A stretch of 64,000 nt of DNA from Xestospongia bergquistia (taxonomy: Eukaryota > Porifera > Demospongiae > Haplosclerida > Petrosiidae). This document shows, in pieces, positions 1-64,000 of this stretch (its first letter is position 1; every line of letters starts with the position of its first letter). A program made the translations under genes and the position numbers. The stretch is from contig OZ014418.1 of NCBI GenBank assembly GCA_963965975.1, positions 1,066,501-1,130,500 on the forward strand. The letters run 5' to 3'. The notes below the pieces were generated by a model that made no database searches, had not been told where the DNA came from, and saw nothing but the letters and a program-made list of their open reading frames with translations.

Positions 1-292
1 ATTATTCATAAAATAATTCCATTTCTAAATACAGTAGATTAAAGGGAGATCTTTGGCCAGTATTTATTATAACATTATATATTATTACAATAGATACACA
101 TAAACATGAAAGATTTTATGAGCTCAAATTGAAATAAAGTTGTATTAATTAAATATTGATACACAAATTTTTTAAAGATATAGTAGACAATTAATAATAA
201 CACACAATATGGATTTGTGTGATAACCTAATAATAATAGACACATATTACATAATGCTACAGTTAATTAGTGCTACCTCTGTTTAATTAATT

Positions 293-327
<35 letters not shown>

Positions 328-401
328 TTGGGTTTGGAAAAAATCCAAGTTACTGAAAACTTGCAAAAAGATGGACATCTCACAAACAAACAAGTTTTGT
401 C
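1..401. other. 3' flank of the MARK gene, no gene seen
   Basis: AT-rich sequence downstream of the MARK stop codon, expected to hold its 3' UTR and polyadenylation region. An (AAT)n microsatellite lies at about 296-326. I see no other coding or structural signal. Confidence 0.5.
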
Positions 402-9641
<9,240 letters not shown>

Positions 9642-10086
9642 GTTTGCACAAAATAAGTTGGGAAGATTATTTTCAAATAAAGTTCCAGTTGTCTCACTAT
9701 TGGGACTACAGGACTAGTTACAAGACAGTTGTATACTGCAGTGACAAGAGTCTTCACTAACAACACTACAAACTTGTGTTACTCTCTTCGTACACGATCT
9801 GAAACGAAGTATTTCCTCGATATTCTCTCAAGGCTAGTTCGTAAATCCCTGTGATATCGATCTTTCAAAAGTACAACGACTCAATTGGTTAGATTGTGGT
9901 CTATTATTGGAATGCCTTTCAGACTAGACACTTACTATTCGCTGGTGTCTCTCGCCATGTTCTGTGGCTCTCCCTCACATAAAATCACAACTTCAACGAC
10001 GTCACGCAAACAACCACGCCCCCAAATAGCATTGTTAGCATGCCATTGTTAACCACATTCTATTAAAAAGGATTGTCCATTAGCAC
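9642..10086. promoter_or_regulatory. Shared divergent promoter region of MARK and PDRG1
   Basis: The interval separates the MARK start codon (minus) from the PDRG1 start codon (plus) by 445 bp, so both transcripts must start here or nearby. The segment around 9950-10025 is distinctly less AT-rich than its surroundings and contains a CRE-like TGACGTCAC-type half (ACGACGTCACGC) and a CACGCCCCC box. A divergent promoter follows from the layout; the individual sites are only candidates. Confidence 0.55.
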
Positions 10087-10882
10087 ATGGCAGCAGGAAA
10101 GGACCCAACATCAACTGAACAGCTAATAAAGGATTTATCAGCAATTGACAGATTAGCAGAAGATATATTAACTGACAGACACGAAGTAATTGTAGGAATA
10201 ATGGAGAAATGTTATTTAATATTTTATCTAGATTGTTGATCTTGATGCCAAACGAAACAAGTGCCGAGAAGCTACTCGAAGAATACAAGAACAATTTACA
10301 GATGTTTCAAAAACTAGTATGACTGTGTACATAATGTAAGATCACATGATCGATCACATGACATTTAGCTAGACCAGCCCCTCCTCCGCTTGTGAGAGGG
10401 CACTGAATTTAAACATTGCATGATGTGTTTCATACTGTAGGTCCTAAGATGTGGGTGTGTTTTGGTAATACATTTATAAAAATGGACACTCAGAAATGTC
10501 TAGCTATGTTGGAAACAGGTACACAATAAAACATGAGTATACTCCTTGTAATTATTAAGTGTTTATTGTATTAATGCAATTGACATGGACATTTTAGAGT
10601 AATAGTTATTTGAAATGTTCACATTCTAAATTTGAACTTTATAATAATATAAAACGTGTATTTTAGTGTATATAATGTTCCTATGTAGATCAGAAAACTA
10701 TTGATAAAGAGATCAATACACTTCGAGATGGACTAAAACCTAAGGTAGCTCGGCTTCATGAAATGGAAGGTAATCTTTACTTAACATTTTATGTCATTTT
10801 ATTTTTGACAACAGGACGACCTGAAGTAAAAGGGTTTCAGTTGACAGCTTTAACACCGGATGAACTTATTTTCACAAACTAA
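10087..10882 (+). CDS. PDRG1: PDRG1-like prefoldin-related protein
   Basis: Five exons: 10087-10185, 10232-10316, 10441-10518, 10689-10769, 10815-10882 (411 nt, 136 aa; vertebrate PDRG1 is about 133 aa). Recognisable family blocks in order: EDILTDRHE joined to IVDLDAKRNKCRE, then VCFGNTFIKM, then DKEINTLRDGLKPKV, then GRPEVKGFQLTALTPDEL. The fold is prefoldin beta-like, two helices flanking a short beta hairpin. Known role: component of the R2TP/prefoldin-like (PAQosome) chaperone complex, named in mammals as p53 and DNA-damage regulated gene 1. At the exon 1/2 boundary I chose the donor GTAATT after CACGAA because it restores the family sequence; a donor six bases later would duplicate two residues. 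The gene is convergent with STIP1, another chaperone-pathway gene, 186 bp away. Confidence 0.9.
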
Positions 10883-11068
10883 AAATTGTCTCATCAATGA
10901 CAATTATCATGTTTATTGCTACTGGGTGTGGCCAATTGAAACCACACCCAATTCAATACCAGTGACAGAAATCATTGTAATAATTTTAAGAGAAACAGCT
11001 GAATGTAATTAGTAAAAAGAAACCAATAATAGATTACAACAGTAGGGGTTGTCCCTGTTATCACTCCC
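10883..11068. other. Convergent intergenic region between PDRG1 and STIP1
   Basis: Short spacer that must hold both 3' UTRs and polyadenylation sites. No other feature was seen. Confidence 0.6.
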
Positions 11069-14000
11069 CTACATGGATACTGGTTTAAAACTAATTATCC
11101 CAGCATCCAGCAGCTTCTCCATCTTAGAAGCAATGTCGGGATTTTGTAGATGTCTATTAAGTAAAAAAAGACAAGCTAACAACTGCTATCAACAAGTCAC
11201 ATGACAAACACATGCATATCATGTGGTAATATTTATACTATCTTACTCATGAATAGCTCCAGGATTTTCCTGCATTTGTTGAAGGATAATTTGCATTGCT
11301 GGGTCTCTCATAATCTCCTGGATCTGAGGATCCTGCATGGCTCTCTTTCGACGAGCTTCAGGATCATCTTGAGAATAACACTTTTTGAGTCCATCTTGAG
11401 CATCCAGGTTGTTTGGGTCCAACTCGAGAGCTTTTTGAAACGCCTGTATTGCTTTTGCAGTCTCTTTCAAAGCCAGTAAGGCTTGACCTTTTCGAATATA
11501 ACCTTTGACTGAAGAGAAAAACAGGACTTATTCTTAAACCTATTATAAGGGAACTCACTGAAATTTGGATCTAGTCTGATGCATTCTTCACAGTCCTACA
11601 TAATAGTATATATTACTAGCCAAGAGTTTGAAATAAACAGTACCTTTACTGCCAGCTGCCACTCTGCTAATTTATGATAGCAGGCCGCTCTGTTACTAAA
11701 TATCTTGGCATCATCTGGGTTCTTTGTGATGGCTTCATTATAATGTTGCATTGCCTCAGCAAATTTTCCTGTAATACAGGCAGTCAACTGATCATCATGT
11801 GACAGTCTTGTGATACCTTGTTGATAGAGTTCATTTCCTTTTTGTTTCTCTTCTAAACTCTTTTCAGGATCAATTAAAGCTCTTCTCTCTTCTTCTTTCA
11901 AATTCTTCTGAGCCTAATATACAGTAGACATATAATCTACACTACTATATCATTAGTAAATGCTTACTTGTGATTTCTTAGTGACCACGTCTTGAGTTCT
12001 GTGTTCTGCTAAAGATTTGTCATAATATTTGATAGCGTCCCTCCAGTTGTTCTGTTTAAAGTGGACATTACCCATACGAGTAAAGGCTCTGCAGAGTAGG
12101 GGAGATTGGAAGAGAGATAGTCAGATATCAGAAAATTGGACTGTAATGTTTTGTCAGTGTCCTTACTTAGCAATCAACTTGTAATCAGCTCTGATCTCTC
12201 TCCCTTTGTCTACAGCTTGTTGACAGATCTCCAGACATTTCTCATACTCTCCTTGTTCAAAATAAACAGCTGAAAATGACAGATGCAGAATTTGAGACAC
12301 AAATGATTCACTGTCAACCAACCAGCTTTGTTTGTTAAAAATGTGATGTTATTAGGATCTAATTCAATAGCCTTATCATAGTGTTCAATAGCTAATTCAA
12401 ACTCTTTGTTTTTATAAGCAGCATTCCCTTTCTCTTTCTCTTTCAAGGCCTAAGGTACAATAAGAAAGATACAAAACACAATGGGAGTAGCCACACCTAC
12501 CTCCTCTTCACTATTAAGTACTTCCATTGGTTCCGGTTTTGAAGCAAATGGAGGTTTAGAAGTGGGTTTAGGCTCCTCCTTTTTTGGTGGTCCTGTCTCT
12601 TCCGGACTAGGTTTCTTTACTAAAGGATCTTCACCTGAAAACAAAAGACAATAGATAAACAACAACAAAAACAACTGACCCTCTTCCTTAGCAGCAGCTT
12701 CCAAATCAACACCCAAAACCACACCCAATGCTTCAATGAACCTTGAGTCTTTCATATGTCTGAAATAGATATGTCCCTCAGTGTTCAGACCCTTTCTTTT
12801 AAAACTTACTTTTGTAGGGCCTGATGATTTTCACCAATTTCTTTAATGCCCTGACGGAACTTGGGGTCTTTGAGGTACTCCGCAGTTCTAGGATTGGCTT
12901 GAAGACGTTGTAAGACATCTTTAGATCGAAATGGGTTAAGCTCGGTCACTAGATAAAAAAGTTCTTTGTAAAATATATCGTCCATCATCCATCTGTCCAT
13001 TCTTTAATTATATACCCATTATCCATATGTCCATTCTTCAATTATATATCCATTATCCATATGTCCATTCTTTAATTATATACCCATTATCCTTATGTCC
13101 ATTCTTTAATTATATACCCATTATCCATATGTCCATTCTTTAATTATATCCATTATCCATATGTCCATTCTTTAATTATATACCCATTATCCTTATGTCC
13201 ATTCTTTAATTATATACCCATTATCCTTATGTCCATTCTTTAATTATATACCCATTATCCATATGTCCATTCTTTAATTATATACCCATTATCCATATGT
13301 CCATTCTTCAATTATATATCCATTATCCATATGTCCATTCTTTAATTATATACCCATTATCCTTATGTCCATTCTTTAATTATATACCCATTATCCATAT
13401 GTCCATTCTTTAATTATATCCATTATCCATATGTCCATTCTTTAATTATATACCCATTATCCTTATGTCCATTCTTTAATTATATACCCATTATCCTTAT
13501 GTCCATTCTTTAATTATATACCCATTATCCATATGTCCATTCTTTAATTATATACCCATTATCCATATGTCCATTCTTCAATTATATATCCATTATCCAT
13601 ATGTCCATTCTTTAATTATATACCCATTATCCTTATGTCCATTCTTTAATTATATACCCATTATCCATATGTCCATTCTTTAATTATATCCATTATCCAT
13701 ATGTCCATTCTTTAATTATATACCCATTATCCTTATGTCCATTCTTTAATTATATACCCATTATCCATATGTCCATTCTTTAATTATATACCCATTATCC
13801 TTATGTCCATTCTTTATTTATACACCCATCATCCATCCGTCCATTTACATCTATTGATCTTACATACTTTTCTTATTTTGACATTCTTCCAGTCCTTTCT
13901 TCAACAAATCATTTTCAGGATCCAATTTCAATCCTTTACGATACATTTCCTCTGCATCTGAAAATCGTTCCAAATATGTCAGAGCAGTACCAACTCTAGA

Positions 14001-14369
14001 ATACCCCTATAATAAAAAAAAATTAATTGCCCTCTGACCCCTCCTACTCTTACTTTCACCCAATCAGGTTTTAATTCAATAGTTTTTTCAGCGTCTTTTA
14101 ATGCCTGGTGATATTTTTTACTATTAGCATAAGCAGCTGATCTGTTACTATATAGCACATGATTTTCAGGATCGAGCTCAATAGCGTCAGTATAGAATGA
14201 TATGGCCTCGTCTACATTGCCAGCTTTGAGTGCAGCATTGCCCTTGGTTTTCAACTGCTCTGCCTAATGGAATATTAAATAACCACAATTAAGTGAATTC
14301 ATTATTAAATAAAATCGCTAAATAGACTAGTCTTATTTGCTATCTTACCTCAGCTTTAGAATCACTCAT
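11069..14369 (-). CDS. STIP1: Stress-induced phosphoprotein 1 / Hsp70-Hsp90 organizing protein
   Basis: Fourteen exons in one frame: 14349-14369, 14054-14263, 13868-14006, 12810-12948, 12680-12759, 12501-12634, 12323-12449, 12167-12269, 11968-12088, 11817-11913, 11644-11768, 11559-11595, 11247-11508, 11069-11153 (1680 nt, 559 aa; human about 543). Domains: TPR1 about 8-123 ([24 protein letters not shown]); DP1 about 124-195 ([13 protein letters not shown]); an acidic Pro/Lys linker; TPR2A about 242-358 ([17 protein letters not shown]); TPR2B about 375-490 ([11 protein letters not shown]); DP2 to the end ([30 protein letters not shown]). Known role: a cytosolic scaffold whose TPR domains bind the EEVD tails of Hsp70 and Hsp90 and hand clients between them. 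Complete and intact. Start MSDSKAE is the only Met upstream in the first exon. Confidence 0.95.
12995..13845. repeat. 34-bp satellite with a 270-bp higher-order period in STIP1 intron 3
   Basis: About 25 copies of a 34-bp unit (core TTAATTATATACCCATTATC plus a TGTCCATTC box) fill the intron between exons 13868-14006 and 12810-12948. Unit variants (CCTTATG, TTCAATTATATATCC, a 30-bp short unit) recur in the same order: the CTTCAATTATATATCC variant appears near 13036, 13306 and 13576, a spacing of exactly 270 bp. This is a nested, higher-order tandem structure. Confidence 0.9.
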
Positions 14370-14409
14370 ATTTCAAAGATAATCTGAAACTAGTCTACCA
14401 AAAACTTAT

Positions 14410-14424
14410 CTTCTGGATGTTTCT
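14410..14424 (-). promoter_or_regulatory. Near-perfect heat-shock element upstream of STIP1
   Basis: On the minus strand the 15 bases read aGAAa-cATCc-aGAAg: three alternating 5-bp units with one mismatch to nGAAn-nTTCn-nGAAn. The site lies about 40 nt upstream of the start codon. Two CACGTG E-boxes lie just upstream (14429-14434 and 14453-14458). HSF control of STIP1 is known in other organisms; binding here is inferred. Confidence 0.55.
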
Positions 14425-14528
14425 CCACCACGTGAGCTGTAATTAATTAATTCACGTGGGTGACCTACCCAAAAAATTTAAATTTACAATATTAGAGAAA
14501 ATTAAGTATATATATATTTTTCCGTATA

Positions 14529-15599
14529 TCATATATCTTCATCTGTACCATTCTCAGAGGAAATAATGTATGTTGTTGAAACAGTTGTAGTACCATATAC
14601 AGTAAGATGATCTCCTGGATCCATCAGATGCCTTGTAGCTACAGAGTCTTTACGGGTATTCTTTTTCTTTCCACGCCATTCTGTTAGTGTTCTTTTAATG
14701 CTCTCCTTGCTAAACGTTCTTAACACAACAAGATAGCCTAATGTAAAAAGACCAGCAAATAATCCCCAACTTGGAGAGAGTAAAGCTTGAGCAAAATACA
14801 TCCATCTTGTAAAATGACCTCCTGTAACACCTATATAAATACGATTTGTAACTCCAAAAGCACTAAGAAATTGACGTACAATGGGATAAGCAATCAAAGG
14901 TGAAGCTTGTTTGAGAGCTTTACGATAATTTATAGATGTGGTGCTTTGACGAGCTCTTTTACATAGTAAAATGGAAATAATAATTAGACCAATATTATTA
15001 AGGATTAGTATTAAAATAAATTCTCCATACCACAAAGTATAAACTTCAATCAGTCCTTCTTTATTTAAGGAGCAGTCATCATTATAAAGTCTTATCCAAC
15101 ACCAAAGACCGGATAGACCATAGTTGTGATGAATAAAAGGAATCCAGGAAACTATAGCTGGAAAAATCCAAGGAAAGAGAAGATAAAAAGGCTCCAATTT
15201 AGCTATACTTTCATAACATCTGTCAAAAAGGACCAGATTGGTCAAATGTAAAGTGACCATTAAAATCGAAAGGAACATCACCCACAATGAGTATTCAAGA
15301 AAGAAACCTTCAACCTCACACCATTTATCATATTCTCCCTTCCAGTAGTTTTGCCACAGTGCAGATATTGTAACTATCACAGCAACACAATAAGATAGTG
15401 CAGAAACTAACATGTACAAGATTAGTCTGTGTGTCAATAGTTTGAACATACGAAAGAAAGTCATCAAGGCAACAACAATTACACACACAATACCAGAGAC
15501 AGTTCCACTGCTGATGTACGTGATCAATGCTGGTAACAGATCGTGTTTTATTGAAAGATTACAAAATAAATCATCTGATTGATTGCTGTAGGCAGACAT
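14529..15599 (-). CDS. cAMP-receptor-like 7TM GPCR, group A copy 1
   Basis: Intronless, 356 aa. Seven hydrophobic segments at about 25-48, 58-80, 98-124, 139-159, 187-212, 231-252 and 268-293. The extracellular N-terminus has two N-glycosylation sequons (NQS, NLS) and no signal peptide. Cys94 at the top of TM3 and Cys167 in the second extracellular loop form the expected conserved disulphide. The loop motif YGLSGLWCWI matches the (G)xWCWI hallmark of the Dictyostelium cAMP-receptor (class E) and GPR157-like families, so I place it there; ligand and G protein are unknown. This is the copy nearest STIP1 and reads GLWCWI where nearly all siblings have GPWCWI. The tail ends YGTTTVSTTY followed by acidic residues, typical of group A. 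Confidence 0.85.
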   Translation of the reverse strand: MSAYSNQSDDLFCNLSIKHDLLPALITYISSGTVSGIVCVIVVALMTFFRMFKLLTHRLILYMLVSALSYCVAVIVTISALWQNYWKGEYDKWCEVEGFFLEYSLWVMFLSILMVTLHLTNLVLFDRCYESIAKLEPFYLLFPWIFPAIVSWIPFIHHNYGLSGLWCWIRLYNDDCSLNKEGLIEVYTLWYGEFILILILNNIGLIIISILLCKRARQSTTSINYRKALKQASPLIAYPIVRQFLSAFGVTNRIYIGVTGGHFTRWMYFAQALLSPSWGLFAGLFTLGYLVVLRTFSKESIKRTLTEWRGKKKNTRKDSVATRHLMDPGDHLTVYGTTTVSTTYIISSENGTDEDI

Positions 15600-15749
15600 G
15601 TTGCTTCCCTCAAAGTGATCACTCCCACTTGCTTAAAAATTAACTTCACAACAAAAGAAACTAACTGAAACATGCTTAGCACATGAGTTATTATTGATAT
15701 TGTTTGTTAATGTGTAATTAGAACAACAGCCAAAGCAATTAATATTATC

Positions 15750-15945
15750 AAGAATGCCCTACAAATAATTCTCCATACCAAAAAGCATAAACCTCCAGGA
15801 ACAATCATCATTGTACAGCCTTATCCAGCACCATGGACCTGATATACAATAGTTATTATGAACAAAGGGTATCCAGACTACAGTTATTGCTGGAAAAATC
15901 CATGAGAAGTGGAGATAAAAGGTTCTGGTTTAGTGATGTTCAAAA
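15750..15945 (-). pseudogene. GPCR internal relic (loop 2 to TM5 region)
   Basis: Nucleotides match the TM4/ECL2/TM5 part of group B receptors (blocks coding WCWI, the Asn-Asp-Asp-Cys motif and the WIPF region) with internal deletions and no open frame. A near-identical relic lies at 21600-21790, each just downstream (in gene direction) of a group A gene, so the two were copied as part of one larger unit. Confidence 0.65.
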
Positions 15946-16053
15946 GATTATCTGAAATTAATTAAATTGTGTGGGTGTTCTACAAAAATTAGCACTATAA
16001 AATTATAACGTTATTATTAGAGAAAAAAATAATTACAGTTCTCTTTTAATATA

Positions 16054-17124
16054 TCACACATCCTCATCTGTACCACTCTCAGAGGGAATAGGATATGTTG
16101 TTGAAACAGTTGTAGTACCATACACAGTAAGATGATCTTCTGGATCAATCAGATGCTTTGTAACTGCAAAGTCTTCATGGATATCCTCTCTCTTTCCACA
16201 CCATTCTTTTAGTGTTGTTTTGATGTTCTTCTTGCTAAACTTTTTTAACACAACAAGATAGCCTAATGTAAAAAGAGCAGCAAACAATCCCGAACATGGA
16301 GAAAGTGCAGCTTGAACAAAATACATCCATCTTGTAAAATGACCTCCTGTAACACCTATATAAATACGATTAGCAATTGAAAAGGCACTAAGAGATTCCC
16401 GTACAATGGGATAAGCAATCAAAGGTGAAGCTTGTTTGAGAGCTTTACGATAATTCATAGATGTGGTATTTTTACAAGCTCTTTTACACAGTAAAATAGA
16501 CACAATAGTTAAGCCAATATTCATGAGGATTAGCCCAAAAATAAAATCTCCATACCACAAAGCATAAACTTCAATCAGTCCTTCTTTATTTAAGGAGCAG
16601 TCATCATTATAAAGTCTTATCCAACACCAAGGACCTGATAGACCATAGTTGTGATGAACAAAAGGGATCCAGGAAACTACAGCTGGAAAAATCCAAGGAA
16701 AGAGAAGATAGAAAGGCTCCAATTTAGCTATATTTTCATAACACTTGTCAAAAAGGACCAGATTGGTCAAATGTAAAGGGACAATTAAAATAGACAGGTA
16801 CATCACCCACAATGAGTATTCAAGAAAGAAACCTTCAACCACACACCATTTATCATATTCTCCCTTCCAGTAGTTTTGCCACAGTGCAGAGATTTTAACT
16901 ATCACAGCAATACAATATAATAAAGTAGAAACAAACATGTACAAGATTAGTCTGTGTGTCAATAGTTTGAACATACGAAAGAAAGTCATCAAGGCAACAA
17001 CAATTACACATGCAACACCAGAGACAGTCCCACTTCCAATGTATATAATCAATCCTGGTAACATATCATGCTTTATTGAAAGATTGCAAAAGATATCATC
17101 TGACTGATTGTTGTAGCCGGACAT
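16054..17124 (-). CDS. cAMP-receptor-like 7TM GPCR, group A copy 2
   Basis: Intronless, 356 aa, same length and layout as the 14529-15599 copy with scattered substitutions. Canonical loop motif GPWCWI, with the N-terminal NQS and NLS sequons retained. The third intracellular loop carries KRACKNTTSMNYRKALKQ, so the basic stretch that family members use near the G-protein face is intact. The C-tail ends YGTTTVSTTYPIPSESGTDEDV-like and contains several Ser/Thr next to acidic residues, plausible phosphorylation sites. Start MSGYNNQSDD is the group-A consensus start. No disabling change seen. Confidence 0.85.
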   Translation of the reverse strand: MSGYNNQSDDIFCNLSIKHDMLPGLIIYIGSGTVSGVACVIVVALMTFFRMFKLLTHRLILYMFVSTLLYCIAVIVKISALWQNYWKGEYDKWCVVEGFFLEYSLWVMYLSILIVPLHLTNLVLFDKCYENIAKLEPFYLLFPWIFPAVVSWIPFVHHNYGLSGPWCWIRLYNDDCSLNKEGLIEVYALWYGDFIFGLILMNIGLTIVSILLCKRACKNTTSMNYRKALKQASPLIAYPIVRESLSAFSIANRIYIGVTGGHFTRWMYFVQAALSPCSGLFAALFTLGYLVVLKKFSKKNIKTTLKEWCGKREDIHEDFAVTKHLIDPEDHLTVYGTTTVSTTYPIPSESGTDEDV

Positions 17125-18153
17125 GTTGCTTCCTTCCAGTGATCACTCCCTTTCTTCCTATCAAAACTAAGTAACAATACCAATTGTTAACTGAAATATT
17201 AATAATTTATAAACCACTTAATTAACCCATTCAGTATAGAGCACGTGCCACGCGTATTATTGATTTGGAAATATTATTCATTTGTTCATTGTCTACACTG
17301 ACTGGAGTCAAAGTATGTATACATATATTGAAAGTACTGGGAGTATTGAATATATTTATAAGATATTATTTTATTTGTTAATCGTTTAAATATAAATAAA
17401 AAGAAACTTATTTTTAAATATTTTTAAGACTATAGTGACAAGTAGATCTTATATCCAAATAACAGTCCTCGTCATCTTATTTTTATTAAGATGTAGATAA
17501 ATTTATTCTACAGCAGATATGAGATTTATGAATTGTAATCATTTAATATAATAATGTTTAGTCATCAGTTATTATTCAGATCTAGAGGACTCCGATCATG
17601 ATAGCATTAACAATTACTATTATGATATCATTAGTTCATTAATGACCAATCTAAGGCGGAGCCTTTCACAATTTAATACTAGTTTAGCATGCATGAAGTT
17701 CACTAAGGATGGATTATATACTCAGCACCAGGGGGGTAGGAATGAAGTTTAAGTTGGGGGGGCTTCAGCCCCTCCTGCCCCCCCTTTCCTACCCCTATGC
17801 TCAGCACTATAACTACAAAGGGTATATTACCCAAACCAGCTAGCTAATTATAATATGTATGTATACAGCCACTCTTAACTCTAATCTTAAACAGTGGAAT
17901 TCCCAAAACAAGGAATTGAAAGCAATTGTTCTTTGACACAAATACAAACATCTATTCAGAACATTTAGTTTTAATTTTGTTTACCATTAAGTTATTATTG
18001 CCTTTAGTGTTCTGTTAGCATGCAGTAACAAAAAAAACTGAAAGGTAATTCAGACTCTATTTATATAATATGTCATGTATTATTAAACAACAGATCACAC
18101 ACAACACAAATATGTTGAAAATTCAATTTATTTTAGTGTTAAATTGCTTGATT
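17125..18153. other. Intergenic, shared with 26760-27140, no gene
   Basis: AT-rich. The stretch 17280-17660 is recognisably similar to 26760-27140, upstream flank of another receptor, so this is duplicated array DNA and not unique sequence. It carries the 71-bp transposon remnant listed separately. No coding signal. Confidence 0.6.
17729..17799. mobile_element. 71-bp hAT-type miniature element with 8-bp target duplication
   Basis: Termini CAGGGGGGTAGGAA and (as reverse complement) CATAGGGGTAGGAAAGG form a G-rich inverted repeat with almost no interior. It is flanked by perfect 8-bp direct repeats CTCAGCAC at 17721-17728 and 17800-17807. An 8-bp duplication with CA-G ends fits the hAT superfamily. 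Confidence 0.75.
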
Positions 18154-19251
18154 TTAAGCCTGATCATATTCTCTCTCCACATCACTTTCGGATGTATAAG
18201 AATAACCAGTTGGATTTGTCACTGTAATTCCATATTGAGTAACATGATCATCTACATCAATAAGAATTTTATATTCTCCTCCATCAGAATTAGACCGTTT
18301 CCTTATTTTCTTACAGAAACACTTACAGCAAAAGATTTGTCTTGCACTATTTCTAAATTCTGAAAGTGTTACAAGATAAAATACAGTAAACAGACCTGCA
18401 AAGAACCCACAACTAGAAGAAGCAAAAGCATGCACGTGGAACAACCAGCCAATATAGTTTCCATTTAGTAATGATTGATGAATACGGATTCCAAGAGAAA
18501 TCCAACTAAGCACCTGAAATATAAAAGGAAATCCAACCAGTGGCAGAGTTTGTTTGAGAGCTTTACGATAATCCAAAGAAATAGTGTTATGACAAGATCT
18601 TTTACATAGTATAACTAGTACAACAGCCAAAGCAATATTATTGAGAATCTGCCCTAAACATAATTCTCCATACCACAAACCATAAACCTCAATCATTCCT
18701 TCCTTATTCCAGGAACAATCATCATTGTAAAGCCTTATCCAGCACCATGGACCTGATATACCATAATTGTTATGAACAAAGGGTATCCAGGCAGTAGTTA
18801 TTAATGGAAAAATCCATGGGAAGAGAAGATAAAAAGGTTCTAGTTTAGTGATATTCTGATAGCATCTGTCAAAAAGAACCATAATTGTCAAATGTACAGT
18901 GACCATTAGTGTAGATAGGAACATAACCCATTGTGAATATTGAACAATAAATCCTTCAGTTATACACCAATTGTAATGCTCTCTTTTCCAGAAGTTCATC
19001 CACAGTTCAGAGATCTGAAATATATTAGCAAGACAGAAAAATAGAGAAGCCATAAGCAGATACAGGATTATTCTGTTTGTTAGTAATTTGTACATATGAA
19101 ATAAGACAATCAAGACAATGCCAGGTATGCACATCAATGCAGAGACAACTCTAGTACTACTGTAGGTTATCAGAATTGGTAGGAAATCATTCTTAATAGA
19201 ATGATTACAAAAGATATCATCTGAATCATTAGACATCACACTTACATACAA
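18154..19251 (-). CDS. cAMP-receptor-like 7TM GPCR, group B, divergent copy
   Basis: Intronless, 365 aa from the first Met. The Met at 19236 (MSNDSDD) is the one conserved across group B and is the more likely start. Seven TM segments, GPWCWI loop and N-terminal NHS sequon are present. It differs from the other B genes in TM2-TM3 (ELWMNFWKREHYNWC) and in a Cys-rich juxtamembrane tail (CCKCFCKK) that could be palmitoylated. Its relics, not those of the commoner B type, litter the array (C-terminal fragments near 31200, 33450, 48050, 50300 and 52800). It is therefore probably the surviving member of an older subgroup. Confidence 0.83.
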   Translation of the reverse strand: MYVSVMSNDSDDIFCNHSIKNDFLPILITYSSTRVVSALMCIPGIVLIVLFHMYKLLTNRIILYLLMASLFFCLANIFQISELWMNFWKREHYNWCITEGFIVQYSQWVMFLSTLMVTVHLTIMVLFDRCYQNITKLEPFYLLFPWIFPLITTAWIPFVHNNYGISGPWCWIRLYNDDCSWNKEGMIEVYGLWYGELCLGQILNNIALAVVLVILCKRSCHNTISLDYRKALKQTLPLVGFPFIFQVLSWISLGIRIHQSLLNGNYIGWLFHVHAFASSSCGFFAGLFTVFYLVTLSEFRNSARQIFCCKCFCKKIRKRSNSDGGEYKILIDVDDHVTQYGITVTNPTGYSYTSESDVEREYDQA

Positions 19252-19310
19252 TTGCTGAGATTATACACTATACCACAGTATATTTTTGGACACTCACAAA
19301 TGAAAAAGCA
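19252..19310 (-). promoter_or_regulatory. Class-1 upstream block of group B receptors
   Basis: A block reading (minus strand) TATA-rich run, TGTGGTATAGTGTATAATC, TCAGCAATT lies immediately upstream of the start. It recurs in front of the receptors starting at 32927, 35525, 47514, 52274 and 53545, each with a variable (TA)n run 30-60 nt from the ATG. Position and conservation suggest a core promoter or 5' UTR. Confidence 0.5.
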
Positions 19311-19406
19311 GAAGAGAATAACAAAGTGAGGAGATCAAGTGACTTATAAGATCACATGACTTATAATAATAGATCAAAATACTTTCAGTATTTTGATCTA
19401 CAATCC

Positions 19407-19529
19407 CACTGTTATAATTAAAAAAATATCAAAAAACAGTTTTGTATAAAAAAAGCTGCTATATATGCACAACTATTCATAGTAACTGCATATATGTATA
19501 CAAAACTGTTTTTGAGATGTTTAACAATG
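19407..19529. mobile_element. Hairpin-type miniature inverted-repeat element, copy 1
   Basis: A foldback sequence with ends CACTGTTA and its complement, and inner arms AAACAGTTTTGTATA / TATACAAAACTGTTTTTGAG around a short loop. Other copies: 35767-35882, 42327-42444, 53785-53906. All four lie at the same place, between a receptor and a PLD 3' segment, so they spread by segmental duplication and not by separate insertions. This copy is the most diverged. Confidence 0.65.
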
Positions 19530-19862
19530 ATTCCTTTTTTAAATTACGTTACAAATGTTTTGACAGAAGTGGTCCTATATTGCAAATCAGGTCATAATTA
19601 GTAATAATTATAGCATATCAATTATAAGTCTGTGTGTTTTCTGTTTGAGGTTTTAAAATGAAACCTTCTTGTCATCTCATTATGTGTAGCCAAAGATCAA
19701 TACATTTGATTTCTGGCAGATTACTACAATGCAAACTTTAAATTAAAATGTCAAGAGAATCATGATCAATTTGATATAGAAAAAAGATTTCAAGGTATTT
19801 TAATTAACAACACATATACAAATAATTCACAGTGATGAACAAGTCATACTAGACAGTGTTTG

Positions 19863-20924
19863 ATTAATTATTTTCAGATTCATTTATAGAATATGTGAAT
19901 AGTTAGAACTCGTTCAAATATAAGTTTCAATTGTTCCTGAATAGTATTATTATAATTAGGCATTGTTGTATTGGTGGTTTGATTGACAATACAACTAACA
20001 CCAGCTGTATTTATAAAATAATCACCAGACCAATTTGAAGTGCCTAATAACATAAAATATAAGAAATTTAGTTGTAGAGCACAGTAAAGCTGAGGTATAC
20101 TAAAGAATATACTATTAAAATAGTAGTATATTTGTGGCTGACCAATATAAGCAGCATTATCTGTGACCATGTACTTATTATGATTGACTCTTGAGTAAGG
20201 AATTGACTTGTTAGTGAGATGAGGTACAATAAAAAACCTCTAGAAATAAAGCAAATATAAGACTAAGTTCTAGCATTCTATATAAATTCTAACCGTCTCA
20301 ATACTGCCATTATGACATCCTATAATATTCCAAGACCCTAAACTCTTCAAGAAATCAGGCATATCATAAGGGGTGTCTTCCCAATAACTTCCCATGAGAC
20401 GAACATTTATTCCCCTCTCATAGGCAGCTTTACGTAGGGCATTATCAATCACAGGCCAATACCTAATAATACAATTTGAGTCAAAATTATGCAAGAATAT
20501 TTCAGAGGCTAACAATGACTGGTTATTATGTTGATATGATTATATGATCTATTGTCAGTTTCAGTCACACAAATGGAACCAAGATCTGGAGCCAGTCTCG
20601 TAGCATTATCTGAGTATGTGGAATGTGCTTGATTGTTATCAACACATCGGACTTTAGGGTTTAGGTTCTTGAATAATTATATACCTACAAAACAGTCTGG
20701 TTCCTGATTTAGAATCCATTAATGCAACTAAAACAAATGGCATAACATATGATTCATAATAATATAGATTATGATTGGTTATTGGATTATATCCTTGTAC
20801 ATGTGACTATGTAGCTATGGATGCTCTTGTGACTATATCATTATATGAATGCTTTAATGACTTTATACAGTTATGGATAATCTATAAACATTTGTTTTAA
20901 AGTCAACACACAAACACATGATGT
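19863..20924 (-). pseudogene. Truncated PLD3/4-like 3' end, copy 1
   Basis: Matches exons 9, 8 and 7 and part of intron 6 of the intact gene at 54254-58851. The second HKD half (NHNKYMVTD) and the GTSNWSGDYF block are readable with the GT-AG intron between them. Exons 1-6 are missing, and a 7-nt deletion near 19908 shifts the frame before the family ending WNSNYSH. Homology stops at about 20924, where it is joined to a receptor 5' fragment. Exon 8 remains open. Confidence 0.85.
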
Positions 20925-21012
20925 ACTACAGTAGGTTATCAGAATTGGTAGGAAATCATTCTTAATAGAATATTGCAAAATATATCATCTGAATTATTGG
21001 ATGACATACTGA
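20925..21012 (-). pseudogene. GPCR 5' fragment fused to PLD copy 1
   Basis: Encodes only the N-terminal region of a group B receptor (NNSDDIF, NDFLPILIT) and ends at the junction with PLD intron 6. The same fragment, with the same junction, is present at about 38533-38625 and 43845-43935. Confidence 0.7.
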
Positions 21013-21339
21013 TTAATGAACACACACTAAAAGGACCTTAAGACAACCTGGAATATTTTCAGAACTGGAGCAAATTCATAATAAATAGCAGTGCCTAATA
21101 AGGCCTGGCAGGAAATAAACATTATTACTCAATGAGTTCCATTGCTTAAACTTATAAATATAAAAAATAAACAGCAAAATATGAAAACATATCACATGAC
21201 AATCACTTAATTCACACCTTCCGCTGAAGTGTGTCAAGTAACCTGGACTCTAAAGACAAGTTGCTATATATGATTAAAGTGAAGTGGTATTTAAGCTCAG
21301 AGTGATGTTGCATAGATTGTATTAAATAGAGGCAGGTCA

Positions 21340-21475
21340 ACAACAAATACACACACAATACCAGAGACAGTTCCACTGCTGATGTACGTGATCAATGCTG
21401 GTAACAGATCATGCTTTATTAAAAGATTACAAAATAAATCATCTGACTGATTGTTGAAGCCAGACATGTTGCATT
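21340..21475 (-). pseudogene. Group A GPCR 5' fragment
   Basis: Covers the start codon through the beginning of TM1 of a group A receptor (MSGFNNQSDD, then HDLLPALITYI and the Ser-Gly-Thr-Val block). It stops abruptly in TM1. No downstream body follows in frame. Confidence 0.7.
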
Positions 21476-21599
21476 CTTCACAGTGATCACTCCCTCTGCT
21501 TAAGTTGACTGTACTAACAGAATAATAATACCAATTATTAACTGAAACATTATTAATTTATAAACCACTTAATTAATCCATTCAGTATAGAGCATGTGC

Positions 21600-21790
21600 C
21601 ATGTTTATTATCAAGAATGCCCTACAAATAATTCTCCATACCACAAAGCAAAAACCCAAATCACATTCCAGGAACAATCATCATTCTACAGCCTTATCCA
21701 TCACCATAGACCTGACATACTATAGTTGTTATGAACAAAAGGTATCCATGTAATTATTAATTGAAAAATCCATGGGAAGAGAAAATGGAA
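21600..21790 (-). pseudogene. GPCR internal relic, second copy of the 15750 relic
   Basis: Same TM5/ECL2/TM4 nucleotide blocks as 15750-15945 with different small deletions. No open frame. Confidence 0.6.
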
Positions 21791-21926
21791 AAATCTTTAC
21801 CTGAAACTAGATACTTTCTGCATTCTTACCATGTGAACTGAAATTAATTAAATTGTGCGGGTGTTCTACAAAATTATAATGTTATTATTACAGAAAAACA
21901 ACCAACTATAGTTCTCTTTTAATATA

Positions 21927-23039
21927 TCACACATCTTCATCTATACCACTCTCAGAGGGAATAGGATATGTTGTTGAAACAGTTGTAGTACCATATACAG
22001 TAAGATGATCTTCTGGATCAATCAGATGCTTTGTAACTGCAAAGTCTTTAATGGTATTCTCTTTCTTTCCACACCATTCTGTTAGTGTTCTTTTGATGCT
22101 CTCCTTGCTAAAACTTTTTAATATAGCAAGATAGCCTAATGTAAAAAGGCCAGCAAACAATCCCCAACTTGGAGAAAGTAAAGCTTGAACAACATATATC
22201 CATCTTGTAAAATGACCTCCTGTGACACCTGTATAAATACGATTTGTAATTGAAAAAGCACTAAGAAATTGGCGTACAATGGGATAAGCAATCAAAGGTG
22301 AAGCTTGTTTGAGAGCTTTACAATAATTCATAGATGTGGTGCTTTGACAAGCTCTTTTACATAGCAAAATGGACACTATAATTAGACCAATATTATTGAA
22401 GATTAGCCCTAAAATAAAGTCTCCATACCACAAAGCATAAACTTCAATCAGTCCTTCTTTATTTAAGGAGCAGTCATCATTATAAAGTCTTATCCAACAC
22501 CAAGGACCAGATAGACCATAGTTGTGATGAACAAAAGGAATCCAGGTAATTATGGCCGGAAAAATCCAAGGAAAGAGAAGATAAAAAGGCTCCAATTTAG
22601 CTATACTTTCATGATATCTTTCAAAAAGGACCAGATTGGTCAAATGTAAAGTGACCATTAAAATCGAAAGGAACATCACCCACAATGAGTATTCAAGAAA
22701 GAAACCTTCAACCTCACACCATTTATTGTATTCTCCCTTCCAGTAGTTTTGCCACAGTGCAGATATTGTAACTATCACAGCAACACAATAAGATAGTGCA
22801 GAAACTAACATGTACAAGATTAGTCTGTGTGTCAATAGTTTGAACATACGAAAGAAAGTCATCAAGGCAACAACAATTACACACACAGTACCAGAGACAG
22901 TTCCACTGCTGATGTACGCGATCAATGCTGGTAACAGATCATGCTTTATTGAAAGATTACAAAATAAATCATCTGACTGATTGTTGAAGCCAGACATGTT
23001 TCTTTCTTCGATGCGATCCTCCCCCTGCTTTTCTAGCAA
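21927..23039 (-). CDS. cAMP-receptor-like 7TM GPCR, group A copy 3
   Basis: Intronless, 370 aa from the first Met. The Met at 22997 (MSGFNNQSDD, giving 356 aa) aligns with the starts of the other two group A genes and is preferred; the 14-residue extension is charged and has no counterpart. TM1-TM7, GPWCWI and both N-terminal sequons are intact. The body is closest to 14529-15599 (VEGFFLEYSLWVMFL, TITGIYTGVTGG-type TM6/7 region). One notable change is YCKALKQ for YRKALKQ in intracellular loop 3. It is embedded among B-group relics, 4.8 kb from the other A genes. Confidence 0.84.
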   Translation of the reverse strand: MLEKQGEDRIEERNMSGFNNQSDDLFCNLSIKHDLLPALIAYISSGTVSGTVCVIVVALMTFFRMFKLLTHRLILYMLVSALSYCVAVIVTISALWQNYWKGEYNKWCEVEGFFLEYSLWVMFLSILMVTLHLTNLVLFERYHESIAKLEPFYLLFPWIFPAIITWIPFVHHNYGLSGPWCWIRLYNDDCSLNKEGLIEVYALWYGDFILGLIFNNIGLIIVSILLCKRACQSTTSMNYCKALKQASPLIAYPIVRQFLSAFSITNRIYTGVTGGHFTRWIYVVQALLSPSWGLFAGLFTLGYLAILKSFSKESIKRTLTEWCGKKENTIKDFAVTKHLIDPEDHLTVYGTTTVSTTYPIPSESGIDEDV

Positions 23040-23875
23040 ACTGCTATACTAACAGTCAATTATTAATATTAAACATTATTAACTAATAAACCACTTAATT
23101 AATCCAAGAACATGTGCCACGTGTATTATTGATACAGTTATTTATTGTTCATTAATTCATTGTCTACACTTGAGTCAAAGTACATATATAAATTGAAAAT
23201 ACTGGGAATGTTAAATATATATGTACTCAGTACTATAAAGGGGTATATCAGCTAGTGATTTATATAAGAGAAATCCAACTAAGCACCTGAAATATAAAAG
23301 GAAATCCAACCAGTGGCAGAGTTTGTTTGAGAGCTTTACAATAATCCAAAGAAATAATGTTATGACAAGATCTTTTACATAGTATAACTAGTACAATAGC
23401 CAAAGCAATATTATTGAGAATCTGCCCTAAACATAATTCTCCATACCACAAACCATTCCTTATTCCAGGAACAATCATCATTGTACAACCTTATCCAGCA
23501 CCATGGACCTGATATACCATAATTGTTATGAACAAAGGGTATCCATGCAATAGTTATTAATGGAAAAATCCATGGGAAGAGAAGATAAAAAGGTTCTAGT
23601 TTAGTGATATTCTGATAGCATCTGTCAAAAAGAACCATAATTGTCAAATGTACAGTGACCATTAGTGTAGATAGGAACATAACCCATTGTGAATATTGAA
23701 CAAGAAATCCGTCAATTATACACCAATTGTAATGCTCTCTTTTCCAGAAGTTAATTCATCCACAGTTGAGAGATCTGAAATATATTAGCAAGACACACTG
23801 TAAAAATTTATTAGTTGATTTAACTAATACATGGTTACACAGGCTACATATGCAAAATGTATAAACATAACACTA

Positions 23876-24067
23876 CCGTATATCGGGAAACTTTCGCGTT
23901 ACAAAAGTTTCATGTAAAAAATTTACGAGGTAACTCGAACATAAAAGGCGTGTACCAAATTTATTAACTCTATTTATTTCATTGTGTAATAATGTTCGTG
24001 TAATTTATTTTCGTACACCGTCCAATGTTCGAATTTTTTTTAACAACGAAACTTTCCCGATCTACGG
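23876..24067. mobile_element. 192-bp TA-flanked miniature element
   Basis: Inverted ends CCGTATATCGGGAAACTTTCG and CGAAACTTTCCCGATCTACGG, flanked on both sides by TA (23874-23875, 24068-24069). It is less AT-rich at the ends than its surroundings. The TA duplication suggests a Tc1/mariner-like mobiliser. Confidence 0.75.
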
Positions 24068-24082
24068 TATTTTGATTACTAA

Positions 24083-24319
24083 CACTGTAAAAATTAATAT
24101 GTCATTTTAACAACTAATTTGTATGTTACATGGATGGACTACTATGGAATATAGAATTCTTGTGAATAACTCACTGTATAATTTGCTGTTATGTTATACT
24201 TTTATATAGTAACAAATTATACAATTGAGTAACTCACATAATAAATTCTAAACTTCATAGTAATTTGTCCATGTAAAGTACAAATTAGTTGTTAAAATAA
24301 AATATTAATTTTTCCAGTG
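24083..24319. mobile_element. 237-bp CACTG foldback element
   Basis: About 40-bp inverted ends: CACTGTAAAAATTAATATGT and its near complement ending TTAATTTTTCCAGTG, with TTTTAACAACTAATTTGTA arms further in. The ends resemble those of the outer 23796-24479 element, so it may be a relative inserted into it or an internal duplication. Confidence 0.65.
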
Positions 24320-24665
24320 AATGTATTATGAAATTAATGGTTATGTGTAGCTACATAAGCAGTATAGTACATTAGCAATGAAAACAATGTTGTGATTACT
24401 TTTTTCAACAAAAATAATTTTGCAATTGCAATGTATACAACCAAAGAATGGTTGAATTAACCTATCAATTTTTATAATGTAGAGAAGTCACAAGCAGATG
24501 AGATACAGGATTATTTTGTTTGTTAGTAATTTGTACATACGAAATAAGACAATCAAGACAATGCCAGGTATGCACATCAATGCAGAGACTACTGTAGGTT
24601 ATCAGAATTGGTAGGAAATCATTCTTAATAGAATGATTGCAAAAGATATCTATCATCTGAATTAT

Positions 24666-25347
24666 TGGATGACATATACTGATTAATGAGCACATGCTAA
24701 AAGGAGCTTAAGACAACCTGGAATGTATTCAGAGCTGGAGCAAATTTATAATAAATAGCAGTGCCTAATAAGGCCTGACAGGAAATGCACATTATTACTT
24801 GATGATTTCCATTGCTTAAACTTATAAACATAAAAATAAACAAAAAAATATGAAAACTTCCCACATGACAGTCACTTAATTCACACCTTTCAGTTCCAAG
24901 TGTGTCAAGTAGCCAGGACTCTAAAGACAAGTTGTTATATTATATGATTAAAGTGAAGTGGTATTTAAGTTCAGAGTGATGTTGCATGGATTGTATCAAA
25001 TAGAGGCAGGTCCTTGATCTTTTAATGTCTTAATATACTCAGTCAGTTAATAGTAAGGTATTATTGATTCTAAGAAAACTACAATTGCTTTGACCTATAT
25101 ATATTCATAATTCAAGTGCCTATATCTTCAGTACATCTGTTAATATATCTCAACCCTGACTACAATTAATATTAATTCTGTCAAGTTTAAATTCTAACTT
25201 TAGGTGGCAGAATCACAATAACAAATATTAATCATAATAATGAAATGGAGTGAGATAAAACATAATTATAATAATACTGTGATCTAATGTACTGTGTATG
25301 TAGTCTCAGGTTCTTCCATATTCCAGGCCATGTACAGGACTACTTTG
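24666..25347. other. Array spacer repeated at 21013-21330, 38626-39224 and 43946-44530
   Basis: This spacer (starting near AACACACACTAAAAGGA and running through AGCAGTGCCTAATAAGGCC) recurs almost unchanged downstream of three other receptor 5' fragments. It is a marker of the duplicated unit. It contains a 77-codon minus ORF (24697-24930) that is not conserved as a frame between copies, so I do not call it a gene. Confidence 0.65.
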
Positions 25348-26385
25348 TTAGTTGATTTGTTTATCATATTCTCTCTCCACACGGCTTTCAGACACAAAAG
25401 GATAACTGGTTGGATCTGTCACAGTGATACCATATTGAGTAAAATGATCTTCTCCAATAAGTGGCTCGTATTCAGTGATATCAGTGTTTATTACTTTCTT
25501 CTTTCTCTTAACACAGCACTTACAAAAGACTCGTGTGAACTTCATTACATTATATCTAAATTCTGAAAGTATTATTAGATAAACTATAGCAAAAAGTCCT
25601 GCAAAGAACCCCCAACTAGCAGCTGTAACAGCATGACCAAAAAACATCCATTTCATATACTTTCCACTTATTGAAGCTTGGTATATGCGATTTGCAAGTG
25701 CAATCCAACTGAGAACCTGATACATCACAGGAAAACCAATCAAGGGCAGAGTTTGTTTGAGTGCTTTACGATAATCCAAAGAAGTGTTATTGTAACAAGA
25801 TCGTTTGCACAAAGTAACTAGTATAACAGTCAAAGCAATATTATTAAGGATTAGCCCTAAAAATAGTTCACCATACCACATTGTATAAACCTCAATCATT
25901 CCTTCCTTATTCCAGGAACAGTCATCATTGTAAAGCTTTATCCAACACCATGGACCTGATACACCATAGTTGTTATGAACAAAAGGTATCCAGGCAATTA
26001 TAGCTGGAAATATCCAAGGAAAGAGGAGATAGAAAGGCTCTAGTTTAGTCATACTCTTATAGTATTTGGCAAAGAGGACCATATTTGTCAAATGTAAAGT
26101 GACCATAAGAGTAGATAGAAGCGTAACCCACACTGAATATTCAACAAAGAATCCTTCAGCGACACATGATTGATTGTTTTCTCCCTTCCAGTAGTTTTGC
26201 CACAGTGCAGACATTTGAATCAATGTAGCAAGACAGAAAGATAGAATAGCCACAAGTAAATACAGGATTGTTCTGTTTGTTAGTAATTTGTACATACAAA
26301 ATATGACAATCAAGGCAATAGCAAGTATACACATCAATGCAGAGACAGCTCCAGTACTACTAAAGGTCCTATAGCAATAATACAA
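25348..26385 (-). CDS. Group B 7TM GPCR with replaced N-terminus
   Basis: 345-aa ORF. TM1 (from FSSTGAVSALMC) to the C-tail aligns fully with other B genes: GPWCWI, VCKRSCYNNTS-type loop 3, and a tail ending PFVSESRVEREYDK. The usual extracellular N-terminus (SNDSDDIFCNHSIKNDFLPVL) is absent. Homology stops just before TM1, and upstream there is unrelated sequence giving only MYYCYRT. Either a 5' deletion has destroyed the gene or a new start is used. The body has no stop or frameshift, so loss would be recent. It also lacks the class-1/class-2 upstream block. Confidence 0.6.
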   Translation of the reverse strand: MYYCYRTFSSTGAVSALMCILAIALIVIFCMYKLLTNRTILYLLVAILSFCLATLIQMSALWQNYWKGENNQSCVAEGFFVEYSVWVTLLSTLMVTLHLTNMVLFAKYYKSMTKLEPFYLLFPWIFPAIIAWIPFVHNNYGVSGPWCWIKLYNDDCSWNKEGMIEVYTMWYGELFLGLILNNIALTVILVTLCKRSCYNNTSLDYRKALKQTLPLIGFPVMYQVLSWIALANRIYQASISGKYMKWMFFGHAVTAASWGFFAGLFAIVYLIILSEFRYNVMKFTRVFCKCCVKRKKKVINTDITEYEPLIGEDHFTQYGITVTDPTSYPFVSESRVEREYDKQIN

Positions 26386-27503
26386 TGTTATGACTTCTAC
26401 TATTAAATTTAATGGCTATGTACACTACATGAGCCTATATATCATAATTCAGTTACTGGGCACCGTAATGATGTTCATTCAGTCCAAACAATGGATGCTT
26501 AATTATCATATGTCAATAGTTTGAACATACCAAAGAAAGTCATCAAGGCAACAACAATTACACATGCAATACCAGAGACAGTTCCACTGCTAATGTACAT
26601 GATCAATGCTGGTAACAGATCATGCTTTGAAAGACTACAAAATAAATCATCTGACTGATTGTTGTAGGCGCTTCCTTCACAATAATCACTCCCCCTGCTT
26701 TATTAACTTATAACCATTAAATTAATCGATTATGCCAATTGATGATTGAAATAGTTGTCTTGGGAAATCAAATGTGTTGTCCATTAGTTCATCATTGAGG
26801 TCAATATATATATTGAGAGTTACTAGGAGTACTAAGTATATTTACAAGATGTTTGTTAATAACTTAAATAAAGATAAAAGAAACTCAAAATAAGAAATAA
26901 GACTATAGTGACAAGTTAGTTATGCAGTTCTATATTTGATACAAATCCAGCTGATGGTCCTCATTTTCTTATTTTAGATGTAGCCAAATTTATTCTATAG
27001 CAGATATGAGATTTGTGAATTGTAATCATTTAATATAAAAATGTTTAGTCATCTGTTAACATTCAAAGGACTCTACTAATTGATCATGATAACATCAACA
27101 ATTACTATTATAATATCATTAGCTCATTTACAACTGATCTGAGGTAGATAGTTAAAACAACCAATCTATTTTACAATAATTGGAACAAAAATAACAATGA
27201 ATTAGTTAAATCAGCCAATCAATTTTTACATTGTGTTAGTGGATTTGTTCATCTTCTATATCCAGATAGCTTTCAGACATCAAAGGACAAGTGGTTGGAT
27301 CTGTCATAGTGTTTAGTCATCAGTTAACATTCAAAGGACTCTACTAATTGATCATGATAACATCAACAATTACTATTATGATATCATTAGCTCATTTACA
27401 ACTGATCTGAGGTAGATAGTTAAAACAACCAATCTATTTTACAATAATTGGAACAAAAATAACAATGAATTAGTTAAATCAGCCAATCAATTTTTACATT
27501 GTG
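26386..27503. other. Spacer with a group A 5' relic and a 270-bp tandem duplication
   Basis: About 26510-26690 matches the start of a group A receptor (TM1 and N-terminus), damaged by a small deletion. Sequence 27041-27310 and 27311-27580 is a nearly perfect direct duplication of about 270 bp. It copies the last ~60 nt of the following receptor gene plus its 3' flank. The remainder resembles 17280-17660. No intact gene. Confidence 0.75.
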
Positions 27504-28589
27504 TTAGTGGATTTGTTCATTTTCTATATCCAGATAGCTTTCAGACATCAAAGGACAAGTGGTTGGATCTGTCATAGTGTTCCCATATGAACGATCTTTC
27601 ATGTCTTCACTAATAAGGTGTTCACGTTCAGTAACACTAGTGTTCACTACTGTCTTCTTTAATCGCTGGCACATTTTAATTAATTTTTTTGTTATTACTA
27701 GATAAATGATAGCAAAAAGCCCCGCAAAGAAGCCCCAACCAGCAGCTGTAACGGCATGAGCAAAAAATAACTCTTTAACATATTTTCCATTATATGCTGA
27801 TTGGTATATGCGGTTTGCAAGAGCAATCCAACTAAGTACCTGATATATTATTGGAAAGAAAATTAATGGTAGAGTTTGTTTGAGTGCCTTACAATAATCC
27901 AAAGTGGTGTTGTTGTGACAAGATCGTTTGCACAAAGTAAGTAGTACAACAGCTAAAGCAATATCATTGAGGATTAGACCTAAAGCTAGTTCAACATAAA
28001 ATGTACCATAAACCTCACGCATTCCTTCCTTGTTCCAGGAGCAATCATCATTGTAAAGCCTTATCCAACACCATGGACCTGATAGACCATAGTTGTTATG
28101 AACAAAAGGTATACAGGCAATAATTAATGGCAAAATCCATGAGAAGAGAAGATAGACGACATCTAAAATTGTACATGTACACCATGTATGTGTAGTGATC
28201 TTCTTATAGTAGCTGTCATGAAGAACCATTAATGTTAAATGTAGAGTAACCATTAGAGTGGAAAAAAGCATAACCAACTCTGAGTACCCGATAAAGAAGC
28301 CTTCAGCCACACACCATTTGTAGTGTTCTCCTTTCCAATAGTTCTGCCACAGGGCGAGAATCAGAAACACAGTAGCAAGACAAAAAAATAGAGAACCCAC
28401 AAGTAGATACAGGATTATTCTGTTTGTTAGTAATTTGTACATACGAAATACGACAATCAAGGTAATAGCAAGTATACATGTGAATGCAGAGACAGCTCCA
28501 GTAATACAACAGGCTATCAGTACTGGACGGAGATCGTTCTTAAGCTTAATAGAATTATTGCAAACGATATCTTCTGAATTAGACAGCAT
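27504..28589 (-). CDS. Group B 7TM GPCR with altered loop 2 of the cytoplasmic face
   Basis: Intronless, 361 aa. N-terminus MLSNSEDIVCNNSIK with an NNS sequon, class-2 upstream block, intact GPWCWI and TM1-TM7. Between TM3 and TM4 the usual KLEPFYLLFPWIF is replaced by a longer TTHTWCTCTILDVVYLLFSW-type stretch, adding about five residues and three cysteines at the intracellular loop 2/TM4 boundary, where G-protein contacts lie. The only other member with this change is the pseudogene at 29772-30851. C-tail shortened and lacking the FCKCCVKRKKK block. Its 3' end lies in the 270-bp tandem duplication described above. Confidence 0.83.
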   Translation of the reverse strand: MLSNSEDIVCNNSIKLKNDLRPVLIACCITGAVSAFTCILAITLIVVFRMYKLLTNRIILYLLVGSLFFCLATVFLILALWQNYWKGEHYKWCVAEGFFIGYSELVMLFSTLMVTLHLTLMVLHDSYYKKITTHTWCTCTILDVVYLLFSWILPLIIACIPFVHNNYGLSGPWCWIRLYNDDCSWNKEGMREVYGTFYVELALGLILNDIALAVVLLTLCKRSCHNNTTLDYCKALKQTLPLIFFPIIYQVLSWIALANRIYQSAYNGKYVKELFFAHAVTAAGWGFFAGLFAIIYLVITKKLIKMCQRLKKTVVNTSVTEREHLISEDMKDRSYGNTMTDPTTCPLMSESYLDIENEQIH

Positions 28590-29771
28590 ATTTGTATAGA
28601 CTCTACAAAGGTATATTTATATACGCTGCCACAATAGATTTCTAAGTGTTTTCAATTTCTGAGTGAAGAATACGAGCAAGAGGGAAATGAAATGCACTAA
28701 AAGTCGCTGCAGAGACCTCCTCAAGTGACATATCTCACGTGATGCGCAAGATGATTATTGATAACTCATCATTTCTCTTCAATCAAAAAAAAGCTTTGCC
28801 TTTTTAGTGTGTGTACTGGGTACTTTGCACTCTAATTGACAAAAGGTCCAATACTTTCTAACTTCTTAGTAAAAGTTAGTGATTCTCCAATGACAGCTAT
28901 GGTGCTAGTATTTTTAGTTCACGCTTAATGTATCGACAAGGATAACTGCCTAAAGTTAGTAAAACTGTCATAACTTTCCAAAGAAGTATTTTTGCAAAAA
29001 ATCTCACTTTGAAAAGTTGGGAAATGCCATAAGCTGTATGCAGGAGGTTTTTATATTGAATTCTCGAGTCTTCACTGAAAGCTGTGCTTTTTAAAAAGGT
29101 TTTTCAGACTTTTAAAGCTTTTTGTTCGTTTGACACTCCTTTTGGCAGTATTCTTAAGAAGTACAGAAGTTTTGCTACCGTCCACTGTAGTTTGGTGGCT
29201 ACTAGTTTGCCGAATTAAAGCAGTTCAAAGCCATTTGCCCGACACACTGACAGACTATAGTAACCCTCGCTGTTTGCCCACGCACAGCGAAGTTAATAAG
29301 TTGAGATCAAGTGCCGGCAAAGAGAACTAGACTATAGTAACCCTCGCTGTTTGCCCACGCACAGCGAAATTAATAAGTTGAGATCAAGTGCCGGCAAAGA
29401 GAACCACGTGCACGACCACACAGTCCAGGTCTAAGTGTGTTGGGAAGTGTGGAGGCTAGATTTGCTCAGTTAAATTGTGGTTAATAAAATGTACATCCAT
29501 ACAAAGCTGCAAGATTTCTATGCTTTAAATAAGAGAATACTTTGACTGATACAGACTGCAGAGGCTTTCTTCTGTGGTAAAATTACTTATGTAGTTAATG
29601 GTTGAAGCTACAGTTATATATATATATAACAATATATTGTAGTACATGAATGAAATCCAACAACCATGAATAGTAAAACAACCAATCTATTTCAACAATT
29701 ATGTATATCAACTAATTGGAACAAAAATAACAAAGGATTGGTTAAATCAGCCAATCAATTTTTACAGTGTG
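28590..29771. other. Upstream region interrupted by an unidentified ~680-bp insert with a 77-bp tandem repeat
   Basis: The normal class-2 upstream sequence (GAAGAACACGAG, then AATAAGTTGAGATCAA) is split: the first half ends near 28690 and the second resumes near 29370. The intervening segment has no counterpart elsewhere in the window and is less AT-rich. It contains two near-identical 77-bp copies starting at 29253 and 29330 (core GTAACCCTCGCTGTTTGCCC). No terminal inverted repeats or reading frame were recognised. Confidence 0.55.
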
Positions 29772-30851
29772 TTAGTGGATTTGTTCATCTTCTGTATCCA
29801 AATAGCTTTCAGACACCAAAGGACAAGTGGTTGGATCAGTCACAGTGTTCCCATATGAACGATCTTTTATGTGTTCACCAATAAGATGCTCACATTCAGT
29901 AACATTAGCGTTCACTACTGTCTTCTTTTTTACTCGCTGGCGTCTGATTATTATTACTAGATAAATGATAACAAAAAGCCCCGCAAAGAACCCCCAACCA
30001 GCAGCTGTAACGGCATGAGCAAAAAACAACTCTTTAACATATTTTCCATTATGTGCTGATTGGTATATGCGGTTTGCAAGAGCAATCCAACTAAGTACCT
30101 GATATATTATTGGAAAGAAAATTAATGGTAGAGTTTGTTTTAGTGCTTTACAATAATCCAAAGTGGTGTTGTTGTGACAAGATCATTTACACAGAGTAAC
30201 TAGCACAACAAATAAAGCAATATTATCGAGGATTAGCCCTAAAACTAGTTCAACAAGAAATGTACCATAAACCTCACGCATTCCTTCCTTGTTCCAGGAG
30301 CAACCATCGTTGTACAGCCTTATCCAGCACCATGGACCTGATAGACCATAGTTGTTATGAACAAAAGGTATCCAGGCAATCATTAGTGGCAAAATCCATG
30401 AGAAGAGAAGATAGATGACATCTAAAACAGTACATGTACACCATGTACGTTTAGTGATCTTCTGATAGTAGCTGTAAAAAAGGACCATAAACGTTAAATG
30501 TAGAGTAACTATTAGAGTGGAAAAAAGCATAACCAACTCTGAGTACCCAGTAAAGAAGCCTTCAGCCACACACCATTTGTACTCCTCTCCTTTCCAATAG
30601 TTCTACCACAGAGCAAGAATCAGGAACACAGTAGCAAGACAATAAAACAGAACAGCCACAAGTAGATACAGGATTACTCTGTTTGTTAGTAATTTGTACA
30701 TACAAAATTTGACAATCAAGAAAATGCCAAGTATACACATCAATGCAGAGACAGCTCCAGTACTACAACAGGCTATCAGTACTGGTCGGAAATCATTCTT
30801 AATCTTAATAGAATTATTGCAAAAGATATCTCCTGAATTATTAGACAACAT
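29772..30851 (-). pseudogene. Group B GPCR with two in-frame premature stops
   Basis: A single frame spans all 360 codons and matches 27504-28589 closely. It has TAG at codon 83 (30603-30605), where siblings have CAG in the NYWKG motif, and TGA at codon 223 (30183-30185), where siblings have CGA in CKRSC. Both are single C-to-T changes; no indels are present. N-terminus, GPWCWI and tail are otherwise preserved, so inactivation is recent. A segregating allele or sequencing error cannot be excluded from one sequence. Confidence 0.88.
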
Positions 30852-31164
30852 ATTTGCATAAAGTCTACAGAGATATATTTATATGCTGGCACAGTGGGTT
30901 TCTGAGTGCTTTCAATTTCTGAGTGAAGAACACGAGCAGGAAGAAATAAGTTGAAATCAAAAGAGAACACGACTACAGTCCAGGTCAAAGTGTATGTATA
31001 TATTATAGAAGAAGGTGTGGAGGTTTCATCAGTTAAATTGTGGTTAATTAAATCCCCACCCATACAAAGTTGTAATGCTCAATACATGATAAGCATATGG
31101 ATAATTTACTCTATTTAAAGACCAGGAATAACAAGTAGCACACAAACAAATTACAATGATAAAC

Positions 31165-31480
31165 AAGTCATACTAGTATTGATTTTAAACATGATCATAA
31201 TACTCTCTCTCCAGATTACTCTCAGATGTATAATAATAATTGGTTGGATTTGTCATTGTAATTCCATAACAAGTAAGATGATAGTCTACATGATGTAGAC
31301 TATCATCTTACTTGATATGGAATTACAATAGTCTACATCAGTAAGTGTTCAAGTGTTCCTCTATCAGAAACTAGATCATTTTCTTCTATAGCAACATTTA
31401 TAACAAATTATTTGCCTTACATTTCTAAATTCTGAAAGTGTTCCAATATAAAATATAGTAAACAACTCTACAATTCAAAA
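31165..31480 (-). pseudogene. GPCR C-terminal relic with a perfect hairpin
   Basis: The 3' end of a receptor resembling the 18154-19251 gene, starting at its stop codon region and breaking down after the C-tail. In its middle, 31270-31314 is a perfect inverted repeat (21-bp arms, CAAGTAAGATGATAGTCTAC, 3-bp loop); complementarity continues outward with mismatches to about 31255-31328. The same relic with a slightly altered hairpin lies at 40645-40790. Confidence 0.7.
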
Positions 31481-31829
31481 TGTCCACAACTATAGAAGAA
31501 ATAACAGAATACACATAGAACAATGAAAAGTACTAAAGTACAGAACCTTACTAGCCAAGTGTACAGCTATATAGTATGACACTATGTTTGTCACATCTTT
31601 GCTGTCATTACTTCACTCATATTAGTTATGACAAGAATTTTATTATGACAGTAGCACATATATGTTATATATATAGTGTAGTCTAGGATAAAATAACCCT
31701 TATCAGTAATATAGTGGAACTAGCTAAGACATAATTATAATAATTATAATAATATTGTGATCTAATGTATAGCTATGTAGTCTCAGGTTCTTCAAATTCC
31801 ATATTCCAGGCCATGTACAGGATTAAGTT
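31481..31829. other. Array spacer, repeated at 46035-46404 and 50470-50864
   Basis: Three near-identical copies of this 3' spacer (with AATGTCCACAACTATAGAAG and GAACCTTACTAGCC) precede group B genes. The ATAATTATAATAATATTGTG stretch next to the gene is shared by still more copies. No coding potential. Confidence 0.6.
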
Positions 31830-32927
31830 TTAGTTCATTCGTTCATCATATTCTCTCTCCACATTACTTTCAGACACAAAAGGATAACTGGTAGGAGCTG
31901 TCACAGTGATACCATATTGAGTAAAATGATCTGAGTCTGGACCAATAATGTGTTCGTATTCAGTAACATCACTGTTCTCTATTTTTTTCTTTCTCTTAAC
32001 ACAGCACTTACAAAAGACTCGGATGAATTTTATTACATTATATCTAAATTCTGAAAGTGCTATTAGGTAAATGATAGTAAAAAGTCCTGCGAAGAACCCC
32101 CAACTGGCAGCTGTAACAGCATGACCAAAAAACATCAATTTCATATACTTTCCACTTATTGAAGCTTGGTATATGCGATTTCCAAGTGCAATCCAACTGA
32201 GAACCTGATACATCACTGGAAACCCAATCAAGGGCAGAGTTTGTTTGAGTGCTTTACGATAATCCAAAGAAGTGTTATTGTAACAAGATCGTTTGCACAA
32301 AGTAACTAGTACAGCAGCTAAAGCAATATTATTAAGGATTAGCCCAAGAAATAGTTCACCATACCATGTTGTATAAACCTCTATCATCCCTTCCTTATTC
32401 CAGGAACAGTCATCATTGTAAAGCTTTATCCAACACCATGGACCTGATACACCATAGTTGTTATGAACAAAGGGTATCCAGGCAATTATAGCTGGAAATA
32501 TCCAAGGAAAGAGGAGATAGAAAGGCTCTAGTTTAGTCATACTCTCATAGTATTTGGCAAAGAGGACCATATTTGTCAAATGTAAAGTGACCACAAGAGT
32601 AGATAGAAGCATAACCCACACTGAATATTCAACAAAGAATCCTTCAGCCACACACCATTGATAGTTTTCTCCCTTCCAGTAGTTTTGCCACAATGCAGAC
32701 ATTTGAATCAACGTAGCAAAACAGAAAGATAAAACAGCCACAAGTAGATACAGGATTATTCTGTTTGTTAGTAATTTATACATACGAAATAAGACAATCA
32801 AGGTAATAGCAAGTATACACATCAATGCAGAGACAGCTCCAGTACTACTGAAGGTTAATAGGACTGGTAGGAAATCATTCTTAATAGAATGATTACAAAA
32901 GATATCATCTGAATCATTAGACATCAC
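31830..32927 (-). CDS. Group B 7TM GPCR, class-1 promoter copy
   Basis: Intronless, 365 aa, start MMSNDSDDIF; the second Met matches the group start. TM segments about 22-47, 57-79, 94-121, 137-157, 185-210, 229-250 and 267-292. Disulphide pair Cys92/Cys165, NHS sequon at residues 12-14. Loop 3 reads CKRSCYNNTSLDYRKALKQ. The tail has a Cys/Lys cluster (FCKCCVKRKKK) after TM7, likely membrane-proximal palmitoylation, then an acidic Ser/Thr tail ending ESNVEREYDERMN. Nearly identical to 46405-47514, which suggests a recent duplication or gene conversion. Preceded by the class-1 TATA block. Confidence 0.87.
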   Translation of the reverse strand: MMSNDSDDIFCNHSIKNDFLPVLLTFSSTGAVSALMCILAITLIVLFRMYKLLTNRIILYLLVAVLSFCFATLIQMSALWQNYWKGENYQWCVAEGFFVEYSVWVMLLSTLVVTLHLTNMVLFAKYYESMTKLEPFYLLFPWIFPAIIAWIPFVHNNYGVSGPWCWIKLYNDDCSWNKEGMIEVYTTWYGELFLGLILNNIALAAVLVTLCKRSCYNNTSLDYRKALKQTLPLIGFPVMYQVLSWIALGNRIYQASISGKYMKLMFFGHAVTAASWGFFAGLFTIIYLIALSEFRYNVIKFIRVFCKCCVKRKKKIENSDVTEYEHIIGPDSDHFTQYGITVTAPTSYPFVSESNVEREYDERMN

Positions 32928-34415
32928 ACTTACATAAAATTGCTGAGATTATACACTATACCACAGTATTTATATATATATACTTTTTGGGCTCTCACGA
33001 ATGAAAAAGCAGAAGAGAATAACAAAGTGAAGAGATCAAGTGACTTATAAGATCAAATGACTGTATAACTAATAGGTCAAAGTACTTTCAGTATGATCTA
33101 ATTAGTAGTGATTATAGTATATCAACTAAGTCATATCTGTGTGTTCTCTGTTTGAGGTTTTCTTCTGTGCTATATCTAATACAAAATGAAACCTTATAAT
33201 CTCATTACATGTAGTCAAAGAGCAATACATTTGATTTCTGGAAGATTACTACAATGCAAACTTTAAACTAAAATGTCAAGAGAATCATGATCAATTTGAT
33301 ATAGAAAAAAGATTTCAAGGTATTTTAATTAGCAGCATATATACAAATAAATTAAATGATGAACAAGTCATACTAGACAATGTTTATTAAGAATAACTGG
33401 TTAAATTAGTCATCGCAATTCCATATCAAGTAAAATGATAGTCTATATCAGTAAGTATTCTCCTCTATCAGAACTAGATCGTTTCCTCTTTTCTTACAGC
33501 AACACTTACAATAAGAGATTTGCTTTACAAGATATAAAATATAGTAAACAGACTTACAAAGAACTCACAACTATCTTACAAGTCATATTGTTTACATCAA
33601 TGTATTTTAATTAAATGATAAATATCTTACTCCACATTCCTTGCATGCACACTGTTTTTAATAAGGTTCTAAGTCAGTACAATCATACTATATTATAAGT
33701 AAAAGCATGTACATAGAACAACCAGTCAATATAGTTTCCATTTAGTGATGCTTGAAATTGATAAATGCAGTTTTCAAGTACAATCCATTAGTTGCAAGTA
33801 ACTATTCATACTAGACTGATAATGGATCATATAAAAGGTAAGCCAATCAAGGCTAAACTTTGTTTAAGTATTTTATTTACAATAAATACACCATGGTGTT
33901 ATAGATGTTAATAGATAATAAAGTTTTATCCAATAAATTGTGATTATAATTATGTACACTATAATATATGCTACTATCCTAACTATTTCCTTTATTCTAT
34001 TATCTAAGAGTAAGCCAATACTATGAACTTTATGGTATGAGTAGTAAACATATATAGAGTTCATAGATTAGTATATGATGTTTACATCTAATAAAGTAGT
34101 ATGCATTTTTATATGTACAATATAACAATATACTGAGCTTTATTTAATATGGGTGTGCATGCATCCTACATACATTATTATATTTGAGGGAGTCAGCACC
34201 TGTCATAGCTTTGCTGTCATAATAAATTTACTCTTGCATATCAATTATGATAAGAATTCTATTGGAACAGTAGCATAAGTTTAGTGTAGTCACACTTTTT
34301 TGGATAAACAATCAATTTTTACATGATATAATATATATATAATGTAATTGATTAAAAGTTCACTCTATACGTAGTCTCAGGTTCTTCCTTATTTCATGTG
34401 CAGGATTTTTTTTAA
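32928..34415. other. Spacer with two GPCR relics
   Basis: After the class-1 upstream block comes sequence shared with other units. A C-terminal receptor relic lies at about 33395-33570 (start-stop region and CKCF-like tail) and a TM5-TM6 relic at about 33700-33890; both resemble the 18154-19251 gene and have no open frame. The same pair of relics recurs at 47985-48310 and 52740-53125. The rest is AT-rich with no gene. Confidence 0.6.
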
Positions 34416-35525
34416 TTAGTTCACTTGTTCATCATATTCTCTCTCCACATTGCTTTCAGACACAAAAGGATAACTGGTTATAGCTGTCACAGTGGTCCCA
34501 TATCTAGTAAAGTGATCTGAGTCTGGACCAACAATGTGTTTGTATTTGGTAACATCAATGTTCTCTATTTTTTTCTTTCTCTTAACACAGCACTTACAAA
34601 AGACTCGGATGAATTTCATTACATTATATCTAAATTCTGAAAGTGTTATTTGATAAACTATAGCAAAAAGTCCTGCAAAGAACCCCCAACTAGCAGCTGT
34701 AACAGCATGACCAAAAAACATCCATTTCATATACTTTCCACTTATTGACGCTTGGTATATGCGATTTGCAAGTGCAATCCAACTGAGAATCTGATACATT
34801 ACTGGAAAACCAATCAAGGGCAGAGTTTGTTTGAGTGCTTTACGATAATCCAAAGAAGTGTTATTGTAACAAGATCGTTTGCACAAAGTAACTAGTACAA
34901 CAGTCAAAGCAATATTATTAAGGATTAGCCCAAGAAATAGTTCACCATACCATGTTGCATAAACCTCAATCATTCCTTCCTTATTCCAGGAACAGTCATC
35001 ATTGTAAAGCCTAATCCAACACCATGGACCTGATACACCACAGTTGTTATGAACAAAAGGTATCCAGGCAATTATAGCTGGAAATATCCAAGGAAAGATG
35101 AGATAGAAAGGCTCTAGTTTAGTCATACTCTTATAGTATTTAGCAAAGAGGACCATATTTGTCAAATGTAAAGTGACCACAAGAGTAGATAGAAGCATAA
35201 TCCACAGTGAATATTCAACAAAGAATCCTTCAGCCACACACCATTGATAGTTTTCTCCCTTCCAGTAGTTTTGCCACAATGCAGACATTTGAATCAACGT
35301 AGCAAAACAGAAAGATAAAGCACCCACAAGTAGATACAGGATTATTCTGTTTGTTAGTAATTTATACATACGAAATAAGACAATCAAGACAATAGCAAGT
35401 ATACACATCAATGCAGAGACAGCCCCAGTACTACTATAGGCTATCAGTACTGGTAGGAAATCATTCTTAATAGAATGATTACAAAAGATATCATCTGAAT
35501 CATTAGACATCACACTTACATACAA
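34416..35525 (-). CDS. Group B 7TM GPCR, class-1 promoter copy
   Basis: 369 aa from MYVSV, 364 aa from the conserved MSNDSDD start at 35510. All seven helices and the WCWI loop are present. Individual changes: Cys for Tyr in the loop motif (HNNCGVSGPWCWI), which adds a third cysteine close to the conserved disulphide; Ile for Leu in FYLIFPW; and IVYQITLSEF at the end of TM7. The C-tail has the FCKCCVKRKKK cluster. Upstream (TA)n block at 35555-35580. Confidence 0.85.
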   Translation of the reverse strand: MYVSVMSNDSDDIFCNHSIKNDFLPVLIAYSSTGAVSALMCILAIVLIVLFRMYKLLTNRIILYLLVGALSFCFATLIQMSALWQNYWKGENYQWCVAEGFFVEYSLWIMLLSTLVVTLHLTNMVLFAKYYKSMTKLEPFYLIFPWIFPAIIAWIPFVHNNCGVSGPWCWIRLYNDDCSWNKEGMIEVYATWYGELFLGLILNNIALTVVLVTLCKRSCYNNTSLDYRKALKQTLPLIGFPVMYQILSWIALANRIYQASISGKYMKWMFFGHAVTAASWGFFAGLFAIVYQITLSEFRYNVMKFIRVFCKCCVKRKKKIENIDVTKYKHIVGPDSDHFTRYGTTVTAITSYPFVSESNVEREYDEQVN

Positions 35526-36214
35526 TTGCTGAGATTATACACTATACCACAGTATATATATATATATATATATACTTTTTAGACACTCACGAATGAAAAA
35601 GCAGAAGAGAATAACAAAGTGAGGAGATCAAGTGACTTATAAGATCACATGACTATATAACTAATAGGTCAAAGTACTTTCAGTATGAGCTAATTGTGAC
35701 CTGATTTGCAATAAGGGACCATGTCCAACAAAACATTTGTGATGAGATTTATGAAAAAAGCCCATACACTGTTAAAAACATCTCAAAAACGTTTTGTATA
35801 CATACAGTTGCTATATATGTACAACTATTCATAGTAACTGTATATATGTATACAAAACTGTTTTTGAGGTGTTTTTACAGTGATTCTTTTAAATTACAAA
35901 TGTTTTGACAAAAGTAGTCCCTTATTGCAAATCAGGTCACAATTAGTAGTGATTATAGCATATATATTATAAGTCTGTGTGATCTCTGTTTGAGGTTTTA
36001 AAATGAAACCTTCTTATAATCTCATTACATGTAGTTAAAGATCAATACATTTGATTTCTGGAAGATTACTACAATGCAAACTTTAAACTAAAATGTATGG
36101 AGGATCATGATCAATTTGATATAGAAAAAAAAGATTTCAAGGTATTTTAATTAGCAACACATATACAACTAAATTACAATGATGAACAAGTCATACTAGA
36201 CAGTGTCTGATTAA
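35526..36214. other. Upstream region with hairpin element copy 2
   Basis: Class-1 upstream block, then spacer. The foldback element at 35767-35882 (CACTGTTAAAAACATCTC and complement) sits in it. The same order, receptor 5' end then hairpin then PLD 3' segment, occurs at 42114-42765 and 53546-54253. Confidence 0.65.
35767..35882. mobile_element. Hairpin-type miniature element, copy 2
   Basis: 116 bp; terminal CACTGTTAAAAACATCTC with its near-perfect complement at the other end, and inner arms TTTTGTATACATACAGTTGC / TAACTGTATATATGTATACA. Closely matches copies at 42327-42444 and 53785-53906. Confidence 0.7.
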
Positions 36215-37191
36215 TTATTGTCAGATTCATTTATAGAATATGTGAATAGTTAGAGTTCCAATCTCGTTCAAATATAAGTTTTAATTGTTCCTGAATAGTA
36301 TTATTATAATTAGGCATTGTTGTATTGGTGGTTTGATTGACAATACAACTAACACCAGCTGTATTTATAAAATAATCACCAGACCAATTTGAAGTGCCTA
36401 ATAACATAAAATATAAGAAAATTTAGTTGTAGATCACAGCAAGACTGGGGTATACTAAACAATATACTATTAAAATAGTAGTATATTTGTGGCTGACCAA
36501 TATAAGCAGCATTATCTGTGACCATGTACTTATTATGATTGACTCTTGAGTAAGGAATTGACTTGTTGGTGAGATGAGGTACATTAAAAAAACCTCTAGA
36601 AATAAAGCAAATATAAGACAAAGTTCTAGCATTCTATATAAATTCTACCCATTTCAATACTGCCATTAGAAGGTCCTGTAATATTCCAGGACCCTAAACT
36701 TTTCAAGAAATCAGACATATCACAAGGGGTATATTCCCAATAACTTCTCATGAGACGAACATTTATTCCCCTCTCATAGGCAACTTTACATAGGGCATCA
36801 TCAATCACAGGCCAATACCTAATAATACAATTTGAGTCAAAATTATGCAAAGAATATTTCAGAGGCTAACAATGACTGGTTATTATGTTGATATGATTAT
36901 AATGGTCCATTGTCAGTTTCAGTCACACAAATGGAACCAAGATCTGAAACCAGTCTCATAGCATTATCTGAGTATGTGGAATGTGCTTAATTGTTATCAA
37001 CACATCGGACTTTAGGGTTAGGTTCTTGAATAGTTGTATACCCACAAAATAGTCTGGTTCCTGATTTAGATTCCATTAGTGCATAATGGCATAACATATG
37101 ATTCATAATAATATAGATTATGAATGGTTATTGGATTGTATCCTTGTACATGTGATTATGTAGCTATTGATGCTCTTGTGACTATATCATT

Positions 37192-37813
37192 CAGACATGG
37201 GGCAAGCACTTGAGTGCTTGTGCTTGAAAGCACTTTAAGCACATTTTTTGGAATGCTTGGAGGTGCTTTCAAGCATTTATTATATATAAAGCATTTATGC
37301 TTGTGCTTGTGCTTAAGCACTTTATAGCATTAGTGCTTTAAAGCACTTTATAAGCACTTTTAAGCACAAAGGCTGCAAGTTCTTTGTGGACTTAGCACAT
37401 CTATTAATACTCTTTTGCTATCAGTCTGTTTATCCATCATTAGCAAATATAACTACAACTGTGTTGGGAGTTCCTGTATCTTTTTATGTAGTAGAGCAGC
37501 TGTTTAGTGTGGCAAGCAAGATCTTTAGGCCAGAGAGATGCCGACTGGTAGATACTATATTCTATAACTAATGTTTATATGATCTAACAAGAAGTACTTT
37601 AAAAGTTGACTTAGATAAAAGAATTGTTTATTTGAAGGACATTTTTTGTCAAAAATGCTTGTGCTTGTGCTTCAAGCATTTTTTAAGTGCTTGAATTTGT
37701 GCTTCAAGCACTTATTTTTTAGAAGCATAAATGCTTGTGCTTGTGCTTAAGCTCTTTTATGAATGCTTTAAGTTGTGCTTCAAGCACTTCAGTAAATGCT
37801 TGCCCCATGTCTG
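37192..37813 (+). mobile_element. 622-bp non-autonomous hAT element, copy 1
   Basis: Terminal inverted repeats CAGACATGGGGCAAG / CTTGCCCCATGTCTG and many internal AAGCACTT / GTGCTTGTGCTT motifs. Perfect 8-bp target duplication ATATCATT at 37184-37191 and 37814-37821. The undisturbed target is visible in the paralogous segments near 20840 and 43755. The interior encodes a 61-aa piece (37386-37571) with the C-terminal hAT dimerisation signature (YVVEQLFSVASKIF...RCRLVD), so it is a deletion derivative of an autonomous transposon. Confidence 0.93.
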
Positions 37814-37855
37814 ATATCATTATATGAATACTTTGTGACTTCATATAGTTATGGA

Positions 37856-38477
37856 CAGACATGGGGCAAGCATTTACTGAAGTGCTTGAAGCACAACTTA
37901 AAGCATTCATAAAAGAGCTTAAGCACAAGCACAAGCATTTATGCTTCTAAAAAATAAGTGCTTGAAGCACAAATTCAAGCACTTAAAAAATGCTTGAAGC
38001 ACAAGCACAAGCATTTTTGACAAAAAATGTCCTTCAAATAAACAATTCTTTTATCTAAGTCAACTTTTAAAGTACTTCTTGTTAGATCATATAAACATTA
38101 GTTATAGAATATAGTATCTACCAGTCGGCATCTCTCTGGCCTAAAGATCTTGCTTGCCACACTAAACAGCTGCTCTACTACATAAAAAGATACAGGAACT
38201 CCCAACACAGTTGTAGTTATATTTGCTAATGATGGATAAACAGACTGATAGCAAAAGAGTATTAATAGATGTGCTAAGTCCACAAAGAACTTGCAGCCTT
38301 TGTGCTTAAAAGTGCTTATAAAGTGCTTTAAAGCACTAATGCTATAAAGTGCTTAAGCACAAGCACAAGCATAAATGCTTTATATATAATAAATGCTTGA
38401 AAGCACCTCCAAGCATTCCAAAAAATGTGCTTAAAGTGCTTTCAAGCACAAGCACTCAAGTGCTTGCCCCATGTCTG
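37856..38477 (-). mobile_element. 622-bp non-autonomous hAT element, copy 2, inverted
   Basis: Same length as the first copy and, by eye, its identical reverse complement, including the 61-aa dimerisation-domain fragment (38098-38283, minus). It has its own, different 8-bp target duplication GTTATGGA (37848-37855 and 38478-38485), so it is a separate insertion and not the other half of one palindromic element. Only 42 bp separates the two. Confidence 0.93.
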
Positions 38478-38532
38478 GTTATGGATAATCTATAAACATT
38501 TAATTTTAAAGTCAAGGCACAAACACATGATG

Positions 38533-39278
38533 TACTACTGTAGGTTATCAGAATTGGTAGGAAATCATTCTTAATAGAATGATTGCAAAATATATCATCT
38601 GAATTATTGGATAACATACTGATTAATGAACACACACTAAAAGGAGCTTAAGACAACCTGGAATATTTTCAGAACTGGAGCAAATTCATAATAAATAGCA
38701 GTGCCTAATAAGGCCTGGCAGGAAATACACATTATTACTCAATGATTTCCATTGCTTAAACTTATAAATATAAAAAAATAAACTGCAAAATATGAAAACA
38801 TATCACACGACAATCACTTAATTCACACCTTTCAGCTGAAGTGTGATAAGTAGCCAGGACTCTAAAGACAAGTTGTTATATTATATGATTAAAGTGAAGT
38901 GGTATTTAAGTTCAGAGTGATTTGCATGGATTGTATCAAATAGAGGCAGGTCTTTGATCTGTTAATGTCTTAATACTCAGTCAGTTAATAGTAAGGCATT
39001 ATTGATTCTAAGAAAACTACAATTGCTTTGACCTATATATATTCATAATTCAAGTGGCTATATCTTCAGTACATCTGTTAATATATCTCAACACTGACTA
39101 CAATTAATATTAATTCTGTCAAGTTTAAATTCTAACTTTAGGTAGCAGAATCAAAATAACAAATATTAATCATAATAACAAAATGGAGTGAGATAAAACA
39201 TAATTATAATAATACTGTGATCTAATGTACAGTGTATGTAGTCTCAGGTTCTTCCAGGCCATGTACAGGACTACTTTG
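38533..39278. other. GPCR 5' fragment and array spacer
   Basis: 38533-38625 is the receptor N-terminal fragment fused to PLD copy 2. The remainder is the same spacer as 24666-25347 and 43946-44584, with matching order of motifs. No gene. Confidence 0.65.
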
Positions 39279-40369
39279 TTAGTTGATTTCTTTATCATAT
39301 TCTCTCTCCACAACGCTTTCAGACACAAAAGGATAACTGGTTGGATCTGTCACAGTGATACCATATTGAGTAAAATGATCTTCTCCAATAAGTGGCTCGT
39401 GTTCAGTGATATCAGTGTTTATTACTTTCTTCTTTCTCTTAACACAGCATTTACAAAAGACTTGCACAAATTTCATTACATTATTCCTGAATTCTGAAAG
39501 TGTTATTAAATAAACTATAGTAAAAAGTCCAGCAAAGAACCCCCAACTGGCAGCTGTAATGGCATGAATGAAAAACATCCATTTAACATACCTTCCACTT
39601 ATTGCTGATTGGTATATGCGGTTTGTAAAAGCAATCCAACTAAGCACCTGATATATCAATGGAAAGCCAATTAATGGTAGAGCCTGTTTGAGTGCTTTAC
39701 GATAATCCAAAGAAGTATTATTGTAACAAGATCGTTTGCACAAAGTAACTAGCACAACAACCAAAGCAATATTATTGAGGATTAGCCCTAAAATAGTTCA
39801 CCATACAATGTTCCATAAACCTCTATCATCCCTTCCTTATTCCAAGAGCAGTCATTATTGTATAGTCTAATAAAACACCATGGACCTGCTATGCCATAGT
39901 TGTTATGAACAAAAGGTATCCAGGCAATTATTAATGAAAAAATCTATGGGAAGAAAAGATAGAAAGGTTCTAGTTTAGTGATATTCTGATAACATCTGTC
40001 AAAGAGGACCATAATTGTCAAATGTAGAGTGACCATTAGAGTAGAAAATAGCATAACCAATACTGAGTACTCGATAAAAAAGCCTTCGGCCACACACCAT
40101 TTGTAGTGCTCTCCTTTCCAATAGTTCTGCCACAAAGCAAGAATCAGGAACATGGTAGCAAAACTGAAAGATAAAACGCCAAAAAGTAGATACAGGATTA
40201 TTCTGTTTGTTAGTAATTTGTACATACGAAATACAACAATCAAGACAATATCAAGTATGCAAATAAACGCAGAGACAGCTGCAGTACTACTGAAGGCTAT
40301 CAGTACTGGTAGGAAATCATTCTTAATAGAATGATTACAAAAGATATCTTCTGAACTATTAGACAACAT
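39279..40369 (-). pseudogene. Group B GPCR with a stop and a frameshift
   Basis: The N-terminal half (40369-39944, MLSNSSEDIF start, class-2 upstream block) ends at a TAG where siblings have TGG (PWIFP, TM4). Downstream, one A is missing from an A-run near 39788 (siblings have five), shifting the frame before the 39764-39279 part, which itself aligns well from TM5 to the tail. Loop motif at ECL2 reads AGPWCFIRL. Recent pseudogene of the CFIRL sub-branch. Confidence 0.87.
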
Positions 40370-41018
40370 ATTTGTATAGAATCTACAGAGATATATTTAT
40401 ATATACGCTGCCACAATAGATTTCTGATTGCTTTCAATTTTTGAATGAAGAACACGACCAGGAAGAAATATGTTGAGATCAAATGGCAAAGAGAACACAC
40501 GACCAAGTCAAAGTATATATAGAGGAAGTGTGGTTATATTGTGGTTAATTAAATTCCCACCCATACAATGCTGTATCGATAATTTACTCTATTTAAAGGC
40601 CAGGAATAACATATAAATAAATTATAATGATAAACAAGTCATACTAGTATTGATTTTAAACATGATCATAATATTCTCTCTCCACATTACTCTCAGATGT
40701 ATAAGAATAACTGGTTGGATTTGTCATTGTAATTCCATAACAAGTAAGATGATAGTCTAAATGATGTAGACTATCATCTTACTTGCTTTGCTGTCATTAC
40801 TTCACTCATATTAGTCATGACAAGATTTTTATTATGACAGTAGCACATATATGTTATATATATAGTGTAGTCTGGGATAAAACAACCTTTATCAGTAATA
40901 TAGTGGAACTAGCTAAAACATAATTATAATAATTATAATAATATTGTGATCTAATGTACAGCTATGTAGTCTTAGGTTCTTCAAATTCCATATTCCAGGC
41001 CATGTACAGGATTAAGTT
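40370..41018. other. Class-2 upstream block, GPCR C-terminal relic with hairpin, spacer
   Basis: 40645-40790 is a second copy of the 31165 relic, with hairpin arms at 40741-40785 (CAAGTAAGATGATAGTCTA and complement, 5-bp loop). It has lost the region after the hairpin that the other copy retains. The rest is spacer shared with 31600-31829. Confidence 0.65.
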
Positions 41019-42113
41019 TTAGTTAATTCGTTCATCATATTCTCTCTCCACATTGCTTTCAGATACAAAAGGATAACTGGTAGGAGCTGTCACAGTGACA
41101 CCATATTGAGTAAAGTCTGAGTTTACACCAATAAGAGGTTTGTGTTCAGTGACATTAGAGTTCATTACTATTTTCTTTCTCTTAACACAGCACTTACAAA
41201 AGACTCGCATGAATTTTATTACATTATTCCTAAATTCTGAAAGCGTTACTAGATAAACTATAGTAAAAAGTCCTGCAAAGAACCCCACACTGGCAGATGA
41301 TATGGCATGACTGAAAAACATCCATTTCATATACTTTCCACTTGTTGAAGCTTGGTATATGCGATTTCCAAGTGCAATGCAATTGAGAACCTGATGCATT
41401 ACTGGAAACCCAATCAAGGGTAAAGTTTGTTTGAGTGCTTTACGATAATCTAAAGAAGTGTTATTGTAACAAGATCGTTTGCACAAAGTAACTAGCACAA
41501 CAACCAAAGCAATATTATTGAGGATTAGCCCTAAGAATAGTTCAACATACATTGTTGCATAAACCTCTATCATTCCTTCCTTATTCCACGAGCAGTCATC
41601 ATTGTATAGTCTAATAAAACACCATGCACCTGATATACCATAGTTGTTATGAACAAAAGGTATCCAGGCAATTATTAATGGAAAAACCCATGGGAAGAAA
41701 AGATAGAAAGGTTCTAATTTAGTGATATTCTGATAACATCTGTCAAAGAGGACCATAATTGTCAAATGTAGAGTAACCATTAGAGTAGAAAATAGCATAA
41801 CCAATACTGAGTACTCAATAAAGAAGCCTTCAGCCACACACCATTTGTAATGCTCTCCTTTCCAATAGTTCTGCCACAAAGCAAGAATCAGGAACATGGT
41901 AGCAAAACTGAAAGATAAAACGCCAAAAAGTAGATACAGGATTATTCTGTTTGTTAGTAATTTGTACATACGAAATACAACAATCAAGACAATAGCAAGT
42001 ATGCAAATAAACGCAGAGACAGCTGCAGTACTACTGAAGACTATTAGTACTGGCAGGAAATCATTCTTAATAGAATGATTACAAAAGATATCTTCTGAAC
42101 TATTAGACAACAT
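41019..42113 (-). CDS. Group B 7TM GPCR, CFIRL sub-branch
   Basis: Intronless, 364 aa, start MLSNSSEDIF with NSS and NHS sequons, class-2 upstream block. The ECL2 motif reads GAWCFIRLYNDDC; Trp-Cys-Phe replaces the Trp-Cys-Trp of the other branches while the disulphide Cys is kept. Further changes: MHQVLNCIALGNRIY in TM6 and SHAISSASVGFFAG in TM7. The tail keeps the FCKCCVKRKK cluster and ends ESNVEREYDERIN. The N-terminal half is almost identical to the pseudogene 39279-40369, the C-terminal half is closer to 46405-47514: a mosaic pattern suggesting gene conversion. Confidence 0.85.
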   Translation of the reverse strand: MLSNSSEDIFCNHSIKNDFLPVLIVFSSTAAVSAFICILAIVLIVVFRMYKLLTNRIILYLLFGVLSFSFATMFLILALWQNYWKGEHYKWCVAEGFFIEYSVLVMLFSTLMVTLHLTIMVLFDRCYQNITKLEPFYLFFPWVFPLIIAWIPFVHNNYGISGAWCFIRLYNDDCSWNKEGMIEVYATMYVELFLGLILNNIALVVVLVTLCKRSCYNNTSLDYRKALKQTLPLIGFPVMHQVLNCIALGNRIYQASTSGKYMKWMFFSHAISSASVGFFAGLFTIVYLVTLSEFRNNVIKFMRVFCKCCVKRKKIVMNSNVTEHKPLIGVNSDFTQYGVTVTAPTSYPFVSESNVEREYDERIN

Positions 42114-42180
42114 ATTGTATAGAGTCTATATACAGAGATATATTTATATATACGCTGCTACAAGCAGAAGAAAACAAAGT
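42114..42180 (-). promoter_or_regulatory. Class-2 upstream block of group B receptors
   Basis: Minus strand: ATATATAAATATATCTCTGT followed by AGA-CTCTATACAA and the ATG of MLSN/MVSN receptors. Equivalent blocks precede the genes starting at 28589, 30851, 40369, 45680 and 49931. It does not resemble the class-1 block. TATA-like core promoter by position; inferred. Confidence 0.5.
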
Positions 42181-42326
42181 GAGGAGATCAAGTGACTTAT
42201 AAGATCACATGTCTATATAACTAATAGGTCAAAGTACTTTCAGTATGAGCTAATTGTGACCTGATTTGCGATAAGGGACCATGTCCAACAAAACATTTGT
42301 GATGAGATTTATGAAAAAAGCCCATG

Positions 42327-42444
42327 CACTGTTAAAAAAACATCTCAAAAACGTTTTGTATACATACAGTTGCTATATATGTACAACTATTCATAGTAAC
42401 TGTATATATGTATACAAAACTGTTTTTGAGGTGTTTTTACAGCG
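42327..42444. mobile_element. Hairpin-type miniature element, copy 3
   Basis: Same foldback as 35767-35882, one end CACTG and the other CAGCG (one base decayed). Confidence 0.68.
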
Positions 42445-42764
42445 ATTCTTTTAAATTACAAATGTTTTGACAAAAGTAGTCCCTTGTTGGAAATCAGGTC
42501 ACAATTAGTAGTGATTATAGCATATGAATTATAAGTCTGTGTGATCTCTGTTTGAAGTTTTTAAATGAAACCTTCTTATAATCTCACTACATGTAGTCAA
42601 AGATCAATACATTTGATTTCTGGAAGATTACTACAATGCAAACTTTAAACTAAAATGTATGGAGGATCATGATCAATTTGATATAGAAAAAAATATTTCA
42701 AGGTATTTTAATTAGCAACACATATACAACTAAATTACAATGATGAACAAGTCATACTAGACAG

Positions 42765-43844
42765 TGTCTGATTAATTATTGTCAGATTCATTTATAGAAT
42801 ATGTGAATAGTTAGAGTTCCAATCTCGTTCAAATATAAGTTTTAATTGTTCCTGAATAGTATTATTATAATTAGGCATTGTTGTATTGGTGGTTTGATTG
42901 ACAATACAACTAACACCAGCTGTATTTATAAAATAATCACCAGACCAATTTGAAGTGCCTAATAACATAAAATATAAGAAATTTAGTTGTAGAGCACAGT
43001 AAAGCTGAGGTATACTAAACAATATACTATTAAAATAGTAGTATATTTGTGAATGACCAATATAAGCAGCATTATCTGTGACCATGTACTTATTATGATT
43101 GACTCTTGAGTAAGGAATTGACTTGTTGGATAGATGAGGTACAATAAAAAAACCTCTAGAAATAAAGTAAATATAAGACTAAGTTCTAGCATTCTGTATA
43201 AATTCTAACCATTTCAATACTGCCATTAGAAGGTCCTGTAATATTCCAGGACCCTAAACTTTTCAAGAAATCAGACATATCACAAGGGGTATATTCCCAA
43301 TAACTTCTTACGAGACGAACATTTATTCCCTTCTCATAGGCAACTTTACATAGGGCATCATCAATCACAGGCCAATACCTAATAATACAATTTGAGTCAA
43401 AATTATGCAAAGAATATTTCAGAGGCTAACAATGACTGGTTATTATGTTGATATGATTATAATGGTCCATTGTCAATTTCAGTCACACAAATGGAACCAA
43501 GATCTGGAACCAGTCTCATAGCATTATCTGAGTATGTGGAATGTGCTTAATTGTTATCAACACATCGGACTTTAGGGTTTAGGTTCTTGAATAGTTGTAT
43601 AGCTACAAAATAGTCTGGTTCCTGATTTAGATTCCATTAGTGCAACTAAAACTAATGGCATAACATATGATTCATAATAATATAGATTATGAATGGTTAT
43701 TGGATTATATCCTTGTACATGTGACTATGTAGCTATTGATGCTCTTGTGACTATATCATTATATGAATGCTTTTATTATGACTTCATACAGTTATGGATA
43801 ATCTATAAACATTTAATTTTAAAGTCAACACACAAACACATGAT
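42765..43844 (-). pseudogene. Truncated PLD3/4-like 3' end, copy 3
   Basis: Exon 9 (42792-42958) and exon 7 (about 43211-43379) are open. Exon 8 carries one extra T in the RFF run, shifting its frame ahead of NHNKYMVTD. Exons 1-6 are absent. The Gln-Pro block after exon 8 is the retained intron. Junction to the receptor 5' fragment at about 43844, as in the other copies. Intron-6 remnant lacks the hAT insertions and so shows the empty target. Confidence 0.85.
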
Positions 43845-44584
43845 GCACTACTGTAGGTTATCAGAATTGGTAGGAAATCATTCTTAATAGAATGATTGCA
43901 AAATATATCATCTGAATTATTGGATGACATACTGATTAATGAACACACACTAAAAGGAGCTTAAGACAACCTGGAATATTTTCAGGACTGGAGCAAATTC
44001 ATAATAAATAGCAGTGCCTAATAAGGCCTGGCAGGAAATACACATTATTGCTCAATGATTTCCATTGCTTAAACTTATAAACATAAAAAAATAAACTGCA
44101 AAATATGAAAACATATCACACGACAATCACTTAATTCGCACCTTTCAGCTGAAGTGTGTCAAGTAGCCAGGACTCTAAAGACAAGTTGTTATATTATATG
44201 ATTAAAGTGAAGTGGTATTTAAGTTCAGAGTGATTTGCATGGATTGTATCAAATAGAGGCAGGTCCTTGATCTTTTAATGTCTTAATAGTAAGGCATTAT
44301 TGATTCTAAGAAAACTACAATTGCTTTGACCTATATACATTCATAATTCAAGTGGCTATATCTTCAGTACATCTGTTAATATATCTCAACACTGACTACA
44401 ATTAATATTAATTCTGTCAAGTTTAAATTCTAACTTTAGGTAGCACTGTAGCAGAATCAAAATAACAAATATTAATCATAATAACGAAATGGAGTGAGAT
44501 AAAACATAATTATAATAATACTGTGATCTAATGTACAGTGTATATAGTCTCAGGTTCTTCCAGGCCATGTACAGGACTACTTTG
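43845..44584. other. GPCR 5' fragment and array spacer
   Basis: 43845-43935 encodes the N-terminus of a group B receptor up to TM1 and stops. The rest repeats the 38626-39278 spacer almost base for base. Confidence 0.65.
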
Positions 44585-45680
44585 TTAGTTGATTTCTTTA
44601 TCATATTCTCTCTCCACAACGCTTTCAGACACAAAAGGATAACTGGTTGGATCTGTCACAGTGATACCATATTGAGTAAAATGATCTTCTCCAATAAGTG
44701 GCTCATGTTCAGTGATATCAGTGTTTATTACTTTCTTCTTTCTCTTAACACAGCATTTACAAAAGACTTGCACAAATTTCATTACATTATTCCTGAATTC
44801 TGAAAGTGTTATTAAATAAACTATAGTAAAAAGTCCAGCAAAGAACCCCCAACTGGCAGCTGTAATGGCATGAATGAAAAACATCCATTTAACATACCTT
44901 CCACTTATTGCTGATTGGTATATGCGGTTTGCAAGAACAATCCAACTAAGCACCTGATATATCAATGGAAAGCCAATTAATGGTAGAGCCTGTTTGAGTG
45001 CTTTACGATAATCCAAAGAAGTGTTATTGTAACAAGATCGTTTGCACAAAGTAACTAGCACAACAACCAAAGCAATATTATTGAGGATTAGCCCTAAAAA
45101 TAGTTCACCATACACTGTTCCATAAACCTCTATCATCCCTTCCTTATTCCAAGAGCAGTCATCATTGTATAGTCTAATAAAACACCATGGACCTGATATA
45201 CCATAGTTGTTATGAACAAAAGGTATCCAGGCAATTATAGCTGGAAATATCCAAGGAAAGAGGAGATATAAAGGCTCTAGTTTAGTCATACTCTCATAGT
45301 ATTTGGCAAAGAGGACCATATTTGTCAAATGTAAAGTGACCACGTACAAGAGTAGATAGAAGCATAACCCACACTGAATATTCAACAAAGAATCCTTCAG
45401 CCACACACCATTGATAGTTTTCTCCCTTCCAGTAGTTTTGCCACAATGCAGACATTTGAATCAACGTAGCAAGACAGAAAGATAAAGCAGCCACAAGTAG
45501 ATACAGGATTATTCTGTTTGTTAATAATTTGTACATACGAAATAAGACAATCAAGGCAATAGCAAGTATACACATCAATGCAGAGACAGCTCCAGTACTA
45601 CTGAAGGCTATCAGTACTGGTAGGAAATCATTCTTAATAGAATGATTACAAAAGATATCTTCTGGTTTCTTAGACAACAT
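44585..45680 (-). pseudogene. Group B GPCR with a 4-nt insertion in TM3
   Basis: N-terminal part 45680-45294 (start MLSKKPEDIF, a divergent N-terminus lacking the NSS sequon) and C-terminal part 45406-44585 are in different frames. Compared with siblings, four extra bases (GTAC) lie at about 45342 in the sequence coding for the TLVVTLHLT segment of TM3. Everything else is intact (GPWCFIRL loop, full tail), so this is a single-event inactivation and may be polymorphic. Confidence 0.85.
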
Positions 45681-46404
45681 ATTTGTATAGAGATATATTT
45701 ATATATACGCTGCCACAATAGATTTCTGATTGCTTTCAATTTCTGAATGAAGAACACGACCAGGAAGAAATATGTTGAGATCAAATGGCAAGAGAACACA
45801 CGACCAAGTCAAAGTATATAGAGAGTAGAGTGTGGTTATATTGTGGTTAATTAAATTCCCACCCATATACAACGTTGCATTGTATCGATAATTTACTCTA
45901 TTTAAAGGCCAGGAATGAATATAAATAAATTACAATGATAAACAAGTCATACTAGTATTAATTGATTTTAAACATGATCATAATATTCTCTCTCCAAATT
46001 ACTCTCAGATGTATAATAATAACTGGTTGGATTTGTAACTATACTCTACAATTCAAAATGTCCACAACTATAGAAGAAATAACAGCATACACATAGAACA
46101 ATGAAAAGTACTAAAGTACAGAACCTTACTAGCCATGTGTACAGTTATATAGTATGACACTATGTTTGTCACATCTTTGCTGTCATTATTTCACTCATAT
46201 TAGTTATGACAAGAATTTTATTATGACAGTAGCACATATATCTTATATATAGTGTAGTCTGGGATAAAATAACCCTTATCAGTAATATAGTGGAACTAGC
46301 TAAGACATAATTATAATAATTATAATAATATTGTGATCTAATGTATAGCTATGTATCTCAGGTTCTTCAAATTCCATATTCCAGGCCATGTACAGGATTA
46401 AGTT
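45681..46404. other. Class-2 upstream block, short GPCR C-terminal relic, spacer
   Basis: 45965-46040 is a short C-terminal receptor relic broken within the tail. 46040-46404 repeats the 31481-31829 spacer. No gene. Confidence 0.6.
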
Positions 46405-47514
46405 TTAGTTAATTCGTTCATCATATTCTCTCTCCACATTGCTTTCAGACACAAAAGGATAACTGGTAGGAGCTGTCACAGTGGTCCCATATCGAGTAAA
46501 ATGATCTGAGTCTGGACCAATAATGTGTTCATATTCGGTAACATCACTGTTCTCTATTTTTTTCTTTCTCTTAACACAGCACTTACAAAAGACTCGGATG
46601 AATTTCATCACATTATATCTAAATTCTGAAAGTGCTATTAGGTAAATGATAGTAAAAAGTCCTGCGAAGAACCCCCAACTGGCAGCTGTAACAGCATGAC
46701 CAAAAAACATCAATTTCATATACTTTCCACTTATTGAAGCTTGGTATATGCGATTTCCAAGTGCAATCCAACTGAGAACCTGATACATCACTGGAAACCC
46801 AATCAAGGGCAGAGTTTGTTTGAGTGCTTTACGATAATCCAAAGAAGTGTTATTGTAACAAGATCGTTTGCACAAAGTAACTAATACAACAGTCAAAGCA
46901 ATATTATTAAGGATTAGCCCAAGAAATAGTTCACCATACCATGTTGCATAAACCTCTATCATTCCTTCCTTATTCCAGGAACAGTCATTATTGTAAAGCT
47001 TTATCCAACACCATGGACCTGATACACCATAGTTGTTATGAACAAAGGGTATCCAGGCAATTATAGCTGGAAATATCCAAGGAAAGAGGAGATAGAAAGG
47101 CTCTAGTTTAGTCATACTCTCATAGTATTTGGCAAAGAGGACCATATTTGTCAGATGTAAAGTGACCATAAGAGTAGATAGAAGCATAACCCACACTGAA
47201 TATTCAACAAAGAATCCTTCAGCCACACACCATTGATAGTTTTCTCCCTTCCAGTAGTTTTGCCACAATGCAGACATTTGAATCAACGTAGCAAAACAGA
47301 AAGATAAAACAGCCACAAGTAGATACAGGATTATTCTGTTTGTTAGTAATTTATACATACGAAATAAGACAATCAAGGCAATAGCAAGTATACACATCAA
47401 TGCAGAGACAGCTCCAGTACTACTGAAGGTTAATAGGACTGGTAGGAAATCATTCTTAATAGAATGATTACAAAAGATATCATCTGAATCATTAGACATC
47501 ACACTTACATACAA
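46405..47514 (-). CDS. Group B 7TM GPCR, class-1 promoter copy
   Basis: 369 aa from MYVSV; conserved start MSNDSDD at 47499 gives 364 aa. Differs from 31830-32927 at only a few positions (for example YNNDCSW for YNDDCSW in ECL2, ATWYGELF, tail TRYGTTVTAPTS). All signature residues are present and there is no disabling change. A long (TA)n run of about 26 bp lies at 47541-47570 in the class-1 upstream block. Flanks on both sides are shared with the 31830 gene, so the whole unit was duplicated, not the gene alone. Confidence 0.87.
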   Translation of the reverse strand: MYVSVMSNDSDDIFCNHSIKNDFLPVLLTFSSTGAVSALMCILAIALIVLFRMYKLLTNRIILYLLVAVLSFCFATLIQMSALWQNYWKGENYQWCVAEGFFVEYSVWVMLLSTLMVTLHLTNMVLFAKYYESMTKLEPFYLLFPWIFPAIIAWIPFVHNNYGVSGPWCWIKLYNNDCSWNKEGMIEVYATWYGELFLGLILNNIALTVVLVTLCKRSCYNNTSLDYRKALKQTLPLIGFPVMYQVLSWIALGNRIYQASISGKYMKLMFFGHAVTAASWGFFAGLFTIIYLIALSEFRYNVMKFIRVFCKCCVKRKKKIENSDVTEYEHIIGPDSDHFTRYGTTVTAPTSYPFVSESNVEREYDERIN

Positions 47515-47541
47515 TTGCTGAGATTATACACTATACCACAG

Positions 47542-47573
<32 letters not shown>

Positions 47574-48836
47574 GCTCTCACAAATGAAAAAGTAGAAGAG
47601 AATAATAAAGTGAAGAGATCAAGTGACTTATAAGATCACATGACTGTATAACTAATAGGTCAAAGTACTTTCAGTATGATCTAATTATAGTAGTGATTAT
47701 AGTATATCAACTAAGTCATATCTGTGTGTTCTCTGTTTGAGGTTTTCTTCTGTGCTATATCTAATACAAAATGAAACCTTCTTATAATCTCATTACATGT
47801 AGTCAAAGAGCAATACATTTGATTTCTGGAAGATTACTACATTGCAAACTTCAAACTAAAATGTCTAGAGGATCGTGATCAATTTGATATAGAAAAAAGA
47901 TTTCAAGGCATTTTAATTAGCAGCATATATATATACAAATAAATTAAATGATGAACAAGTCATACTAGACAGTGTTTGATTAATTATTAAGAATAACTGG
48001 TTAAATTTGTCACCGTAATTCCATATCAAGTAAAATGATAGTCTATACCAGTAACTATTCTCCTCCATGCAGAAACTAGATCGTTTCCTCTTTTTCTTAC
48101 AGCAACACTTACAATAAGAGATTTGCTTTACAAGATATAAAATATAGTAAACAGACTTACAAAGAACTCACAACTATCTTCAAATTATTTACATCAATTG
48201 TATTTTAATTAAATGATAAATATCTCCCTCAATATTCCTTGCATGGACACTGTTTTTTAAGCCAATCAAGGCTTTTAAGTGTTTTATTTACAATATATAC
48301 CATGGTGTTATAGATGTTCATAGATAATAAAGTTTTATCCAATAAATTGTCACTATAATTATGTACACTATAAGATATGCTACTGTCTTAACTATTTCCT
48401 TTATTCTATTATCTAAGTAAACCAACACTATGAACTTTATGGTATGAGTAGTAAACATATATAATGTTCATAGATAAGTATATGATGTTTACATCCAATA
48501 AAGTAGTATGCATTTCTATATGTACAATATAACAATATATACTGAACTTTATTTAATGGGTACATTCTATATCTATGCATTATTATGTACATTAATTTGG
48601 GGGAGTCAGCACCTGTCATAGCTTTTCTGTCATAATAAATTTACTCTTACATATCAATTATGATAAGAATTCTATCAAGACAGTAGCATAAGTTTTAATG
48701 TAGTCATACTTTATCGGATAAACAATCATGATATAATATATATATAATGTAATTATAATAATGCTGTGACCTATTAAAAGTACACTCTATATATGTAGTC
48801 TCAGATTCTTCCTTATTCTGTGTGCATGATTGTTTT
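47515..48836. other. Class-1 block, GPCR relic, spacer
   Basis: A C-terminal receptor relic lies at about 47985-48180. The remainder matches 33600-34415 in order. The 48437-48619 minus ORF is short and unsupported. Confidence 0.6.
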
Positions 48837-49931
48837 TTAGTTCACTTGTTCATCATATTCTCTCTCCACATTGCTTTCAGACACCAAAGGATAACTGGTT
48901 GGATCTGTTAAAGTGATACCATATTGAGTAAAATGATCTTCTGAGTCTACACCAATAAGAGGTTCGTGGTCAGTGTTTATTACTTTCTTCTTTCTCTTAA
49001 CACAGCATTTACAAAAGACTTGCACAAATTTCATTACATTATTCCTGAATTCTGAAAGTGTTATTAGATAAACTATAGTAAAAAGTCCCGCAAAGAAACC
49101 CCAACTGGCAGCTGTAACGGCATGGGTGAAAAACATCCATTTAACATATTTTCCACTTGTTGCTGATTGGTATATGCGGTTTGCAAGAGCAATCCAAGTA
49201 AGCACCTGATATATTATTGGAAAGCCAATTAATGGTAGAGTTTGTTTAAGTGCTTTACGATAATCCAAAGAAGTGTTATTGTAACAAGATCGTTTGCACA
49301 AAGTAACTAGTACAACAGCTAGAGCAATATTATTAAGAATTTGCCCTAAAAATAGTTCACCATACAATGTTGCATAAACCTCTATCATTCCTTCCTTATT
49401 CCACGAGCAGTCGTCATTGTATAGCCTAATAAAACACCATGCACCTGATATACCATAGTTGTTATGAACAAGTGGTATCCAGGCAATTATTAATGGCAAA
49501 ATCCATGGGAAGAAAAGATAGAAAGGTTCTAGTTTAGTGATATTCTGATAGCATCTGTCAAAGAGGACCATAATTGTCAAATGTAGAGTAACCATTAGAG
49601 TAGAAAATAGCATAACCAAGTCTGAGTACTCATTAAAAAGAGCTTCAGCCACACACCATTTGTAGTGCTCTCTTTTCCAATAGTTCTGCCAAAGGGCAAG
49701 GATCAGGAACATATTAGCAAGACAAAAAGATAAAGCAGCCACAAGTAGATACAGGATTATTCTGTTTGTCAGTGATTTGTACATACGAAATATGACAATC
49801 AAGACAATAGCAAGTATACAAACAAATGCAGAGACAGCTGCAGTACTACTACAGGCTATCAGTACTGGAAAGAAATCATTTTTAATAGAACGATTACAAA
49901 AGATATCTTCTGAATTATTATTAGACACCAT
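48837..49931 (-). CDS. Group B 7TM GPCR, CFIRL sub-branch
   Basis: Intronless, 364 aa, start MVSNNNSEDIF with NNS and NRS sequons, class-2 upstream block. ECL2 reads GAWCFIRLYNDDC. TM4/ECL2 has WIPLVHNN where others have WIPFVHNN. The TM2 exit has NYWKREHYKWC and TM3 begins EALFNEYSDLVML, the most divergent TM3 in the B group, which may affect ligand contacts. The tail is shortened by a three-residue deletion (INTDHEPLI) and ends ESNVEREYDEQVN. Intact. Confidence 0.86.
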   Translation of the reverse strand: MVSNNNSEDIFCNRSIKNDFFPVLIACSSTAAVSAFVCILAIVLIVIFRMYKSLTNRIILYLLVAALSFCLANMFLILALWQNYWKREHYKWCVAEALFNEYSDLVMLFSTLMVTLHLTIMVLFDRCYQNITKLEPFYLFFPWILPLIIAWIPLVHNNYGISGAWCFIRLYNDDCSWNKEGMIEVYATLYGELFLGQILNNIALAVVLVTLCKRSCYNNTSLDYRKALKQTLPLIGFPIIYQVLTWIALANRIYQSATSGKYVKWMFFTHAVTAASWGFFAGLFTIVYLITLSEFRNNVMKFVQVFCKCCVKRKKKVINTDHEPLIGVDSEDHFTQYGITLTDPTSYPLVSESNVEREYDEQVN

Positions 49932-50864
49932 ATTTGTATAGAGTCTACAGAGATATATTTATACGCTGACACAGTGGGTTTCTGATTGCTTTCAATTTCT
50001 GAGTGAAGAACACGAGAGAAATAAGTTGAGATCAAATGGAAAATTAAAGAGAACACACGACTACACAGTCCAAGTCAAAGTGTATATATAGAGAGAGGAA
50101 TGTGCGGAGGTTTCAATTATGCTCAGTTAAATTGTGGTTAATTAAATGCCCACCTATGCAAGTTGTAAGGTTCTATGCTCAATACAATTACTTTATTTAA
50201 AGGCCAGGAATAACAAGTAATAAATTACAGTAGTAAACAAATCATGCTAGTATCGATTTTAAGTGTGATCATATTATTCTCTCTCCGCTTCACTTTCAGA
50301 TAACTGAGATGTATAACAATAACTGGTTAAATTTGTCACTGTAATTCCGGTCTATATCTGTAAGTGTTCTCCTCCATCAGAAACTAGATCATTTTCTTAT
50401 ATAGCAAGATTTACAACAAATTATTTACCTTACATTTCTAAATTCTGAAAGTGTTCCAATATAAAATATAGTAAACAACTCTACAATTCAAAATGTCCAC
50501 AACTATAGAAGAAATAACAGCATACACATAGAACAATGAAAAGTACTAAAGTACAGAACCTTACTAGTCGTGTGTACAGCTATATAGTTCACGCTATATT
50601 TGTCACATTTTTGCTACCATAATTTCACTCATATCAGTTATGATAGGAGTTTTATTATAACAGTAACGTATGTTATATATAGTGTAGTCTGGGATAAAAT
50701 AACTCTTATCAGTAAAACAGTGCATTGGAGTAGGAACAGTAATATAGTGAAACTAGCTAAGACATTAATTATATTAATTATAATAATATTGTGATCTAAT
50801 GTATATAGCTATGTAGTCTCAGGTTTGTCGAATCCATATTCCAGGCCATGTAGAGGATTAAGTT
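49932..50864. other. Class-2 block, GPCR C-terminal relic, spacer
   Basis: 50235-50450 is a C-terminal relic of the 18154-type receptor with extra internal bases. 50450-50864 is the third copy of the 31481 spacer. No gene. Confidence 0.6.
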
Positions 50865-52274
50865 TTAGTTCATTCGTTCTTCATATTCTCTCTCCACATT
50901 GCTTTTAGACACAAAAGGATAACTGGTTAGATCTGTTACAGTGATACCATATTCATAGGTGTAGCAACAGGGGGGGGGGGGGGCACAGGGGGCACGCCCC
51001 CCCCCCCCCCCAATATTTTTGGTATATTGTGAGATGGTTTCACAATCAGCTGATTTAGATTAGACACTTTTCAATCCCTATCCTCATAATACAATTTACA
51101 GCTGTAGATGCACATTTTATGTAAAAACATTTTAAAAATTTTTGTCAGTGTAAACGACAGGAGGTTTATTTTGGTTGTTATTGAAATATTTCACTGTTAA
51201 ACTAAACAATGTTAAAATGTTACATATGTGCCCCCCGAATGACAAAATTGTTCCTACACCTATGATATTGAGTAAAATAATCTGTGTCTGGACCATGCAA
51301 TAATGTGTTCATATTCGGTAACATCACTGTTCTCTATTTTTTTCTTACTCTTAACACAGCACTTACAAAAGTCTCGGATGAATTTTATTATATTATATCT
51401 AAATTCTGAAAGTACTATTAGATAAACTATAGCAAAAAGTCCTGCAAAGAACCCCCAACTAGCAGCTGTAACAGCATGACCAAAAAACATCCATTTCATA
51501 TACTTTCCACTTATTGAAGCTTGGTATATGTGATTTGCAAGTGCAATCCAACTGAGAATCTGATACATTACTAGAAAACCAATCAAGGGCAGAGTTTGTT
51601 TGAGTGCTTTACAATAAACCAAAGAAGTGGTATTGTAACAAGATCGTTTGCACAAAGTAACTAGTACAACAGCTAAAGCAATATTATTAAGGATTAGCCC
51701 AATAAATAGTTCACCATACCATGTTGTATAAACCTCAATCATTCCTTCCTTATTCCAGGAACAGTCATCATTGTAAAGCTTTATCCAACACCATGGACCT
51801 GATACACCATAGTTGTTATGAACAAAAGGTATCCAGGCAATTATAGCTGGAAATATCCAAGGAAAGAGGAGATATAAAGGCTCTAGTTTAGTCATACTCT
51901 CATAGTATTTGGCAAAGAGGACCATATTTGTCAAATGTAAAGTGACCACAAGAGTAGATAGAAGCATAACCCACACTGAATATCCAACAAAGAAACCTTC
52001 AGTGACACACCATTGATAGTTTTCTCCCTTCCAGTATTTTTGCCACAATGCAGACAATTGAATCAACGTAGCAAGACAGAAAGATAAAGCAGCCAAAGCA
52101 GATACAGGATTATCTGTTTGTTAATGATTTGTACATACAAAATATGACAATCAAGACAATAGCAAGTGTGCAAATAAACACAGAGACAGCTCCAGTACTA
52201 CTAAAGGCTATCAGTACTGGTAAAAAATCGTTCTTAATAGAATGATTACAAAAGATATCTGAATCATTAGACAT
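50865..52274 (-). pseudogene. Group B GPCR broken by a transposon and small deletions
   Basis: Start region 52274 (MSNDSD type, missing one codon of the Asp-Asp pair) to the TM1-TM2 loop is in one frame. Small deletions near 52095-52120 (lost bases in the TNRIILYLLVAA segment) shift it, leaving an open 278-codon body (52096-51260) from TM2 to the tail. The tail is then cut by a 311-bp element inserted at 50954-51264, after which the final codons (50948-50865) continue. GPWCWI is intact. Not functional as it stands. Confidence 0.88.
50954..51264. mobile_element. 311-bp inverted-repeat element inserted in a GPCR tail
   Basis: Ends CATAGGTGTAGCAACAGGGG and (complement) CATAGGTGTAGGAACAATTT. Flanked by a 5-bp direct repeat ATATT (50949-50953, 51265-51269), and the uninterrupted target is visible in sibling genes (ACCATATTGAG). 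It contains a poly-G tract followed shortly by a poly-C tract. The ends resemble those of the 71-bp element at 17729-17799, so they may be one family. Confidence 0.82.
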
Positions 52275-53125
52275 CACACTTACATACAATTACTGAGATT
52301 ATACACTATACCACAGTATATTTTTGGACACTCAAAAATGAAAAAGCAGAAGAGAATAACAAAGTGAGGAGATCAAGTGACTTATAAGATCACATGACTA
52401 TATAAAAACTAATAGGTCAAAGTACTTTCAGTATGATCTAATTAGTAGTGATTATAGTATATCAACTAAGTCATATCTGTGTGTTATCTGTTTGAGGTTT
52501 TCTTCAGTGGTATGCATACTATATCTAATACACAGTGAAACCTTTTTATAATCTCATTACATGTAGTCAAAGAACAACACATTTGATTTCTGGCATATTA
52601 CTACAATGAAAACTTTAAAATAAAATGTCTAGAGGATCATGATCAATTTGATATAGAAAAAAGATTCCAAGGTATTTTAATTAGCAGCATATATACAAAT
52701 AAATTAAATGATGAACAAGTCATACTAGACAATGTTTATTAAGAATAACTGATTAAATTTGTCACCGCAATTCCATATCAAGTAAAATGATAGTCTATAT
52801 CAGTAAGTATTCTCCTCTATCAGAACTAGATCGTTTCCTCTTTTCTAACAGCAACACTTACAATAAGAGATTTGCTTTACAAGATATAAAATATAGTAAA
52901 CAGACTTACAAAGAACTCACAACTATCTTACAAGTCATATTATTTACATCAATGTATTTTAATTAAATGATAAATGTCTCACTCCACATTCCTCGCATGC
53001 ACACTTTTTTTAATGAGGTTCTAATTCAGTGCAATCATACTATATTATAAGTAAAATCATATACACAGAACAACCAATCAATATAGATTCCATTTAGTGA
53101 TGCTTGAAATTGATAAATGCAGTTT
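52275..53125. other. Class-1 block and GPCR relics of the 18154 type
   Basis: Relics at about 52740-52930 (C-tail) and 53040-53125 (TM5-TM6 boundary) match the pair at 33395-33890. The second relic runs directly into the truncated receptor below without a gap. Confidence 0.6.
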
Positions 53126-53545
53126 TCAAGGCTCTAGTTTAGTCATACTCTCATAGTATTTAGCAAAGAGGACCATATTTGTCAAATGTAAAGTGACCAT
53201 AAGAGTAGATAGAAGCATAACCCACACCGAATATTGAACAAAGAATCCTTCAGCCACACACCATTGATAGTTTTCTCCCTTCCAGTAGTTTTGCCACAAT
53301 GCAGACATTTGAATCAACGTAGCAAAACAGAAAGGTAAAGCACCCACAAGTAGATACAGGATTATTCTGTTTGTTAGTAATTTATACATACGAAATAAGA
53401 CAATCAAGGCAATAGCAAGTATACACATCAATGCAGAGACAGCTCCAGTACTACTAAAGGCTATCAGTACTGGTAGGAAATCATTCTTAATAGAATGATT
53501 ACAAAAGATATCATCTGAATCATTATACATCACACTTACATGCAA
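53126..53545 (-). pseudogene. Group B GPCR truncated after TM3
   Basis: 139 codons from MHVSV (conserved start position reads MYNDSDD: the usual MSN Ser is changed to Tyr) through TM1-TM3, ending KLEP, where TM4 should begin. The sequence then joins abruptly to another receptor relic in the same strand. TM4-TM7 are missing, so it is a deletion pseudogene. It is the copy adjacent to the intact PLD gene. Class-1 upstream block present (TA run at 53576-53592). Confidence 0.85.
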
Positions 53546-54253
53546 TTGCTGAGATTATACACTATACCACAGTATATATATATATATATATACTTTTTGG
53601 ACACTCACAAATGAAAAAGCAGAAGAGAATAACAAAGTGAAGAGATCAAGTGACTTATAAGATCACATGTCTATATAACTAATAGGTCAAAGTACTTTCA
53701 CTATGAGCTAATTGTGACCTGATTTGCGATAAGGGACCATGTCTAACAAAACATTTGTGATGAGATTTATGAAAAAAGCCCATGCACTGTTAAAAAAACA
53801 TCTCAAAAACGTTTTGTATACATACAGCTGCTATACATGTACAACTATTCATAGTAACTGTATATATATATGTATACAAAACTGTTTTTGAGGTGTTTTT
53901 ACAGCGATTCTTTTAAATTACAAATGTTTTGACAAAAGTAGTCCCTTGTTGGAAATCAGGTCACAATTAGTAGTGATTATAGCATATGAATTATAAGTCT
54001 GTGTGATCTCTGTTTGAAGTTTTTAAATGAAACCTTCTTATAATCTCACTACATGTAGTCAAAGATCAATACATTTGATTTCTGGAAGATTACTACAATG
54101 CAAACTTTAAACTAAAATGTATGGAGGATCATGATCAATTTGATATAGAAAAAAATATTTCAAGGTATTTTAATTAGCAACACATATACAACTAAATTAC
54201 AATGATGAACAAGTCATACTAGACAGTGTCTGATTAATTATTGTCAGATTCAT
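53546..54253. other. Spacer with hairpin element copy 4, 3' flank of PLD
   Basis: Contains the foldback element 53785-53906 and the 3' UTR region of the PLD gene. This is the probable ancestral arrangement of which three copies lie in the array. Confidence 0.6.
53785..53906. mobile_element. Hairpin-type miniature element, copy 4
   Basis: 122 bp, ends CACTGTTAAAAAAACATCTC and complement ending ACAGCG. Very close to the copy at 42327-42444, including the decayed last bases. Confidence 0.68.
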
Positions 54254-57200
54254 TTATAGAATATGTGAATAGTTAGAGTTCCAATCTCGTTCAAATATAA
54301 GTTTTAATTGTTCCTGAATAGTATTATTATAATTAGGCATTGTTGTATTGGTGGTTTGATTGACAATACAACTAACACCAGCTGTATTTATAAAATAATC
54401 ACCAGACCAATTTGAAGTGCCTAATAACATAAAATATAAGAAATTTAGTTGTAGAGCACAGTAAAGCTGAGGTATACTAAAGAATATACTATTAAAATAG
54501 TAGTATATTTGTGGCTGACCAATATAAGCAGCATTATCTGTGACCATGTACTTATTATGATTGACTCTTGAGTAAGGGATTGACTTGTTAGTGAGATGAG
54601 GTACAATAAAAAACCTCTAGAAATAAAGCAAATTTAAGACTAAGTTCTAGCATTCTATATAAATTCTAACCGTCTCAATACTGCCATTATAACATCCTAT
54701 AATATTCCAAGACCCTAAACTCTTCAAGAAATCAGGCATATCATAAGAGGTGTCTTCCCAATGACTTCCCATGAGACGAACATTTATTCCCCTCTCATAG
54801 GCAGCTTTACGTAGGGCATTATCAATCACAGGCCAATACCTAATAATACAATTTGAGTCAAAATTATGCAAGAATATTTCAGAGGCTAACAATGACTGGT
54901 TATTAATGTCGATATGATTATATGGTCTATTGTCAGTTTCAGTCACACAAATGGAACCAAGATCTGGAACCAGTCTCATAGCATTATCTGAGCATGTGGA
55001 ATGTGCTTGATTGTTATCAACACATCGGACTTTAGGGTTTAGGTTCTTGAATAGTTGTATACCTACAAAATAGTCTGGTTCCTGATTTAGATTCCATTAG
55101 TGCAACTAAAACTAATGACATAACATATGATTCATAATAATATAGATTATTAATGGTTATTGGATTATATCCTTATATATGTGACTATGTAGCTATGGAT
55201 GCTTATATCATTATATGAATGCTTTGTGACTTCATATAGTTATGGATAATCTATAAACATTTGTTTTAAAGTCAACATACGAGCACATGATGTTCAAACA
55301 TATTTTAAAGCCATTACTTCTTTTGTTTGGTATAAACAATGGCTGGTTCATAGTCCATTACTGATATATAAATAAATTGACGGGCAGACTCAATGACATA
55401 AAGAAGAGCTGTAAGATCATCTGTTCTTTGTTCTGTGCTGAACTGAGGTGGTGATGACTAAATGATGAATACATGATAACAACAGTATTCAGACAACTTT
55501 AATTAATTAACTCTTGAGTGGATCATAACTAAAAATTATATAATTATTTTAATGTAGAGATGGTTGAAGGTAGCCTGTCCAATAATTTCCATTCCCTACT
55601 GAAAGGGAAGGGCTTGTCTCTGGCATCCATGTATGTACATAGTCCGTCCCCAATCCAGACATGTCATTACAATTCTTGTCATACTCCTGCAAAAATACAG
55701 TAGGTAAAGGAAATATGTTGAGTTTAGTAGTATGCAGTTATATGATTGGGATATGACAGATCACTCCTACAGTTAGATCCTTTCTTGGGAGTGGGCCAAA
55801 TTGTTGGGACATCCAAATGTAGTGCATTCTAAATTTAGTACACCTACTTCATTCTTTGCATCATTGTTAATTTACAGAGACCACACCCCTATCAAGTGAA
55901 ATGTGGATAATAGTTGAAGTTATCAATAATACTTCTCCTCAACAACAGATTCTCCTCAGTGGTGGAGGAGATGTTGTAGGTGTCCGACGTGGACCAGAGG
56001 GATCAAGTTATCGTATCATTGTCGTTAACAAAGGGTTCTTGGATCTTGTCGACACTGGAAGGGGTACAGGTGGATGGGAGATCAATATAAATGGGAATCT
56101 TTATTGGTATGAAGGAGAAGGCAGTGTTACACTCACCTTTAACAACGATGGTACTTTTGTAGCTACTGGAGATGGAAACAATATTGCTGGGAACTTACAT
56201 CACTTGTTGACCATCTCTAAATCTGATGCCACACTTCTCCAAGAAATGATGGAGATGAAGTTAGTGCCATACCAGAATATACCTGATGCTCCAGGAAAAA
56301 CCGATAAAGAGATAACAGAGGCTGGAAATCTATACTTCCCATTTGCAAGCTCAACCGACAGTAGGATTTTGTCCTATTGTGTATATGATTGGACTACTCA
56401 AAGTTTCTTAAGGACAGTACTCTTTAAGGTCTTTCGTTACACAGGCATGGAAGGCAAGCCACTGGATCAACCAAGCATTGCTAATCTTATTTGGACTTCA
56501 AATTGCCCACCATTTACTCCTAAAAATCAAGATTTTATGCATTCTTTTTTAATGACTACAGCAGACAGTGAAGAAGAGGTAGCTTGTCAACTTAAAAAAG
56601 TTCATGCACAGCTCTATGCTTACTCAGAAGCTCAGAATAACCTTCTTCGAATTGCTTTCTACTCCATGCCACGTACAAGCACCTTCAAAATTCGACAACT
56701 ATTCAGTGGACAGCCTGATATTAGTAATATGGGCCTTGATCGTTTTGCAGCAGAGTTTTTGGAATTTCCTAATAACAAAGGCCCAGTTGGTGCATCATTT
56801 GAAATGCCATTCCAAAAAGCTTTGACAACTGTTTTTAAAGTTGGTAACACCATCACAACAAAAAGTGTCATGAGTTTTACTGAATATCGAGACTATGCTA
56901 TGAAATATTCGAATGGTATCTTATTGGTGCTGAGTCCACCTTCTAATGCTATCTTGTGGACAAATGCATCATACATCACTCCCCTTTCTGATGATCCAAA
57001 GAAAAACGAGTACACATTTGTCCCTGGTAGCAAATTTCTCATCCAACAAGTTAAAAAAGAATTAATCTCTGATAAAGATATGTGGGTGTTTTCATTAATG
57101 GCTATTGTTGACTAGCAATAACAATTGTTTCACTTTAGTCCCAATTTCAATATTATGACATGCTTGTTTTTGTAAACTGTAAAACTTATTTTATAAATAA

Positions 57201-58851
57201 TGTTACCCTCTAGTTTTTTCTATAAACTCCTTTAAAAGTGAATATATAATTAAACATAGTTCTTACACATATATGACAACTAGTATAGCCAACAGCCAAG
57301 AATATACTCAGATAACTGACATGAATATTATAAAGGAATTTATGTTATATTTGATGATTGTGGTCTACTTACCACAGCAAAACCTCTTTATATAAGACAT
57401 TGGGATATCATAAGAGTACAGCATGATATGCTAAAGCACTGTCTTCTGAATATAGTAGAGGTCATCCCTTCACCAATGGCTTGAAAGTGATATATCAGTG
57501 TATCTTACAGTGTTACAATATACCTTACAAAGGGATTTCAACATCGCAAAGTGTATACCATATAGGACATTAATTAGGAAAGGATAAAATTTAGCAAATT
57601 GCTCTCATAGTGGTATTCAGCATATTTAAAGTTGACAATTTATTTAATTCTGTCAGTATTTTGATTTGGAGGGTTTAATTTGGCAAAAATTGACACGCTA
57701 TCCACGTCAAATTATTCATGCTACATACATGTACTACACTTACTGCCCAGAATATTTTAGCTCTAGATCCATTGATAGGTAAAGTAGCTGGAAAACTGAT
57801 ATTATAATCTGCATATAAATCCATTGGCCAGACAGAAGGAACTTGAGAAGAGGAACAGTCTCCTGCCAGCTGCCAGTAAACATCAAAGATCTTTTTAGCA
57901 TCTCGGGCTAGGCAGTCACAATTCCTTCCAAATAAACCCAACTCTTTGACCTAGTCAAAAATAAGATTAGACTAGAGGGATAGGTCGAGAAAGACTCACT
58001 TGAGTAAGAGATCTCCAATCCATATTTGCAGAGCCAACATAGAAATGTTCTCCGTCAACAATCCATAATTTAGTGTGCAATATTCCTGCTCCAATTAAAG
58101 CAGTGATGTTTATATTTCGTAGTTCAATTGTCCCGTTATTAGCTAATGCAAGAGAATCATTATCAGAATAATCCCCTTCTGGAGAGCTCTGTACAACCCG
58201 AATATGTACCCCTCGAGAATGTGCCTTTATTAGTTCATTATAGACTTCAGAACCCTTGTGAGGAGGGAAAGAAATAATAGAAAGAGAAAATGGTATGAAG
58301 AAAGAGACAAGGTACCTAATTGACTGGTTATTAATTGACTACCTGCTTATCTGTGATGTCGTTGACGTCAGAAGTTCCCCTTAGGATCCAATAATAGGAA
58401 GCAATGTCCACTGTTTTCGTTGCATTTTGCAAAAGAAACATCCATGCTTCATAAGTGGAAAGATGTGAAGGAGATCCCTCAGGGAAAGTAAGATTCTCCG
58501 GAATACTCTCAACAATACTCAGCCTAAAAGTCATGTGATCAAAAGAGTCTTAACAATGTTGGTCATGTGATACTCACATGCAAGAAGATCCACAAACTCC
58601 TGTTAAAGGCTGTACTGAGGATGACTTCATCACAAAAAGAGGGATGGTTATACCAGCTGCAATAATAGCACTCATGACTACTATCCATGTCAGCAAAACA
58701 CTACACCAACAAATAACTTTGAATCTTCTTTTCTGAAAAGAAGAACGAGGTGAGTGTAGTGTTGGAAGAAGAAGTGGCGTCTCATCTTGAATCTAGAGTA
58801 GGTAGATATCATATTGTACGCGTAGTTTAGCACACTTACCTTTCCCTCCAT
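54254..58851 (-). CDS. PLD3/PLD4-like lysosomal phospholipase D-family protein
   Basis: Nine exons in frame: 58840-58851, 58578-58792, 58343-58523, 58000-58254, 57744-57950, 55318-55457, 54671-54839, 54520-54616, 54254-54420 (1443 nt, 480 aa; human PLD3 about 490). Short cytosolic N-terminus with an acidic dileucine motif (DETPLLLP), a lysosomal sorting signal; one TM helix about 30-58 (type II); luminal domain with VESIPE, VDIASYYWILRGT, first HKD HTKLWIVD (His196, Lys198, Asp203) with GSANMDWRSLTQ, then second HKD HNKYMVTD (His413, Lys415, Asp420) with GTSNWSGDYF. Known family role: PLD3/PLD4 are lysosomal 5' exonucleases for single-stranded nucleic acids. Both catalytic motifs are intact. 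Intron 5 (2.3 kb) houses an opposite-strand gene. It is the source of three truncated copies in the receptor array. Confidence 0.93.
55563..55690 (-). other. Possible extra exon in PLD intron 5
   Basis: On the minus strand, a good acceptor (TTTTTGCAG) is followed by about 42 open codons starting EYDKNCNDMSGL, with a Trp/Gly-rich end (NGNYWTGYLQPSLH), then TAA. It could be an alternative last exon for PLD (phase matches exon 5) or the end of an unrelated gene. I do not recognise the sequence. Confidence 0.3.
55901..57115 (+). CDS. Two-part protein with ADP-ribosyltransferase-like C-terminus, copy A
   Basis: Intronless ORF of 404 aa, no signal peptide or TM segment. Residues 1-95 are a beta-rich, Gly-rich module (ILLSGGGDVVGV, SSYRIIV, VTLTFNNDGTFVATG) that I do not recognise. 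Residues about 125-404 look like an ART fold: candidate first-strand Arg258 (FYSMPRTS), central Ser-Phe-Thr (325-327), Glu370 followed by YTFVPGSKF, the usual strand after the catalytic Glu. Spacing and order fit the R-S-E type, but the residue two before Glu is Lys, so activity and acceptor are unknown. Lies wholly inside PLD intron 5 on the other strand. A splice acceptor (TTTACAG) 24 nt upstream suggests a 5' UTR intron. Start MW is shared with copy B. Confidence 0.7.
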   Translation: MWIIVEVINNTSPQQQILLSGGGDVVGVRRGPEGSSYRIIVVNKGFLDLVDTGRGTGGWEININGNLYWYEGEGSVTLTFNNDGTFVATGDGNNIAGNLHHLLTISKSDATLLQEMMEMKLVPYQNIPDAPGKTDKEITEAGNLYFPFASSTDSRILSYCVYDWTTQSFLRTVLFKVFRYTGMEGKPLDQPSIANLIWTSNCPPFTPKNQDFMHSFLMTTADSEEEVACQLKKVHAQLYAYSEAQNNLLRIAFYSMPRTSTFKIRQLFSGQPDISNMGLDRFAAEFLEFPNNKGPVGASFEMPFQKALTTVFKVGNTITTKSVMSFTEYRDYAMKYSNGILLVLSPPSNAILWTNASYITPLSDDPKKNEYTFVPGSKFLIQQVKKELISDKDMWVFSLMAIVD

Positions 58852-58938
58852 AGTAAACAAAAATGAGGAGGTGTGGCTGACAAGTACTTATGTGGGCGTG
58901 GTTGATCTTGAGCGATCCCTCCCCAGATCCACAATGGA
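58852..58938. other. Immediate upstream region of PLD
   Basis: Short gap between the PLD start codon and a repeated promoter-like block. The PLD 5' UTR and promoter probably overlap the next feature. Confidence 0.4.
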
Positions 58939-59257
58939 AAGTTGGCAAATCCTTTTTATTTTCCCTGCACTAACACTTTCGTCAATTACAAGTTTTCATT
59001 ATTCTCTATATACTAGACATGATCTATTGAACTTTAGTTATAAATATGTTCTCCTAGGCTGCTCTCAGCCTTGCGCAGTCACAAGGTTGGAACCTATAGA
59101 AAACCAATGAGATATCTGTATGGAGGGCAAATAGAACAGTGGGTCGATGTAGCCTAAATGTTTAGAGGATTAAGCCAAAAAGATGTACCAGCTTCAATTA
59201 CCACAGTGGCTTTTTACTATATTCATCCTCTCAATCTTTGCAGGTTATAAGACCAGA
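58939..59257 (+). repeat. Duplicated promoter and signal-peptide exon, copy 1
   Basis: 319 bp nearly identical to 63684-64000. Near its end an ATG (59183) opens MYQLQLPQWLFTIFILSIFA followed by a GT donor-like site (GCAG then GTTATAAG), which is a typical signal-peptide-coding first exon. Past 59257 this copy soon meets a stop and I see no continuing gene, so it is probably an orphaned duplicate. Shared sequence includes ACAAGGTTGGAACCTATAG and AACCAATGAGATATCTGTAT (an inverted-CCAAT-type box may be present). Confidence 0.6.
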
Positions 59258-59447
59258 GGTTTAGTTTTTTACTGTAGTAGATAATTACAGACAATTATAA
59301 AGAGAAAGACTATAATCTTATATTTATAATAGAGGGACTAATTAACTTATAATACATAACATATACAATTAATCTACAACATATACATTCTTGTTATATA
59401 TATGATCAATTTTTTTCTGATTGCACATGCATACTTTCAATGACTGG

Positions 59448-60200
59448 TGTCATGCCATTTCGTCTAATCCCATTTTGTCTAACAAAATGGACTTTTGTCC
59501 CATTTTGTCTAATAGTGTCTAATAGTGTAAAAGGTCTAAGATAAGTGGATTAAGGCCAGTAAAGGTGATGTAATTCTAAAAAGGCTTTGATGTCTTTAAA
59601 GATAGAGTACTTAAGAGGAGCCATTTCATACATACAACAAATTGAATCAATGGAGTTCAAGTTGTACATCCATCAAGCAAGTGATAGCAATTGCCTTTGT
59701 TCCCACAGCTTTTGTCAGGTTAGTTTGGAGTCGATTACAAGAGAATTCTCCAGACTTTAACAACAAGGAGAGTTTTGTTCAGTACTTTGAAAGTACATGG
59801 ATGGACGACAACTTTCTTATTCATTCTTGGAATGTTTATACACAAGAGGGTCCTCGCACTAGTAACAATGCTGAAGAATGGCATAGTAAAATGAAGAAAC
59901 TTGCTGGGAATTCACACCCAAACATTTACAAGGCAGTCTGAACAAGCTGCAACAGAAGTCAGTTTAATGCAGCTGGCTGCAGGAGGGCTTCCAAGAATAC
60001 AGAAACCACGAGAACAGACTGAAAACTATTAAGGAAAAGCATGAAGCAGGACATTATATGTTACAAGAACTTCTTAGGGCATATAGCCATTGGGTATCTT
60101 TGTAATTACTGTTATTTAAATCACTTTAGTTTTTAGACGAAATGGGACAACTGTACATTTTGTTAGACGAAATGGGATTAGACGAAATGGCTATAAACCC
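59448..60200 (+). mobile_element. 753-bp Mutator-like element remnant
   Basis: Long inverted ends (GCCATTTCGTCTAATCCC, TTTTGTCTAACAAAATG and complements) flanked by a perfect 9-bp duplication AATGACTGG (59439-59447 and 60201-60209), the size typical of MULEs. The interior ORF 59642-59941 contains RTSNNAEEWHSKM and NSHPNIYKAV, the conserved C-terminal portion of MULE transposases. The catalytic core is missing and stops follow, so it is a deletion derivative that cannot move on its own. Confidence 0.85.
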
Positions 60201-60214
60201 AATGACTGGCATAT

Positions 60215-60560
60215 AATAACCAAGTGACACCATACTCACTTACATTCATCAGTCTAATGTCATCAAAATGATACCATACTCACTTACATTCATCAGTCTA
60301 ATGTAATTAAAGGTCATCAAAATGACACCATACTCACTCACATTCATCAGTCTAATGTCATCAAAATGACACCATACTCACTCACATTCATCAGTCTAAT
60401 GTAATTAAAGGTCATCAAAATGACACCATACTCACGTTCACCCACATTCATCAGTCTAATGTAATTAAAGGTCACCAAAATGACACCATACTCACATTCA
60501 CTCACATTCATCAGTCTAATATAATTAAAGGTCACCAAATGTTACTTACATTCATCAGTG
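60215..60560. repeat. Tandem repeat upstream of ART-like copy B
   Basis: About seven imperfect copies of a 43-60 bp unit with core ACATTCATCAGTCTAATGT and CACCATACTCACTCACATTC. Some units include an extra AATTAAAGGTCA segment. It ends about 130 bp before the next gene's start. Confidence 0.85.
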
Positions 60561-60690
60561 TAATGTAATGAAAGGTGACTTTACTTCCACAACACATTTG
60601 AGGTGTCATATAGTTATTAATAAGACAGCTAGTGGATATTATATAAATGTAGTCAGTTCATTGATTTTTACAATATTAGCTGATCACACA

Positions 60691-61902
60691 ATGTGGACAA
60701 TAGTTGAAATTATCAATAATACTTCTCCTCAACAACAGATTCTTCTCAGTGGTGGAGGAGATATTGTAGGTGTCCAACGTGGACCAGAGGGATCAAGTTA
60801 TCGTATCATTGTCTTTAACAAAGGGTTCTTGGATCTTGTTGATGTTGGATGGGGCACAAGCAGTTGGGAGATCGATATTAATACAAATCGCTTTAAATAT
60901 CAAGGAGAAGGCCAAGTGACACTTACCTTTAACAATGATGGTACTTTTGCAGCTACTGGACAAGGTAATGACATCACTGGGTACTTGCTTCCTCTGCTAC
61001 CCATCTCTGAAGTTGACATTGCACTCCTTAAAGCAATGATGGAGATAAAGTTAGTGCCATACCAGAATATACCTGATGCTCCAGGAAAAACCGATGAAGA
61101 GATAACAGAGGCTGGAAACTTATACTTCCCATTTGCAGGCTCCACTGATAGTAGGATTTTGTCCTATTGTGTATATGATTGGACTTCTCCAAGTTTTTTC
61201 AGAAATGTAATCATTAAAGTCTTTCGTTACACAGGAGTACAAGGCAAACCACTGGATCAACCAACAATTACTAATGTTATTTGGACCTCTGATTGGCCAC
61301 CTTTTACACCTCAAGATGAAGATTTTATGCACTCTCTTTTAATGGTTCCAGCAAACAGTGAGGAAGACGTGGCTGGGCAGCTAGAGCAAAATCATTATGA
61401 ACTCTATGCTTTTAGTGAAGCTCAAAATGACCTCAACAGCATTGCCTTCTACTCCATGCCACGTACAAGTACTCACAATATACCACAACTCTTTAGCGGA
61501 CAGCCCGATATTAGCAACTTGGGTCTTGATCGTTTTGCTCCAGAATTCTTGGAATTTCCTGGCAATGCTGGTCCAACTACTGACCCTCTTGAGATGCCAT
61601 TTAATGATGCTTTGAACACTGTTTTCCAAGTTGGTAATACCATCACTTCAAAGGGTGTCCTAAGCTTTACCAGCAGTCAAGATACCGCCTTACAATACTC
61701 TAATGGTATCTTACTGGTAGTTAATCCACCTTCAGGAGCAATTTCATGGGCTAATGCATCATACATTACTCCTCTTTCAACTGATCCTGCCAAGGATGAG
61801 TATACGTTTGCTCCTGGCAGTCAGTTCTACATTCAAAATGTCGAGCAACAGACCATTTCTGGTAAAGATGTATGGGTTTTCACCATGCGTAATACAGGCT
61901 AA
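60691..61902 (+). CDS. Two-part protein with ADP-ribosyltransferase-like C-terminus, copy B
   Basis: Intronless, 403 aa from the MW start that aligns with copy A. The frame is open upstream to an ATG at 60568, but that 41-residue extension crosses a likely acceptor (ACAATATTAG) and has no counterpart in copy A. Residue order is as in copy A: PRTSTHNI block with the candidate Arg, GVLSFTSSQD (a more canonical Ser-Phe-Thr-Ser motif than in A), then DEYTFAPGSQFYI with the candidate catalytic Glu. The N-terminal module is nearly identical to A; the middle and end have diverged more. Canonical AATAAA at 62007-62012, about 105 nt after the stop. Intact coding in both copies argues for selection. 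Confidence 0.7.
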   Translation: MWTIVEIINNTSPQQQILLSGGGDIVGVQRGPEGSSYRIIVFNKGFLDLVDVGWGTSSWEIDINTNRFKYQGEGQVTLTFNNDGTFAATGQGNDITGYLLPLLPISEVDIALLKAMMEIKLVPYQNIPDAPGKTDEEITEAGNLYFPFAGSTDSRILSYCVYDWTSPSFFRNVIIKVFRYTGVQGKPLDQPTITNVIWTSDWPPFTPQDEDFMHSLLMVPANSEEDVAGQLEQNHYELYAFSEAQNDLNSIAFYSMPRTSTHNIPQLFSGQPDISNLGLDRFAPEFLEFPGNAGPTTDPLEMPFNDALNTVFQVGNTITSKGVLSFTSSQDTALQYSNGILLVVNPPSGAISWANASYITPLSTDPAKDEYTFAPGSQFYIQNVEQQTISGKDVWVFTMRNTG

Positions 61903-62006
61903 TAAACAGGCTCTTATAATACCCAATAATGATAATTTGTTTAATTTTGTTACATCCAGTATATTTTCCAGTATTTGTTATTTAATATTCATTCAACATA
62001 TTATAT

Positions 62007-62012
62007 AATAAA
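62007..62012 (+). terminator. Polyadenylation signal of ART-like copy B
   Basis: AATAAA 105 nt downstream of the stop codon. Confidence 0.6.
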
Positions 62013-62069
62013 ATGATATTGGGTATATATTCATTGTTTTATTACATAAAGAATTTGTCATGAAAAACT

Positions 62070-63372
62070 TGACAGAATTAAACAAAAATTGGACTACACC
62101 TCAGCTATACATAATTTAACAAACTGAGATTACACGATATACACATAGTTATGCATGTGGAAAGTTAACAAGGTTTGTATCATGCACCATGTGCGTGATA
62201 TAGGATATAATGAGGATATAATATTGTGTTTGTTTCCTACTAATATTACCAGTTTGTTTTCTCACTAACACTTATTGTCATTTCCCCATCTCTTCATCTC
62301 ACACTTTACTTTCATTAAATTACATGATGCTGTTAACTGTACACAAATTTATTTGCACATGCATGTATACATTGTTTACATGACATTGTATATTATAGTC
62401 TATATAATAGATTGTAATATCAGTGAATAATGAATGAATGGGTTATTAGGATCAATCACAATTTGTAATTTGAAAGATAGTATGTCTTCAATGTTGCTTG
62501 CTCATTTAGGCTCTGAAGGTTATTGAATATATTCTCGTCTGTTTGTGTACAAGTATTATTGAGTTAATTGTTGCCTCTGACTTATGTAAATGCTCTAGTA
62601 CTAGGACAACTGGAAGTAGCTGCTTATCTTGTACTTAACTCTGGCCTGGCTTCAAATCTGTTTGAAGAAGCAGCTGTAGATCATTGTCCAAGTTGAATCA
62701 TCTCCTGCTTTTTTTGAAAAACCTGAATGGATAACTTTTGCTCTCTGTTCTCCTCCTGATATAGGGTCTAGGACAGCATTTGCTCAAATTTGGTTGATGC
62801 ATCCTTGGGGCCAGTACCAGAACCAGTTATTTGAAAACAAATTGAACTTGCCAGAATTAAACAAAAATTGCTATCATATTAGTGAGCATAGACTGCACCT
62901 CAGCTATATAGTTTAACAACTGAAATTACATGATATAAATAAAGATTTGTATCATGCACCATGTGTGTGATATAAGATATAATGAAGACAGTGTGATACA
63001 GGATATAATGAAGATATTGTGTGTGATATAGGATATAATGAAGATATTGTGTGTGATACAGGATATAATGAAGATATTGTGTGTGTGTGTGATATAGGAC
63101 ATAATGAAGATATTGTGTGTGATATAGGATATAATGAAGATATAACATTGTGTTTTGTTTCTACTAACATTATTATTTTGTTTCTCTCACTAACACTCAT
63201 GTCATTTTCCTATCTCTTGATCTTGAACTTTACTTTCATTAAGTCACATGATCATGATTACACATTAATTGCCATCAACTGCACTTGCATTTACACATAT
63301 ACATTACTTTGTAATATCAGTGAATAGTGAATGAATTATTTAGATCAATCACAATCTGTAATTTGAAAGGTA
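62070..63372. repeat. Direct duplication with an expanded internal tandem repeat
   Basis: 62070-62480 and 62845-63372 are imperfect direct copies: both begin near CAGAATTAAACAAAAATTG, include TTGTATCATGCACCATGTG, and end with GATCAATCACAAT and TAATTTGAAAG. In the second copy the GATATAGGATATAATGAAGA unit has expanded to about six tandem copies of 30-36 bp (62960-63150). The segment between (62480-62845) shows no gene. Confidence 0.75.
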
Positions 63373-63683
63373 TTGGTTACTATATATATATTTGTTAAAT
63401 TTATGCCCATCATGTAGTCATTTGTGTCTGACATAATGTTAACAACAAGTTCTGTATGTTTCAGATAGTATGTTAGTTAAATTAATAAAATATTCCTAGT
63501 ATATATATATATATATTATATATATTACAAGATTTGATGTCAATTTTTATTTTACTTTCATTGTTTAATCTATTGTTTTATTACATCATAAACTTGTTAA
63601 ACAAGTGACAAAATTATAGTATATAATATTGATTATAATAAAACAAAAAAGGCCTTAATTGAGTTACATTCTATTTATTTGCC
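63373..63683. other. AT-rich intergenic, nothing recognised
   Basis: Contains a (TA)n run near 63500-63530. No gene or clear element. Confidence 0.5.
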
Positions 63684-64000
63684 AAGTTGGCAAATCCTTT
63701 TTATTTTCCCTACACTAACACTTTCGTCAATTACAAGTTTTCATTATTCTCTATATGCTAGACATGATCTATTGAACTTTAGTTATAAATATGTTCTCCT
63801 AGGCTGCTCTCAGCTTTGTGCAGTCACAAGGTTGGAACCTATAGAAAACCAATGAGATATCTGTATGGAGGGCAAATAGAACAGTGGGTCAATGTAGCCT
63901 AAATGTTTAGAGGATTAAGTCAAAGATGTACCAGCTTCAATTACCACAGTGGCTTTTTACTATATTCATCCTCTCAATCTTTGCAGGTTATAAGACCAGA
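63684..64000 (+). CDS. Promoter and first exon of a secreted-protein gene running off the window
   Basis: Second copy of the 58939-59257 block. The ATG at 63926 opens the same signal-peptide-like sequence (MYQLQLPQWLFTIFILSIFA), followed by a possible GT donor, and the window ends 50 nt later. Which gene it belongs to cannot be told from here. This copy is the likelier functional one only because its continuation is unseen, not disproved. Confidence 0.4.

Follow-up and report, generated by a model that had tools for sequence, protein, structure and literature searches.

The minus strand of the window (the whole 64,000-nucleotide stretch of DNA analysed) carries, between positions 14529 and 53539, a tandem array of ten full-length single-exon seven-transmembrane (7TM) receptor ORFs of 356-364 aa and one start-less ORF of 328 aa (25348; copies are named by their first coordinate), accompanied by decayed copies. 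This array probably represents a sponge-lineage tandem expansion of intronless class-E-like 7TM receptors, generated by unequal exchange, maintained by purifying selection and used in chemical sensing. The array lies between a STIP1-like and a PLD-like gene. Its components, with the evidence used for them where specified, are as follows.

14529..15599, minus strand: intact receptor ORF, 356 aa, three-copy subclade (ORF list, alignment, tree)
16054..17124, minus strand: intact receptor ORF, 356 aa, three-copy subclade (ORF list, alignment, tree)
18154..19236, minus strand: intact receptor ORF, 360 aa (ORF list, alignment, tree)
20904..21001, minus strand: receptor N-terminus relic (tblastn, self-comparison)
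21306..21900, minus strand: decayed receptor pieces, the ECL2 region and an N-terminus (tblastn)
21927..22997, minus strand: intact receptor ORF, 356 aa, three-copy subclade (ORF list, alignment, tree)
23266..24659, minus strand: old relic in two pieces (23266-23807 and 24474-24659), nearest to ORF 18154 (tblastn)
25348..26672, minus strand: copy 25348 with broken 5' end and a 328-aa open frame left (ORF list, tblastn, alignment)
27042..27581, minus strand: two 268-bp tandem copies (98%), extending into the 3' end of ORF 27504
27504..28589, minus strand: intact receptor ORF, 361 aa (ORF list, alignment)
29772..30851, minus strand: broken copy with two internal stops, nearest to 27504 (91.4% DNA identity; alignment)
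31188..31486, minus strand: relics, mostly of the C-terminal tail (tblastn)
31830..32924, minus strand: intact receptor ORF, 364 aa, 98.3% identical in DNA to 46405
33698..33877, minus strand: relic (tblastn)
34416..35510, minus strand: intact receptor ORF, 364 aa, the reference for residue numbers
37192..38477, unstranded: insertion in the array of a dispersed repeat, as two identical inverted copies of 622 nt
38474..38623, minus strand: receptor N-terminus relic adjoining the dispersed-repeat insertion (tblastn)
39279..40369, minus strand: broken mosaic copy, frame lost, 5' part nearest to 41019 and 3' part nearest to 44585
40659..40760, minus strand: tail relic (tblastn)
41019..42113, minus strand: intact receptor ORF, 364 aa, passing the Dicty_CAR cut-off (29.1 bits against 21)
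43754..43936, minus strand: receptor N-terminus relic (tblastn)
44585..45680, minus strand: broken copy that has lost its frame, retaining an open stretch of 244 aa
45983..46039, minus strand: tail relic (tblastn)
46405..47499, minus strand: intact receptor ORF, 364 aa (ORF list, alignment)
47990..48175, minus strand: relic of TM7 and tail (tblastn)
48837..49931, minus strand: intact receptor ORF, 364 aa, passing the Dicty_CAR cut-off (27.3 bits against 21)
50265..50963, minus strand: tail relics (50265-50478 and 50868-50963; tblastn)
51260..52290, minus strand: broken copy, 235-aa open frame left (ORF list, tblastn, alignment)
52742..53539, minus strand: outermost copy, broken and partial, with 93-95% identity to three intact copies over its first 134 residues

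The ORF listing gave 13 receptor ORFs in the array that are 150 aa or longer, all on the minus strand, with 11 of them at least 328 aa long. Using these 13 as tblastn queries, we found 27 merged places on the minus strand of the window (14517 to 53539) and no receptor match on its plus strand, in agreement with the many relics on a single strand reported in an earlier note on this DNA. The eleven long ORFs and six broken copies counted there need adjusting: eleven ORFs do reach 328 aa, but only ten are full length, the start region of 25348 being lost, and the broken copies number six if 25348 is placed among them, in which case it is not also an intact ORF. The other five are 29772, 39279, 44585 and 51260, all near full length, and 52742, of about 800 nt; broken copies thus make up 6/16 of the aligned array copies. 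The description of the coding sequence as intronless stands. Ten copies hold the whole 7TM protein in a single frame, which rules out introns hidden in the coding part, and the untranslated parts may still hold introns.

Duplicated units in the array measure 1-3 kb, flanks included, with one two-gene block in addition, and the 45 longest of 92 self-match rows cover 1.1-3.3 kb at 74-96% identity. In the mosaic copy 39279, 182 consecutive polymorphic sites are identical to 44585, a run reached in 0/1000 permutations (13 of the 16 copies were used, leaving out 25348, 51260 and 52742). Together with the broken copies and relics, these units and the mosaic bear out the birth and death of genes in a tandem array that had been proposed. 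Such an array would grow and shrink as units a few kb long are exchanged unequally, some mosaics forming between copies. The 16 aligned copies are 60.2-98.3% identical in DNA, and an assembly artefact by exact repetition is ruled out, as the closest two differ by 1.7%. Since a neutral simulation left few ORFs open (10/2000 at 0.10 and 1/2000 at 0.15 substitutions per site), open frames in copies this divergent are not a matter of chance. The motif CTTTGAC was found 121-189 bp before the ATG in 7/11 window ORFs; among 40 other family members (10 of them with under 400 bp available upstream) it occurred in forward sense in one, at -592, and in reverse sense in four, which weakens its candidacy as a family-wide promoter element.

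In the genome, the family counts about 66 long open frames, spread over ten contigs. For this count, 71 of the 107 genome match rows were taken, short or fragmentary rows being left out, and the figure of 66 is made up of 65 match rows, one of them 25348, and of 18154, for which the match overran its own stop. Alignment and tree cover 51 of these frames, the remaining 15 all coming from C14, and in the tree the window array forms one clade of the family (support 100/100). Many partial 7tm_2 matches, 163 matches in all, lie in clusters elsewhere in the genome, suggesting that tandem GPCR arrays may not be special in this host. The sponge aggregation-factor domain PF18678 gave no match, and control genomes gave none either.

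Family members share several protein features. Cys91 (TM3), Cys164 (ECL2), Ile166 and Gly179 are present in 51/51 aligned members, so that the TM3/ECL2 cysteine pair of the earlier note is found throughout; Cys10 is present in 49/51 and Cys173 in 50/51. The WCWI or WCFI motif it described was likewise recovered, as C[WF]I preceded by W in 11/11 window ORFs, and the form WCW[I/V/L] in ECL2 occurs in nine of these and in 42/51 members of the family. An NxS sequon lies near the N-terminus, as claimed, in all ten window ORFs that have one and in 45/51 of the family. In the window alignment the N-terminus is about 20 aa long and the tail about 75 aa, and a low-confidence structure model has seven helices within residues 14-289. 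The product of an intact gene is most likely a cell-surface GPCR with a short glycosylated N-terminus, which two disulfides (Cys91-Cys164 and, probably, Cys10-Cys173) would anchor to the extracellular face; coupling to a G protein and phosphorylation of the tail would be expected of such a receptor.

Profile comparison establishes homology to 7TM GPCRs and gives modest support to a class-E-like (Dicty_CAR/Git3) identity. Against the curated cut-off of 21 bits for Dicty_CAR (PF05462), 2/7 scanned window ORFs passed, 41019 and 48837, the match of 41019 spanning model positions 19-299 of 305, and the other five gave no Dicty_CAR match. In the genome search the same profile exceeded its cut-off at 8 places elsewhere, and no window place was among those listed. 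The Git3 (PF11710) cut-off of 24.2 bits was approached in the window by 27504 only, with 23.6 bits in the ORF scan and 25.6 bits in the genome search, where it was the sole place; 14529 and 16054 scored 17.3 and 17.5 bits. Neither 18154 nor the reference ORF 34416 had a Pfam match. At E 0.01, GPR_Gpa2_C matched 14 of the 51 members, Dicty_CAR 9 and Git3 5. Because GPR_Gpa2_C, a yeast glucose-receptor model, matches more members than Dicty_CAR, the term "cAMP receptor" is not a statement about the ligand. The proposed cAMP-receptor-like family survives as a 7TM GPCR group with class E affinity, the match itself being weak and split among models.

The WCWI motif, put forward as a hallmark of class E/cAR and GPR157-like receptors, is not diagnostic of class E alone, as it is also the published ECL2 motif of GPR157 (WCW[I/V/L]; 2025 paper, PMC12716839, in the part available). 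The receptors might then belong to GPR157 or to class B/adhesion and not to the cAR/Git3 group. The best PDB match of the family profile (E 2.3e-5) and the Foldseek rows for a predicted structure are indeed class B, although the latter come from a model of poor confidence and do not discriminate. Mean pLDDT was 44.6 and 60.1, and models built from window paralogues alone as alignment were uninformative; a PDB search with one window protein as query gave 0 hits. No class E receptor is among the PDB matches listed for the family profile, hence class B may simply comprise the nearest solved relatives, and the lack of a class E row in the fold-match lists says nothing on membership. The two further GPR157 motifs given in the same source, LLxxLS[LVI]xD in TM2 and QGxxNxIxF in TM7, each occur in 0/51 members, 7tm_1 and 7tm_2 (PF00002) match 0/51 at E 0.01, and the window is absent from the 7tm_2 matches listed. 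We regard this placement as the least probable of the alternatives.

The long ORFs of the array are under purifying selection. Pairwise dN/dS ranges from 0.27 to 0.79 over 55 pairs of window ORFs, and in five non-overlapping window pairs pN/pS is 0.53, with whole-protein pN below pS (Fisher P 3e-14). These pairs are not strictly independent, as 18154/27504 and 41019/48837 have one inner branch in common, and all Fisher tests used rounded Nei-Gojobori counts with P values uncorrected for multiple testing. Most copies could instead be redundant and weakly constrained, without individual roles, array size being an accident of unequal exchange. The fraction of broken copies is consistent with such drift, as are the merely moderate pN/pS values (0.60 in nine pairs from other arrays) and the highest ratios of recent pairs, 0.79 in the window and 1.04 for a C2 pair from another array. 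The deficit of pN in the five pairs and the ten ORFs kept open at divergences that close neutral ORFs make drift an improbable account, and the expansion maintained by selection remains our preferred reading.

Where the constraint falls was not as anticipated. ECL2 and TM3 had been suggested as hot spots, and diversifying selection on them is weakened: neither is accelerated, and in the window array the nonsynonymous rate is lowest in ECL2 (odds against the rest 0.36, P 4e-5) and highest in the tail, with ICL3 also slow (odds 0.40, P 0.011). The region boundaries were drawn manually on the basis of hydropathy, in rough agreement with the helices of the predicted structure. Ranked by pN/pS instead of pN, ECL1, ICL3 and TM6 fall below ECL2 in the five window pairs. 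The nine pairs drawn from other arrays again have a fast tail (odds 2.18, P 2.6e-8) and an ECL2 that is not significantly slow, and no extracellular region is significantly accelerated in either set. Between subclades dN/dS is 0.73 for TM1, 0.66 for TM2, 0.32 for TM7 and 1.00 for ECL3. Values above 1, carrying no significance test, appear in averaged pair counts for ICL2 (1.36 and 1.21) and in averages of the three-copy subclade for ICL3 (1.56), TM7 (1.02) and the tail (1.83).

A slow ECL2 with a fast tail argues against ligand diversification driven by ECL2, and the lack of an accelerated extracellular region, unlike what is expected of ligand-diversifying receptors, counts against our main reading. 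Alternatively, all the copies might detect a single endogenous signal, such as a peptide or cyclic nucleotide for cell movement or aggregation by analogy with Dictyostelium, with duplication altering dose, timing or tail-based desensitisation and leaving the ligand range as it was. The slow ECL2 and ICL3 and the recurrent fast tail would fit. However, TM1, TM2, TM7 and ECL3, which may line the pocket, differ between copies; the slowness of ECL2 is not significant in other arrays; about 66 members are many for one endogenous signal; and rapid change of a tail is in any case common where the region is disordered. We hold this possibility doubtful, though less so than drift. In the expansion we favour, purifying selection would keep the intact copies, the ECL2 lid and the G-protein-facing loop would be shared and slow to change, the Ser/Thr-rich tail would diverge between copies, and the expressed receptors would most likely sense water-borne or cell-released chemical cues.

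Sponge cAMP-like receptors are already known, and the array is a larger, tandem, intronless case of them. Krishnan et al. (2014, PMC4302439) reported 14 Dicty_CAR-type 7TM receptors in Amphimedon queenslandica, a demosponge as the present host probably is too, forming a sponge cluster apart from Dictyostelium sequences, as against the roughly 66 long frames here; in the available part of that paper arrays, an intronless state, decay and a selection pattern are not described for them. With the Dictyostelium cAMP receptors (class E) the two window ORFs passing the Dicty_CAR cut-off and the short termini are in common, although the match is modest and absent in most members. GPR157 resembles the family in its ECL2 motif and differs in TM2 and TM7, and the fungal Git3 glucose receptors resemble it in the Git3 and GPR_Gpa2_C matches, with one window ORF near the Git3 cut-off. 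According to the accessible text of PMC12716839, cAMP-type receptors were first described in slime mould and are reported lost from vertebrates. Tandem clusters and intron loss are common among animal chemoreceptors (PMC11526382, available part), and vertebrate ORs, V1Rs, TAARs and T2Rs have the single-exon coding sequence, tandem arrays and pseudogenes seen here, the earlier note having remarked on a resemblance to chemoreceptor clusters of other animals; they are other receptor families, with a sensory function that is shown there and proposed here.

More speculatively, and at no better than the standing of the one-signal alternative, neuron-less sponges may have assembled a chemoreceptor repertoire of their own, intronless and derived from class-E-like receptors, its roughly 66 long frames lying in several arrays with gene birth and death. 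Its paralogues would share the ECL2 recognition surface, clamped by the two disulfides, and diversify mainly in the intracellular tail, so that the response changes and not the cue. About 66 intronless frames in a neuron-less animal would mean that a large receptor repertoire arose separately there, the family would offer a tractable set for ligand hunting, and its slow ECL2 and fast tail would give an alternative to the usual chemoreceptor model that can be tested.

Our analysis placed the receptor copies of the window on one strand only, as the earlier note had proposed. With the 13 receptor ORFs of 150 aa or more as queries, all of them on the minus strand, tblastn gave 27 merged places (14517-53539), every one on the minus strand, and no plus-strand receptor match in the window. 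Eleven of the ORFs reach at least 328 aa and six copies, named by their start coordinates, are damaged (25348, 29772, 39279, 44585, 51260 and 52742, the last being partial). The tally of that note therefore stood in both numbers but not in the integrity of all long ORFs, as only ten are full length (356-364 aa) and 25348 falls among the damaged copies. Older relics, often of the N-terminus or the tail, are also found in the array. The array is flanked by STIP1/HOP-like gene exons on one side and by PLD-like exons on the other.

Features flanking the array
3922-4176, minus strand: protein kinase exon (Pkinase match; MARK/Par-1-like by eye)
11243-11527 and 13979-14263: STIP1/HOP-like exons (TPR and STI1-HOP_DP matches)
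54647-55096 and 57967-58338: PLD-like exons (matches; 54254-54616 sub-threshold only)
54254-58792, minus strand: PLD-like exon region, by eye two adjacent PLD3-like gene copies
55901-57115 and 60568-61902, plus strand: paralogous single-frame ORFs of 404 and 444 aa

Neither paralogous ORF had a confident Pfam match, and 60688-61902 had no PDB match; three more copies of the pair were among the matches listed, all on the same contig, and one of these (98%) lies just beyond the window edge. A minisatellite (12982-13845; 34-bp unit, ~25 copies) sits between the STIP1/HOP-like exons, GC skew is -0.35 in 12001-14000, and 2125-2918 holds 19 tandem copies of a 43-bp unit.

Duplicated blocks within the array exceed gene size.

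Duplications and repeats within the array
31465-33659 versus 46043-48257: duplicated block, 95.9% identity
34368-37191 versus 40963-43760: duplicated block, 90.1% identity
38478-40724 versus 43791-46036: duplicated block, 93.2% identity
37192-37813 and 37856-38477: dispersed repeat, inverted pair of identical 622-nt copies, 42 nt apart

Judging from these coordinates, 34368-40724 and 40963-46036 read as tandem duplicates of a two-gene block of ~5 kb, one copy of which would be split by the repeat inserted at 37192-38477. The latter is probably a young mobile element pair; 48 genome matches to the 622-nt repeat were listed at 83-100% identity, both array copies and partial ones included. Copy 39279 is a mosaic: when the closest copy was scored in each of ten blocks of 120 columns, blocks 1-3 were nearest to 41019 (97-99%), block 4 to 48837 (98%) and blocks 5-10 to 44585 (92-100%). 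The 182-site run common to 39279 and 44585 was reached in none of 1000 permutations. The pair 41019/44585 gave a weaker signal of exchange (P 0.014), as did 18154 when paired with three copies (P 0.023-0.028); P was at least 0.06 in the remaining ten of 15 listed pairs.

Among the 11 long ORFs, dN/dS stayed below 1 in each of the 55 pairwise comparisons (0.27-0.79), and five non-overlapping window pairs gave a pN/pS of 0.53 (P 3e-14). ECL2, singled out in the earlier note for a dN/dS comparison, proved not to be accelerated and has the lowest nonsynonymous rate of the window array (pN 0.036, odds versus the rest 0.36, P 4.3e-5), with ICL3 next (odds 0.40, P 0.011). The tail is faster in all three of its parts (odds 1.83-2.56, P 0.019 to 1e-10), and the other 11 regions did not differ from the rest at P 0.05 in the five pairs. 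The ordering by pN/pS is different, with ECL1 (0.24), ICL3 (0.29) and TM6 (0.31) all below ECL2 (0.35). Nine pairs taken from other arrays repeated the fast tail (odds 2.18, P 2.6e-8) and showed a slow TM4 (odds 0.35, P 0.0012) and a slightly fast TM1-ICL1 (odds 1.43, P 0.042), with no significant slowing of ECL2 (odds 0.78, P 0.27). A slow ECL2 is thus established in the window array alone, whereas the fast tail recurs in the other arrays. The latter needs no more than relaxed constraint on a disordered tail, and we claim no positive selection.

Searching the genome (146.5 Mb, 21 contigs) with one window protein gave 107 places. By hand count, ~66 long open frames of the family lie on ten contigs (65 with a frame of 330 aa or more and a match without stop, plus 18154), including 15 in ~30 kb of a single strand on contig C14 and nine in ~24 kb of both strands on C13. 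In a midpoint-rooted tree of 51 members, whose branches are long, the 11 window copies group together (100/100), and the copies of C7, C2 and C15 likewise form groups of their own. Cys91, Cys164, Ile166 and Gly179 (numbered after ORF 34416, 364 aa) are invariant in all 51 members. The retention of Cys10 in 49/51 and Cys173 in 50/51 suggests a second disulfide, which would join the N-terminus to ECL2. A sequon occurs within the first 25 residues of 45/51 members. Many tails are, by eye, Ser/Thr/Tyr-rich with an acidic stretch at the end, and the three tail patterns tried matched 11/51, 5/51 and 26/51; such tails may be phosphorylated and bind arrestin. The genome seems to hold other large GPCR expansions, as 7tm_2 (class B/adhesion-like) matches, 163 in all, cluster on C4 (1.98-2.27 Mb) and other contigs, where they are mostly partial, as expected for multi-exon genes.

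COX1 on C21 has nine TGA codons, all Trp in table 4, and tRNA genes for Arg, Ser, Asp and Cys lie near it; retained mitochondrial tRNAs argue against cnidarians. At about 3.15 and 3.20 Mb, C6 carries stop-containing COX1 fragments (one at 3199389-3200360), probably nuclear insertions of mitochondrial DNA. Seven of the 47 homeodomain matches, counted at domain level, fall within ~40 kb on C13, and a compact NK-type homeobox cluster is typical of demosponges. On these grounds the genome is probably that of a demosponge.

No sponge tandem intronless class-E array was found in literature covered by titles and abstract openings, subscription journals being mostly outside that coverage. In published work, Amphimedon is reported to have 14 cAMP-like receptors in a cluster of their own (Krishnan et al. 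2014, PMC4302439), cAMP receptors occur across eukaryotes and are lost in vertebrates (2025 eLife survey, PMC12716839, also the source of the GPR157 motifs), Git3 is counted among fungus-specific receptors (PMC3251606), and tandem clusters and lack of introns are frequent in chemoreceptors (PMC11526382). The array is real and well described, and the process is ordinary birth-and-death evolution at work in a kind of receptor that is known but has been little studied. What makes it of interest is the size of the family, in an animal that lacks neurons, and the pairing of a slow ECL2 with a fast tail.
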